A stretch of DNA of 64,000 bases, taken from contig JABAKD010000027.1 in the NCBI GenBank assembly GCA_012845835.1, forward strand, positions 12,818,487 to 12,882,486, written 5' to 3'. The notes beneath the pieces are model-generated. The model made no database searches. It saw only the letters and a list, made by a program, of their open reading frames with translations, and had not been told where the DNA came from. The position numbers and the translations under genes are program-made. Positions 1 through 64,000 of this stretch are shown here, piece by piece. The stretch comes from Undaria pinnatifida (lineage: Eukaryota > Sar > Phaeophyceae > Laminariales > Alariaceae). Numbering within the stretch: the stretch's first letter is position 1; every line of letters starts with the position of its first letter.

Positions 1-341
1 TATAGCTCCAAATAATCGAATAAAGAAACAATTTAAATGCCGCCACTGTCGATACGAACAGCTCAAGCCCTCTCAGCTACGCAAACTATTCGTCCATCAT
101 CATCGCCAAACATTTCGTGTTTCACTCCTCCTTTGCGAACAAGCATTCGCAGAATGATACTGTAGGTAAAACAACCAACCAATCAGGAATATGCCCACTT
201 CTATTTTGCACCTAATGAGAAGACTACTACTGCCAAAAACAAAGATACCTGAAAATTTTAATACAATCAGTGCCACCATCGATATCATACATCAGCGGTA
301 CACCTCTCAATATGGTGCACTGACGTACCCTTTTCTCCAAA

Positions 342-600
342 CCGTTATTGTATGTATATCAGCTCCACCAGTTCCCTTATGGTCCTGTTTACACCAGAAA
401 AACACGACCAGGTACAAGTCTTTTTGATTTACAAAGACTGTTTTATTTGAACATGAACAACGCACTTTCAAAACAACGAGGCGTTATCGTATGTATATCA
501 GCTCCACCAGTTCCCTTCTGGTCCTGCCTATACCAAAAAAACACGACAAGCCAGATTTACAAAAACTGCTTGGTTTGAACATGAACACCCACTTCAAAAC
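342..600. repeat. Tandem duplication, about 139 bp x 2
   Basis: Two adjacent copies begin with a shared stretch containing TGTATATCAGCTCCACCAGT (near 350 and near 490). The second copy has diverged by substitutions and small indels. No coding potential is conserved between the copies. Confidence 0.75.
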
Positions 601-2039
601 TACCAGGTGAAAAAGGCTACGCATACCATCCAGAACGAACCTTAGCTGATAATACTATCTGCGGGTCTCCACTCTAACCGCAAAATATATCGCCTACTAT
701 TTAACGGGTCTTCACTCTTGCCGTAAATAAATAAACGTCAAATTCGACCAAAAACGATGTTGCGATCGAAAAGTGAATCCATTGTAAAAGTAATTCACCA
801 CTTGGACCGGACCTCCCTCCCCCCCCCCGCCCCGCGATGTTGCCAAACCAAAAAGCTCCGGCTGGCTGAATAATGAACCGATCTGCTCCCTCCATGACCT
901 CTCATGTTGCTGTTGCTGCTGCATATCGTGAAGTGCATGCGAAAATGCCACTCGACTTGTTGCCAGGACGAACCCCCATCGTTAGTTTGTACTGCTGCAG
1001 ACAGCCCACGATTACCCCACGTCCTTTTCCTACCAATGTTGCCAACAGTAGGATCACGCGGCTATTATGCCGCGCGACTTCACCCTACCAAATCACTCTC
1101 CATGGTAGGGTGCACACGGCTGACGGCCATGCGACTTCTCGCGGAGAATGCAGATAACCTTATGTCTTTTGCCTCCACAACCAACCTGCTGAAGTGGAGT
1201 GCGCACGGCAAATAAAAACGAGGTAAAAGCCGCGTGACTTGAAATCCCGCGCTCACAACACACGGCGAGGGTGTCTACGGCTGTACTTCCGCCATAGGGA
1301 TTTTAGCTGCTGCTGTAAACCCCCTGTCCACTGTATACGGTGGGGGTGTCCTAGGTTACATTTCGACCATGGACATAAGCTGCTGCTACTCCCTGCCTAC
1401 GGCTCTGCCCCACCGAAGGGCTTTAGCTACTACTGCTGTACGTAGTCTACAGCAGCAATGGCTGCTGCCTGAGAACGACACCTCCACAACATAATCTTTG
1501 GGTCAAAAGACAACTCGCCTATCAAGCTGCCCTCCCTCTCCACCATCGAAGAATCTCGACCATGGCGGTATAGCATCTCTCCCTGCCATACCAGCGGCGG
1601 ATCTCTCCTTATCCCCACCGGACTCCTCCTTGCGCCTTGCTGCCCTTATCTACTGGCCTCCAAAACGCTGGCTCCTCAAACACGGCCCTTTCTTCCCCGC
1701 CAAGCTTCGACAGCATGGCCCTGTTCCAATACGGTTGACCCGTAGACTCTTCATGAGGCTAGACCGAGTCAGTTCGGCTCTAGAGTGTTCGTTAGCTTCA
1801 AGCAGGGTAGGTTTCAAGTCACTGTATTACGTGTCCCACACACAGGGTAGTGGCAAGTCGAGAACAGAACTCATGCGTGAGACCTTCGAGAAGAGTGAGT
1901 TCCCGAGCGAGAGCTCACAGCAGTCTACCATCAAGAACGCCACCCAGGTACTACTATGTACCCAATAATACTCCAATAACCCGAAACAGCTCGAAGCTGA
2001 TACGTAACGGTCATCCTGAAAATCCCAAAATCAACAGAC
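601..2039. other. Gene-free stretch, nothing recognised
   Basis: Only short, compositionally random open frames occur here. There is a C-run near 815-832. I see no conserved domain, TIR or tRNA-like promoter. The copia relic to the right begins around 2040. Confidence 0.4.
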
Positions 2040-3312
2040 GGGAGACGGGGCGCGAGAAGACGAAGTTACCGGATTGCCTTGTCAAAGAGTTGGAACCGGA
2101 ACCAACGTCTTACACCGCCGCGCATTCGTCCAAACATTCAGACGTTTGGGTGAACGCGATGAGATCGGAATTGGATGGTCTCGAAGCTGCTGGGATCTTT
2201 CTAGAGGTTTCTGCACTTCCCGTCGATAGTAATGTCGTGGAGTCAAAGTGGCTGTTAAAGTGGAAGGCCGACGCGCACGGCATGATTGATCTAAGGCACG
2301 TTTGGTAGCTAAGGGCTATAGCCAGATAGAGGGAGTTGACTACTTCGAAACTTTTGCCCCCACCGCCTCGACCACGTCTAACCGACTCACTGCAGCAATG
2401 TCATGAAAGCTAGAGTGGACTTGAGACACTTGGACGTTGACCCAGAGGCCTTCATTCAGGCAGTTGGATACTGAGATATTGAAATGCGTCAGGGGACCGC
2501 CGCGTGAGGGAACCGCCAAAGCGTTTTTGGACAGCGGGACCGCCGAGCGAGGGGACCGCCAAGGGGTTTTGAGCAGCGGGACCACCGAGAGAGGGGACCG
2601 CTAAGAGGTTTGGGGTAGCGGGACCGCCGAGTGAGGAGACCGCCAAAGGCGTTTAGGCAGCGGGACAATCGATTTGACTCCATACTAAAACGTACATATT
2701 TCCTATTTTTCTATGCCATACTCAAGTTTAATACGCGTTCGGAAAACGAGGTATCCGGACCGAGTTTACACTAAAACGTACAGATTTTCTCCATTATATA
2801 ATAGGGCAAAACAAGGTATCCGGCCCGAGTTTATACTAAAACGTACAGATTTTGCCTATTATATAAAGTATATAATAGGGAAAGTATGTGCGTTTATTTA
2901 TATAGAATAGGGAAAATATGTACGTTTTAGTATAAACTCGGTCCGGATACCTCGTGTTCCGAACGAGTATTAAAATCATATAGGGTATAGAAAAATAGGA
3001 AATCTGTACGTTTTAGTATGAAGTCAAATCGGTTGTCCCGCTGTCTTAAAGCCTTTGGTGGTCCCGCACTCGGCGGTCCCGCTAACCCAAACCTCTTAGC
3101 GGTCCCCTCTCTCGGTGGTCCCGCTGCTCGAAACCCCTTGGCCGTCCCCTCGCTCGGCCGTCCCGCTGCCCAAAAACGCTCTGGCGGTTCCCTCACGCGG
3201 CGGTCCCCTAACGCACTACAATATTCTTGAGACTTCCCCATGCGGATATTGTCGTAAAATGTTTCTGGTAGTTATTTCCGAGACTTGTTAGTTGTTCCAG
3301 CGCCAGGGAGGG
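2040..3312 (+). pseudogene. Copia reverse-transcriptase relic (Copia-2 family), interrupted
   Basis: The frame near 2070-2308 reads LPDCLVKELEPEPTSY and VESKWLLKWKADAHGMID, closely matching the RT start of Copia-2 at 54990-55230. After a frame change the DNA continues with LVAKGYSQIEGVDYFETFAP and then stops (near 2397-2403). At 2484 a foldback element interrupts it. The RT text resumes for about 45 bases near 3220 and then jumps to the polypurine tract (GCCAGGGAGGG, 3302-3312) just before an LTR. Most of RT and all of RNase H are therefore deleted. The gag, protease and integrase regions are not recognisable upstream. Confidence 0.8.
2484..3217. mobile_element. Foldback (long terminal inverted repeat) element nested in the copia relic
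   Basis: The left arm starts ATGCGTCAGGGGACCGCC and the right arm ends with its near-complement (GGCGGTCCCCTAACGCACT). The arms consist of repeated GGGACCGCCGAG-type units and continue inward through AT-rich sequence containing ACTAAAACGTACA, so most of the 734 bp is one imperfect palindrome. There is no ORF. The flanks on both sides match the same point of the copia RT, with ATATT present on each side, which suggests a short target duplication. Long TIRs resemble non-autonomous Mutator-like or foldback elements, but the family is not certain. Confidence 0.75.
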
Positions 3313-3605
3313 TGTTCGACGTAGCTTGGCCCAACAAACAATAGTAGAAACATACAGTGGCTACTTCGGGTTGTCCGATAGGAAATTGCGGTTTATTGTA
3401 TGGGAATGATACGTGGAATATTCCTTTGGGTCGTACGCCGTGGTACATGGGGCCGAGCACGTAGGCTTCGCATACCGGCGCCTACTCGCCCACTCCATCT
3501 CTTCCCCTCTGGTTAGCATCTGGAGCAAGTTGATAAATACATCTATATACCATGTTCTTCACACTGTTTGTTGCAGTGAAGCTCGCGCCCTGAGACTGGG
3601 GTGCT
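3313..3605 (+). repeat. Relic 3' LTR of Copia-2 family
   Basis: This starts TGTTCGACGTAGCTTG immediately after a polypurine tract, as does the 3' LTR of Copia-2 at 56653 (TGTTCGATATAGCTTG). Shared landmarks are a GATAAATACATC/AATAAAGACATC polyadenylation-like segment and the terminal CACACTG..TGTTGCAGTG. The middle has diverged strongly. The right boundary is approximate. Confidence 0.65.
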
Positions 3606-3611
3606 AGAAGC

Positions 3612-5355
3612 ACATCATTCTTCACATAACCGATATATTTCAACAGGCTGAAGCCTGGACAACAATATCCTTTTATATTAGGTTTTGACTTATAAAAAAT
3701 ACTGTAAACGTACCAACGATGTGTTACGCAGCTTGAAAAGATCAGTATCGACCGTAAATATGTTGAACTCACAGCTGACGTTGTTAGAATAATTTAAGAA
3801 AGTATCAACGATCGCCACGTCTTCCCGGACTATCTGGCAGGGTGCAGTACAGCTACCACGTCTCTGAAAATTGCGGGGGATCGTTCCCCATGAAGGGTAT
3901 GCAACTCTATCAAGAACCAGTAACGTAAGCGACATGTCTCCTCGTGAAAAACCCACAGAAAAAAGAAAAGATAATTGCTGCCCTCGTGATGGTGTGCGCT
4001 TCGGTCGTGAGTCTCCCATGTGCCATCCTGCTGCCGTTCTCCATGGCCGCCTCATCGCCTTAGCCCACTCAGCTCGCTCCTTCACACGCTCTCGTTCCTA
4101 GTCATTTCCAGTGGTTACCCCTTCTCCCCCGTCCCAAAAACAAAATGCTCCTCGCAGCTTGTGGTCCTGATCTGAAAACGCAATATTGTTCAGGGAGAGT
4201 CCGATCTGTCTCGTCCCCGCCCGTCAACGCTCAGTCTCCGTCCTCCTCCGTCGTCGAATACAGCCTCATGACGCCGCAGCTTCCTCTGCAAACCTAGACT
4301 GCCGTAGTTTGGCTCGTGGTAGCGCCTACCTCCGCGCACCGGCGGTGTCCCGGTTGTGCGTTGCTGCTAGACCGCTGCTGCCTGAAAAATTCGTGGATGT
4401 CCATGCCTGACGCACCACGTACGACCCAACTCAACCGCCACGACAAAGCCACGAGGACACACGCAGCAGGAATAACGTATATCTCCTTCAGGGTAAGTCC
4501 GGCATTACTACCGCCAGAAAGACTTACCCCACTCGCGACAAGCCTGACTTACCCCACTCGCGACAAGCCTGATAGGGCATGCCTCATGACATGCCTTGCC
4601 GAGACATCGAGGGGAACGGAAAGTGGAAGGCGTCGATCGTAAGATCAGCACCGACCGCATTCTGCACCCAGAACCTGTCAACCGACGAAAAAAAACGCAC
4701 TAGACTACGTATGATACAACCCCGGACGGAAATGTCAGGGCCGTTTGGTTATTCGTATCAATACACCAAAATGGTCCCCGCAGCTCCGTACAGAGTGGTA
4801 GTCTGGTCTAAAAAACAAAGCAGTTCCGTACAGAGTGGTACTCCGGTCTAAGAAAGAAAAACACTGATTTTTCTCTGCAACAGAGGGACCGCATTGGAGT
4901 GCGACGGTCAGAGCCAACACCATCCTCGGGGGTGACGTATGCAACATCAGGCACATCTGTTACCATCACGCAACGTAAGAACAAAACATGGGGCGGCAAG
5001 CAGGGCATGGGCGCAGACAAGGGCAGAGGAGACACCACCTACCTACAGCGGTGTAACATGAAATATAGCACCCCTTGGTGGAATTTCCAAGCTGGATTTC
5101 TCGACAAGGAGGGGGGTGCAAACATCGAGTGATGTGTCTGGGGAATTATCTCGATGACATCTTCCTAAAGCCGGCATTTGCGTCGTTGATGGCAAGGTCT
5201 CCATGAGAATTTCCCAAAGCCTCCATTCCTATCGGAAGACCGCCCCTTAGGTTCGTAGAGTTTTTTGTCCCTGAAAATCGTCCCAGAGTGTGGGATACCT
5301 TGCGGGTTACCAACACCACACGCAGCTGGAGACGACAAGCACAAGTCCTCGCACC
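3612..5355. other. Gene-free stretch with small repeats
   Basis: No gene was found. It holds a diverged copy of the short MSxD..LTA repeat core at about 3708-3785, a 26-bp tandem duplication (ACTTACCCCACTCGCGACAA at about 4524 and 4550), and a 30-bp tandem pair around TCCGTACAGAGTGGTA (about 4785 and 4827). The rest shows nothing recognisable. Confidence 0.5.
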
Positions 5356-5363
5356 AAAATCAC

Positions 5364-6462
5364 CAGGGCCTTCCCCGCGATTTTTCCCGCGGGATCGTAC
5401 GGGATTCGGGATTATCCAGTGGTTTCCTGCAAAATGCGAGATTCCGCATCCCGTGGTCCCGTGCAAAATGTAAAATGCGAAATCCCGTATCCCGCTTAAA
5501 ATGGGAAATCCCGTATCCCCTGGTCCCGGGAAAAAGGCGAAATCCCGTTCCCGCATAAGTGCGTCCCGCGCAAATACCCAAAAGCCCGTTCCCGCCCAAA
5601 CAAATCCCGCGATATTGTTGAAATCCCGCATTCCATGAATAGAAGGAGGAATCTCGACGTTTGTCAAGCTCGTCCTCCCGCGCAGAAGGACAGACTAAAC
5701 CCCAGGAAGCGCCAAGCCACCGGTTCAATTCTGTCAGATCGCAAGTAGAATTTATTTTTTCATCTTTTTCGAAAACATTTGTACCCAATCCTAGAGCGAG
5801 TCCCCCTCGCTCCCCAGAACAACACCGCAAAACACCAAAGAAATCCTTTTCTTTTGTGTTTAAAGAGCCGAGAGAGGTCTGAGCGCGGAGCAGACGACAC
5901 ACATACACGGCCGTGACCGACATAGAAGAACCCTAACGAGGCTGCTGCTAGCGAGGTAGCAACGCCTGATGCCAGCGAAGCAGCAGCGCGCGCTGTCGGC
6001 CAAGGGTCCATGAGTGTCGGGCCTTCAGCATCTGATGGTCTTCCTGTGGCCCCACCTGCTGGCTCGGCTGCTGCAGGAATACATCTTGGCATGCTATCAA
6101 GCTCCAAGACGTTGCTGTCGTCAAACATCCCGTCGGGTCCCGTCGTGGCTGCAACCCGCCCGGGGAGTCCTGCAGTGGCTGGATTCCGTACATAAAATCC
6201 CGTTGAGTCCCGTCGTGGCTGCATCCCGTTGAGTTAATTTTTGTTACGTCCCGTCGTGGCTACATCCCGTCCCGGGGAACACCGTCGGAGCCGGATGCCG
6301 TACCAAAAAAAACAGTCCGTTGGTTTCCGGATCCCGCACAAACAAAATATTTCAGTCCCGTGGTTGCCGGATCCCGCACAAAAAATACCGTTGAACTCCC
6401 GCGGTAACTTAATCTCGCGGGATTTTGTCCCGAGGTCAAAACTGGTCCCGGGGAAGGCCCTG
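5364..6462. mobile_element. hAT-like non-autonomous DNA transposon with CCCGT-rich arrays
   Basis: The termini are inverted: the left end begins CAGGGCCTTCCCCGCG and the right end is CCGGGGAAGGCCCTG. Perfect 8-bp direct repeats AAAATCAC flank it (5356-5363 and 6463-6470). A CAGGG terminus with an 8-bp target duplication is the hAT signature. Both ends are filled with degenerate tandem units around AAATCCCGTATCCCG (left, about 5390-5640) and CATCCCGTCGTGGCTGC (right, about 6120-6440). No transposase ORF is present, so it must have been mobilised in trans. The 1.1-kb length is normal for a deletion derivative. Confidence 0.88.
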
Positions 6463-6769
6463 AAAATCACGACCACCATGCAATACATTGCACGTTAACC
6501 GTTTTCACGAATTCTCAGCATCTAATATCTGAAAAAGGGACTCAAATCGCCTACACATGCGTCAGGTCGTCGGACTGCCAGGGAGTCTGATCACGAAACA
6601 AAAAAACAAGAACCTCTTCTGCGGCGTGCTTGCTCCGGCAGACAAACAACTTAAAACGGAAGCCGCTGCACCACCAACGAAAACAAGAGCCGCAGCAGCA
6701 CGGCATCCCCACCCGCCCCGCCACAAGAAACATCAAATCATGCAACCAAAGCAGCCATGATAAATATTT

Positions 6770-6935
6770 GTCTGCGCTTCCTGATTGATCGGACCCCGTA
6801 AGCCAACAAAAACCGTCGACGAGTGTCCTCGATCGAAGCCTGTCTGCACCTGATTGGACCACGAAAGCCAATCAAAATCATCGACGTCACGGCGCTTCCT
6901 TATCTGACCACTGAAGCCAATCAAAATTCTCGACG
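6770..6935. repeat. Three degenerate about 62-bp tandem units with CCAAT-type inverted motifs
   Basis: Units contain CTGATTGGACCACGAAAGCC followed by AATCAAAA and end in TCGACG (near 6820, 6885, 6932). Each unit can pair TGATTGG with CCAATCA. They lie downstream of the 3' end of the DUF4281 gene. Function is unknown. Confidence 0.6.
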
Positions 6936-7090
6936 GGTAAAAAGCACCAGTACACTGAAGTAATCCTCGCGGAAGTCATCTCTCCCGGCGGCTTAATTTG
7001 CCCCGTCCGGTCGCACGCTGCTGCTGCTGCTTACCGCAGCTGCTTGCGTGCCGCACGCCATATAGACGGCGCTTTTATTTTCCTTTCATG

Positions 7091-7096
7091 TTTATT
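7091..7096 (-). terminator. Candidate polyadenylation signal of DUF4281 gene
   Basis: On the minus strand AATAAA occurs 15 bases after the stop codon, and a second AATAAA lies at 7074-7079. The position relative to the stop fits a short 3' UTR. This is inferred from the motif only. Confidence 0.4.
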
Positions 7097-7110
7097 TCCC
7101 CCCCCTGCCA

Positions 7111-7255
7111 CTACGCCGCCTTCGTGGTCGTCTTGGGGCCCACCAAAGGGTACACCGAACTCAATATAGTAAACAGCAGGAATCCCGCCGGTCCGGAGAT
7201 GAACGTGAAGAACAACACCAGGAACATCACCACCTGGGGGATCGGTGCGGGGGAT
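7111..7255 (-). CDS. DUF4281 (ABA4-like) membrane protein, last exon
   Basis: The minus strand reads (A)SPAPIPQVVMFLVLFFTF then ISGPAGFLLFTILSS and ends VGPKTTTKAA-stop. The I-P-x-x-V-x-x-x-V-L-x-F-T-F-x-x-G-P-A-G-x-L-L pattern is the C-terminal transmembrane motif of DUF4281 proteins. That family includes plant ABA4, needed for neoxanthin synthesis, and cyanobacterial and algal homologues of unknown function. The acceptor is at 7256-7257 (TTCGCCAG) after a strong pyrimidine tract. It enters with one base completing an Ala codon (GC+A), which matches the upstream exon's phase exactly. A carotenoid role is possible but not shown here. Confidence 0.8.
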
Positions 7256-7518
7256 CTGGCGAAGGAGATGCGGGGGGAGGCGGGGGCGGGGGCGTGTACC
7301 CAATGTTTTCTTGCGTTAGTCACTTCACCATCGACCACGCATCCCTTCGAGACGGAGCACCGTTTCTACTCCTAATAGAGGCACCTCCAAACGTGTGGGT
7401 GCTCATTACGTATATTCCATACAGTACGTACGCACTTGGTGCCTGTCTTATCTGGGAGGGGGGGACGGGCGAAAGAAAAAAAGGAACCTATAATACGACC
7501 GGTGTATCATATCACGTA

Positions 7519-7590
7519 TAGCTTGCAAAGTTGAGTAGCGACTTATCGGAAGAAATCACAGCTGACGCCGTACTGTTTATATTAAACACG
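7519..7590 (+). repeat. Diverged MSxD..LTA core repeat
   Basis: AGCTTGCAAAGTTGAG is followed by a frame reading LSSDLSEEITADAV. This is the most diverged member of the family described in the findings. It aligns to the other copies through GCTTGCAAAG and CACAGCTGAC. Confidence 0.5.
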
Positions 7591-8941
7591 AGAGCGGGTG
7601 GGGGAGCGAGGGTACGGTCGAGGAAGAGGGGCGGGGAGTCTCCCTCTATAATGGGGACGGCAAGCAAAGAAAACCAATATGTTTTTTACATTGTTTTGTT
7701 ATACTCGACAAGTTTCCCCTTCGAAGGAAGGGTGACGCAAGAGGCCGATGCTTTGCATTTTGCACCCCCGCGCGTTCGCTCGCATCCTAACGGTTAAGCA
7801 TGCAGCTACACTGCAATTTAATGGATCCGGGTGTATCGGAAATGAAGGTACCGCTGTGTAGGGACGGCCCAGATATAACTTATGTCGATGCTGTTGTAGC
7901 CTACCTGGTACTACTAGTGGGTTCTGCGCATGTATAAGTTTACCGCAGCTAGAGTAGCTGCAACTTTAACGTACCCGGCGCATAAGCATTCGGGTGCAGC
8001 TTCAAACTGTTATTCGTTCATGTGCTCAGCACATTTTGATGCACGTACAACAGTCCAGTATTTACTACTAATAACGCGTAACCAGCAAAAAAGCATCTAC
8101 CCCCAGGCACATAGCACATTATGAAGGCCCGCCAGCAGCCAACAAAGCTATAAAAGACCCGCCAGCAGGCACGGAAGCCTTACTGGCCAGCCGCATTCAA
8201 TTGATAATTAGTTCAACACGCATGATTCTAAATGTATTTTTCCTACCGGCCTTGCATAGTCTGCGGCAACATTCTGCGACAACGTACTGCGACAGCCTAC
8301 TGCAACAACCAACTACAACAACGGACGGCAGCATCAAATATTTATCAAGGGCCCCCTTCGGAGCCCTTAAATGAAGTGTTCTTACGGGAATTGATTTGCG
8401 TATTTTTTGGCGGTTTTTGTTACGGTTCGCCGAGCCCTGGAGGCATCCCCTTGCTAGCATACACAAGCACCGAAATTGCCATTGGGCGTAGTTGGAGCTC
8501 GACCCGCAGCACTGCTCGAGCCCAAATTCTCTCCTCTCAGTAGGTGCTTGATATGCTACTGTACTACCATAGGTATCTGGTATGACATGTACTTGGTACC
8601 CATTTACAGCAGAAGCAGCGCACTCAGGTTAACGTACGAGTATAGTACTACACATGTGCTTGGAGCCCACACCTGCTGCGATGTAATGCGTACACCACAC
8701 TCGTGCATACCTAGTGCCATGTAGCAAGGTAAATGACATGGTATAACTCTACAGCAGTACCAGGTGCTGATATAGTCTTGCAGGAGTATGCACGAGTACG
8801 AACATATCACACCTGGTACCTCTCGTCATTTTTCCCTATACTATAATCCAGTCTATTCTTATAACTTCATAAGCAACAGCGCTGCGGTAACAGTCTGCAT
8901 CGGAACTGCGAGGTGAACTACTATTTCAGTGTAACAAATAA

Positions 8942-9006
8942 GCGATTGCAAAGATGAGTATCGACCCTAAATTCGCCGAACTCACAGCTGACGTCGTTAG
9001 AACAAT
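8942..9006 (+). repeat. MSxD..LTA core repeat, second subfamily
   Basis: The sequence reads MSIDPKFAELTADVVRTIS-stop beginning at ATG 8954. A sister copy at about 3708-3785 reads SIDRKYVELTADVVRII-stop. It shares the GATTGCAAAGATGAG lead-in and CTCACAGCTGACGT core with family C ends. It could be a transposon terminus or a tiny coding exon. Confidence 0.6.
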
Positions 9007-10471
9007 TTCATAAAATAAGCGAACGAACCCATTTCAACTCCTAAAATTACTCTAGTCTAACTCCAAGTGTTTCGTCCCCATGTCGGGACTGCGGTGCAAA
9101 AAGGGTCAAGTGATGTCCGAAACTTGCCTAAACACGTCCTACGGAAAGGATATTTTTCTCCAATGCTAGGGCTCGGATCATCTATCTCTCGCCAGTTTAG
9201 AAATACCAGGTCACAGGCCATCTTTCTTTGGTTTGAACATTTCGAAGCGGCATATTTATTGCGTCGAAAAAAGCCTCTTTCACAAGTCAAACTCCTCCAG
9301 ACTCGGCAAACATGGTCGAAATTGGTAAAATGGCCATCTCTCGCGCTGCTGACACGTGTTTTCAACACAGAAAGTCAACGACATGGCCAAGCACTAGCAG
9401 GCGAACGCATCTGGACCTCTAGCGGAACCGTTAGTGGCATGTCATATGCATGCAGCAGTGTGGGTACCCGGAGCCTCGTATGTAAGCACCCAGTATCACA
9501 CTTTGTACCGATTTCATGTCACCATGCAAATATTTCTGCAGGGGGCTTCCTTCGCAGATCCAACGCCCCCTACACCTCCTAGAGGCCATCAAGAACAGCG
9601 TATACGATGGTCGGGAGATGGTCTGAGATCTATGTGGAGTGCTAGCGTGGTTCTCCTGGTCGGGACTAGCGTGGAACGGGCGACGAGGCCCTGAGCGATG
9701 TGTCATCGACAATTTATCGCACTACAACCTAAACAAACGAGCGCAGAGCGCGTACGCGCGGGCATGCCGATGTGATGTGTCTGCTTTTCTTGCCATACTT
9801 GGTTGGGCTTCGAGGCATTCGACGTTGCAGAGTCGTCGTGCAGGACGCCACCCCCAACAAAATCTGAGGCTCTCCCTTGTCTGCAGGCTGTCCTAGCAGG
9901 GGTTTCCACAACGCTAAATTCAGTATGTTTGCCATTCTGCTGCATTAAACGTTTTTTTGCTTTGACCGAACGGGTCCCTTAAGCAGTGTAAAAACACACA
10001 TACAATTTCAGATCGGAACTTTTCATCGAAACTCGTTTTTTTTTCTACACTTCGAAACTCGTATTTGCAAACATTGTGTGATACCCGTCTCTCTGTCCAC
10101 TGTCGTCTGGATCCAGCGTCGATATAGCCGTGTACCCAGGTGATCTGGTCGATCGCGCGTGCATCTTACCGGTCTACAACGCACTGCAAAAACAGCGCAG
10201 TACTGCGCCAACGTACTGTGACTTGCTGCGACAATCTACCGCAACAACCCTACCGCGGCCAAACACTTGAACATCCCCCCCCCTACAAATAACGAGACAC
10301 TTTTAGCTGTCATATCGAGGATCCAGTAGTCACCATTGATACCCGCGTCTTGTAACTTCTCCGCTTCTAGTCGTTGCGATGCGCAGGGAAGCCCCGATTC
10401 GCGCCTTAATCTTGGCAAAATATCAAGTCATACATCGATTGCGCCGAGTGTCCGGTCGCTCGACAACTTAC

Positions 10472-10643
10472 GCGAGGTTCTTGTCGACGAGGTAGTTGCC
10501 CACGATGACGTCGAAAGCGAAGTAGTGCACCCATGCAGGTAGGACAACGGCCGGGTTTCTGAAAAGATTAACGACGCCGTCGAGCGTGCTGAACTGCTGG
10601 AACGTGCCGAAGAAGCCTCCCTCGGTCGTGGAGGAAGACGCCA
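10472..10643 (-). CDS. DUF4281 (ABA4-like) membrane protein, central exon
   Basis: The minus strand reads (V)ASSSTTEGGFFGTFQQFST, LDGVVNLFRNPAVVLP, AWVHYFAFDVIVGNY and LVDKNL(A). The LxGVxxLFxxPxxxxxxWVHYxAFDxxVG block is the hallmark of DUF4281. The exon is bounded by a CAG acceptor (10644-10646) and a consensus GTAAGT donor. It enters in phase 1 (G+TG = Val) and leaves in phase 2 (GC+A = Ala), both matching its neighbours. Length is 172 nt. On the plus strand the same DNA is also open, but without family resemblance. Confidence 0.85.
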
Positions 10644-10784
10644 CTGCCGATCAATCGAAGCGTTCATCGGGAAGGTTTCGCACGTCGGACAGATCAGATT
10701 CCCTCGTATCGATGATCTAGAATATATGTCTTCCAGGCAAACACATTCTTGGTCCACACGAAATCTGCACGGTGTATATTATAA

Positions 10785-10870
10785 AAATTAAAAACACACT
10801 CCAGCCGTAAGATCGAAGATTTCGTCGAAACTCATCTTTGAAAGCTGAGTGTAACACTCCGATCGCGCGT
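10785..10870 (-). repeat. Family C terminal repeat, partial
   Basis: The minus strand reads MSFDEIFDLTAGVCF, starting near 10833. Its lead-in (GATCGGAGTGTTACACTCAG) is a variant of the usual family C flank. The G-run-rich body of family C is absent. Confidence 0.7.
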
Positions 10871-11029
10871 CTTGCTGGATTACTAGTGGTAATTCCGAAG
10901 TATGCCAGCGCCGGCCGGTATAGCGGAGAACAACAAAATGGCCTTGTACCAGCAATGTACGAAAAACAAAATAGCATGGCCGTCTCCCACAGGCACGAAA
11001 ACACCCAACCACGAATTATGACACACGTT

Positions 11030-11770
11030 CCACCCACCCACCGACGAAGCCATTCACCCAGGAACCAACCCATCTTGAACTTGGTGCGGGGATTTTTATA
11101 TTGAAAAAAATAGTGAGGGGAAGTTCTTGTGGGGGCGACCTACCCCCCCCCAAGCAAGAAACAATTAACCCACGTAGTGCACCCACCACCCACCCAAAAC
11201 CCACCGACCAACCCACTACTACAGCAGCAGGACAGTAGTGCAGTAATACGTACAGCAGAAGTAAACCGGGATTTTAATATTGAAGTTAGTGTGGATTGTA
11301 TTCGTCTTAAATTTGGTGTGATGAAGTTCTTGTTGGGGCGACCCACCCCCCACGCATGAAACATGCAGTACAGCAGTGCGGCAGAACGTTCCACACACCC
11401 ACCGGTCAAGCTATCCACCCACGAACCAACCCGTCTTGGAATTGGTGTGGGGATTGTATATTGCAATTAGTGTGGATGTAGTAGTGTTGAAGTTAGTGAG
11501 GGGAAGTTCTTGTAGCGGGGCCCCACCTCCGAACACCACGAAACAAATAATCCACGAAGTCCACCCACCACCCACCCATCAACCCACCCACCACCCACCG
11601 ACCAACCCACTAATACAACAGCAGTAAACCGGGATTGTTATAGTGAAATTAGTGTGAATTGTATTAGGCTTAAAGTTAGTGTGGGGAAGTACTTGTTCAG
11701 GCGACTCGCCCCCAACAGGACGGAACAATTCACCCAAGGACAAAACGATCCACCAACCCGCCAGGCACCA
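11030..11770. repeat. Tandem array, about 190-205 bp x 4
   Basis: Four units share GGGGAAGTTCTTGTKGGGGC-type segments near 11112, 11318, 11492 and 11680. Each is followed by a CACCCACC-rich tract (ACCCACCGACCAACCCACTA) and AAACCGGGATTKT. Proline/threonine-rich reading frames here are by-products of the CCAC tracts. Confidence 0.75.
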
Positions 11771-11848
11771 CCCAAGTGCACCCAAGTGCACCCACCACCC
11801 ACCAACCAACTACTACAGTTGTGCAGCAGTGCAGCAGTATGTACGGCA

Positions 11849-12330
11849 GTTCAAGGGCTCTGCTCCGCGGGCGGCTGACGCCGCCCGCTACGCTCGCGCA
11901 AGGAAGAATGCAACTAAAAAATGTAAAGGGGGCAGAAATAAGAGGCCCATGATTTGGTGCGAACAGCGAATTGATAATGCCAAGAGCTGCTCGTGCAGGG
12001 CACATTTCCCTGCCTGTGCTGTGCTGTGTGCTTGTTGGCGGTGTCACGCTCTGATCGGCAGTACGGGTGTAGTTTGCGTGGGGGGGGGGGCATGGGGACT
12101 GACAGAGATCAAATGAACAGAAAAAGAAAATAAGAGTATACAACAACACGTATACCTGGTACTGCTGTATGTTCAAAAGAAAGCACAGCGCAGCACGACA
12201 CAGCACCACAGCGCAGGGCAAGGCACGGCACGGTACGGCACCGTACGGCGCTGCGCTGCGCTGCTGGGTGTATAGCTAGGCTGATCTGAGCTGGGCGCGC
12301 ATTGTGATCCAACACCGTAGTACCTAGTAT
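11849..12330 (+). repeat. Family D interspersed repeat, copy 1
   Basis: The head AAGGGCTCCGCTCCGCGGGC can form a GC-rich hairpin with GCCGCCCGC. This is followed by CGCTACGCTCGCGCAAGG, a CCATGATTTGGTGCGAACAG segment, TACCTGGTACTGCTGTATGT, a (GCACGGCACG)-rich stretch and an end near CTGATCTGAGCTGGGCG. Other copies are at 18789, 25829, 57868 and a tail at 59773. There is no ORF and no clear TIR. A non-autonomous element of unknown class is likely. Confidence 0.75.
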
Positions 12331-12559
12331 ATATACAAACCTGGTATAGTCTTTTTTTTTTCCAGATCCTCCTGGAGATCCGGGTGAAAAAAGCTTAAGC
12401 TCCATAAACTTTCGTTTGTGTATCAGTTTTCATCCATCTGCAGAACGCAGACTTTGTGTCAACCTCGCCCCTCCGGTTTAGTCAACACTATGGACTTGCC
12501 GGCCTTCTTCGGCTGATCCCTATAGTAGTACCGGTGTAGTAGTACCGGTGTAGTAGTAC

Positions 12560-12872
12560 CGGTACGTGATTGAGTTTTGAAAAAAATAATAAAATACAAT
12601 TTGAGAAGGGCTGAAAAGCACTGATTCGGGCATTCGAGCCCCCCGCTCAGCCGTCCGCAGAGAAGAATATAAAGTTTGTGTAGGAAGCAAAACAAATGGA
12701 GGCCTCTCAGGAAATCGATATTATTATTTATTTATTTATTCATTTATTTATTTTTGTAAGTAGGTCTATAGGACTATCCACTAGACCACAGAGTCACTGT
12801 GACTTTGTGGTCTAGTGGAGAGACTGTCTGCTCTGAGCCTGGTGTGCGTGGGTTCGAATCCCGTTGTCATCG
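12560..12872 (+). repeat. tRNA-derived SINE, family A, copy with body
   Basis: The body near 12600-12760 (GGCATTCGAGCCCC, CTCAGGAAATCGATAT) is followed by a tRNA-like unit at about 12800-12872. That unit has an A-box-like TGGTCTAGTGG and B-box GGGTTCGAATCCC. The segment 12779-12820 is an inverted repeat (CCACTAGACCACA / TGTGGTCTAGTGG) that includes the A box. The anticodon arm does not fold properly, so this is a SINE or pseudo-tRNA and not a functional tRNA. Confidence 0.75.
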
Positions 12873-12934
12873 AAAAAAGTATATATTGCTGAAAAAAGAT
12901 GGTGAGAATCGCTGAAAAGAACACCACAGTCACT

Positions 12935-13038
12935 GTGACTTTGTGGTCTAGTATTATAGGCACTGACTTTGTGTGTCTAGAAGATAGAGCGTCCGCTAAT
13001 GAGCCTGGTGTTCGTTGGTTCGAATCCGGGTGTCATCG
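12935..13038 (+). repeat. tRNA-like SINE unit, family A
   Basis: A second tRNA-like unit with TGGTCTAG, a duplicated TGACTTTGTG segment, and B box GGTTCGAATCCGG. A poly(A)/GATCATCAC stretch and a body remnant (GGCGAGGAGAATGTCTTAAA, about 13083) follow. Confidence 0.65.
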
Positions 13039-13189
13039 GGAAAAAAAAATGATCATCACAAAAAAAAATTGATTCAGACGTCCGGCGAGGAGAATGTCTT
13101 AAAGTTAGCGTGGAAAACGGAGGCCTCATAAAAACAGCATTGATAGTATACTCATCAAAAAAGGAGACGATGAGAAGCGCTGAGAAGAA

Positions 13190-13280
13190 CACCACAGAGT
13201 TCACTGTGACTGTGTGGTCTAGTAGATAGACTGTCCGCTTATGAGCCTGGTCTTCGTTGGTTCGAATCCGAGTGTAAATA
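13190..13280 (+). repeat. tRNA-like SINE unit, family A
   Basis: Third unit in the cluster: TGTGGTCTAGTAGATAGACT then GGTTCGAATCCGAGTGT. It lies about 110 bases from the DUF4281 exon at 13388. Confidence 0.65.
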
Positions 13281-13387
13281 AATCGTCGTCCAGAAAACCG
13301 TTTCGGCTCAAACGTGCTATTAATACATCTACCGTAGCACGCGTCAGAAATGGTATAAGCCTACCTGGCAGGCATTTATCGTCTTAC

Positions 13388-13458
13388 CGAAAGTCATGAC
13401 GTAGATAGCGCTCTGGATCAGCGCGACCGTGTGCACCACGGCGGGGCGCATGTTCCAC
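13388..13458 (-). CDS. DUF4281 (ABA4-like) membrane protein, upstream exon
   Basis: The minus strand reads WNMRPAVVHTVALIQSAIYV then MTF(V), between a CAG acceptor (13459-13461) and a GTAAGA donor. The W-x-x-R-x-V-x-x-x-x-x-x-x-x-x-x-Y-V run matches the region after the first membrane helix in DUF4281. The exon enters in phase 2 and leaves in phase 1, so it joins the 10472-10643 exon with an intact Val codon. The first-helix exon (expected to end in ...FAPx) was not found upstream. The gene is therefore partial as annotated. Without the neighbouring exon, this 71-nt exon would not be convincing alone. Confidence 0.7.
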
Positions 13459-16400
13459 CTGCCGGTACAGCAACACATATGGGAGGGGCAATGCAATTAA
13501 TTAAGTCAGACTAAAAATACAAACTCGTTGGGACTGGTCGGTGTTACTTTGCCCGGTGCTTACTTCCTGTCGGTCATTTCGTGGTACGAAGTGTGTGGAG
13601 CACACGAAATCACGTCCCTTCTAATCCAAGATCTGTTTGATAAGTTCTCAAGATGTTGCCTAAGATCGCCGCCACAAATCCATCCCCCCCCCCCCGAAAA
13701 TTGGAAAGTTATAAAAGAAAAGAAAAATCGGGCCCGTAGACAACCGTCCAGGCAAACGTTGGCTGGTATCTTCGGAAATTAAACTTTATTACTAAACATC
13801 GGCTCGCCGTTAGCAACGGTCGACAATGATCGAATGATCGTGTACTGCCTGGGAATGCTGTTGTACCGCAGCTGCTCTACGTATCCTGCACAACCGGTGC
13901 GTTCTTTTGAATACATGCTCAAGCGAGCACGAACGAGTAAGACTCGCAAGATAACACACGCCGCTGCCCTGTCCTGCGGGGGGGCTGAGGGGTGAGTTTC
14001 CAACCTGATTTTGTCTATAATGTCAAGGTCTTTCCACAGACGACTCGCCCGGCGTCTGCGTTCTCCCCGTTGCAGTCGAGAAACTCAGCGTGAAAAATTG
14101 AAAAATGCGTCCTGTGTTATTTTGCTTGGTACAGTGGTATTTCGTACCCTTAAGAACATCCTGTATAAGCCAAGTTTGGGTGGCCTTATCTATGCGACGG
14201 TCTTGTCTCTTACTACTGTAAACATGATATCATACAAATTTCAAGGTAGTTGTTCTTCGTGACAAGCCGATTTATCTGGTCTTTTCCCGCGAAATTCTAA
14301 AAGCATACGCTGGTATATACCTAGTAAGGTATCAATACGAGTATACGATACTTATCCTTTAAACGAGGGCGAATAATTGCGTGCGCGTTTTGAGGCACTA
14401 CCTACTTGGAATCAGTGTGGGATGATTTAGCAGTATACACCAAGTCATTTGTATTTGGCACCTGGTACGATACGGTGAGTCCATAACGCAGCGGCCCGGA
14501 TCTGCTTTGCATTGACCAAACATAGAGCTTCATTTGCTTTGCATCGTAGTGCACCCATTGTATCGAAAGCCCATTTTTCTTTGCATTGACCAATCAGACC
14601 GATCTATTCCGCTTTGCATTTGCTTTGCATCGAGCCGCAAGGCGCAATTCAAACTGCTCTGCACCGCACCGTGCACGAACACTGCCTACATTTTGGAAGC
14701 TCGAATCTCTCTCTGCACACATCCCTGGACTCTCATGACCTGAGGATCACCGTACACATACCGATGTCCCCCATAAGCTAACTTTTTCGGTGAGGATGCC
14801 CCCCTGCGTCGACAACCACCACTGCCTAAAAACGTTACAGATCGGGTCTCGTTGGAGCAAAACTGAAGCCTTGACCTGACCGGGCGAGTCTGTTTTCCGT
14901 GCGGTACGTGCAGCAGCAAGGCCAGCAGCATGCAGCAAAATATCGTGAGTTGAAGGGTGCTGCTTTTGCTGGTGCTTTCATTTGCTTGACAGGTTGAATA
15001 TCGTTGTCCCGTAGGCTTCGTTTGACTGGATTCGGGTCACATTTGTTGATAGTAGCTTCGTACGCGCTACTGACATTGCGCACGGATACAACCAGTGCAT
15101 GAAACAGCAGTTACCAACTGTGTTGCAACAACGAGAATAGGCCCAGGACAGCGGCGGTAACATACTAGGTACACCGCAGAGGGTAGCAGACCGCTGGGGT
15201 TGCTACTGTGCAGTGGTAGGGGTTATGCACATTGCTTTGAGCGACTGCTGCGACGGTCGCGGCTGCTGTCTGCGGCATCCTACTGCACGCATTGGGCGAC
15301 AGTCATCGCGTAGTCATCTGGAGGATATGGGCGGTAAAATGTACGCTATCAACAGCAACGCGTGACAGCGGCAACAGCGGCAACTGGGTTGCTGCTGTAC
15401 AGTGATATAAGTTGTGTCTATTACTTTTAGACCTCTGCTGCTGCTGCTACTGCTACTGCTGCCCGTGGCTCTCAACCGCACGTACCGTATTGCCTGACGA
15501 CATGCACACAACGCACCTAGTCGATATACCGTTGTACCAGGTATAGCCTAACAGCAGCGGCGATAGGCGTGACAACAGCAACTGTAACATGAAGCAGCAG
15601 TAACCTCAGCAAGGGTGGGATTACTACTGTACACGAAGTAGTAGCTGTGTCGGTTCCGCTAGCTGCTGAGGATGATGCTGTCGTCTACGGTTTTCTGCTA
15701 TTCGTATCGCCGAGCAACTGTCGTCCTATAGTCATGTACACGTAGACAGATTGTTCAAGTACACAGGTTGTCAGGTGCACAGGTACTGTACTGGTAGGTA
15801 GGAACCTCAAGTAATCCGAGATAGGAGTCAACAGCATCTGTACAAGACCGTTTCTCTCTTCGCCCTTGCTTCATGAAAAAAAAGGTGCTCATCGATTGAT
15901 ATGATCCTCAACGTCGAAGCATCATCCGGGAGCACAATACGGCCTCGATAAGAGTGAGAAGCGCCGACAAGGGGAAAGGATTCCGCCACGATAAGGTGAT
16001 GTTGACTGGTTGTCGAGTAGATGGCGCGGAGGGACGATTCGTTCATATCTCGTTCAGGCTTGAACAATGTGCACTGCGACGCGTGTGATACGTGTCACAT
16101 TCTACCGTTGACACTCGAACTTGTCTCCATCTCACACCTCACATCCTTGCAACTTCTGGCCCCCATCAGCTACAGTATTGGCGTAATGGCATCCAGACGT
16201 TTTCCGCCTGTTGCCGTGTGACCTGGTTTCCCCAAAATAATTTCAGGACGTTGTGCGGTGGGCGTGAAGATCGCCACGCGCAACAATCAAGCGCCTGTTA
16301 GTGGAGTGGGGCTCAAAGCCGTGGCGGATGACCTCGGTGCAAAACCATACAAAGAATTCCCGGGGAGGGCGATGCGGTGAGTGGCAGTTGTCGATCTTCA

Positions 16401-18788
16401 TGTGCTCTGCCCATGTAATAACCTTCTACATGCAGTGTTCAATTTCAGAGCTTGAATCCAAAACCGCACCGCCCCGTCTGTGTGAAATCTGCATTGATTA
16501 GCATACCGCCGTTGACCCCTTGATGTTGTCTACTTTTTTTGTGGGTAAATTCATCCTGTGGCCACTGTTTTTTAATATGACAAGGCATCGGGCCAAACAG
16601 AAGACGCCCGTTGGGCCGAACGACAACTAAACTTCGCGCAGCCGTTCTGTTCTAGCAAGCACAGTGATACGTTAGGTTGTGCTGGCAAGTTTCAAACCAT
16701 TATCGTTCTCTCTGGCGTGTGTTATATCGTGTCGGGGTTGAGTACCAATTTAAGTCAAAATCACTTGTAGAGTCACAGATGACAAGACAAAGATTGTCCT
16801 AAGAGTGCAAACCATGTGAGCGAGTACAATGAGGTCGCGTCTCAGGCGCCTTTTTCTCTTTTGAGTTTGTGCCCAGTACCTTGTTCCGTGCTTGTTTCTG
16901 GGAACGCAAACGATTGCTTGCCTCATACGCCGTGGCCGGTTGGTAAAAATACCACCGAGCTGCTTATTGCCTGTCCCCTAATATGTCTCTTATCATCCCG
17001 ATTTCCAGTGCCCCAGACGGCGAATCTCAGTTGGAGCCCCCACGAGATCAAGCCGGGGGTGGAAGGCCTTGGCCAATTGGACCTGGTCTTTGATTTTATC
17101 TCATCAAGGTGAGCTTAGACGTACTTACGCCGGGGGGGGGGGGTGCATAGGTATGGATGACGAGACGACACAAATAAATATCATGGACAAGGCGGCTCGA
17201 TTGCTTCGTAGTACGACGCCGCACAGAGTTTGACCGCGTTGTCTATCATTAGCTCACTCTCACGACCGCAATAAAAATACGTCGTTGGTATGGTTGGGAT
17301 CATTGGAGATGATAAATGAATTACTCAACTCATCTGGGCGCTGTCAGCATCGTCGGAAGCTAATTGCGTGCCATTACGTATGATGTCTTCATGTTTAGCG
17401 AAAGAGTACAGTACGTGTATTCGGGACGGGGTAGTGCTAAACACAACTGAGAGTTGCAATGTTCCAGTAGGCAGCACTATTTATGTATTTATGGGTGCTT
17501 TCGATCGTAATTCAATTACAGTCACTCGCTCTGCATCCAAACCAGCCGCGGTGCAGTCTAGTTCTAGCGACTCCTCTCAAGGGCCATTGACCCCTCTCAA
17601 GGGTCGTTGTTGACGCTAATTTCCCGAGTGCTTCCAACGACGGCACAGGGGCACGGGTCCGGAATTGCAAGGAGTTGCTAGGGGTTTACGCTCAATGCTG
17701 ATAGACAATTTTCTGGAGTCACAACCGGGTGGTATTCGGCCGCAATTTCCCATGGTGGGATTGAAGAAGATACCATATACAATGGAATCTCGGGGCTAGT
17801 GCTGCGCGGATTGTTAGCAAGACCGGCGTGACGTTGGCGATTTTTTCGCTATATCTGGAGCGTGCAGTGGCAGAGACGACCACGTTGACGCAACAGATGG
17901 CACAAATAGGCCGTGCCGCTCAACACAACCATGGGTGGTTGAGCACCAGCTGCTCTGTAGGGAGCTGCGTTCGTGCATCTTTTTTTCGATTCGATGTATA
18001 CTGCCTGCCGCTATTCCATCGCAATTTCGAATTGCGGCGTTAGTGGTGAGTTTTCCGTGACTGCGAAACCCTTGTACCGCCATCCCCTGTGTCCTCTTTG
18101 CTGTTTGGTCTGTTCGCGCCGTTAGCAGGAGGTCTGCAAGCAAACTGCCTCTTCACAGCCGTCAAGCCCCAGTGGACAATTCTAAAAATTACCGTCAAGC
18201 CTTTCGCCACCTTGGTATCTCGAGCGCCGAGAAAGGGGAACCCGGCAGGTGCTGGACTTCACTGCCTTTGCGGCAAGCGGGAATGAAGCTGTAGCAATTC
18301 CAGAACGAGGTGTGCTGGCCGACCAACTAGAAGCAGAAGGCTGCGAGTGCAACTCATTCACAGGATTTTTAACAAAGACGTCGAAGCGAACCGGGCATTA
18401 GCAACAACACCAGCAAGCACACCACCCTTCCGAGAGCCCCTGCGTCGCAAACAGCTTAAGCATGACCAGAACCGTGTGGTTTCGCTTGTGCTGTAAACGG
18501 AGTAGAGGTGGAAGGGGCAATCGACCATGTTATGGGGTGTTGGTGCTAGGGTGGGGAGGTGATGTGATGATCGAGGGAATAGAGAAGGCGGTGACGTTGG
18601 CAACGCTGAGGAGAGAGGTGGAGTTGTGGGTGGAGTGCCGCCGAAAATAAAATAGAACGCTGAAGTGGGTGGCCGCCGTTTTATACCTACGCAGACGTGC
18701 AGCACGTGCCAACCAGTAGCGCCCAGGTTTGGTTTGGGTGGACCCACGGCTGATGGGCAGCAGGTCTGAACAGGAATAGTTTCCATAC
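13459..18788. other. Gene-free stretch; possible 5' part of DUF4281 locus
   Basis: No exon could be supported, though the missing N-terminal DUF4281 exon must lie upstream on the minus strand and may be here. Seen features: a cluster of five TTTGCAT motifs (14508-14630), CAG/CTG-rich sequence (15180-15700), a G-run (17133-17144), and a possible plus-strand exon-like segment ending at GTGAGC (17110) without recognisable homology. Confidence 0.4.
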
Positions 18789-19530
18789 AAGGGCTCCGCT
18801 CTGCGGGCGCTGAAGCCGCCCGCTACGCTCGCGCAAGGAAGATTTCAACTCAATGTGAAGGAGGGAGAAAGAAGAGGCCCATGGTTGGGTGCAAATAGCG
18901 ATTTGACAATGCCAAGAGATACTTGTGCAGAGCTAATTGCCCTGTCTTGCTGTGCTGTGCTGTGTGTTTGTTGGCGATGTCACGTTCTGATCGGCAGTAC
19001 GGGTGTAATTTGCGGGTCCCGGGGGAAAAAAACGTGGGGGCCGAGAGAGGACAATCAACTGGAGAAAGCAAAAAGACGAGAGCACATGACACGTACTACA
19101 TCCCGGTACCTGGTACTTCGCATCATACCTGGTACAGTATACTGCTGTATGTTCGAACGAAAGCACAGCGCAGCACGACATAGCACCACACCGCACCGCA
19201 GGGCAAGGCACGGCACGGCACCGCACGGAGCTGCTGAGCTTTATATAACTGGGCTGAGCTGAGCTGGGTGGGGGTGCATGTATTGTGATTCAGCAATAAT
19301 GTAGTATGTACAAACAAACCTGCTGTTGTAATATGATCGCACAGATACGAAATCGTGTTGGCAGAAAACAAACTTGAAGGAAGTAGCTGGAAAGTCAAGA
19401 CACAACTGAAAAAATGAGAAAAAATAAGTAAAATAATACACGGTGGAGCGAAGAAAAGCTGGACCGTTCCGCAAGTGATGGACGGAGGCGGTGCCCAAGT
19501 GGGACCCCCGGAGATGCCAGGGATGCACCA
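18789..19530 (+). repeat. Family D repeat, copy 2
   Basis: It has the same order of blocks as copy 1: GGGCTCCGCTCTGCGGGCG head, CCATGGTTGGGTGCAAATAG, GGTACCTGGTACTTCGC, GCACGGCACGG tract, GCTGAGCTGAGCTGGG. The homology to copy 3 continues through GGACCGTTCCGCAAGTGATG near 19460. Confidence 0.75.
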
Positions 19531-21169
19531 ACCGAGCACTTCAGAAGGGTGAAAATATGTATTTTCCTATGTGATTCCATTCAAGCTTTGAAACGTCGAG
19601 GCCGCGTCGTCGTTGTCCCCGGATGCACGCAAAGCAAACGACACCTACCGGAGGCAATGCCGAAGGTAGAAAGGGAGTGTCTTGTTAGCACGTCATGAGG
19701 AGCGTGCAGAGGCAGCTAAATCGGGATGCGATTATAAGCCGGTGCAAGCCTCGCACATACATGATTATTCGTACGTGCGTTTTAATCAGTACCTGGCATC
19801 GGCAAGATTTACGGTCGGCCCAAGTCTCGTCTCAGTGGTTTGACCAAAGAAACGCCCTATATACATCGCATGTCCGAGTACGGATTGCAACTAAAGACGA
19901 TGACTATCGGTACTATGATGCACCTGCTACATACCAGGCTATATGAAAGGACAATCTGTACTCTCCGTCCCGAGTTCTGTATGCTGCTGTACATTTTCAT
20001 GAACCTTCCGCTTGCTGTATGTCTCGAGGTGCCACGTCCGCGTATCCTACCAAACAATAAAGATATCCTCAGAACAGCACTAAACAGCAGCATTGCATTC
20101 GTTGCATAGACGACTACCGCGGCTGTACGTGACATTTATGGTGACATCGAATCTACTCAACACCCGTTCCACACGCGTAATCGGCACATAATCGGATATA
20201 GCAGCACAGAGCGGCTGTAATCCCTTAAGGCATCGCATCCAAAACCCTGTTTTTTCCGTTTACTTACGCACCGCAGGGGGTTCCCACAAAAATTCAGCGG
20301 GCTTCCCCCGCGAAAAAAAAATTAAAAAGCTGGCCTGGTACATCCTAAATTTGCGGTATGATACCAGATACCAGGTAGTTGTTTAGCAGTACTATGTACC
20401 AGGTACCTGCTTTGTTCTTTTTCTAATCCTCCGGCGGACGAGGAAAAATAAAGCTCACAAAACTTCCACTTAAGTTCGCGGATGCCGTGTGTCATTTTAA
20501 CTCAATTGTATTCGCAATCCAGCGCTAGCTGGCGCATCTTCAGTTCGCGTGGTAGCGACAGCGCGAGCTGTTCCAAACGGCGGCCACCGTTTCTACTCCA
20601 GTAGCGCAAGCTACCGTTGTATACGGATGCGTGAGAATGCTGACCCGACCTGATCCCAGGGGATCAGGTGCGGTGGAGATAGCCACCCGGAACGTCATCA
20701 TGTTCCGGGTAGCGTAGGACTTGCGCAAGCTCACCCACTAACACCCCCCCCCGCCAGGAGGAAACATCCTTTCACCGGACTCGGTCCAGAGTTACAATCC
20801 ACCCTACCCACTCGGGCGTTGGTCCTCGAACTGGTATTTAACAAAATATGTACACGTATAATTGTCACAAAAAAAATCGTTTGGGCATTTATGTCTTCCT
20901 GCTCGCACCTTTGTCCGAAACGTCGGATGGGGTGGGCACAATTCGACCGTCGAGGTCACGATGCCGGAGGTTGGGGCGCGATCCGTGCAGTGTGTCGCGC
21001 GTGGCAAGCCTTTTAAACTTTTTTGGCCTTGGGCATAACTAGGGCAAATCCCCGGGTTTCCGCAACATGCCCGGGGTTGGGTTTCTACATCCTCTATCCC
21101 TGTGTACGCACGTGAGATTTGCATGCAAACCGGGTTTTTCTGCTCGTAGAGGGTACACGTACATTTCCC
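19531..21169. other. Gene-free stretch with two perfect short hairpins
   Basis: Perfect inverted repeats CCTGATCCC-AG-GGGATCAGG (about 20649-20668) and ACCCGGAAC / GTTCCGGGT (about 20682-20707) sit about 15 bases apart. GTACCAGGTAC motifs occur at about 20366 and 20397. No gene was recognised. Confidence 0.45.
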
Positions 21170-22200
21170 TATTTTTCCACAGAGCGCCACGTTACGATCC
21201 CGCCGCCCAGCAGAAGTCCAGCCCCCTAGCAGCAGCAGCCTGCAACTCTACGCGCGTGTGGCGGCTGTTGTATTGTAGGTGATTACTTTGATCCGAGCCT
21301 GCGATGCTCTACCCGCCTATACGCCAATACCTCTCGCTGCTGCTACTTCAGTCAAGTGACATGCCGGCGTAAAGTGTAAGGATCGTTTGAGTATCACATT
21401 ATTACTCAAATTTTCCTTATATTTATGTTCATGTTGGTGTGCTGCTTATATGATATCATACCATACCAAGAGAGCACAACGCTACAACTCTGCCGCACAG
21501 CGCCCAACAGCAGTCAAGCCCCCTAGCAGCACCAGCCTGCAACTCTATGCGCGTGTGGCTGCTGTTGTAGTAGGTGATTGCTTTGATCGGAGCCTGCGAT
21601 GCTCTACCCGCCTATACGCCAATACCTCTCGCTGCTGCTGCTTCTGCTGCTTCCGTCAAGCGACAAGCCGGCGTAAAGTGTAAGAACCATTTGAATATCA
21701 CATTAGTACTCAAACGGTCCTTATATTTATGTTCATGTTGGTGAGCTTCTTATATGATATCGTACCATACCAAGAGAGCACAACGCTACAACTCTGCCGC
21801 ACAGCAGCAGCGGTACTCGTAGGCAACACCATTTAAGATCGCAAATGACAAACGGCAGACAACATGCGGAGAGCACAACGCTAGCCTGTGATGCTCTACC
21901 CGCCTATACACCACTAACTCTCGCTGCTGCTGCTACTGCTGCTTCTGCCAAGTGTCAAGTGACATGCCGGCGTAGAGTGTAAGGATAGTTTGAATATCAT
22001 ATTAGTACTCAAACTATTCTTATATTCATGTTCATGTTGGTGTGCTTCGTATATGATGTCGTACCATACCAAGAGAGCACAACGCTACAACTCTATACCC
22101 TACAGCAGCAGCGGTGGGCAACACGATTTATGTAAGATCGCAGATGATAGGCAGCAGACAACAGCACAACGCTACAACCCTGCCGCACAGCAGCAGTGGT
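21170..22200. repeat. Tandem array, about 300 bp x 3.5, with conserved hairpin
   Basis: Units share GATGCTCTACCCGCCTATAC, TGCCGGCGTAAAGTGTAAGG, TATGTTCATGTTGGTG and GAGAGCACAACGCTACAAC. Each of the three full units has a stem-loop at 21377-21421, 21681-21724 and 21980-22023. The hairpin starts are 304 and 299 bases apart. Degenerate pieces continue to about 22500. Confidence 0.8.
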
Positions 22201-23164
22201 AGATGACATATGTGCGCTTTGCGTGTCCTCGCTATGCTGCGGCGAGTTGCTTGCGTCGGGAGCCTGTCATAATTTGTCACCCCACCATACCACACGTTTC
22301 TGCTGTGCTGCCGCTCTGGGTGCGCGTGTCCATCGATGCGGAAACATAGGGACCTTTGTAATAGTAATAATTTTGATACCAACCCATCCTTATACATTTA
22401 CGTCCACAGAGGCAGTTATGATTTAACGAGTATTTTTTCTGTGGTTTTCGCGAAGATCGCAGATGGCAAGACAGCAGACAACGTGTGGAGAGCAAAACGC
22501 TACAGGTGGGATCATGTGCGTGCGCGTGCTGTATCCTCTATTTACGGCGGCGAGTTGCTTTTTTTGTCGTACCATATGTCATGTGTTATTGTCCTCTTGC
22601 TCCCTCGTTCTCGATACGTGTCGCATCACGCCACACGTGCCCCTTCTCGCTTCTTGGCGGTCCCTAAGCTGGAGTTCGAATTGTGACGCTTTTCTCGGAA
22701 TCATACATATCATACGGTGTAAACGTTTTGTGTTATCAAGTGGTGCGGTGTGTATTTTCTCAGCAACAGATCGATCGTGGGCATGTCTATATCGAGGATA
22801 CCCAAAAAGTGCTAAAAGTACTGCTATCAAGTACACCCAACAAGTACTGTGCGGGTAAAATGCGAATTCATTATTTTTCCAGGCAAGAATTTGTTGTATG
22901 ACGTACAAACAAAAATGATCATTGCGTCCGGTAGTGAAAATAATGTGTCCTTGCGGCACTCCCCTAGGCACTTCCCTGAGGGGAACCTTGTACAAAATAT
23001 AGTTACAAAGGGGTTACCTTATACCAGGTACTTGACAAGTTCACGAGAAAGAACATCTTGCTGTCGAGTGTTTGCGTTAAAGGAATTCAATCTAAAAATG
23101 CAAGCAAATAATCCCGCCCAGCGAACTTTGAAGAAAGAACTTGCCAAAAACGGCATGAAAATTC

Positions 23165-24885
23165 CAGGGGTTTTCACGGGTGGGGTCAAATCTCGCGGGT
23201 CGGGTCGGGTCGGGTCGGGTCGGCTGACCCGACCCGACCCGTGATAATTTCGAGACGTCTTGACCCGACCCGATCCGACCCGCGAGAATTTCGAGACGTC
23301 TTAACCCGAACCGAACCGACCCGACCCGCGATATTTTGAAAACCTTCTGACCCGACCCGACCCGACCCGCGAGATTTTGAAAACTTCCTGACCCGACCCG
23401 ACCCGACCCGCGAGGTTTTGAAATGCTCCTGACCCGACCCAACCCGACCCGATCCGCCACAATTCGGGTGACCCGCGAGATGCCGGTTTCATGCGGGTCC
23501 GGCCGACTTGACCCGTGACATTTCTTAAAGGTCAAAGTCGAAAAGTCACGGGTCAAAGCATGTACACCTCGGTCGGTTGGTTGGTCCTTGGTCCCTCGTA
23601 CTTTTCCCAGTATGTCGTGTTCTCTGGGTTTTTTACCGGAATTGTTTGCAGCTGATGATTATGCCATGAGGTGTGCGCGCGAAAAATAGGGAAGAAACCG
23701 CAACCCACATGCATGGGCAAGCCCGTACCGCTAGACCACCGGGTCGACCCGACGAGCGACCCCGACGAGCGAGCTACAGTAGTTAGTAAGTGCAACCTCC
23801 GGCCCCGGCAAGCAGCCTAGCTGAGCCGCCTCCGGCAGCAAGCCCACAACTGGGGCGGTGGATCTGTCAGCAGGGGCTGCGATCCGCGAGGACGTTGTCT
23901 GTGGATCTGCTGCTGGTGCTTGCTGCTGCCAGGGTGCTGCTGCTGCTGCTGCTGCTTCGACGACGACTGCTCTGCTTGCTTTTTTACGTTTGGTCACATT
24001 TTGCACTGGTATGATAATTCTCGAGCTAGCTACTACTACTGCTGTATCTATCTTTTATCTGTGCAGTCTCCAGCCCCGGCAAGCAGCCTAGCTGAGCCGC
24101 CTCCGGCAGCAAACCCACAACTGGGGCGGTGGGTCTGTCAGCAGGGGCTGCGATCCGCGAGAATCTGGGGTCTGCTGCTGCTGCTGCTTCGACGACGACT
24201 GCCCTTCCTTGCCTTTTTACGTTTGGTCACATTTCGTACTGGTAGGACCGTAATATTACTACTCTGTTGTTACGGCTTCAGCAGGTACGGTATTCGCGTC
24301 ACACTGCTGTATGCCTTGGTACGAGTAGCTAGGGGTACTGCCTGGTGATTGTTCTGCACGCTGTGATGACATATGATCGGAGCATCGGCACGAGGGAGGT
24401 AGAAAGCGGAAATGTTTGTATTTTATTTGCGGACCCGAGGGCCCGACCCGCGGGGCGCCTGCACGGCATCAATGGCTTTCAGCTGTAAGTTTGAAAAAGG
24501 CGGATCCGCGGGCCAGATCCGCGGGTTTGACCCGCGGGTCAGCCAAAAACAACTCGCGGGTCATGATGGCTTAACCCGCGAAGTGACCCGTATCTCGCGG
24601 GTCATTACTCGACCCGACCCGCGAGATTTTGTAAACCTCTTGACCCGACCCCACCCGACCCGCGAGATTTTGAAACCTCTTGACCCGACCCGACCGGACC
24701 CGCGAGATTTTGAAGTCTCTTGACCCGACCCGACCCGACCCGCGAGATTTTGAAAACCTCTTGACCCGACCCGACCCGACCCGTGAGATTTTAAAACGTA
24801 ATGACCCGACCCGACCCGACCCGCGAGATTTTGAAACCCCCTTGACCCGACCCGCGGGTCCGGTCATGACCCGTGAAAAGCCCTG
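23165..24885. mobile_element. hAT-like element with GACCCGACCCG arrays, copy 1
   Basis: The inverted ends are CAGGGGTTTTCACGGGT (left) and ACCCGTGAAAAGCCCTG (right). Flanks are GAAAATTC and GAAAAATTC, an 8-bp target duplication with one indel. Both subterminal regions are tandem arrays of about 30-45 bp built on GACCCGACCCGCGAGATTTT (23190-23500 and 24560-24870). The core carries a duplicated CTG-rich module (23790-24050 and 24065-24260) and a reverse tRNA-like piece (near 23725-23760). There is no transposase. The same family hosts Copia-1 further right. Confidence 0.85.
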
Positions 24886-25199
24886 GAAAAATTCTATTTG
24901 AGTGAACGATTAAGAGTGAACTTCCATCAATAACGACCAGATCTACGATTGGCCTACCAACACGAGGCACAACGGCACAACAATCAGAGGGCGCGAGGCC
25001 ACAACCCACACGGCAGCACACAGCAGACACTGATCGCTGATCGCTGTGCTTGGCAGCGGTAGACACAACCCAACATTGATGCGGAGGCACCAAAGAGTAG
25101 CTGGGAAGGCATGGTACCATACGCGCAACCTCAGGGGTAGGTGCTAGTGAACCAGCGCTCCAGCGCTCTCTACGATGTGACCTCGTTCTCTGCTGCTGC

Positions 25200-25561
25200 G
25201 TGATGTTGTATTCGGTGCTGATTTTGTCAACCACCGTAGCTATCCCACAACGCCGTCGCCGAAGCCTCCACCGCCACCGCCACCCACGCCGCACGGCCGC
25301 CGCCGCCGCTACTGCTGCTGCTGCTGCTGCTGCTGTGCGGCGGCTGTTGTGCTGCGGCTGCGGTTGGTGTCTCCTGCGTTTGATTCAAAAATAAAAATAA
25401 AAAACTGGATCTGCTGTTGTGATGATGATCGTGATGATCGAGCCAGGCCGAGCTGCTGTGCCGCAACTCATCTGGCGGGGCAATCGCCACCGCCACCGCC
25501 ACCGCAACCTCCGCCCCCGCCGCTGCTGTTGCTGCAGCTGCGGCTGCGGTGCTGCTACTGC

Positions 25562-25592
<31 letters not shown>

Positions 25593-25620
25593 TGCTGCTG
25601 TGCTGCTGTTTGTCTGATGG
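25200..25620. repeat. CTG/CAG and CCG low-complexity block
   Basis: Runs of (CTG)n at about 25311-25335 and (CTG)n at about 25560-25605 are joined by CCGCCACC-rich sequence. Open frames on both strands are homopolymeric artefacts. There is no domain. Confidence 0.7.
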
Positions 25621-25828
25621 TGTTGTGCTGGGCCTGCCCCTGTCGGTGAGTCTAGGTGCTACCGCACCATGTCTAAATTCAAAATTTGATGTTGCCTCCC
25701 CGCTCCCCGCCTATGATATGGAGGCCATGTACGCCTTTTCTGCGATTCGTTCACCGCAAACACGACCAAAAGCATGCCGGAGTGCATCTGGCCTTTCTAG
25801 CATAAAGGAGGAAATTTTAGTGAAATAC

Positions 25829-26440
25829 AAGGGCTCCGCTCCGCGGGCGGCTGACGCCGCCCGCTACGCTCGCGCGAGGCAAGGAAGAATGCAACTAAAA
25901 ACGTATGTAAAGGGGGCAGAAAGAAGAGACCCATGATTTGGTGCGAACAGCGATTTGATAATGCCAAGAGCTGCTTGTGCAGAGCAAATTGCCCTGTTGT
26001 GCTCAGCTGTGCTGTGTGCTTTTGTTACCGGTGTGTGATCGGCAGTATGGGGGTAATTTGCGTGGGGGGAAAAACAGGGGGCCGTAAAAGATCAAACATA
26101 TGTAGGAAAAGAAAAAAGAGGAAAAGTAGTACTCCGTACACAACACGCATTATACCCGGTACTGCTCTATTTTCGAAAGAAAGCACACAGCGCAGCGACA
26201 CAGCACCGCAGCGAAGGGCACGGCACCGCACCGCACGGCACCGCACGGCGCTACGCTGCGCCGCTGGGCTATATATAGCCGGACTGATCTGAGCTGGGCG
26301 TGCATGTGCCCCAACAGCGTTTAGTATCTGATGGTATGTACAAACCTGGTGTAGTAGTACCGGTATGTACTATTGGCGTTTCGTATTTCGAACGAAGCTG
26401 GAAAGCACAGAAAAGCTGGAAAGGTTCCGCAAGTAATATG
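25829..26440 (+). repeat. Family D repeat, copy 3
   Basis: The head GGGCTCCGCTCCGCGGGCGG is followed by a 4-bp-expanded CGCGCGAGGCAAGG, CCATGATTTGGTGCGAACAG and CACGGCACCGCACGGC tract. It continues to GGTTCCGCAAGTAATATGG, as in copy 2. It is immediately followed by family J. Confidence 0.75.
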
Positions 26441-26544
26441 GAAGTTGGAGCTCTGAGAGGCCAGGGATGGGCAATCCCTGAGAAAGACAAAATTAAGTAA
26501 GTCTATTTTAACGCAAAAACTCGAGTAAAAAAAGCGGGAAAACT

Positions 26545-26860
26545 CGGACGGAAACGCATACAAGCGGAGAAAACGGGAGTTTCCGCCGCCGACTTCAGTT
26601 TTGGTCCCTGGACAAACTGCTACTGCGCTAGGAAGCCAATAAGCCAGCAAGTCGGTGGACAGAACCCCTGAAATCCTACTCGTAAATCCCCGGCGGAGCG
26701 GAGGCCAGAAAGAAAAACAAAGCAAAGAGGAGACGCGAAGAATCTCCGCCCCGCCTTCCCTCCGCCGCGCCGCATCTGAAACTGATTCTTCTCAGGCACA
26801 TGCCGTACGTATGAACACTCCCTGGGACGGAGTGCCGAACCAATTTTTTTTTTTTTTCCA
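26545..26860 (+). repeat. Family J interspersed repeat, copy 1
   Basis: About 320 bp matching 48556-48875 in the same orientation: CTCGGACGGAAACGCAT, CAAGTCGGTGGACAGA, CGTAAATCCCCGGCGGAGC, GAGACGCGAAGAATCT and CCTGGGACGGAGTGCCGA. There is no intact ORF in common. Confidence 0.75.
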
Positions 26861-27399
26861 AAGCAACGTATGCGCTTAGAATGGTGGCCTCGGAAAGACC
26901 TCGCACTGGTATTACACAGCATATTTCGATATATGGGCGCATCGCTCGGCGTTTGCACTGCTGTCCCCGGTTGTCGAGAAGGTCAGCTTGGACATTCGTC
27001 CGAGCCCATGCGTTACCTTCTTGGGCGGCACACGAGCGGTAGGCACCGGCATCCGGCATCTACCTGACCAAAGCTGGCAGCTCGTACAACAGCAGTTAGC
27101 AGCACAGAAGATTGTATTGCACTTTGCAACAAAGGAGGGGAGGATCAACACCTGAGGATTCCCGCAAGTACACCGCACAAGCATACGCTGGCCGGTGGGG
27201 TGGGGGGAAGGAAGTGTGCGATGGGGCGCGACTTCGCCAAACTCTGGACCCAGCAGGGCACTCAACACTGAGCCGGTTGCATCGCGAGTAAAGCGCTCGA
27301 TCCCTTGCTAAAACCCCATCACTTCAACAATGTGTTGGCAGATACGGCTCGGAAATGCGGCTACTGGCAAGGTCAGTGCGCGCTACTCACTTGGGTGCG

Positions 27400-28075
27400 A
27401 AGACAAGCACAAGCCATGGAAGCGCTATAATCGAACTGCAGAAGTTGAAAATGCTTTCATCCGACAGGTGGTCCAGCCCGGGAACAGGAAGAGTCATGGC
27501 GTCCGGTCTTCTTGTGTTGTAGAGGTAGAGCAGCACAGAGTTGTGGCAACATGCGCCAAAAGGGAATGAAAAAGTTGCGATTTGATTTTCGATTTTTGTT
27601 TCTGCGGGGAGTTCGAACGTATATTTTGGCGTTTTTTATTAGGGGCGGCGCGAGATCTTTGTGGGGGACTCTGCCTTGTTTCTGTGTAGTGTTCACCACC
27701 GTCGTTTGTAAGTACCGGGAGGGAGAAAGCCTCACCATGCTTCGTAGATTGCCAATCAAGAGCCTGTCCAGAGTGGGTGCTTTTTTCACGGTCCGCATCT
27801 ACTCCGTTGCGCGAATGCACCCCTTGTTTGAGTACAAATGAGTTTATTTTTAACGTTTTGCCATACGAGCGTTTCGCGGTCGTTATTTGTTGCCCGAGGC
27901 AAAAGAGCAAGCAACGCAAGCATGCAGTGCGCCTGGGTACATGTTTGCAACCACATTAACCTATATGCCTCTACCCCAGGATGATTCTCGGCACGCACAC
28001 TGAGTGTATTGGATGTCGATGCGTGGAAAGCGCGGTTTGACGTGAAGAACACACTCACACAAACGCACACATGGA
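27400..28075 (+). repeat. Family F interspersed repeat, copy 1
   Basis: About 675 bp shared with 57025-57695: GACAGGTGGTCCAGCCCGGG, TCACCATGCTTCGTAGATTG, GCGAATGCACCCCTTG, CGCTTTCC/GGAAAGCGCGGTTTGA. Reading frames are disrupted differently by indels in the two copies, so it is not a conserved protein. Confidence 0.75.
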
Positions 28076-28309
28076 GCTCTGACTATAGTTTAGTAGAGCA
28101 CGTCGCACTTTTGAATCTCTTGCGACGACCGGCGGCCGTCCTGTCACTTACACGCGTACCGTATGATATTACTGCTGCAGTAGCATACCCGTCGATATAT
28201 TGCAGGATCCCAATTGGTATTCCTCGTTTATACCTGGTACAACAGCATTTCAGACAGGGGGTACAACTGCATCGAAAATTTCGTAATTTCCAACGTATCG
28301 AGATGTTGT

Positions 28310-29112
28310 TCGTACGAGTACATATTTCCCCCCCCCGCTCCCTCTTGTTCAAACGCCCCACCTAAAAACGAAATCTGCCAGAGTAATAAACACTACTATA
28401 CCACGCAGTTGATATCATCTCATTATATTTCTAGCCATCCATGCTGTAGCTCCAATTGTCCCCTCCCCCCCCTCCCCACCGCCCCCTCCTTCCCCACCGC
28501 CCGCACCATCGCCTAGACCTAGCACCACGCGTATAGCAAACCCCTACATCTATGCGACATATAGCTGTTGGACCCCCCCCCCCCCCCTCACCGCTTCAAA
28601 CACTGCGCCTTCTCACTGGCTGTACGACTTACAGGATATACATCATAAACTGGTGCATTCCTTCCACACCCGTCAGATTTGTTCCCTTAAATGATGTATA
28701 GTTTCCGCGCACAGATAGATGGAGTTGCCCCGCCCGTTTTCCCCCTTCCCCCCCCCGCTCCCTCTTGTTCAAACCCAGGCCCCCACGCTCTTAAAAACTC
28801 CGCCCTCCCCTCACCGGCTATATGACTTACAGGATACACTTGATGAACTGATGATGCATTTCCTTCCACAACTGTCAGATTGTGTCCCCCGCAAAAACGG
28901 GTTTTATAGTTTCCGCGCACAGACTGACTAACATCACCCTGTTGACCCTGGTAGCTACACGGTAGTTCCAAGGGGAGTCGCCGACCTATATCCTTAATGA
29001 GGACACACACCCAGTAATACGCGCGATCGGAGTATCACACACAGCTTGCAAAAATGAGTTTCGACAAAATATTCCATCTCACAGCTGGAGTGTATTTGTA
29101 TTTTCATAATAT
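28310..29112 (+). repeat. Family C repeat, full-length copy (plus orientation)
   Basis: C-run-separated units contain GTTTCCGCGCACAGA, TTATATTTCTAGCCATCCAT and ACTTACAGGATACACTTGAT. They are followed by the conserved end GGGGAGTCGCCGACCTATAT, GATCGGAGTATCACACACAG and ATG at 29054, reading MSFDKIFHLTAGVYLYFHNI. No protein can be read through the C-rich body. Confidence 0.8.
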
Positions 29113-29114
29113 TA

Positions 29115-29190
29115 GCCGGTCGCCCCGGTGGCGCATCAGGTTATCCTCGAGCCTGGTCTAGGTCGGTTTCGTGAGTTCGAGTCCCCCCGA
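29115..29190 (+). repeat. tRNA-like sequence (SINE head or pseudo-tRNA)
   Basis: The A-box-like GGTGGCGCATCAGGTTA and B-box GTGAGTTCGAGTCCC are spaced as in a tRNA. The acceptor stem does not pair. It adjoins the family C end. Confidence 0.55.
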
Positions 29191-29218
29191 GTGCATACGG
29201 TATTTCACGGAAGAAAGC

Positions 29219-29267
29219 ACACCCCGGTGATAAAAACTTTGCGTCTAAAAATGTTATCACCGGGTGT
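29219..29267. other. Stem-loop with 14-bp arms
   Basis: ACACCCCGGTGATAA and TTATCACCGGGTGT are complementary with one bulge around a loop of about 20 bases. A partial third copy, CCCCGGTGATAGC, occurs at about 29300. It may be the end of a small inverted-repeat element. Confidence 0.5.
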
Positions 29268-30139
29268 ACTGTTGTAGGGGTGTGTGGTATCTAGCGTATC
29301 CCCGGTGATAGCAACTATGCTCGGTAGCCCCGCAGCTAGGGGGTGTGGTGTTTGGGGGGGGGTTGCTAACGTTATTTGCGATTGCTAAGGAGTGTGAGCA
29401 AACCTCGGCCAGATTACTGGGGGTGTGCGAACGAGCGGGTTTGCTAACGGTATCAGTGAATGCTAGGGAGAGTGAACAGACCGTTACCACTTCGGGCTCC
29501 GCATGGGTAGGGCAGGGCAGCACTTCGACTTGTTCGACTAAATATACCGATAGAGTAAAAACGGTTACCACACAACACCTAGTCTACGCGTGTAGAATGT
29601 AAAGTAATGCCAAGATATCCATATAGACCACAAGTGGACTACGTACTTCTGCCGTTTCATGCGTGAATCCGATTCCGAGCTTCATATTTCGATCCGACAA
29701 ATCCGAGCCCACGCAGACTGACCCTCTAGTCTGGCCACGAAGAGACGCGTTTTGAGTGCGTTTCTTAATGTTTTCACTCAACCAAGCATCCAGGGCCAGC
29801 AAGGGGGTGGCCATGTATGCTGCATGTTCTCTACGTAGCCACTGAGAGGCGCGCACTGAGCCAGCTTCTGCTACACCATGCATGATAGTATCTAGATTAA
29901 AGGCTCGACCCACTGTCTGTGTGTATAGTCTGATCGTGGAGGGGCTTGCTGACGGTATTCTAGGTGTCGCTGCCTTCGTCATCCATTTCCTCGAATGCTA
30001 TGATAATGCTGCTACTTGTTGCTACTGGTAGATAGAGTATTTGTAGTACGCGATAGCACTGCACTAAGAATTTGGCAGTTAAGAATTTCATGCTCGAGTT
30101 TTAGACGAAAAAACAAACATGTATTACCTGGCATGGCCT

Positions 30140-30790
30140 TTTGGTCTGGCCATTGGTCGCTCATTGGCCGGGGATCGTACATAAAGTAACCGTCATCTGG
30201 GGACGATAGGGTCCCATCCCACGATCATAATCCATCCACACATGCATATACAACACCGAAAACCCGGGAACGAACACGGATATCACCGGGATTGATACCT
30301 CTCCGCACAGTGTGGAAATAATCCTAAACCCTACCGACCGGCCGATCTCTGATTGGCTGGGGGTCGTATACTATAGAACCAGCTCCACCCAGGGACTATA
30401 GGGTCCCACCCCCGGTTGGGACTTCATTATATATATAGAACTCAGACAAACCGCAGGGTAATAAAACCGAGTTCTGTCGGGTCGTCACCGCCCCTCACGG
30501 TGTGGAAACCCCAACTCCGTTGGCTAAAATTGCTGATTGGTTCGAGCTCCACGGCACCGCCCCACGCTAGGAGGATGATATAGGCTCACCAACCAATGGG
30601 GGACAGTTCCGTCGCACACGGGGGGGATAGGGCCCCATCCCCGGTTCAGAAATCCTCCGAATCTCTACAGCTCCAACAATGCGGGAACTATAACGATTAT
30701 CTTCCGGGTCGATACCTCCCGGCACCGCGTGCCAACCCCGACCCTATTGGCTTATTCGTGATTGGCTGGTAGGCTTTGACCCAATAAGCT
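30140..30790. repeat. About 200-bp degenerate tandem units with repeated CCAAT boxes
   Basis: Three units contain ATTGGCTGGGGGTCGTA-like starts, a GGGACTATAGGGTCCC inverted repeat followed by ACCCCCGGTT, and a CACGGTGTGGAAACCCC-like end. At least eight ATTGG or CCAAT motifs lie within 650 bases, along with TATATATAGA at about 30430. No ORF was found downstream that would make this a promoter. Confidence 0.6.
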
Positions 30791-31629
30791 CACAATTATT
30801 TCGACGGGTTTTCTCGCATACTTCCACAGACGGCACACATTTGCAATGTGAACGCAATTCGACCAGCTATTTGCATGATAGGTCGCACATAAAAGTGATT
30901 TTTAAGCCTATATCAGGTTGGCGTGCCGAGCAAGCACGCTCAATGAGGATGACAGAAACACTTGAACAGCAACAACAGCACCAAACACAATATAAATGGA
31001 CGGATTAGAGCGATTTGCATCCAGGATTCAGGCCCCCCCGGTTAAAAGCATATTTTCAAGCAAAAATGAGGTGTTCAAAGCAAGACGACATAATCTATTA
31101 TAAATGGAACAAAAAAACTGTCACAACTCGAGCATAATAACCGTGGAAAAAAGCCTGAAATGAGGCCAAAGCAGTACGTATTTGACTCGCGTAATGGTCG
31201 AATAATCATGGAACACTATAGTCACCTCTTTTTTCGCTTGTGCAACACCGAAAAGCGAATGCTGAAAATCCCGATTCCATTCGCTTATTGGGTAAAAACC
31301 TAAGCTCACTAACATTTTCGTGGTTTTTTTTGCATACTACTTGAGTAGGCAAAATTCACCATGCGACAGCAATTCGTACAAAACGCTCGACGTCAGGATG
31401 AATCTATACAGTTAGTACCCAGAGCGTCAAAGATAAAACCATTCGGGACATGAGAGCGGTCAAATCGCCATGTCCCGGTATACTTACAGCCATATATTGC
31501 CCACACAACAGATAAGAGCAATGAGCGCCTGTTTCGGCTTGTCGCAGGGTGATCTTGAACCGGAATACCTCCACTGCTGTTGCACTCCTGTAATTAATTG
31601 CTTGTTGGTGTGGCTTGTTTAAAAGGCTG

Positions 31630-32000
31630 TTCTCGATTTTGTACGTCGTATCAGTTTTTTTTTTCCATCCAATTTATTATCCTTGCACTACTCTCGCCCT
31701 CCCTCCCATTATAACTCAGAACAGGGGTCACATAGCGGGCCCTCCTCCCCCCTCCCCACTACGGCACATGCCTCAAGTTTTATCGCGAGAAGGATTCAGC
31801 ATTTTCTTCCCTCGTCGATTCGCATCGAATTGAACCTACACACGCTGCCAGGCGTTCTCAGCAGTTAGTTGGTCCTATTTTTGCATTTCTGCAAATGAAG
31901 CAAAAAATCTCAGGCCGGTGGTAGTTGAGCTCAAGGACCAACGCTAGTAGTATTCGAAGGTAACCACTAGATAGACCACAGACAGGGGCGACCGGCTCTA
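31630..32000 (-). repeat. tRNA-derived SINE, family B, copy 1 (minus)
   Basis: It matches 45000-45385 over the whole length (GGGTCACATAGCGGGCCCTC, TCGCGAGAAG, GCCAGGCGTTCTCAGCAGTT). The tRNA-like head is at the right end. Read on minus, it carries a degenerate B box (CTTGAGCTCAACTACC). It is older than copy 2. Confidence 0.7.
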
Positions 32001-32738
32001 TATAACTCACTAGAGATGATCAATAAGCAATCAGCAGCAAGGAGCACGCCAAGTAGGAAGCACCACAAAATTATTTGTCAGTTACGTACCATCACGACCG
32101 CTTTTTTTCCAGTTGACCGCGGGAAACGACCAAAACAGCAACGGAGACAGAGACACCACAGCAACACCAAAGCACCAGGGCTTTTCACGGGACCCGACCC
32201 GACCCGTGAGACTTTCGAGACGTCTTGACCCGACCCGACCCGACCCGACCCGCGAGATGTTGAAAACCTCTCGACCCGACCCGACCCGATCCGCGAGATT
32301 TTGAAACCCTCCTGACCCGACCCGACCCGACCCGCGAGATTTTGGAATCCTCCCGACCGGACCCGACCCGGCCCGTGACATTTCTCACGGGTCAAAGTCG
32401 AAAATTCACGGGTTAAAGCATATATACCTCGGTCGGTTCGTTGGTCCTTGGTCCCTCGTACTTTTTCCAGGATCTCGTGTTCTCTGGTTCTTTCTACCGG
32501 TATTGTTTGCAGCAGCATTATTTTGTGGTGTGCGCGCGCGAAAATAAGAAAGAAACCGCAACCCAAACGCACCGGAAATTAACCACGCCCGTAGCGCTAA
32601 ACCACCGGGTCGACCCGACGAGCGACCCGACGACCAAGCTAGTTATCTATGCAGTCTCCGGCCCCGGCATGCAGCCTAGCTGAGCCACCTCCAGCAGCAG
32701 GCCCATGACTGGGGCGGTGGATCTGTCGGCAGGGGCTA

Positions 32739-33025
32739 TGTTGATTGTATGCTTGGATATGATGCGGATATGATGACGGTTGAGTATTGTAGGGGTTTCC
32801 AGTGATAAGTTGACTACATGATAGCGGGATATCGGGATGGTGGAAATACTCCGCCTATTTATCCGTCTTTCTTCCTGGCGAGCGCTCTTTATGCTGCGCC
32901 TTGGCTAGGAGCAACGTAATATATATTTGTTCGTCTTATACTTGTTTTCATACCGGTGACTCCACTAGCCCACTATTGTCAGCTCAACGGGTAAGCCCTC
33001 TACGCTTCGTAGGGATCAACAAACA
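32739..33025 (+). repeat. Copia-1 5' LTR
   Basis: 287 bp, TGTTGATTGTATGC...GATCAACAAACA, with a TATA-like TAATATATATT at 32918-32927. It is preceded by GGCTA, matching GGCTG after the 3' LTR (5-bp target duplication, one mismatch). By eye it differs from the 3' LTR at 7 of 287 positions (about 97.6% identity), six of them transitions. Directly after it comes the 12-bp palindrome CGATAATTATCG, where a primer binding site is expected. Confidence 0.93.
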
Positions 33026-33141
33026 CGATAATTATCGAGTTACGTACGCGGTACTATCCCTGTTCGAAGCAAAGGGTGTTGAGTGACGTGGGCTCTTCTG
33101 CGGAAGAGAGATAGCTGGAGAAATCAGCCGTCTTTTGAACC

Positions 33142-34020
33142 ATGCCTGAGGGCGAGGTGAACATGGGCGATGTGGACGTGAAGGCACTGTTGGCAGCGAG
33201 AGCGAGGAGCTCTCAGCTGGCCAAGATGCGGGAGCTGGAAGAGCTGCTCGCAATACGGGACCAACTTGAGGAAGAACTCGAGGGGGGTTTCCGTTATGGT
33301 TTCCGAACAATCGACCAGATTTCGGCTGGATGGCGCGAGTTCTACAGAATCGAAGGTCGCATTGAGGAAAGCGAACTCATCATTCGCGAGTACTCGCAAC
33401 TTCTCCTCGAGCTCTCAAGCTTCTCTTTACGACTGGAGCGAATGCGAGGCATTTCTCAGCCGTCTCAGGTACCAGAGAGGGGAGCGGGCGTGGCCAGATG
33501 TGAGTCACAGCTCGTAATTCCAGCACTTGAGACTGGGGATGAGAGCACTGCTCAGCAGCAGCCGCAGCAGCAGCAGCAGCAGCAGCAGTTCAAGACGGAG
33601 AAAAGTTTCATAGTGGAATTAGAGACAAGAAGGAAAGAGCAGGAGGAGCTCTTGCAGCTGCCATTGAAGCAGCAGCAGCAGGAGCTGCAGCCTCCGGTGG
33701 CACCATCCCCCGTTTGGACGTCACAGCTCGTATACCCAATGCTTGAGACTGGGAACGAGCGCACTGCACAGCAGCAGCCGCAGGGGCAGCAGCAGCAGCA
33801 GTTTGAGACGGGGGAGAAGGGATTGCTCGCAGATTTGGTTGTGAAACCAAATTACGAGCAGTATCTGCCGTGCTCCGTGGGAGCGGCGGCTGCTGAGCCC
33901 GTTGATGTGTGGGCCCGGGTTGGGGTCGGCACAAGGTGGCTGGTTGCGGTGGAGGACGCTGGGTGTGGGAGGCACGGACAGCCAGGTGGAGAATCCTTCC
34001 CACCGTTTGCACCAGACTAA
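33142..34020 (+). CDS. Extra ORF upstream of gag in Copia-1 (coiled coil, polyQ)
   Basis: 292 residues starting at an ATG 117 bases after the LTR. Residues about 15-105 are charged heptad-like helices (LAKMRELEELLAIRDQLEEE, IEGRIEESELIIREYSQLLL). Residues 120-235 hold a tandem duplication: SQLVIPALETGDESTAQQQP and SQLVYPMLETGNERTAQQQP, each followed by polyglutamine. I recognise no family. It lies where the N-terminal half of gag should be, but it does not resemble the gag N-terminus of Copia-2 (VPKFSGKSEDFPLWKEHF). It could be a captured host segment or a rearranged gag. It ends at TAA, 134 bases before the gag frame. Confidence 0.65.
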   Translation: MPEGEVNMGDVDVKALLAARARSSQLAKMRELEELLAIRDQLEEELEGGFRYGFRTIDQISAGWREFYRIEGRIEESELIIREYSQLLLELSSFSLRLERMRGISQPSQVPERGAGVARCESQLVIPALETGDESTAQQQPQQQQQQQQFKTEKSFIVELETRRKEQEELLQLPLKQQQQELQPPVAPSPVWTSQLVYPMLETGNERTAQQQPQGQQQQQFETGEKGLLADLVVKPNYEQYLPCSVGAAAAEPVDVWARVGVGTRWLVAVEDAGCGRHGQPGGESFPPFAPD

Positions 34021-34154
34021 GGCAACAACCACAGGTCATGTCATGAAAAATTGTTTTTTGTCTGGGCTTTGTCTTGTTTCTAGAGTAATACAGCAGGTAG
34101 TGGACGTTTCCTGTTTGAAAATGAAAATACATACCTGGTGCGGAGTAATATGAA

Positions 34155-34789
34155 ATGCTGCTAACTATACAACAGCAGTATGTGACTGACGTAGCGATGA
34201 CATGTTACTCTTTGCGGCTGAGGCGATCATTTTCTTTCGCATTATTTGTTGTCAAGTCTTTGTTTTTCGCGTTAAATCATAGGAAAGGACAAAGTAGCTT
34301 GAGCAGAGGGACGGGCAGGATAAATGCTTGTGCCTGCCCCCCAGCCCCTCTTGCCCCAACCACCGGCGAATGTGATTGCGTGTGGTATGGTAGCTCCATC
34401 TCAATGGCAGAGGGTGAAGACCCTGTAGAATATTTGAGCCGCATAGACAAGACATTGCAAAAGCTTGCAATGCTAGGGGGGACAAAGGATGATGACGACG
34501 TTAATGTACATATTGTCCAGAACCTCTCAGCGTCTTGTGAAGTGGAAAAGAAAATCCTGTTGTCTAGCCCTGGCCTGACTCGTTCAAACATTGAAGAGGT
34601 AGTAAGAAACGCGTACATGTCGCTCAAGCAGAATGTTGGAAGGGGTAAGGGTCAGTCGAAGGGAGATGACCCACATGCTCTCTACGCCGGCGGTGCACAA
34701 CCAGCCGGTGCAGGGGGCAATGGGATGGGGAGGAACCCGAAAGGAAAACAGAAGAACAGACAGAAACAGCAGCAGTCGCAACAGCAGCA

Positions 34790-34843
<54 letters not shown>

Positions 34844-35504
34844 GCAGCAGCAGCAACAGCAGCCGCAGCCGCCTCACCACCAGCAGCAGCAGCAGCAGCA
34901 CCAAAGTGGTGATGGCGGTGTAGTGGGCCCACCGTACCGTTTAGATCCGGTATATGGGCAGTGGCGTTGGGATGACTCGAGGTTGGCCCCTTTTGGGAAC
35001 GCTGGTAATGTACCTCCGATGGGATATGTACCAGTTCAACCTCCGCCTGGTGCACTACCACCGAGACCCCCGCCACCGGCAGGATCGGGACCGCCACGTA
35101 GAGGTACTCCGATAGCTCCCCGGCTATGCTTCAAGTGTCAGCAACCGGGGCATTATGCCGCTCAATGCACTGCGCACGCACACGCACACGTCGCGCAAAA
35201 TTACCCACCCAGCTCAGGTTATTTAGGCGCGCACGTTGCATCGTTTAGCCCCCCACCAGCGTCAAACGACAGAAATTGCAGGCCGGAGCATACCATGAGC
35301 CCTATGGAGCTGGTGACTACGCTCCGACTAGCTATGCTCCGCAGTACGTTGCCGCAGCAGCAGCACCGTACGCCTCCTCGACCGTCCACTCCCCGTATGA
35401 CTCTCAAGGGGCAGCGGAATCCACGCATAGCAGAAGCACGCCTGACGACCCACACGTTCTCACCGCGCAGATTGCTCAACCAATCCAATACCCCTCCGAA
35501 ATGA
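34155..35504 (+). CDS. Copia-1 Gag (C-terminal UBN2-like part, polyQ, zinc knuckle)
   Basis: The first 75 or so residues look non-coding. Clear similarity to Copia-2 Gag begins near 34403 (MAEGEDPVEYLSRIDKTLQK versus MEKGEEPMKYFGRVDK). A polyglutamine tract from CAG repeats spans about 34768-34890. A CCHC knuckle CFKCQQPGHYAAQC lies at 35127-35168, the nucleic-acid-binding motif of retroelement Gag. The frame then runs on to 35504, overlapping the pol frame by 255 bases in the -1 frame. Gag forms the retroelement particle. This copy lacks the N-terminal assembly region. The annotated ATG is simply the first in the open frame and is probably not the true start. Confidence 0.8.
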
Positions 35505-37735
35505 AAGAGACGCCTTGTGACATTTCTGGGGGTAGCGGTAGAGATGAGTGGGTTGCCGACTCTGGTGCTTCGTATCACGTGACGGGGGACCCCACTGGGA
35601 TGTTTGACTGTAAGCCCCCTCCGGTAGGTAAGGAGAGGTTAGTGATAGGTGACATGACGATGATGGGCGTCGAGTGCTTTGGCAAGCTGTCTCTGTTGAT
35701 GCACTGCCAGGGTGGTGACACGCATGTACGGCTGACGAACGTGGCATACGTGCCTGGAGTCCAGTTTAACTTATTCTCATTACACGCTGTGATGTCAAAG
35801 TGCCGTGTGACCATGGACACCGAGGGGGTTCACATGCTTGGGGGGAGTGTTTCGTTCGTACGCAGAGAGGCTGGCTCATACTGCTCCGCAACTAGGATCA
35901 CCGACCCCCCCATGGCTAACGCAGTATTGATCCCTGGCAAGCAGCAACGGATCGATATTAACGACCTGCACGTTGCGCTAGCCCACTCACATGCTGAAAC
36001 CCTACGCGAGACGGCACGCCAACATGGTGTAGAAGTGGTAGGAGAGTTGGTCCCTTGTGCTGGGTGTTCCGAAGCCAAGGGTAGGAGGATGCCAGTTCCG
36101 AGATCCACCAACAGTCGCTCGACCAAACCCTTTGAGCGTCTGTTTGTAGACCTGTCCGGAAAGCGCCCCGCGTCATCTGGTGGTTACCACTACCTAATGA
36201 TGATTGTGGACGATTTTTCTCGGTTTGGATGGACTTACTTCCTCAAGGAGAAGTCCGACGTGCCCGCTGTTTTCGCTGGTTTTCTGGCTGACATTCGGGC
36301 ACAGGGCACCCCATCCATTGTGGAGTGCCTACGCTCAGATAACGGTACTGAATTCACTAAGGGTGAGTTCGTGACGCTGCTAGACCACCACCGTATCCGC
36401 CGAGAATACACGCCCATAGACTCTCCAAAGTACGACGGCGTGGTCGAGCGCAGGATTGACCTAGTCTTGGAGGCCGCGATGGCGTCCTGCCTGGAGGCTC
36501 CCCGCCTGTTCGGCGGCGTGCCTCTGCCGCCGACAGGGCCTCTATGGGCGGAAGCGTGCGTGCACGCGAGTGATGCCATCAACGTGTCGGCGAGGGTGAG
36601 CGACAGGCCGGGCATGTTGTCGCCTTACCAAAAGTTGTATGGTAGGGCACCGTTCCCGCGACTGCTCCCCTTTCTAAAGCCAGGCTTTTATTATGTGAAG
36701 CGGACGCTGAAATCTGAGCCGAAGGCACAGGTTTGCTTTTTCTTGAGCAGCGGTAGCAACCACCCGAGGGACTGTTGCAAGGTGTTACTTGTGTCCGGCC
36801 GCCGGTCGTACACCCGTGTTGTTACTTGGGAGCATCCGCGGGAAGCCTTTGCTGGGTTGCTCCCTGCGGCATGGGCCAAGGACACCCCGTCATCTGGGCC
36901 GAGTTTGCAAGAGGCGCAGATGCCCCCGGAAGACGGGGAGGTATGGCATGAGCTGGCACCGGTGCCGTCAAGGACGTCACCGGGGCTGGCACAACTGTCA
37001 CCGATCACGTCAAGGACGTCACCGGTGCCGTCACCGGTGCCGTCAAGGTCGTCACCGGTGCCGTCACATCCGTCACCGTTGCCGTCAAGGGCGTCACCGG
37101 CGCCGTCAAGGGCGTCACCGGTGCCGTCACAGCCGACACCAGTGCCGTCAAGGGCGTCACAGACGTTGGTTCAGCCGTCACCGGTGTGGACGTCAAGGGC
37201 GTCACCGGGGGCGACACAGCCGTCACCGGTGGTGCCGTCAAGGGCGTCGCCGGGGCCGGCACAGCCGTCGCTGGTGACGTCAAGGGCGTCACCAGGCCTG
37301 GCACAGCCGCCTCAGTCACAGTCGTTGCCGCTGTCACACCAGTTCTCAGGAGCTGGTGATGGTGGCGAGCCACAACACCTGGGGCGCACGCGGGCGCAGA
37401 CTGCTCGCAACCAGGCAGAAATTGACAGATCGCAGACTGTAAATGACGGTGTAGTTCAACTGGGACGCACCAGGGGGCAAACCGCGCGCAATCAGGGGGG
37501 TATGCAACATGGACTGTTGTCTTTGATGGCTGCGCGGGAGGGTATTGGTCATGTACTGTACCATCAAGCCCCACCTCACAAGAACCCTCCTCTACCCTCG
37601 CGCCCGGTGAGTGAACTCTTGACGCCGAACTCGTACTCGGAAGCGCTCACCGACGAATATTCTGATCTCTGGATTCAGGCCATGGAGAAAGAATATGGTG
37701 GCTTGGAGAACGCGGGTACTTTCGGCGCGATCTAG
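35249..37735 (+). CDS. Copia-1 Pol part 1: protease and integrase
   Basis: This frame has no upstream ATG; it opens right after a TAG at 35246-35248 and is presumably reached from gag by -1 frameshifting. The protease motif WVADSGASYHVTG has its Asp codon at 35558. A GAG-pre-integrase zinc site H..H..CAGC precedes the integrase core: FVDLSGKR, LRSDNGTEF and VVERR give the D,D,E triad. The linker after integrase carries about 15 SPVPSRA-type repeats (36958-37330). The frame ends with the start of RT (LWIQAMEKEYGGLENAGTF) at an in-frame TAG (37733-37735) where other copies read through. Confidence 0.9.
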   Translation, partial: PPTSVKRQKLQAGAYHEPYGAGDYAPTSYAPQYVAAAAAPYASSTVHSPYDSQGAAESTHSRSTPDDPHVLTAQIAQPIQYPSEMKETPCDISGGSGRDEWVADSGASYHVTGDPTGMFDCKPPPVGKERLVIGDMTMMGVECFGKLSLLMHCQGGDTHVRLTNVAYVPGVQFNLFSLHAVMSKCRVTMDTEGVHMLGGSVSFVRREAGSYCSATRITDPPMANAVLIPGKQQRIDINDLHVALAHSHAETLRETARQHGVEVVGELVPCAGCSEAKGRRMPVPRSTNSRSTKPFERLFVDLSGKRPASSGGYHYLMMIVDDFSRFGWTYFLKEKSDVPAVFAGFLADIRAQGTPSIVECLRSDNGTEFTKGEFVTLLDHHRIRREYTPIDSPKYDGVVERRIDLVLEAAMASCLEAPRLFGGVPLPPTGPLWAEACVHASDAINVSARVSDRPGMLSPYQKLYGRAPFPRLLPFLKPGFYYVKRTLKSEPKAQVCFFLSSGSNHPRDCCKVLLVSGRRSYTRVVTWEHPREAFAGLLPAAWAKDTPSSGPSLQEAQMPPEDGEVWHELAPVPSRTSPGLAQLSPITSRTSPVPSPVPSRSSPVPSHPSPLPSRASPAPSRASPVPSQPTPVPSRASQTLVQPSPVWTSRASPGATQPSPVVPSRASPGPAQPSLVTSRASPGLAQPPQSQSLPLSHQFSGAGDGGEPQHLGRTRAQTARNQAEIDRSQTVNDGVVQLGRTRGQTARNQGGMQHGLLSLMAAREGIGHVLYHQAPPHKNPPLPSRPVSELLTPNSYSEALTDEYSDLWIQAMEKEYGGLENAGTFGAI

Positions 37736-38809
37736 CAACCAAACGGCCTGAATGTTCTTTCGGCGAAGTGGGTGTACGGTTGGAAATCGAATGAGATTGG
37801 CTTTGCGACCAGGGCTAAGGCGAGGTTGGTAGCGAGGGGTTGCGGGCAGCGTGAAGGTATCGATTTCTTTGAGACATTTGCCCCGACGCCTACGGCGTCC
37901 TGCATCCGCTTGTTGGGTGCCATTGCTTGCGAGTTAGATTTGGATCTTTGTCTTTTCGATGCAGAGCAGGCTTTTGTTCAGTCAAACCTAGACGAAGATG
38001 TTTTTATGCGGCTACCCCGGGGTTGTGGTGAGATGTCTGGTAAGGTAGTACGCTTGAACCGCAGTCTCTACGGCTTGAAACAAGCGTCGAGATCGTGGCA
38101 CAACCACTTGCTATCGCACATGAAGAGTCTTGGTTTTGAGCAGAGTCTAGCAGACGCGTGTGTCTTGCGCTTGGTCGAGTCTGGAACTGTCTCCATAGTA
38201 ACAGTAGTTCATGTGGACGATATCTTCGCAGTGGGACGGGAAGCTAGATGCGACCAGTTCTGCGAAGACTTGAACCGCCTAGTGCCGATTAACAACCTTG
38301 GCGAGCTAAGGTGGTATGCTGGCTGCCGGTATTCTAGAGATTGGGATGCTGGCACTTTAACGATCTCGCAACAAGCTTTCGCTGAAAACACAGCTTTGAA
38401 GTTCGGCGTTAGCTCGGGCAGAAGAAACCCGTTAGAAACGGGCCTTAAACTCGAAGAGTTCGATGCGACTGAACCTGAGGGTGACTGGCCTTTCCGTGAA
38501 CTGGTAGGGTGCTTGATGTGGCTTGCCAATCAGACACGTCCGGATATTGCGAACGCAGTGAGAGCGGTAGCCAGGTACACCAACTCGCCCAGGGCGATAC
38601 ACTGGAAGACAGCGGTTGGCATTTTAGGGTATGTTTTTTTCACGAGTGATTTTGGCATTACTTTTCAGAGAGGTAAGGGACTGGAGCTGGTTGCGTATGC
38701 GGATGCAGACTACGCCAGCAATGCCACTGTAGGAGGTCGGTTTCCGGTGGGGCTGTTATGTGCGCAGGAGCATGCGTGTGCTGGTTTTCGAGGACTCAAA
38801 AGTGCGTGA
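37736..38809 (+). CDS. Copia-1 Pol part 2: reverse transcriptase
   Basis: The same frame continues directly after the TAG with LSAKWVYGWK, ARLVARGCGQREGIDFFETF, DAEQAFVQSNLDEDVFMRLP, LYGLKQASRSWHN and the catalytic HVDD box (VVHVDDIFAVG, about 38208-38240). It then has NQTRPDIANAVRAVARY and the RNase H start AYADADYASNA. A single missing base near 38729 (canonical DRRSVSGG reads VGGRFPVG here) shifts the frame, which stops at 38807-38809. Copia RT copies element RNA into DNA in cytoplasmic particles. The nonsense codon and the frameshift make this copy non-functional unless suppressed. Confidence 0.9.
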   Translation, partial: QPNGLNVLSAKWVYGWKSNEIGFATRAKARLVARGCGQREGIDFFETFAPTPTASCIRLLGAIACELDLDLCLFDAEQAFVQSNLDEDVFMRLPRGCGEMSGKVVRLNRSLYGLKQASRSWHNHLLSHMKSLGFEQSLADACVLRLVESGTVSIVTVVHVDDIFAVGREARCDQFCEDLNRLVPINNLGELRWYAGCRYSRDWDAGTLTISQQAFAENTALKFGVSSGRRNPLETGLKLEEFDATEPEGDWPFRELVGCLMWLANQTRPDIANAVRAVARYTNSPRAIHWKTAVGILGYVFFTSDFGITFQRGKGLELVAYADADYASNATVGGRFPVGLLCAQEHACAGFRGLKSA

Positions 38810-39150
38810 CGCTTTCGACCACAGAAGCCGAGTACGTAGCACTAGCAGACACCATCAAAGAGGTGATTTTCTTGCGGTACGTGTGGAGTTTTATTTTGCC
38901 TGGCCTTGGTTCCGCATGCATCACGGTTTTTGAGGACAACAAGGGGGCAAGGCACCTGGCTCATAACCCGGTGTGCGCGTCGAATTCGAAACACATCGAC
39001 ATTAGGCACCACTTCCTCCGTGAGCTTGTATTCAGGGGAGAGTTTGACATTGTCGCCGTAGAGTCTGAGCAGCAACACGCAGACTTCCTGACGAAGGCAC
39101 TTGCCGGTCCAGTTTTTCGTTTTCACCGGGATTTTGTGATGAACATTTGA
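38730..39150 (+). pseudogene. Copia-1 Pol part 3: RNase H, frameshifted
   Basis: In the +2-shifted frame the text resumes RRSVSGGAVMCAGACVCWFS, then TQKCVTLSTTEAEYVALAD, VFEDNKGARHLAHNP, SNSKHIDIRHHFLRELV and QQHADFLTKALAGP, ending at TGA 39148. The catalytic Glu of TEAEY and Asp of EDNKGA are retained. Only the upstream deletion disrupts this domain. Confidence 0.88.
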
Positions 39151-39223
39151 TTTTGGGAGAACGGGGGAATATGTCATGATTTAGTACGCTAGGTTCGTTT
39201 TTTTCTACTGTTTAATAATGATA

Positions 39224-39510
39224 GCTGAGCCAAATCGTTCAGGTTATATTTTTGGGGGGATTTGGGGACGATGACGATTTTTGGTAACTACCCGGGGTCA
39301 TCCCTGCGTAATCAGTCCATGGTTTTCTCAACCAGCCCCGTAATGAGACCCAGCTGAGCCAAATCGTTCAGTTTATATTGTTTTTGGGGTTCGGGGACGG
39401 CAACGGTTATTTTTTTGGTAAACTACCGGGGGTCATCCCTGCGTAATCAGTCTATGGTTTTCTCAACTAGCCCCATAATGAGACCCAGCTGAGCCAAACC
39501 GTTTAGTTTT
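39224..39510. repeat. Tandem repeat in Copia-1 3' noncoding region, 129 and 135 bp
   Basis: Units begin GCTGAGCCAAATCGTTCAG at 39224 and 39353, with the start of a third at 39488. They contain GGTCATCCCTGCGTAATCAG and CTCAACYAGCCCCRTAATGA. The array lies between the RNase H stop and the 3' LTR. Function is unknown. Confidence 0.8.
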
Positions 39511-39605
39511 CATCCTGCAAGGAGGGGTCACGCCCACCTGTTAACGCTTGTGCGGGAAAGGATTCGCTTGACCACTTGAGAGGATTATGGCTCGTTAAGT
39601 AGGAA

Positions 39606-39680
39606 AAAGGTCTCAAACTCGACGAGTTCGATACGTCTGAACCCCAGGGCGACTAACTTTTTCGCGAGCTGATTTGAATT
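39606..39680 (+). pseudogene. Second, degenerate RT fragment in Copia-1 3' noncoding region
   Basis: About 75 bases (CTCAAACTCGACGAGTTCGA...CGCGAGCTGATT) match the RT segment at about 38446-38510 (LKLEEFDATEPEGDWPFREL) with a stop in place of Trp. It is a duplicated or recombined internal piece. Confidence 0.75.
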
Positions 39681-40316
39681 GTTTCTTGACGGATTAATCT
39701 GCATATATTAGCTGGATTTTCGTACTTCTAAGAGTGCATAGTAGTCAGGGAGGCAAGTAACTTGACTTTTGAAGTAATACTGTTTTCACGATTGCGTTGT
39801 CTAGTATGGCATTATTTTGCTCTGGATTTGAGCGTTTGGAATCTGAATGGATTTTTAGTATGTGACCAGCCGGGAGGCGTTTATCTCATTCGAAAGTGAG
39901 TTTTGAGACTGCTGTCCAATCACACTTGTTGGCACCCCTGTTCTATGGAGCTGACAACCGTTTTATAAGGCAAGGCTGAATGCTGGTTATAAGGCCGATG
40001 TTTGAGTTTTCGGATTTGAGTTTTCGGATTTGAGTTTTCGGTCTATGAATTTCGGATTTGAGTTTTGTATTTGGACTTAGGATTTTACGACTTACCAGGT
40101 AGATCTTGAGTTCGTGAAGATTGATGTTGAATACTGTCCCTGAATTGTGTCTCTAGATTTATGGAGTGCTTTTTACGGACTATGGTGTTGCAATCTTTCT
40201 TTCTTGTCACGGAGGTACTGGGAGGATATTGATTGACCGTAATTTTCATTGAATCGTTTTACCCTGATGATATGACAATACAGCATCATACCGTGTCATT
40301 TACGAAGCAGGGAGGC

Positions 40317-40603
40317 TGTTGATTGTATGCTTGGATATGATGCGGATATGATGACGGTTGAGTATTGTAGGGGTTTCCAGTGATAAGTTGGCTACATGAT
40401 AGCGGGGTATCGGGATGGTGGAAATACTCCGCCTATTTATCCGTCTTTCTTCCTGGCGAGCGCTCTCCATGCTGCGCCTTGGCTAGGAGCAACGTAATAT
40501 ATATTTGTTCGTCTTATGCTTGTTTTCATACCGGTGACTCCACTACCCCACTATTGTCAGCTCAACGGGTAAGCCCTCTACGCTTCGTAGGGATCAGCAA
40601 ACA
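40317..40603 (+). repeat. Copia-1 3' LTR
   Basis: 287 bp, same ends as the 5' LTR, preceded by a purine-rich GAAGCAGGGAGGC tract and followed by the GGCTG target duplication at 40604-40608. A TTTGAGTTTTCGGAT short repeat (40000-40070) lies upstream. Confidence 0.93.
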
Positions 40604-41944
40604 GGCTGCGATCCGCGAGAATCCGGGGTCTGCTGCTGGTGCTTGCTGCTGCCAGTACTGCTGCTGCTGCTGCTGCTTCGACGACGACTGGCCTCGCCTG
40701 TTTACGTTTGGTCACATTTCGTACTGGAATGACCGTATTGTTACTGTTTCGACTTGAGCCGGGGCGGGGTTCGCGTCACACTGTATGCCTTGGTACAAGT
40801 AGCAAGGGGTACTGCCTGGTGATTGTTCTACACGCTGTGATGACTTATGATCGGAGCATCTGCACGAGAGAGGCAGGAAGCGGTAATTTTGTATAAGTTA
40901 CGGATCCGCGGGGCGCCTGCGCGGCAATGGCCCTCAGCTGTAAGTTTGGAAAAGGCGGATCCGTGAGCCAGATCCACGGATTTGACCCGCGGGTCAGCGG
41001 AAAGAAACTTGCGGGTCATGATGGCTTAACCCGCGAGTGAACCGATTCTCGAGGGTCGTGACCCGACCCGACCCGCGAGATTTTGAAAAGCTCTTGACCC
41101 GACTCGACCCGACCCGCGAGATTTTGAAACCTCTTGACCCGACCCGACCCGACCCGCGAGATTTTGAAGCCTATCGACCGGACCCTACCCGACCCGCGAG
41201 ATTTTGAAGAATATTGACCCGACCCGAACCGACCCGACCCGACCCGCGAGATTTTGAAGCCCCCTTGACCCGTGAAAACCCCTGCAAAGCACGCCTTCCA
41301 CACCGCCTATACTTCTCCATAAAGTGTTCTAGGGGAAAAGAACCACCCGCCGATACGATACCGGGACGAATGCATGCCACAGGTTTCTTACGTGGATACC
41401 GTGTACTACTACTATAGCCTGCGCGTGGCGCAGCTTAACAACAGAAACGATTTTTCCCCTTGTTTTTATTTTGAAAATTTATTCCCTGTTTTTTGGTACA
41501 CCCTCCCCATCCATGCTATAAGTCAGACAAAAAGCGTGTATGAAATAGAGCATCAGTCAGTGTGCGTGCTCTTACTCGTACCTATACTGCTTGCACGAGT
41601 ACAAATATGTCGATGTGCCCGAACTACCAACCTCGAGGCCGGGGACGCAGCCACTCGTAATGTTGTGTGGCTTTTTCTGGCGCAGTAATCGTAATCACTA
41701 CCTCCTAGTTTTAGTCATGCGTGCGCTTGCCACGTCTATATCAATGTACGTACGTACCTACCGAAATTCAATAAATGAATGCACTACTATGATACCTGCC
41801 GCGGTACCATGGTTTTTTTTTTTCGGTAAATGTTATTTGTTTTGGGGCAAAGTATGAAGCCAATTTTGAAATAATGTGTTGTCAAGTTTCATTTTGTCAA
41901 CCTCTCCATACATTAAGATCCGAAGAATAACTGGAGAGTACCGT

Positions 41945-42180
41945 TCAAAATGTTTTGCGCGCTTCTCGCTTGTCTCGCTCAGCATCCATCCGCGTTCACA
42001 TCGAGGTGCGGAACGGATAAGGCAGGACGAGGGGCGTTACAGCCGCCCCCCGAAGACGGCGCTCGAACGATTTGACCGAAGATTCCAGTTCCGAGAATCC
42101 CATACTGAGGCCGAAACGAAAAAAAAATCCTGAACAAAACCCCCCAAAAAGAACGATCATATATATTATAAAATTAAAAT
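41945..42180. repeat. Family I repeat, copy 1
   Basis: About 235 bp shared with 47075-47320 in the same orientation: GCTTGTCTCGCTCAGCATCC, CCGCCCCCCGAAGACGGCGC, GACCGAAGATTCCAGTTCCG, then a GATCATATATAT end. Each copy borders a family C element. Confidence 0.7.
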
Positions 42181-43680
42181 ACACTCCAGCTGTGAGATCG
42201 AATATTTTGTCGAAACTCATCTTTGCAAGCTGTGTGTGATACTCCGATCGCGCGTATTACGGGTTGTGTGTCCTCATTTAAAGATATAGGTCGGCGACTC
42301 CCCTTGCAACTACAGTGTAGCAATCAGGATCAACAGGGTGATGTTAGGCAGTCTGTGCGCGGAAACTACAAAACCCGTTTCTGAGGGGGACAAAATCTGA
42401 CAGCTGTGGAAGGAAATGCATCAGTTTATCAAGTGAATCCTGTAAGTCGAATATCCGGTGAGGGGAGGGCGGAGTTTTTAAGGACGTGGGGGCCTGATTT
42501 TGATCAAAAGGGGGGCGGGAGGGGGGGAGGGGGGGGAGGGGACGGGTGGGGTAGGTCAATTTGTGCCTGGAAACCATAAATATTTCTTGTGGGGGAGGGG
42601 GGGGGGGGATGTGGCAGGGGGGGCGGGGGGCGAGGGGGGAGGGCTTTAGGTCGCATAGATGTATGGGTTTGCTATACGCGTGGTGCTAGGTCTAGGCGAT
42701 GGTGCGGGTGGTGGGGAAGGAGAGGGCGTTGGGGGCGGGGGTGGGTGGAAATTGAGCAGCGGCATGGACGGCTCTAAAACGATTACGAGGCGATATCCAG
42801 GGCGTGGAAGTGTTTATTACTCTGGCGGGTTTCGATATCAGGTAGGACGTTTAAGCAAGAGGAATCGAGGGACAAAAAAAAAAAAACGAAAGGCCTGGGG
42901 GGGGGGGTTCCAATAGGTGACATATAATATTAAAATACAATCCAGCTGCGAGATCAAGGATTTGGTCGACACTGACGTTCGCAGCATTGTGTGTGATCCT
43001 CCGATCGCGCGCATTAATCATATATAATAAAAATTGAAATACACTCCAGCTGTGAGATCGAATATTTTGTCGAAACTCATCTTTGCAAGCTGTGTGTGAT
43101 ACTCCGATCGCGCGTATTACGGGTTGTGTGTCCTCATTAAGGACATAGGTCGGCGACTCCCCTTGCAACTACAGTGTAGCTATCAGGGCCAACAGGGTGA
43201 TGTTATGTAGGGGCTTGCTATACGCGCGGTGCTGGGTCTAGGCGATCGTGCGGATGGTGGGAAAGGAGGGGGCGTTGGAGGGGGGGAGGGGGGATGAATG
43301 AAAGCTACGTCATGGATGGCTAGAAAGATAATGACGTGATATCAGTTGCTTAGAAGTGTTTGTTACTCTGGCCGATTTCGATTGTAAGAGGGGCGTTTGA
43401 ACCAACTGGGCGGGGAACAAAAGGGAAGGGGGGGGGGTGGGGAAGGGCGGAGATAAGTTGGAGCTACGGCATGGATGGGTAGATGGATAATGAGATGCTA
43501 TCAGCTGGCTGGTAGTGTTTACTACTTTGGCAGATTTTGATTTCAGGTGGGGCGTTTGAACAAGAGGGATCGGCGGGGGGGGGGGGGGGGGGGGGGGGGC
43601 GAGCATTTCAATATGTGCGCGGAAACTATAAATCCTTGAAGGGGACGAATCTGACGGTTGCAGCAAGAAGACACCCCTTT
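42173..43680 (-). repeat. Family C repeats, two or three adjoining copies (minus)
   Basis: Conserved ends read on minus: MSFDKIFDLTAGVYFNF (near 42215), VSVDQILDLAAGLYFNI (near 42975) and MSFDKIFDLTAGVYFNF (near 43078). Bodies are units of about 150 bp with GGAAACTATAAA, TGACRGYTGTGGAAGGAA, CCTGTAAGTCGAAT and long G runs (42510-42625, 43575-43602). The last run exceeds 20 G, a candidate G-quadruplex. Confidence 0.8.
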
Positions 43681-43689
43681 ATTTCACCC

Positions 43690-44999
43690 GCCTGGCAATG
43701 TTTATTTTTCTAGAAGGTTTGATGTTACATGTTGATGCAACCCAGTTCTTAGGTGTAGTAAACAACGTGTTAAAAGCTTCATAATTTGTTATTGTACATG
43801 GATCGGAATATTTCAATCGATAGGTACAATCATGTAGATACCATTATTTTCTGACATCGCTAATTATAAGAAAGATATACATATTGCCAAATACAACAGG
43901 CGAGGTTATGTGGTCATGCAATGTCACCGCCGTTGAAAACGAAAGGGAGAGATGCGAATGGTTATTGTTTTATATATATTCACAGGGGCATTCGCCGGCG
44001 TCCATGCTTCGGGTAGGGCAGGACAGCACTTCGACAAGTTAAGGTGTAGCTGTCCAATTTTTGACATTCATTGAACTTTAAAGGTAATGCCAAAACTTTA
44101 ATACGAACATGCGATTATGAAGGTCATAATTTCACAGAAGAAAAACGTCATATACAACAAAGAAGGCAAGGATAGGCGAACCACACTGCTGTTGTTAAAT
44201 GCGCCGTCACGAGTAAAAGTTGGCGTATATCAAACAAAAATACCGGAAAGAGTATTGAGAACCTGCTTCGCCTCTAGGCGAAACGAAAGAAGACTTGGCA
44301 TCAATGAAGAGACTGCACTGCTGTCCCCGTCGCATTGGAGGTTCGAAGTCGACAGGATGCGAAGTCGGTTTGCATCAAGCGTTGACATGGGGCCATGTCA
44401 GCCGTTTAGGTCTTGGAAGAAGAGTTTTGTTTATTAGCTGAAGGCTGTCCCTTTGATTGGTCTGCGTGGTCACAGGCGAGGAGGGAAACGAAGAAGAGGA
44501 GATCTATCCCTCGTTGCGGTCTAAAATAGATGCGGGGTGGCTTTGCTCGTACGGGAGGTTGGCGTAGCGCATCTTCTCTGTGTTTACCCGGGAAGGCGGG
44601 ATATGTGTATCAGCTGTCTTTGCTTCGCGGGTGCTTTCACGTTGTCGAAATCGGACGTCCTCAATAAATAATATCCGGAGTGTCTCTACCATGACCACTG
44701 CTGACAGTGCCGTGCGTATTTCCTACTTAGAGACTAACATAGTATTTACTGGTACTAGTACTCTTTCGTTTCGGACTATGCGCATAGCGGAAAAGAGGTC
44801 GATGTTTAGTATTTTTTATTTCCGACTGAAAGTCCAACTTCAGAAAAAAATAGGTGCAGACAATCTAGTATCTTATTTCAGGATGTACTACTACTGCACC
44901 AAAAATAAGTAATCTGTCAATATTTTTTGCCTAGAGAAGAATGGACACATACAAATAAAACAGTCCCGGAACAGGATATAGGGGTGCTGTGTGTGGTAG
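43690..44999. other. Gene-free stretch, nothing recognised
   Basis: Only short frames without domains occur; the longest (44117-44437, plus) has no resemblance to a known family. Near 44010 a 40-base piece (GGTAGGGCAGGACAGCACTT) matches about 29505. Confidence 0.4.
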
Positions 45000-45385
45000 T
45001 CATGATATACCTTTGCAACATTTTTTCTTCTTCATCCCATTCATTATTCTCGAACCTCTCGCGCTCCCTCCCAGTAGTAACTCAGATCCGGGGTCACATA
45101 GCGGGCCCTCCTCCCCCCTCCACACTTGGACACGTGCCTTCATTTTTGTCGCGAGAAGAAGTCAGCATTTATTTTCTTTCCTCGTCGACTCGCGTCGAAT
45201 TGTACCTACCCACGCTGCTAGGCGTTCTCGGCAGTTGATCTCTTTTTGTTTTTTTTGCATTTTTGCAAATAAAAGTCGAATCTCAGCATGGTGGGAATCG
45301 AACTCAAGGACAAACAAACGTTAACGTTAGTAGTACTCGAGGGTAAAACCACTATTAATAGACCACTAGGCCAACCGGCTGACAA
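45000..45385 (-). repeat. tRNA-derived SINE, family B, copy 2 (minus)
   Basis: Read on minus, the head has CCGGTTGGCCTAGTGGTCTA (A box), a long variable-arm-like segment with CTCGAGTACTACTAACG, and GAGTTCGATTCCCACC (B box), resembling a Leu/Ser-type tRNA. The roughly 280-bp body matches copy 1. Confidence 0.75.
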
Positions 45386-45565
45386 TTGAATAAAACAAAA
45401 GAGGATCTCTGCATAGAGATTACATTCCCCGATATTATATATATGCTATTACGATGGTTGACGCCGCGTTACGCAGAGAGGTGTTGCCTGTGGTGTCAGT
45501 CAACATTATTTACTGATGGAGCCTGTCCTGTGAGCACGGACTTGATTATGAGGATTAATATGAGA

Positions 45566-45843
<278 letters not shown>

Positions 45844-46000
45844 ACTGCTGCTCTTGAAGCTCGGAATTTGAAAAGAGCGCACCAGGTATATATCGTCGAC
45901 TATTTGTTACAGATTATTTACTGCTGTATCATCGATTGCTCGCGCACACGACATGTTGTCAAGAAGATACTTATTACCACTACTATAGTTTTGATTGCTG

Positions 46001-46446
46001 CTGTGTCATCGATTAGTACGCCGCGCGTTGACCCGTTCTCGGAAAAAGAACTGCCCAGGAATCCAAAATCCAAATTCGTCGCCGCGATTCTTGGATGTGT
46101 TTCTTAACTCCCGTACGTAGTACGCGTTCACGACCAGGTGCTTGTATAGGGGACGGATAAGGAAGGCGTTGGACTGCGCTCTTCGAACAAAGTGATTTGG
46201 CCGAGAAATTCTACAGCACTGCCCTGTGTCATCGATTAGTACGCCGCGCGTTGACCCGTTCTCGGAAAAAGAACTGCCCAGGAATCCAAAATCCAAATTC
46301 GTCGCCGCGATTCTTGGATGTGTTTCTTAACTCCCGTACGTAGTACGCGTTCACGACCAGGTGCTTGTATAGGGGACGGATAAGGAAGGCGTTGGACTGC
46401 GCTCTTCGAACAAAGTGATTTGGCCGAGAAATTCTACAGCACTGCC
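46001..46446. repeat. Perfect tandem duplication, 223 bp x 2
   Basis: Copies 46001-46223 and 46224-46446 begin CTGTGTCATCGATTAGTACG and appear identical base for base. The unit contains a tRNA-like segment (AAGGAAGGCGTTGGACTGCG). Identity implies a very recent event or an assembly artefact. Confidence 0.9.
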
Positions 46447-46459
46447 CACTGAACTACTT

Positions 46460-46890
46460 AATAACTTGACTCAGTAGCTCAGTGGGTAGTGCTACATAGT
46501 GCGTTAAACTACCAAAATAGCCATTAATAATGTCGTCAGCGCGCACGCTTGAAAAAGACAAATATGCAGTCGGTGAGAATCGAACTCACGACACATAGCA
46601 CTACCCACTGTCACGTGACTCAGTAACTCAGTGGGTCATGCTAAAAAACCAACCAAATATGTTTTCGAGTTCGTTAATTGATTATCACCGACTTCGTAAG
46701 GGGGATCTCCGGAGCTATCCCCTCTCCACGTACTACAGTTAGTAGAACTAACGGCTATCGTAACCATTCATAATGTCTACAACGCGCGCGCTCCTGAATA
46801 CCAAAGATTATCTCGGGGAGAATCGTACTCACTATACATCCTTCGTTGGTGACGTAGCACTATACCCACTGAGCCGAAAGGCAACGACAC
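46460..46890. repeat. tRNA-derived SINE-like units, third family
   Basis: A plus-strand A-box-like TAGCTCAGTGGGTAGTGCTA (near 46478) faces minus-strand units with GTGAGTTCGATTCTCACC (near 46580) and GTGAGTACGATTCTCC (near 46825). The two minus units share tails (AATGTCGTCAGCGCGCACGC / AATGTCTACAACGCGCGCGC), marking them as copies of one SINE. Confidence 0.65.
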
Positions 46891-47074
46891 ACAACAGCAG
46901 TGGTAGTAGCTACGATAGGGCAAGCGCTTCGAGGCCGCCATGAAGAAAGAGACGGGATGAAATTCAGATCCAATTAGGAAATTATGCCAATTAATTTGGA
47001 AATGCTGTCACTTGATGTTTTCGTTATATATATGCCAAGATCCAAGAATGGCTCGGGCGTACACCGCCCAAAAT

Positions 47075-47320
47075 ACGAAAAAAAGCGCACTTCTCACTTG
47101 TCTCGCTCAGCATCTATCCGCGTTAACGTCGAGGCGCGGAACGGATACGGCAGGGCGAGGGGCGTGGGGGCCGCCCCCCGAAGACGGCGCTGGAACGAAG
47201 CTATTTGACCGAGAGTTCCAGTTCCGTGAATTGCATACTGAGGCCGAGACAAAAAAAAACTCCTGATCGAATCTCCGAAAAAAAGAATGATCATATATAT
47301 ATATATATATTTATGAAGCT
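47075..47320. repeat. Family I repeat, copy 2
   Basis: Matches 41945-42180 and ends in a longer (AT)n run before a family C element. Confidence 0.7.
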
Positions 47321-47369
47321 ATAACATCAAATCTGCTAGAATAGTAAACAGTACTAGGCAGGTGATACA

Positions 47370-48420
47370 AAAGGATGTGTTCTTGCTACAACCGTCAGAT
47401 TTGTCCCCTTCAAGCATTTATAGTTTCCACGCACATATTGAAGTGTCCCGCCCGCCCCCCGTCCCCCGCCCCCCCCGATTTCTCTTGTTCAAACGCCCCA
47501 AATCAAAATCTGCCAGAGTAGTAAACACTACCAGCCAGCTGAAATCGCCTTATTATCTTACTAGCCATCCATGTAGCTCCAATTCATTTCCGCCCGCCCC
47601 CCCACCCCCTCCTTTTTTTTCCCCCCCGTTTCCTCTTGCTCAAACGACCCACCTAAAATCCAAATCGGCCAGAGTAATATACACTTCTACGCAACTGATA
47701 TCACGTCATTATCTTTGTAGCCATCCGTGACGTAGTTTTAATTCATCCCCCCTCCCCCCCCCCCCAACGCCCCCTCCTTCCCCACCACCTGCACGATCGC
47801 CTAGACCTAGTACCACGCGTGCACCACGCGTATAGCAAACCCCTTCATCTATGCCACCCAAAGCTATTAAAAACCCTTTTGCCCCCCCCCCCCCCACTCC
47901 CTCGAACACTCCGCCCTCTCCTCACTGGTTGTACGACTTGCAGTATATACATGATAAACTGGTGCATTCCTTCCAAAACCGTCAGATTTATCCCCTTAAA
48001 GGATTTATAGTTTCCACGCACAGATGGAGTTGCCCCGCCCATCCCCCCCCCCCCCCCGCTCCCTTTTGTTCAAACCCAGGCCCCCACGCCCTTCACAGCT
48101 CCGTCCTCCCCTCACCGGTTATACGACTTACAGGATACACTTGATGAACTGATGATGCATTCCCTTCCGCATCTGTCAGGTTTTGTCCCCCTCAGAAACG
48201 GGTTTTATAGTTTCCGCGCACAGACTGACTAACATCACCCTGTTGACCCTGATAGCTACACGGTAGTTCCAAGGGGAGTCGCCGACCTATATCCTTAAAG
48301 AGAACAGACAACCCGTAATACACGCGATCGGAGTATCACACACAGCTTGCAAAGATGAGTTTCGACAAAATCTTCGATCTCACAGCTGGAGTGTATTTTC
48401 ATTGCTATAATATATATATA
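47370..48420 (+). repeat. Family C repeat, full-length copy (plus)
   Basis: Several C-run-separated units with GTTTCCACGCACA, GCCAGAGTAGTAAACACTAC and ATGATAAACTGGTGCATTCC. They end in the conserved block with ATG 48355 reading MSFDKIFDLTAGVYFHCYNI. Confidence 0.8.
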
Positions 48421-48555
48421 TATATATATATTGCACGTAGTACCTGTCACTACGCATACGCACGACAGACGCAAGTCAGTCGGAAAAAAGAAACAAGTAC
48501 GAAGTACTCCCCTCCCTCACGAAAACATTGCCTGTGGAGGCAGTGACAACAAGAA

Positions 48556-48875
48556 CATCTCACAGGAAAGCGGAACTCGGACGGAAACGCATAAAAGCAA
48601 AGATTACGTACGTATGAAGAAGTTGCGGTTTTGATCCCTGGACCCTGGACAAACCGCTACTGCGCTGCTAGCAAGCCAGCAAGTCGGTAGACAGATCTCC
48701 TGACTCCTGAAGAACTCCTGCTCGTAAATCCCCGGCGGAGCAGAGGCCAGAAAGCAACAGAAAATAAGGAGACGCGAAGAATCTGCGCCCCCGCGCCGCA
48801 GCTGCAACCGATTCGTCTTCTACGTGACGTACGTGTGAACGCCCCCTGGGACGGAGTGCCGATCAGATATTTGTT
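48556..48875 (+). repeat. Family J repeat, copy 2
   Basis: Matches 26545-26860 with indels (CTCGGACGGAAACGCAT to CCTGGGACGGAGTGCCGA). Confidence 0.75.
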
Positions 48876-49689
48876 TCCCCAAAAGTGTTAATTACTATGG
48901 AGAGCAGCCACTGACAAAAAGATAACACTTTCACGGGATGAGCAAAAACGAAAAAAAGAAGAAGATAATTGCGTGCGATAATTTTGCGGGTTCTGCGTCG
49001 TTTCGTCAAACCGGCGCGTTTGGTTGTTCGACGAGCGGTGTGGCTGACTATGTGCCAAGAGTATGTCGACGACGACTAGCTATGCGTGGGCGTCGTCGAT
49101 GGAGCAGTAGTAATATATGAGAATCGCCCATGTTAACGTCAGGGTTCTGAGTTGAAGTCTGACGGAGTGCATGGCCACATCTGCTACGATAGAGGTGAAA
49201 CATTTTCTGAAATGAAGGCCTCCTTAAGCCGCAAACCCTATAGGAAGGTATTTTTGTTTGGAATATTTCTCGTAGCACACTATTCACTAGACCATTGGGC
49301 TGCTCACCGTGTAGTAGCACTTTAGTCTTACCGACAAGACAAATCAGTTTTAGACCTATTATTACATGGGAAAAAAAAGTGAGCGATTATTTCTGGCGAT
49401 TTATTTTTGAGGTTTGTTTGAAGGCTCCAAAAATAACTGCATAAAAAAAAAGGGGCGTCCATTATGGCTTCTGATTAAGCAGGATTAATTATAAAACCAA
49501 AAAAGGAGCAGGAACAGCAGCTGCCGATCTATTATATTTAATAGCGTTTGACTCAAGACTATTTTGTTGGCTGGTGTCACCAGGTAGTACAGTATCCAGA
49601 GCCTCGATCAAACACAGTCGTAGCGTTGGAGAGCTCTACTGAAAAATGGCGACGCTTTCCTCTTTGTGTGCAATTTCATCCTGTTAACT
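48876..49689. other. Gene-free stretch
   Basis: Nothing certain. A minus-strand TGGTCTAGTGAATAG near 49281 resembles a SINE A box, but no matching B box was convincing. Confidence 0.35.
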
Positions 49690-49711
49690 GTGGATTTTCG
49701 TAATGTTAGTA

Positions 49712-49885
49712 TGCGCTGTGGTAAGGAATTAGTGGGGTATTGTTATAGTAGTCCGTTTGACCACTTGCCCAAGATTAACCAATAGCTTAACCAAACGTTT
49801 GTTGAGGAATTAATAGGGTATTATGTCGTTTGACCACTTGCAAAAGGTTAACCAATTGCTTACCCAAACTAAGCCTTATAACACT
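49712..49885. repeat. About 85-bp tandem pair
   Basis: GTTTGACCACTTGCCCAAGA...AACCAATAGCTTAACCAAA and GTTTGACCACTTGCAAAAGG...AACCAATTGCTTACCCAAA, each preceded by AGGAATTAATRGGGTATT. Confidence 0.7.
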
Positions 49886-50194
49886 TTCCCCCCCTGAAAC
49901 GGCGGGATAGCAGGTCGGCCGGATATATGGGCGGACCTGTCAATATCCAATCGGTTTCATTTCCTGGGGATACCAAGGAGAGTATTTTTCAAGTTCGACA
50001 TGGGGAAAGTCTGAAAGACTTTGTTGTGGTGGATGTAAGACTCGAACCCACGACCCGAAAAAAACTTTGTTTTTCGATGACGGCATTTGTTAAGGAATTA
50101 TTTATGCGGAAAGGGCATGAGACGGAGCGACGCATTCGAAGCTGTAAAGCGACGCGCAAAGGCCGCGGCAGCGCCATCCACCGTCGACATCTCT

Positions 50195-50620
50195 AAGCGG
50201 CCGGGGGGAGGGGGGAGGGGGGTACCGGAGAGGGGGGGGGGGGGGAGGGGGGGAGGGGGGGGGGGGGGCGTGCTGCCCAAGAGACTGAAGTCTGGGTCTG
50301 GCCATCATCATCCTGAAATTTGTGGGCCTTCCAATGGCCGTCACAAGTAGCGTAAGGCCGCCCTAACTTCTTCGCCTTGTTACGTTCTCTCCCCAGTACC
50401 ATTGATGCACTTGATACCCTCTATGAGCCCAATGCCGTCTTTAGTCAGTTCCTAGGGTCTGCTAGCATGACATTTTTTCTCTGTTCCTTTCCCTGCTTCC
50501 TCTCGTCTTTTCTTGCTTTTCTTGTATTTTCTTTTCTTTCCTTTCTTTTTTCGCTTTCTTTTCTTCATTTTCCTTCCTTTCCCTTCTTATATTTTTTTCT
50601 TTGTTTATTTTTCCCAATTG
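50195..50620. repeat. G-run block then polypyrimidine tract
   Basis: G runs at 50203-50268 (candidate G-quadruplex) and a 150-base CTTT/TTCC tract at 50470-50615 with almost no purines on the plus strand (possible triplex-forming DNA). No gene was seen. Confidence 0.7.
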
Positions 50621-50688
50621 ACTTGCGTCTGACGTGCGCATGCGTAGTGATAAGTATTACGTGTAATATATACCGGTACAGTAGGTGG

Positions 50689-51987
50689 GCCTATATAGTG
50701 CGGGTTATATAGTGCGCCCCTGCCGGTATAGTTCGGGTGAAATCGCTTGGCACAAAATTCGGGCCTATATAGTGCGCATGCCGCACAATAGGGGCACAGG
50801 TCTATATAATGCGGATTTGGACCACCTCACACCCGATATAGTGCGGGTCTGACGTCACCCCGCCTTAGATCACGGGGTCAAACTAACCACAAACCCGCAG
50901 TGCTGCGGTACAGCAGTACAGTACTACAGCTGTACAGTACCCCTACCACCCGGCGGACCCTACTGGCAACACGAACAGCAGTGTAGAGGCTCACGATGCC
51001 GTGTGCAGCAGGCGAACTCTGCCATCTTCCCCATCTGGAGAGTGAGGACGACGACGACGTCGAAGGCGTTCGCACCGAGCCACCGTCGTATGCGGAAGTT
51101 CTCCAGCACTTCGCCGCCCTGGAAAACTACGCAGAAGCGTCCGGCATCAATGAGGCCGGCCATTTGCTCCAGAGGGCACGGATGTTGATGATTGCAGAGC
51201 ATGCATCGCGGCCATCTCGCCAGACTGATGTCCGGGGGTATTTTGACACGTGAAACGATTGGCGTTGTTCGTTTTTTTTTTGGGGGGGGTGGGTGGGGCG
51301 CGGGTCTACGGAGTGCCTGACTTTCATGTGTGATGAAGTGACTCGTACGAAGTACAGTAAGTCAAAGGTTGGCGCGTTTTATTTGTTCGTGCATTAAAAC
51401 CAAGCCTAAGGGTATGCGTGGTGTTGCGTTGTTGCGGATTTTCTTGTAGCCACAAAGGTAGAGCGTACGAGAAGTACGAGTAGAGACGTATGTTTGTTGT
51501 TGTTCCAGTTTCCCGCTTTTTTTTCCTGAGAGGATGTCACCGTTTGGCACGTTTATGTTTCGTTTGCAGAGCTTGCATTTAGTAGTCAATCCATTCCTCT
51601 ACGAACTTAATAAATTTCATCTCAACCAACGATGGGACTTCGCACAAACAGACGGGTGGTGCACTCAGACGTGCGAGCGCGTCGTTATGAGCAACCACGC
51701 TGTACCCGGGTGCAGCAGGCCTATTCAACGCTGCAACAGGCTGTCCTCTTCTCACCACGTACAGATGCATGTATCGACAGCTTGTTCACCTTCGTACACC
51801 TTGCCGTTGGCTTTGTTCTGTGCTTTAAACAAGTGAAATCGCGAATAGAGCGCTAACCCGCACTATTGAGTTGATTCTAGTCGCGAATTGTGCGGGTACC
51901 CGCACTATAAAGGCCAGAAATCATATAGTGCGCGAGGTCGATATAGTGCGGGTACGGAGCCGTGTCACATACCCGCACTATATAGGC
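50689..51987. mobile_element. pogo/Tigger-like DNA transposon remnant
   Basis: Perfect 17-bp inverted ends GCCTATATAGTGCGGGT at 50689-50705 and 51971-51987, compatible with a TA target. TATAGTGCGG-type motifs recur about five times inside each end (50706, 50766, 50803, 50838; 51861-51950), as transposase-binding iterons would. The interior holds the transposase C-terminus described separately. At 1.3 kb the DDE domain is missing. Its right end is about 20 bases from the Copia-2 gag frame. Confidence 0.8.
50996..51253 (+). pseudogene. Transposase C-terminal fragment (CENP-B/Tigger-like)
   Basis: 85 codons: after an acidic EDDDDVEG stretch it reads YAEVLQHFAALENYAEAS then GINEAGHLLQRARMLMI and ends RQTDVRGYFDT. 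The sequence ALxxLxxYxExxG...LxxxxxxL...RQTxxxxYF is the usual C-terminal tail of pogo/Tigger/jerky transposases after the DDE domain. No DDE or CENP-B HTH domain is present. The assignment rests on this tail and the surrounding TIRs. Confidence 0.65.
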
Positions 51988-52006
51988 ATATAGCCACAGT
52001 GGGAGT

Positions 52007-54691
52007 TTGCCAGGTCTTGGCGCGGCAATAGGCTTGCCAAGCAGTGGTGCGAGTAGCAGCGTAGATAGTCATAGGACTGAAGTTGGTTCTCGCGAATTTG
52101 GGAGTTTGAAGCAGTCGGTTCCTAAATTCAGTGGAAAGTCGGAAGATTTTCCATTGTGGAAGGAACACTTCGAGGTGTTTACTTCCATGGTTGGGTGCAT
52201 GTCGGCGTTCCTCGTAGATCATGATATGATGATAGGCGACGTTACGAAGAACACTCAATACTTTCTCTCGCAGGGGTTCAGTGAGGAACATGTTAAGACA
52301 GCTAGAGTAGCTTGGACTTGCCTGACAGAGATCGTTGTGAACCGTGATCTGCTTGGTAGATTGTTCGCAACAAAATCACCTAGTGCTGGCTGGAGAATGT
52401 TGTGTGATTGGTTCATGCCCAAGACCATGGCTGAACAGGTCAAGTGGTCGGTAGCGTTCGACTCCGAAAAAATGGAGAAGGGAGAAGAGCCCATGAAGTA
52501 CTTTGGTCGGGTAGACAAGATTGTTGGAGTGCTCGCGTCGCTAGGTGTGGTCAAGTCGGTAGCAGACGTCAACCGCGAGATCATCATGACCCTCACATCA
52601 GACTACGAAATAGAGGAACGCACTATCTTGTACCGTGAGGATGTCACTCGAGCGGCGATCGAGAGCATCATCCGACAGCGGTACTTGCGCCTTCCCGCGC
52701 CGAAGGGTAAGGGCGTGGGCCAGGCTCTATTTTCGAATGGCGCTGCTCGAGGTGGTCGTGCAGGTAGAGGTAGGCATAGAAGTAACGCTAAGCCGAGAGG
52801 TGGCAGTGACACAGCAAGCAAGAACAGTCAGGGTAGTAGCAGTAACCCCCAAGCCCCCACACATAACCCCCCCTCAGCGTTCGACAACGTCAAGGGAAAA
52901 TGCATTCGTTGCTTGGAACCCGGGCACACCTGGTCCCAGTGCAAGGCTCGCATCCCCCCTGCACCAGAGCAGACATCAGGCGGAGGTGCGCAAGGCCAGA
53001 ACAACGGCGGTGAGACTGTGTGTTGTCTTGCGAAGTGCATGCTTGGTACTAACGATGACTCGTGTAATGAGGAACGTAGTGATTGCATCGGTGAGAAGTG
53101 GATAGCGGACAGTGGTGCATCCTTTCACATGACCCATTCAGCTGACCTTTTGAGCGATGTAAGACTGTGCGATGACAAGGTTAGGATCGGTGACAACCAT
53201 CTGATCGACGTGGTTGGGTACGGAACGCTAACTGTTGTATTCCCAGGGGATCTGACTGTTAAGCTGTTGGATGTAGCCTACGTGCCGGAAATCGCATTCA
53301 ACTTGTTCTCGCTGATGGCGGCGCACAAGCAGGAAGTAACATTTACGACTAAGGAGAAAGACTTGTGCATTTCTCCTTTCAATGGGAGATTGAGGTTTGA
53401 AGGTGATGGATCCAGTTACTCCGGATTCGCTTACAGGATAGAGCCAGACGGCGGCTATGTGCCGTTCCCCCTTGGAACCACCAACCCTCCCGAGACTTGT
53501 GTTGAATATGGTTGCGATTTTCCCCTCGCTTTTCCTGTGCTTGCACCCGGCAGTACCGCGTCTACTGAGACTAATGTAGACATCAACGTTTTTCACTGCG
53601 TGCAAGGTCACTCGAATGAACTACTGTTGCGAGAGACCGCAAAATCACTCGGTCTAGAACTGGTAGGAAAACTTAAGCCCTGTACGGGATGCTCTATGGC
53701 GGAAGGCTACCGCAAGCCTATCCCCAACAGCACTAAATCACGCGCGACAGAGAAGTTGGGGAGAGTTTTTGTTGACCTCAGCGGACCTAAGAGAACACCT
53801 TCCCTGACGGGTGCGCGGTATGTCATGCTTGTGAAGGATGACTACTCTCGCCAGGCGCGGGTGTATTTTCTGAAGCATAAATCGGATTCAGGAGACGCAT
53901 TTAGGAAGTTTTTGGTTGACGCGCGCGCCGACGGAGTACACTCGAAAGTTGATATAGTAAGGTCTACCAACGGGGGGGAGTTTTTCGGTGGTGAGTTTGG
54001 AGAGGTGTGCAAACAGTATTGCATCAAGCAGGAATTCACCAATGCCGATAGCCCTAAGCAGAACGGTGTAGTAGAGAGAGCGCTAGGCATCATCCAGAAC
54101 GCGGGACTCGCCGCGTGCATCCAAGCGCCCATCATCTTTCCTCACATTCAACTGCCGCCGACTAAATCCCTGTGGACGGAAGCGGTGCACTGGGCTTGTG
54201 ACGCCCTGAACCACACCGCGACCACTGCAAACCCCGGGAACCGGTCGCCGCACGAAATGTGGTACGGAACTGCCGCACCTGCTTCACCGCACCCGTTCCT
54301 TCGCCCAGCGTTCTGTCGCTGGAAACGCCCGACGAACTCGCACCCCCGGGCCGAAAGCTGCTTTTACCTCGGGCCGGGCATCGACCACCCAAGTGACTCT
54401 TTGCGGATGCTCACGCGGGCGAACAAGGTGGTGGAAACAAGGGACGTGACCTGGGAGGCAACGCTTAGTATAGGAACGCCGTCGCCCCCGCTGCCGGAGA
54501 TGCCGGAGCAGGGAGGGACCGTGGACCTAAAAGAAGCGCCTGAGCCGGGAGGGACGGATGACTATGAATCCGCCCCGACGACTCCACTGCCGGTGTTGGG
54601 AAGGGGAATTCCTCACCAACTCCGTGCGGTGTCTCCGATGACGCAAGCTGGCGGCGATTTGCAAGCCGAAAGTGAGGAGCTGAACGATTGA
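52007..54691 (+). CDS. Copia-2 Gag-protease-integrase
   Basis: One open frame, no early ATG (it opens after a TAG at 51983; the true start was probably lost). Gag: VPKFSGKSEDFPLWKEHFEV, then a UBN2-like domain and CCHC knuckle CIRCLEPGHTWSQC (52901-52942). Protease: WIADSGASFHMT (Asp at 53108). Integrase: H..H..CTGC zinc site, FVDLSGP, then RSTNGGEF, where the second catalytic Asp of the usual RSDNGGEF is Thr (53966-53968), and NGVVERA with the Glu. The frame stops at TGA 54689-54691, but the same frame resumes immediately after. Unlike Copia-1, gag and pol share one frame. The missing Asp implies an inactive integrase. Confidence 0.9.
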   Translation: MPGLGAAIGLPSSGASSSVDSHRTEVGSREFGSLKQSVPKFSGKSEDFPLWKEHFEVFTSMVGCMSAFLVDHDMMIGDVTKNTQYFLSQGFSEEHVKTARVAWTCLTEIVVNRDLLGRLFATKSPSAGWRMLCDWFMPKTMAEQVKWSVAFDSEKMEKGEEPMKYFGRVDKIVGVLASLGVVKSVADVNREIIMTLTSDYEIEERTILYREDVTRAAIESIIRQRYLRLPAPKGKGVGQALFSNGAARGGRAGRGRHRSNAKPRGGSDTASKNSQGSSSNPQAPTHNPPSAFDNVKGKCIRCLEPGHTWSQCKARIPPAPEQTSGGGAQGQNNGGETVCCLAKCMLGTNDDSCNEERSDCIGEKWIADSGASFHMTHSADLLSDVRLCDDKVRIGDNHLIDVVGYGTLTVVFPGDLTVKLLDVAYVPEIAFNLFSLMAAHKQEVTFTTKEKDLCISPFNGRLRFEGDGSSYSGFAYRIEPDGGYVPFPLGTTNPPETCVEYGCDFPLAFPVLAPGSTASTETNVDINVFHCVQGHSNELLLRETAKSLGLELVGKLKPCTGCSMAEGYRKPIPNSTKSRATEKLGRVFVDLSGPKRTPSLTGARYVMLVKDDYSRQARVYFLKHKSDSGDAFRKFLVDARADGVHSKVDIVRSTNGGEFFGGEFGEVCKQYCIKQEFTNADSPKQNGVVERALGIIQNAGLAACIQAPIIFPHIQLPPTKSLWTEAVHWACDALNHTATTANPGNRSPHEMWYGTAAPASPHPFLRPAFCRWKRPTNSHPRAESCFYLGPGIDHPSDSLRMLTRANKVVETRDVTWEATLSIGTPSPPLPEMPEQGGTVDLKEAPEPGGTDDYESAPTTPLPVLGRGIPHQLRAVSPMTQAGGDLQAESEELND

Positions 54692-55192
54692 TCAACGGTC
54701 AGCAGCGAACCGCCCGAAAGCGACACTTCATCTCGAGATGACGACGATGCGTCCTCCTCTGACGATGGAGCTCCGACCCCGGCTGCTATCCGGACTGCTG
54801 CGCGCCAACTTGGGGCGCACATGTCAGGACCGGGCGGTGGTGAAGAGATTCGGGAGAGAAGAACGAGAGCGCAGACCAGAGCGCTCAACCGGGAAGCGGC
54901 AACGGGGCTGATTAGTACGATCGGGCCCTGTGAGGGAGGCCGCATATTCCATGCGCTACTGGCGGCGCAAGACACAGGCGGTGAACCTACTCGGTTGCCG
55001 GATTACCTCCTCAAGGAGGTGGAACCGGAACCGACGTCTTACTCCGCGGCACGTTCATCAATCCACTCTGGCGTTTGGGTGGAGGCTATGCAAGCGGAAT
55101 TTGATGAACTAGAGGCCGCTGACACTTTCACTGAGATTTCCGAAGTTCCGGCGGGTAGCAATATTGTGGAATCAAAGTGGCTCTTGAAGTGA
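54692..55192 (+). CDS. Copia-2 Pol linker and start of RT
   Basis: In frame with the preceding ORF. An acidic/serine linker leads to LPDYLLKEVEPEPTSY, VWVEAMQAEFDELEAADTF and VESKWLLK, then TGA (55190-55192) where the relic at about 2262 reads Trp (WLLKWKADAHG). The change is a single TGG-to-TGA-type difference. Confidence 0.85.
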   Translation, partial: STVSSEPPESDTSSRDDDDASSSDDGAPTPAAIRTAARQLGAHMSGPGGGEEIRERRTRAQTRALNREAATGLISTIGPCEGGRIFHALLAAQDTGGEPTRLPDYLLKEVEPEPTSYSAARSSIHSGVWVEAMQAEFDELEAADTFTEISEVPAGSNIVESKWLLK

Positions 55193-56584
55193 AAGGGCGA
55201 CGAGCATGGCATGATTGATAGAGCTAAGGCGAGATTGGTAGCTAAGGGCTATAGTCAGGTAGAGGGAGTTGACTGCTTTGATACGTTTGCCCCTACTGCA
55301 TCAACCACGTCTAACCGCATCGTTGCAGCAATGGCATGCAAACTTGACTGGGACTTGAGGCACTTGGACGTTGACCAGGCCTTTATTCAGTCAGAGTTGA
55401 ATACCGAAATTTTCTCAAGATTGCCCCCTGGGTGTGGGCGGTTATCGGGTAAGGTAGTCCGACTCAACAAAGCTCTTTATGGGCTGAAGCAGAGTGGTCG
55501 CTCGTGGTATAAGCTACTGCCGTCAACCTTGGTTGAGTGTGGTTTTGAGCAGTGCTTGGTAGACCCGTGCGTCTTTCGACTGATGGTGGATGACGAGGTT
55601 GCAGCGATGGTGGTGGTCCACGTGGACGACATCAAGATCGCAGCGACCAAGGAAATTACGGAGTCAGTAGTGGCGGATCTCAATAAGAGATTCCCTACGA
55701 AACATCTTGGCGAGGTAACGTGGTACATGGGTAGCGAGTACAAGAGAAATCGTGAGAAGGGGACCTTGGAGATTTCGCAGACTCAGTTTATTCGAAATGT
55801 TGTCGAACGTTTTGGAATCACGAAAACCAGCCCCATCCCCGCTTCTCCGTCATTGGACCCCAGGCACGTGAGTGGTGAGGACCCTGCGGTGGACGCTAGA
55901 CACCGCGAAATGGTAGGGAGTCTGATGTGGATTGCGAATCAGACGAGGCCGGACATCGCCAACGCAGTACGGGCGGTTGCGAGGTTTTCACATGACCCTA
56001 AGGAGGTACATGTTAAGGCGGCTAGGAAGATAATCGAGTACCTGAGCGCTACGGCTCACTTGGGTCTGACGTTCAGGAAGGACAGTAAAGTAGAGGAAGT
56101 GCAGTTGGAATACGACTTGGAGACGTACGTGGACGCGGACTACGCCCACAAGGCCGACGATAGGCGTTCGGTCTCTGGCCTGGCTGCCGGTTGCGGGGGT
56201 ACACTTGTGCCGTGGTTTTCTAGGACGCAGAAGTGCGTCACCCTATCAACCACCGAGGCAGTGAACGTAGCCATGGCCGACGGGGTGAAGGAAGCCCTTT
56301 ACGTGAGAGGAGTGTTGGTTTTTCTGATGCCCAGTCTGGGGTCGCCGAGTATTGGAGTGTTTGAAGACAACAAAGGGGCGATAGACTTGGCCAAAAACCC
56401 ATTGAGCTCATCCAACAGTAAGCACATCGATGTACGGTACCATTTTCTGCGCGAGTTGGTGGGGACGGGAGACTTGTCGGTTAAGTATCTCCGGACGGAT
56501 GGCCAGCATGCGGACATTCTCACGAAGGCTATTGGCAAAGAGAGTTTTGAGAAACACCGAGATTTTCTGTTAGGAATACAGTAA
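55193..56584 (+). CDS. Copia-2 Pol: reverse transcriptase and RNase H
   Basis: Same frame after the TGA: AKARLVAKGYSQVEGVDCFD, DVDQAFIQSELNTEIFSRLP, LYGLKQSGRSWYKLL, catalytic VVHVDDIKIA, NQTRPDIANAVRAVARFS, then RNase H YVDADYAHKADDRRSVSG, STTEAVNVAMAD, FEDNKGAIDLAKNP and QHADILTKAIG, stop 56582. In RNase H the conserved TEAEY reads TEAVN (Glu to Val at 56261), which should abolish activity. RT itself looks intact at the residues I can identify. Confidence 0.9.
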   Translation, partial: KGDEHGMIDRAKARLVAKGYSQVEGVDCFDTFAPTASTTSNRIVAAMACKLDWDLRHLDVDQAFIQSELNTEIFSRLPPGCGRLSGKVVRLNKALYGLKQSGRSWYKLLPSTLVECGFEQCLVDPCVFRLMVDDEVAAMVVVHVDDIKIAATKEITESVVADLNKRFPTKHLGEVTWYMGSEYKRNREKGTLEISQTQFIRNVVERFGITKTSPIPASPSLDPRHVSGEDPAVDARHREMVGSLMWIANQTRPDIANAVRAVARFSHDPKEVHVKAARKIIEYLSATAHLGLTFRKDSKVEEVQLEYDLETYVDADYAHKADDRRSVSGLAAGCGGTLVPWFSRTQKCVTLSTTEAVNVAMADGVKEALYVRGVLVFLMPSLGSPSIGVFEDNKGAIDLAKNPLSSSNSKHIDVRYHFLRELVGTGDLSVKYLRTDGQHADILTKAIGKESFEKHRDFLLGIQ

Positions 56585-56652
56585 TTTGTTGTTTGTGGAT
56601 GGTGTTTGTTTGTGTTTTCGAGGCTTGTTAGTTGATCCAGCGCCAGGGAGGG

Positions 56653-56975
56653 TGTTCGATATAGCTTGTCTCAACGAACAGCCTAGCAATAAGTTACGGT
56701 TACATACGTTGTGTCACGGAGGTAAGTTACAGGGATCGTCTCGTGGTATCACCCACGAGCAGTCCCACGGGTATGTACGAGTAGGCACTATGCAAGGAGA
56801 TTTAGGTATTCGACTACAAGCGTTTGTTACTGGGCTGTGGAGAGTTGGCCCACATGACCCACTCCACCTTTCCCCCTGCATTCGTCTACCCCTTTCCGGG
56901 CCGACATAATAAAGACATCTTAAACTATCTTTTACACACTGCGTGTTGCAGTGCCTCGCTCACAGCCTAGTGTGG
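56653..56975 (+). repeat. Copia-2 3' LTR
   Basis: Starts TGTTCGATATAGCTTG directly after the polypurine tract. It has AATAAAGACATC (56909) as a polyadenylation-like signal and ends near TGTTGCAGTG. The right end is approximate because no 5' LTR is available for comparison. Confidence 0.7.
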
Positions 56976-57024
56976 CTGTTGGGAGCTTATCCATCCATCG
57001 CATATCAGCGCTAATTGAACAAAG

Positions 57025-57695
57025 TAATGGAAGCGCCATAATGTAATTGCGGAAGTTGCAAGGCCTTCGTCCGACAGGTGGTCCAGCCCGGGAACAGAAA
57101 GAGTCATAGCGTCCGATCGTCTTGTTGCAGTGAAGGTACAGCAGCACTTGTACAGAGTTGTGGCAACGCTAAAAAGCTAAACTGCTGTTGTCTTGGTGTT
57201 TGGTGGGTTTTTAAGATTTTCGGATTTTGTTCCTTCGGGGAGTTCGAACATGTATTATGGCGTTTTGTACCGGGGGCGGCGTGATATCTGTATGTAGGGC
57301 TTTGCCTCGTGTTCTGTGCTGTGTTCGCCACCGTCGTTTGTAGGCACCGAGACGGAGAAAGCCTCACCATGCTTCGTAGATTGTCCATCAAGATCCTGTC
57401 GAGGGCGGCTGCTTCTTCACGCTCCGTATCTACCCCGTGGCGCGAATGCACCCCTTGTGAGTACGATCGAGTTTTTTTAGGCGTGTTTCCACTCAATCGC
57501 TTTGCGGTCGTTATTTGTTGTCAGGCAAGAGAGCAAGCAAGGCAAGCATGCAGTGCGCCCCAGGTGGGTACATATTTGCGACCACATAACATGTGTGTCT
57601 ACTCCAGGCTGAGTCTCGGCGCGCACACTGGGTGTACTGGATATCTATGCGTGGAAAGCGCGGTTTGATGTGAAGAACACACTTACACACAAGCA
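57025..57695 (+). repeat. Family F repeat, copy 2
   Basis: Matches 27400-28075 in the same orientation, beginning just after the Copia-2 LTR. Confidence 0.75.
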
Positions 57696-57867
57696 CACAC
57701 CAGCGGCCGTCCTGTAACGCAGACGCATATGATAGTAACCCGTCGATGTTGCATGGTCCCCATTGCTATTCTTCGTATGCACCCGTTACAGCAGCAGTAC
57801 AAACCGAAGGTACAACTGCACCATAATTTCCCACGTATCGATATGATCGTACGTGTAGTACGAGGTC

Positions 57868-58262
57868 TCCGCTCGCCGCCAGCTACGCTCGCGCAAAGAA
57901 GAATGCAGCTAAACCATGTAAAGGGGGCAGAAAGAGGTCCATGATTTGGTGCGAACACGATTTGATTATGCATAGAGCTACTTGTGCAGAGCGAATTGCC
58001 CTGTGCTGTGTTGTGTGCTTGCTGGCGGTGTCACGTTCTGATCTGTAGTACAGGTGTAATTTGCGTGGAGGGAAAAACATGGGGACCGAGATCAAATGAA
58101 GAAAAAGCGAAAGGACGAGTGCACAAAACGTATACCTGGTACCTGGTACTGCTGTATGTTCGTAAGAAAGCACAGCGCAGCACGACACAGCACCGCAGCG
58201 CAGGGCAAGGCACGGCGCCGCATTGCACGGCACCGCACGGCGCTGAGCTGCGCTGCTGAGCT
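57868..58262 (+). repeat. Family D repeat, copy 4
   Basis: The head is shortened (TCTCCGCTCGCCGCCAGCTACGC, lacking one arm of the GC hairpin). The rest matches copies 1-3 including TACCTGGTACCTGGTACTGC. It runs directly into a family C element. The D-type tail also occurs alone at 59773-59830. Confidence 0.7.
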
Positions 58263-59770
58263 ATATTATGAAAATAAAAATGCACACCAGCTGTGAGGCC
58301 ATTTCTTATGCAGTCGGATCTGTCAGTCGAAAACGGCCTTTTTCGACTGAAGCCCCAATCGGGCTTTCTTACGCGGTCGAAAAAGGGCTTTTTCGACTCA
58401 ACTTTCTTCGACTAAGAGTTCCGACTGGCGGATCCAGTTGAAGAACTCGACATTTTCGACTGGATCCTCCAGTCGAAAAACTCAGTCGAAAAAGTTTTAC
58501 ACATGTTTTTTTAACCGATCGCATCGCTCATCCCACCACCAAACACACCCCCAAACGGCCACACGGCCACACACCCATACCAAGTACCACACTGCAGTAT
58601 CATACAAGGCGCTGACGCTGGCTTGGCTATCCCAGCTGTTGCTTCTCGCAGCAAGTCAGCGTGGCGCATTCCTAGTTTTGCTCGCCAGCAGCGTGTATCA
58701 CACGACGGCAGCAGCGCGCCGTCTCGATCCCATGCTGCCAACAACGGCTGCGGCTGCTGTGGCGTTGGCGGCTTTCGGCTGAGGGCAACTCTACGAACGT
58801 AGCTTTGGCGGCTTTCGGCTAAGCCCAAAGCCACCAACTCGTTGGGACGAGGGTTCGCCGAGCCGTTGCTCGCGGAGAAAGCGCGAAGCACAGAGCTGCC
58901 AACCGATTTCGACTGCTGTACAGCAGTACTCCTCACACCAACCACCTCTAGGAAGAGCACAAAAACTATAAAATCGACTCGACTGACGATAAGATGAAGG
59001 ACCAGAAGAATCCAGTTGAAAAAAAGTCCAGTCGAAAAGGGCCGTTTTCGACTGGCGGAATCCGACTGCATAAGAAATGGCCTGAGATCGAATATTTTGT
59101 CGAAACTCACCTTTGCAAGCTGTGTGTGATACTCCGATCGTGCGTATTACGGGTTGCGTGTCCTCATTAAGGATATAGGTCGGCGACTCCCCTTGCGACT
59201 ACAACAGTGTAGCTATCAGGGTCAGCAGGGTGATGTTAGTCAGTCTGTGCGCGGAAATTATAAAACTCGTTTCTGAGGGGGACAAAATCTGACAGCTGTG
59301 GAAGGAAATGTATCCGTTTATCAAATGAATCCTGTAAGTCGAATAACCGGTGAGGGGAGGGCGGAGTTTTTGAAGGACGTGGGGGCCTGGTTTTGATCTA
59401 AAGGGAGCGCGGGGATGGGGGGGGGGGGGGGGCGGGGGACGGGCGGGGCAGCTTAATTTGTGCCTGGAAACTATATATCCTTCAAAGGGATAAATGTGAC
59501 GGTTTTGGAAGGAATGCACCAGTTTATCATGGGGGGCGGGGGAGGGGGGGGGCGGGGCGGGCGGGGCACCTCAATCTGTGTGTGGAAACTATACATTCTT
59601 TAAAGGGGATAAATGTGACGGTATTGGAAAGAATGCACCAGTTTATCATGTATATCCTGTAAGTCGTACAACCAGTGAGTAGAGGGCGGAGTGTTCGAGG
59701 GGATGGGGGTGGGGTGAGGGGGTGGGGAGGTGGGGGGTGGGGGAGGGGGGGGTGGGGGAGGGGGGGAGGG
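58263..59770 (-). repeat. Family C repeat, split by a MITE (minus)
   Basis: The conserved end (MSFDKIFD...LTAGVHFYFHNI on minus) is interrupted after ATCTCA by the MITE at 58297-59082. Units with GGAAACTATATATCCTT and G runs follow to about 59770. Confidence 0.8.
58297..59082. mobile_element. Harbinger-like MITE, 786 bp
   Basis: Terminal inverted repeats start GGCCATTTCTTATGCAGTCG on both strands and continue imperfectly to about 43 bp. Flanking TGA at 58294-58296 and 59083-59085 is a 3-bp target duplication, proven by the uninterrupted CTGTGAGATCG in other family C copies. Subterminal TTCGACT/AGTCGAA motifs are repeated many times. No ORF with a transposase domain. The GG-terminus and 3-bp duplication suggest PIF/Harbinger; the usual TWA target is not met exactly. 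Confidence 0.85.
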
Positions 59771-59830
59771 TGTATATAGCTGGGCTGATCTGAGCTGGGC
59801 GTACATTGTGATTCAATAACGTACTACGGG

Positions 59831-60589
59831 CTGGTTCACGTTAAAAAACCCAAATGTATTCCCCGGCGAATGCCCGCGCCGTTTTTTCGCCGTTTTTTCG
59901 ATTTTGACCGTAAAATTTTGCACACGTCTTCTATGTGCCCTTGCGAAGACCTCACCCAATCGATGTTCTTTTTTTTTCTTGCCTTATTTTTCGTCAATAA
60001 CAATTTTCAGAAAATGTAGACCACCTTGAGCCCAATTTTTTCGGCGAAAGAAGAAAAAATCACGGGTTAGGCCTCGGGATGGGCATGTAGAACACGTGTG
60101 CAAAAATTTCGGGGTCTATCTCTCAACAAACGGCGTGGACATTTGGACTTTTGTGCGTAAAAATGAGTTTTCCTTCAAATTACTTGGTTTTAGAGTAGTA
60201 TCCAGTTTTTTCTCTAGATAATGCTTGATGTTGAACACAGGCAGATCAGCTCTTCGAGTTTATGCGCGAAAAAATCTACAGACATGCCTTTGAGTACGTC
60301 CAACCGCATTGTGCAAAATGCGGCGCAGTTTTTTTTGCCCCCGCTGGGAAAAAGCCTTAATATTATTGGAAGGCCTGTCATTGGTCGATATGAGTTTCGC
60401 TCTCATTAATTAGTATTAATATTAGAGACAGCCCGAGGCCGGTAAAAAAAAAACGGCGGTGTTACCCTCTTCCATTAGTCATGGGGGTCACTATGATGTC
60501 AAATATTCACTCTTTGACTAGACTATACCAGGTATATATTGCGAGCGGTATTCGTGTGGGAGAGAATTTGGGAGGGGTTCTTTGAACCA
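59831..60589. other. Gene-free stretch
   Basis: Mostly unique-looking AT-rich sequence with GCCGTTTTTTCG repeated twice (59878, 59890). No gene, tRNA or TIR was recognised. Confidence 0.4.
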
Positions 60590-60594
60590 GCCTG

Positions 60595-61310
60595 TACCTG
60601 GTATGTACAAACCTGGTGTAGTACGTGGTACGTACCTGGTATTGTTTTTTTTTTTCAAATCAACATCTGCGAAGCGTTGAAAAAAGCGCTGTTTCAGGCA
60701 TCCGAGCCCCCCCGCCCAGCCGTCCTGAGCGGCGGATATCTCTTTGGAAGCAAAAAAAGTGGAGGCCGATCAGGAAATCGATATTTGTATGTAGGTCTAC
60801 AGGACTATCAACTAAGCCAGAGTCACTAATTGGGACTTTGTGATTTAGTGGATAGATTGTCCGCTTCTGAGCCTGTGGCGTGCGTGGGTTCGAATCCCGG
60901 CATCATGGGGGGGGGGGGGGGATGATGCGCAGGACTGTCCACTAGACCACAGAGACTGTCCGCTTCTGATCATGTTGTGTGCGTGGGTTCGAATCCCGGT
61001 ATAATGGGGGGGGGATGATACATAGGACTATCCACTAAGCTACAGTCTCACTTTGACTTTGTGGTCTAGTGGATAGACTGTCCGCTTCTGAGCCTGGCGT
61101 GCGTGGATTCGAATCCCGGTGTCATCGGGGGAAAAAAAATGAGACTCATAAGACAAAAGCAAAAATCGTTGATAGTATACAGCAGTATAATCATAAAAAA
61201 GGAGACGGTGAGAAGAACACAAAATCATTGTGGCTTTGTGGTCTAGTAGATAGACTGTCCGCTTATGAGCCTGGTGTGCGTGGGTTCGAATCCCGGTGTC
61301 ATCGGAAAAA
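60595..61310 (+). repeat. tRNA-derived SINE cluster, family A (four tRNA-like units)
   Basis: The body (GCTGTTTCAGGCATCCGAGC, CAGGAAATCGATAT) starts near 60660. tRNA-like units lie at 60830-60906, 60930-61006, 61045-61126 and 61225-61305, each with TGGTCTAGTGGATAGACTGT (or a variant) and GTGGGTTCGAATCCCGGTGT. The unit at 61031 has the same A-box palindrome as 12779. Acceptor ends pair partly (TGAC with GTCA) but the anticodon stem does not. Confidence 0.8.
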
Positions 61311-61324
61311 AATATATATTGTAA

Positions 61325-62200
61325 AAAATGAAAATATACTCCAGCTGTGAGATCGAAGATTTTGTCGAAACTCATCTTTGCAAGCTGTGTGTGATACTCC
61401 GATCACGCGTATTACGGGTTGTGTGTCCTCATTGAGGATATAGGTCGGCGACTCCCCTTGCAACTACAACAGTGTAGCTAAAGAAGGTGATGTTAGTCAG
61501 TTTGTGCGCGGAAACTATTAAACCCGTTTCTGAGGGGGACCAAATCTGACAGCTGTGGAAGGAAATGTATCCGTTTATCAAGTGAATCCTGTAAGTCGAA
61601 TAACCGGTGAAGGGAGGGCGGAGTTTTGAAGGACGTGGGGGCCTGGTTTTGATAAAAAAGGAGCGGGGTTGGAGGGGGGGGGGAGGGGGGTTGGAGACAA
61701 AAAAAAAAATGCACCAGTTTATCATGGGGGGGGGGGGGGGGGGGGCAGCTCAAACTGTGCGTGGAAACTATACATTCTTTCAAGGGGATAAATGTGACGG
61801 TTTTGGAAAGAATGCATCAGTTTATCATGTATATCCTGGGGTAAGTCGTACAATCAGTGAGTAGAGGGAGGGCGGAGTGTTCGAGGGGGTGGGGGGTGAG
61901 GGCGGGGCGGGGGGGGGGGGGGGGGGAGGGCTTTAGGTGGCATAGACGTAGGGGTTTGTTATACGTGTGATGCTAGATCTAGACGATGGTGCGGGTGGTG
62001 GGGAAGGAGGGGGCGTTCGGGGCGGGGGGGGGGGGGGGGGGGAAGGAGCGGCATGGATTACTCTAGAAAGATAACGAGGTGATATCTAGTGCGGGAAGTG
62101 TCTATAATCTGGCGGATTTCGATATTAGGTGGGGCGTTTGAGCAAGGGAGAGCGAGAAGGGGGGGGCGGGGGGGGGGTTTAAAGAAGATATACACAAGGT
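61325..62200 (-). repeat. Family C repeat (minus)
   Basis: The conserved end reads MSFDKIFDLTAGVYFHF on minus (ATG near 61373). At least four G-run-ended units follow (61660-61745, 61880-61935, 62020-62045, 62160-62180). Confidence 0.8.
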
Positions 62201-62784
62201 TCCCCTCCGGAAAATGCCTATAATAGGGGAGTGGTGCAAGAACGAAATCCAAGCATCCAACAACTGCTTGCCTGTTGTGGGCAAATAAGATGTACCTGGT
62301 GGTCGTGAAAACTATGTTCTTGTCCGCAGCTCGAGAAGCGGGGTGTGGGGAGGCGCCCTCCTGGGGACGGTTCGCTCTCTCCCCGTCGTGGCGGAGAACC
62401 GTAAATAAGTGGTAATCCCATCAGTACGTATCCATCACGAGTACTCGCACGATGAGGACTTTTCGTACGGACGACTCCTATGCAGTAAAAATTGAAATTT
62501 TGCGTGGTGAAAAATAAATGGACGAAAGGTGGATTTTCAACCGGCAAAAAAAAACATGAGTTGCTCCGTGCGCGGTCTTTCTATCGTGGTTGACTTTGAT
62601 TTTTTTTCTTTTTTTTTTCGTGTGGGAATGACCCATTTCAGAATAGGTACCTGTACTCTTCTTGTCTTGTTGAGCCAGATATTGAACTTCACGACGAGCG
62701 ATCCACGCCAGGATGGGCAATCATCCCCCTTTACCTCCAGCTCGTCGCAGAAAGTGCACGGAATGAGGAACTGTAGGGCTTATT

Positions 62785-63235
62785 GTCGCTGTTTCAGGCA
62801 TCCGAGCGCGCTCAGCCGTTCGGAGAGGAGAATGTCTTGAAGTTAGTGTGGGAAGCGAAAAAAATGGAGGCCGCTCAGGAAATCGATATTATATTTGTGA
62901 GTAGTTTTCTATGACGCAGCCAGATATGACACTGCAAATTTTCTGCGCTGACGCGCAACGCTAAGTCAATGCGATTCCACGACCATCGGAAAATAGCGAG
63001 TTTCGCAAAATGAAGAAAAGTGACAAAATGAAATGCTTGAGGATAGCGTTGCTCAGGGTTTGTCAAAGTTTCGCCACATAAAAGACGTTGATGGCTAACA
63101 CAGCCAATGAGCAAGCTGCTTGCTCAGGGGGGTGGCTTCAAGAATAGCTCCCAACCCTGAACAAAGAATCTCTCAAAGTTAGCGTGGGAAGCGAAAAAGA
63201 TGGAGACCGCTCATGAATTCGATATTTTGTAAGCA
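62785..63235 (+). repeat. SINE family A body fragments without tRNA head
   Basis: GCTGTTTCAGGCATCCGAGC, GGAGAATGTCTTGAAGTTAG and CTCAGGAAATCGATAT at 62785-62893, with a second partial body (AAAGTTAGCGTGGGAAGCGA) at 63174-63225. Confidence 0.65.
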
Positions 63236-63239
63236 GTTA

Positions 63240-64000
63240 TATATTAGGCAGTCGGACGCCCACTCGCTGCGAAAGCTTAAGAGTAGCAGGGCGTGCCAGC
63301 TCTTCCAACGAGTCGTCGCTTGGTAATGGTGCTGAGGCGGCGAAAGCAGCGCAGCAGGTTCAATCTAGGCAGGCAAGGCGAGGAGAGGAGGTGGATGTTG
63401 TGCTCACGGCGAAGCGCAACGCAAATACAGTAGCTACGCAAGCAACGCAACCTCGAGCTGGGTGACGGCAAGTAGGACGGCGACGACGACTGGCAATTGT
63501 GATATTGGGTTTGAAAAGCGGAGGGAGTAGGTCGCGGGGAAAGGTGGTGGTGCACCGTGCGTAGTAGATTGGCAGGACGCTCGAAGCTCGTTACAATTCG
63601 GGCGCAGGTCTTGAGTTTCGAGCTTACCGGAGAACATGGCGGAGAATCCCTGATCATTTTTTTTCCTTCATGTGGTTTTCAAATTTGAAATCCTGGAAGC
63701 ACATCCTGACCATGAACAACCACCCCCAAGCACTTTCACTTTGTTTTCTATTCTTTTCACGAAACTTCTCAATGGAACAGTCGGTCGAAGCGAATGTGTT
63801 GTTCGGTCATGATACTAGCCCTAAGTTAATACTTGGTACCTGGTACCTGGCGTTTACGTACGCGCGTAACATGTCCGATTGCCGTTGCCGGTACGGACCC
63901 CGAAATTCTGCCAGTACCTTGGCTGATGGCTATTGCTGGTACTGACCACCGAAATTACTGCGAGTACCGGCAGTACGTTGTTGTTCTCACTTTAACGCGC
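63240..64000. other. Gene-free stretch to window end
   Basis: Nothing recognised apart from a doubled GGTACCTGGTACCTGG near 63835. Arginine/serine-rich frames near 63280-63660 lack domain resemblance. Confidence 0.35.

What the first reader, a model, noticed from the sequence alone, without database searches (positions are those of the whole stretch)
3708..61400. Dispersed core repeat that keeps a short reading frame, MS(F/I)Dxx(F/K)xxLTAxV
At least eleven places on both strands (about 3710, 7520, 8945, 10833, 29054, 42215, 42975, 43078, 48355, 58290/59090, 61373) carry a roughly 60-base core. The best copies encode MSFDKIFDLTAGVYF; a second subfamily encodes MSIDPKFAELTADVV. The lead-in GCTTGCAAAG before the ATG is also shared. 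Outside the core the flanks differ, with family C body in some and nothing recognisable in others, so the core is conserved beyond its host repeat. It may be a portable mini-exon or start codon donor, or simply a transposase-binding terminus that happens to be open.
Basis: partly seen in the sequence, partly recalled or inferred. Interest (0 to 1): 0.7.

Follow-up and report, generated by a model that had tools for sequence, protein, structure and literature searches.

The report
Shared tail of jumping kelp repeats
The repeated 60-base core appears to be the common tail end of several families of short copy-and-paste genetic elements in a brown seaweed genome, present in many thousands of places, and its apparent reading frame looks like a by-product, not a gene.

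Summary
In detail: 13 profile hits, i.e. 12 copies because one is split, at all 11 listed places plus one more. The contig length equals the scaffold N50 of the published Undaria pinnatifida assembly. The genome holds 17,465 exact copies of an 18-base core pattern, none of the reversed control. The core is the fixed 3' end of non-LTR-type retroposons: upstream homology stops anywhere from about 0 to 1006 bases before it, and short target duplications are enriched over permuted pairs. Three unrelated 5' bodies share this 3' end, and a fourth core type has its own lead-in. The frame is not maintained: in larger samples changes spread about evenly over codon positions, and a third core type is shifted by +1, with TTG for ATG in 5 of 6 copies. 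Most likely the core is an RNA-level tag through which a LINE reverse transcriptase copies several non-autonomous families, as described for Ectocarpus RTE-X derivatives. The partner LINE was not found: seven loci of two LINE families do not end in the core. New member of a known kind; low to moderate interest.

The parts
3721..3801 (+). solo core, MSID-type, 81 bp, flanked by duplications 3710-3720 and 3802-3812 (GTA(C/T)CAACGAT, 1 mismatch)
7510..7594 (+). old, unassigned core (TTG in place of ATG); no duplication found
8946..9012 (+). solo core, MSID-type, 67 bp, flanked by exact 10-bp duplications AAATAAGCGA at 8936-8945 and 9013-9022
9970..10083 (-). degenerate MSFD-type core with internal duplication (not in the finding)
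10771..10873 (-). solo core, MSFD-type, no C body; no duplication found
28328..29119 (+). C-bodied element, 5' truncated, ending in the core (29034-29119)
42157..42867 (-). C-bodied element ending in the core (42157-42240)
42912..42997 (-). solo diverged MSFD-type core directly behind the next element
43018..43727 (-). C-bodied element ending in the core (43018-43100); the body may extend further upstream
47322..48415 (+). C-bodied element with the longest upstream homology, core 48335-48415, (TA)n behind it
58256..58296 (-). 3' half of a core split by the nested element
58297..59082 (.). nested terminal-inverted-repeat element (ends GGCC, 3-bp TGA/TCA duplication) that splits the core
   Evidence: for the inverted repeats; duplication letters
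59083..59747 (-). C body and 5' half of the split core
61314..62177 (-). C-bodied element ending in the core (61314-61395)

Best explanation
The core is the conserved 3'-terminal domain (about 65-100 bases plus a short A/T-rich tail) of several non-autonomous non-LTR retroposon families in Undaria pinnatifida. Inferred mechanism: RNA of each family ends in this domain; the reverse transcriptase of a LINE recognises it, starts target-primed reverse transcription there, and often stops early. That would leave copies that all share the 3' end, are cut at any point on the 5' side, and lie between short duplications of the target. Families with unrelated 5' bodies (C with the MSFD-type core, A and B with the MSID-type core, and a D-type core with its own lead-in) keep the same 3' end because it is their ticket to that enzyme. 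Shown: fixed 3' end, 5' truncation, enriched duplications, sharing between bodies, no maintained frame in the larger samples. Inferred: the enzyme, recognition at RNA level, transcription.
For: Upstream homology anchored at the core ends at a near-continuum of distances up to 1006 bases over the 102 copies examined (103 anchored copies, two of which fell together). Duplications: 8946-9012 lies between exact 10-bp repeats and 3721-3801 between 11-bp repeats with 1 mismatch, and neither has terminal inverted repeats. Over 38 copies with an estimated 5' boundary, 18 score 7 or more and 9 score 8 or more, against permuted means of 5.5 and 2.4; none of 300 permutations reached either count. Abundance: 17,465 exact 18-base matches, 0 in the reversed control. 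Bodies A and B meet the same core at CGCAGCTTGCAAAG; BLAST at E 0.01 of sample A, B and C bodies finds no match between the three. A body: in 14 of 15 pairs of the 6 fetched A loci mutual homology begins at 1473-1514 (the search query began at 1501) and all 6 have a core hit, giving an element of about 260-290 bp; the other pair extends to about 425; tblastn with four LINE reverse transcriptase domains finds none in those loci. Published parallel: Ectocarpus RTEX-N1_Ec32, about 600 bp, over 6000 copies, 3' end shared with autonomous RTE-X elements (PMC12477816, passages); LINE 3'-end recognition and SINE/LINE tails (PMC3747384, passages).
Against: No LINE carrying the core at its own 3' end was found: 7 downstream loci of two LINE families, chosen from 150 listed RVT_1 matches, end in (CA)n or (CAA)n. 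One of them, L076, has a weak core hit (E 0.077) in opposite orientation beyond its tail, which I read as a neighbouring copy. Duplications are clear in only part of the copies (9 of 38 at score 8 or more), the excess is weaker at higher scores, and the best-scoring one (L061-622) may be similarity of two tails; only 2 of the 13 window hits gave a duplication above the shuffles (43101- matched the neighbouring core). A stem-loop is drawable in all three core types, but there is no covariation on 10 window copies and folding is mostly no better than shuffles; only the MSID-type inner hairpin stands out (z -3.6, single-base shuffles). The tail is not a clean simple repeat. No RNA data.
Confidence: 0.86

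Rival explanations
1. Portable mini-exon or start-codon donor: the core is kept because its ATG and short frame are used when inserted upstream of genes.
For: The frame is open in most copies. In the 8 window copies of the MSFD type, distinct changes fall 9:1:9 over codon positions (second-position deficit P 0.002, synonymous excess P 0.086). All 42 MSFD-type copies together show a small synonymous excess (15 against 10.1 expected, P 0.017), and in the MSID type the two other frames gain more new stops (6 and 5) than this frame (1). The one pair of MSID-type window copies differs 0:4:4.
Against: With more copies the codon pattern flattens: 15:14:21 (42 MSFD-type copies), 13:11:13 (the 22 of these not chosen by pattern; synonymous 9 against 7.6, P 0.32) and 22:18:24 (41 MSID-type copies; synonymous 17 against 15.1, P 0.29). 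Between types the changes are 4:5:5, 4:6:7 and 8:7:7; for the first two, 7 of 8 and 9 of 10 differing codons change the residue. ATG is absent from 20 of 75 copies outside the exact ATG-pattern sample. The D type is shifted by +1 relative to the MSID type and has TTG for ATG in 5 of 6 copies. The 30 bases before the core, outside the selected pattern, are at least as conserved as the core itself.
Confidence: 0.03
2. The core descends from the last codons of an autonomous LINE's open reading frame; the frame was real in the ancestor and is a relic in the short families.
For: The MSID-type frame ends in TAA within a few bases of the 3' end in both window copies, and in the C-bodied copy at 48335 the frame runs 12 codons upstream of the ATG to a TAA.
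Against: No LINE with such an end was found in the 7 loci examined; the frame is not kept between core types.
Confidence: 0.15
3. Terminus of a DNA transposon that binds its transposase.
For: Short conserved end shared by otherwise different elements, on both strands.
Against: Copies share only one end; the other end varies nearly continuously; the two duplication-flanked solo copies have no terminal inverted repeats; duplications vary in length. No genome-wide search for an inverted partner end was made.
Confidence: 0.04

Closest known systems
RTEX-N1_Ec32 and other LINE-dependent non-autonomous families of Ectocarpus (PMC12477816, passages seen)
   Same: Brown alga; short, very abundant non-autonomous element; 3' end shared with other elements; its 5' region is of unknown origin according to the paper.
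   Different: Its sequence is not held here, so homology with this core is untested; there autonomous RTE-X partners are known, here none is; here three bodies and a fourth core type share one 3' end.
SINEs with a LINE-derived 3' tail, 'stringent' 3'-end recognition (PMC3747384, passages seen)
   Same: Conserved 3'-terminal domain of tens to about 100 bases shared between elements whose 5' parts differ.
   Different: No tRNA, 5S or 7SL head and no partner LINE shown here; the tail is a short A/T-rich stretch.
Green-algal RTEX LINEs with (CA)n, (CAA)n and other tails (PMC3747384, table passage)
   Same: The two abundant LINE families examined in this genome also end in (CA)n and (CAA)n.
   Different: Those two families do not end in the core, so they are not shown to be its partner, and their clade was not tested here.

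Membership tests
Non-LTR retroposon (copied by target-primed reverse transcription) | fixed 3' end with variable 5' truncation | tested here: met
   extents about 0 to 1006 bases
Non-LTR retroposon (copied by target-primed reverse transcription) | short target-site duplications | tested here: met
   clear in a minority of copies but enriched over 300 permutations
Non-LTR retroposon (copied by target-primed reverse transcription) | 3' tail of A or a simple repeat | tested here: inconclusive
   A/T-rich TATAAT(A) or TATAAAATA ends, no clean repeat
SINE with LINE-derived tail | 3' end shared with a partner LINE | tested here: inconclusive
   7 loci of 2 LINE families, of 150 listed matches, do not end in the core; other LINE families not examined
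SINE with LINE-derived tail | RNA polymerase III head (A and B boxes) | not tested
   no systematic box search was made on the A, B, C or D bodies
SINE with LINE-derived tail | stem-loop in the 3' domain supported by covariation | tested here: inconclusive
   0 compensatory pairs on 10 window copies; MSID-type hairpin z -3.6
RTEX-N1_Ec32 (Ectocarpus) | sequence homology | not testable with these tools
   the Ectocarpus repeat library is not held
Protein-coding mini-exon | synonymous excess, kept frame, kept ATG | tested here: not met
   small-sample signals in its favour did not hold

The most novel reading that the evidence does not exclude
The core is the recognition tag of a retrotransposition machinery not yet described in kelps (an unseen, rare or lost LINE clade, distinct from the two abundant (CA)n- and (CAA)n-tailed LINE families), and this one tag has been taken up by at least three unrelated bodies to give tens of thousands of insertions.
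Probability: 0.25. Interest if true: 0.5.

Novelty: new member of a known kind. Interest (0 to 1): 0.3.

Why it matters
The published Undaria assembly lists 36.1% of the genome as unknown repeats and only 0.003% as SINE (PMC7058681, passages). A 3' domain with more than 17,000 exact pattern matches, shared by several bodies, would turn part of that fraction into named, LINE-dependent families and gives a clear handle for finding the enzyme that moves them. It is also a warning that short open frames in repeat termini can look like coding cores.

Tried and rejected
Coding or mini-exon reading: tested on window copies and on 83 MSFD- or MSID-type copies from the window and genome loci; rejected. 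The window-only signal of 9:1:9 favoured coding and did not hold up with more copies.

Peptide or motif elsewhere: no match in phages or plasmids; the motif YTNGAYYTNACNGCNGGNGTNTAYTTY: none in viral contigs, two in prokaryote contigs that lack the MSFD context; by my own estimate a few are expected by chance. Core and body DNA patterns: none in viral contigs. These collections hold viruses and prokaryotes, so they say little about other algae. No Pfam match to the doubled peptide, no Rfam match in the window at gathering score. Paper searches for the peptide letters gave 0 papers and 1 irrelevant paper. Searches for brown-algal or Undaria LINE and SINE papers (20 listed of 26, 212 and 494) gave PMC12477816 as the only listed paper with a curated brown-algal repeat library that I opened.

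Conserved RNA hairpin: drawable, not shown. Partner LINE: not found in 7 loci nor upstream of six A-body loci.

First genome pattern mis-specified: GCTTGCAAAGNNATG (67 matches against 26 reversed) has two bases too many; its 8 loci L003-L010 stayed in the sample.

Dropped rows: one search anchored 103 of 123 unique hits (20 dropped for want of both anchors); one search left 9 unassigned and removed 3 of 45 MSFD-type and 2 of 43 MSID-type copies with many differences; one search used 38 copies with boundaries that I set by hand; one search used 17 of 18 named C-bodied copies. In one search the row 59131n was joined wrongly and not used; one search used the joined halves, both of which it checked to be in the window. 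In one search one A copy matched one D copy, in a far-upstream stretch that looks like the tail of the (CAA)n LINE family, not the body.
Full report
What is there. A profile of the core finds 13 hits in the window (12 copies) at E 1.6e-11 or better; controls give nothing better than 3.4. All 11 listed places are confirmed, with one extra degenerate copy. The double entry 58290/59090 is one copy split by a later inverted-repeat element with perfect 24-base ends and a 3-bp duplication.

Where it is from. The window lies in a 511,146,479-base genome on a contig of 16,510,065 bases. That number is exactly the scaffold N50 printed for the Undaria pinnatifida assembly, whose total is 511,280,173 bases with GC 50.14% (PMC7058681, passages). 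I take the window to be Undaria pinnatifida. Two copia elements in the window were identified by Pfam.

How common. GCAAAGATGAGTWTCGAC occurs 8,668 + 8,797 = 17,465 times in the genome and 0 times in the reversed control. In the window 5 of 12 copies match it exactly, so the true number may be two to three times larger; that factor is a guess from one window.

Anatomy. In the window the two MSID-type copies are only 67 and 81 bases long between their duplications, with no terminal inverted repeats. The 30 first listed genome places of the pattern (L041-L070) show the same 3' end, with upstream sequence replaced at different points by unrelated DNA. BLAST of upstream regions anchored at the core, 102 copies, gives extents running nearly continuously up to 1006 bases. 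For 38 copies, duplications at the estimated boundary are enriched: 18 against a permuted mean of 5.5 at score 7, 9 against 2.4 at score 8, with 0 of 300 permutations as high; at scores 9 and 10 the excess is weaker (4 against 1.2, P 0.023; 3 against 0.7, P 0.017). In the first scan of the 13 window hits only the two MSID-type copies gave duplications above the shuffles, the second of them marginally (0 and 5% of 60 shuffles as good); 43101- matched its neighbouring core instead.

Shared by different bodies. MSFD-type cores carry the C body where a body is recognisable; MSID-type cores carry body A or body B, which have nothing in common upstream of CGCAGCTTGCAAAG, and BLAST at E 0.01 of sample bodies finds no match between A, B and C. 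The D type has another lead-in, but its body is poorly sampled. Six A-body loci are mutually similar from about position 1473-1514 to the core in 14 of 15 pairs, with the other pair extending further up. That makes A an element of about 260-290 bp, with no LINE reverse transcriptase in the roughly 1.5 kb fetched upstream.

The frame. In the 8 MSFD-type window copies changes are 9:1:9 by codon position, which by itself would favour coding, and the pair of MSID-type window copies differs 0:4:4. In larger samples this flattens: 15:14:21 (42 MSFD-type copies), 13:11:13 (the 22 of these not chosen by pattern) and 22:18:24 (41 MSID-type copies, mostly chosen as best hits and so biased to low divergence). 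One of three in-frame synonymous tests is nominally significant (P 0.017) and not so in the unselected subset (P 0.32) or the MSID type (P 0.29). Out-of-frame controls have fewer synonymous changes than expected (P 0.82 to 0.99), and in the MSID type more new stops (6 and 5 against 1), so a weak trace of a past frame is not excluded. Between types changes are 4:5:5, 4:6:7 and 8:7:7, mostly non-synonymous where counted. Spacers of 18, 21 and 22 bases show that the D type is out of frame relative to the MSID type, with TTG for ATG in 5 of 6 copies; a 29-base stretch of it, not covering the ATG, occurs 348 times (163 + 185; 0 in control). ATG is present in 55 of 75 copies outside the exact ATG-pattern sample, a set that still includes best hits to an ATG-bearing query and loci from the first pattern. 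Among 17 C-bodied copies, 11 of them pattern-selected, the 30 bases before the core start diverge by 0.048, against 0.086-0.131 for the windows 30 to 180 bases upstream; the first 30 core bases (0.056) are lowered by selection on that stretch, and the next 30 diverge by 0.138. Conservation thus does not follow the frame.

RNA structure. A hairpin with an outer CAGCT/AGCTG stem can be drawn in all three core types. On 10 window copies no pair shows a compensatory change; 80.7% of cells pair, far above slid versions, but the structure was drawn from these sequences. Folding energies are mostly ordinary; only the MSID-type hairpin stands out (z -3.6). I treat it as possible, not shown.

The partner. 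RVT_1 has 3,526 first-look candidates in the genome; 150 were scored and listed, many in open frames of about 1250-1267 codons. Downstream sequence of seven (L071-L077) falls into two families ending in (CA)n and (CAA)n, and neither ends in the core; one locus (L076) has a weak core hit in opposite orientation beyond the LINE tail (E 0.077), probably a neighbouring copy. Other families were not examined, so the partner is unknown, not absent.

Reading. Fixed 3' end, 5' truncation, target duplications and a 3' domain shared by unrelated bodies are what is expected of non-autonomous retroposons copied by a LINE that recognises their 3' end (PMC3747384, passages). Ectocarpus has such families dependent on RTE-X (PMC12477816, passages). 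Transcription, the enzyme and recognition at RNA level are inferred. Whether the core descends from a LINE's coding end is open.

Limits.

Noticed in passing
58297-59082: Nested element with perfect 24-base inverted repeats and a 3-bp TGA duplication inside a core copy; looks like a non-autonomous Harbinger-type element (type recalled from end sequence and duplication).
   Followed up: partly
33139-39147 and 51986-56581 (+): Two copia-type LTR retrotransposon coding regions with RVT_2 matches; integrase matches are over the cut-off in the first and below it in the second.
   Followed up: no
60801-61312, 12768-13275, 29116-29190: Repeats resembling tRNA-derived heads (GGTTCGAATCCCGG-like box), several copies in a row in the first two, two of the three places abutting core tails; ARAGORN reports no tRNA in the window. 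Box motifs are recalled.
   Followed up: no
41957-42170 and 47085-47305: An 84% identical repeat ends in GATCATATAT and meets a C element once at its 3' end and once at its 5' end, both in a TA tract; suggests a preference for TA-rich targets.
   Followed up: partly
2480-3215: Large inverted repeat with GGGACCGCCGAG-type units around an A/T-rich centre, seen by eye.
   Followed up: no
L071-L077; window 50095-50673, 48425-48496, 45517-45587: Two abundant LINE families in the genome with (CA)n and (CAA)n tails; pieces similar to the (CAA)n family lie in the window.
   Followed up: partly
58514-59146 (-): The nested insertion extends the core's frame into a 211-codon open frame, a possible source of a false gene call.
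   Followed up: no
45383-46104: Long trinucleotide repeat tract that translates as runs of one residue in several frames.
   Followed up: no
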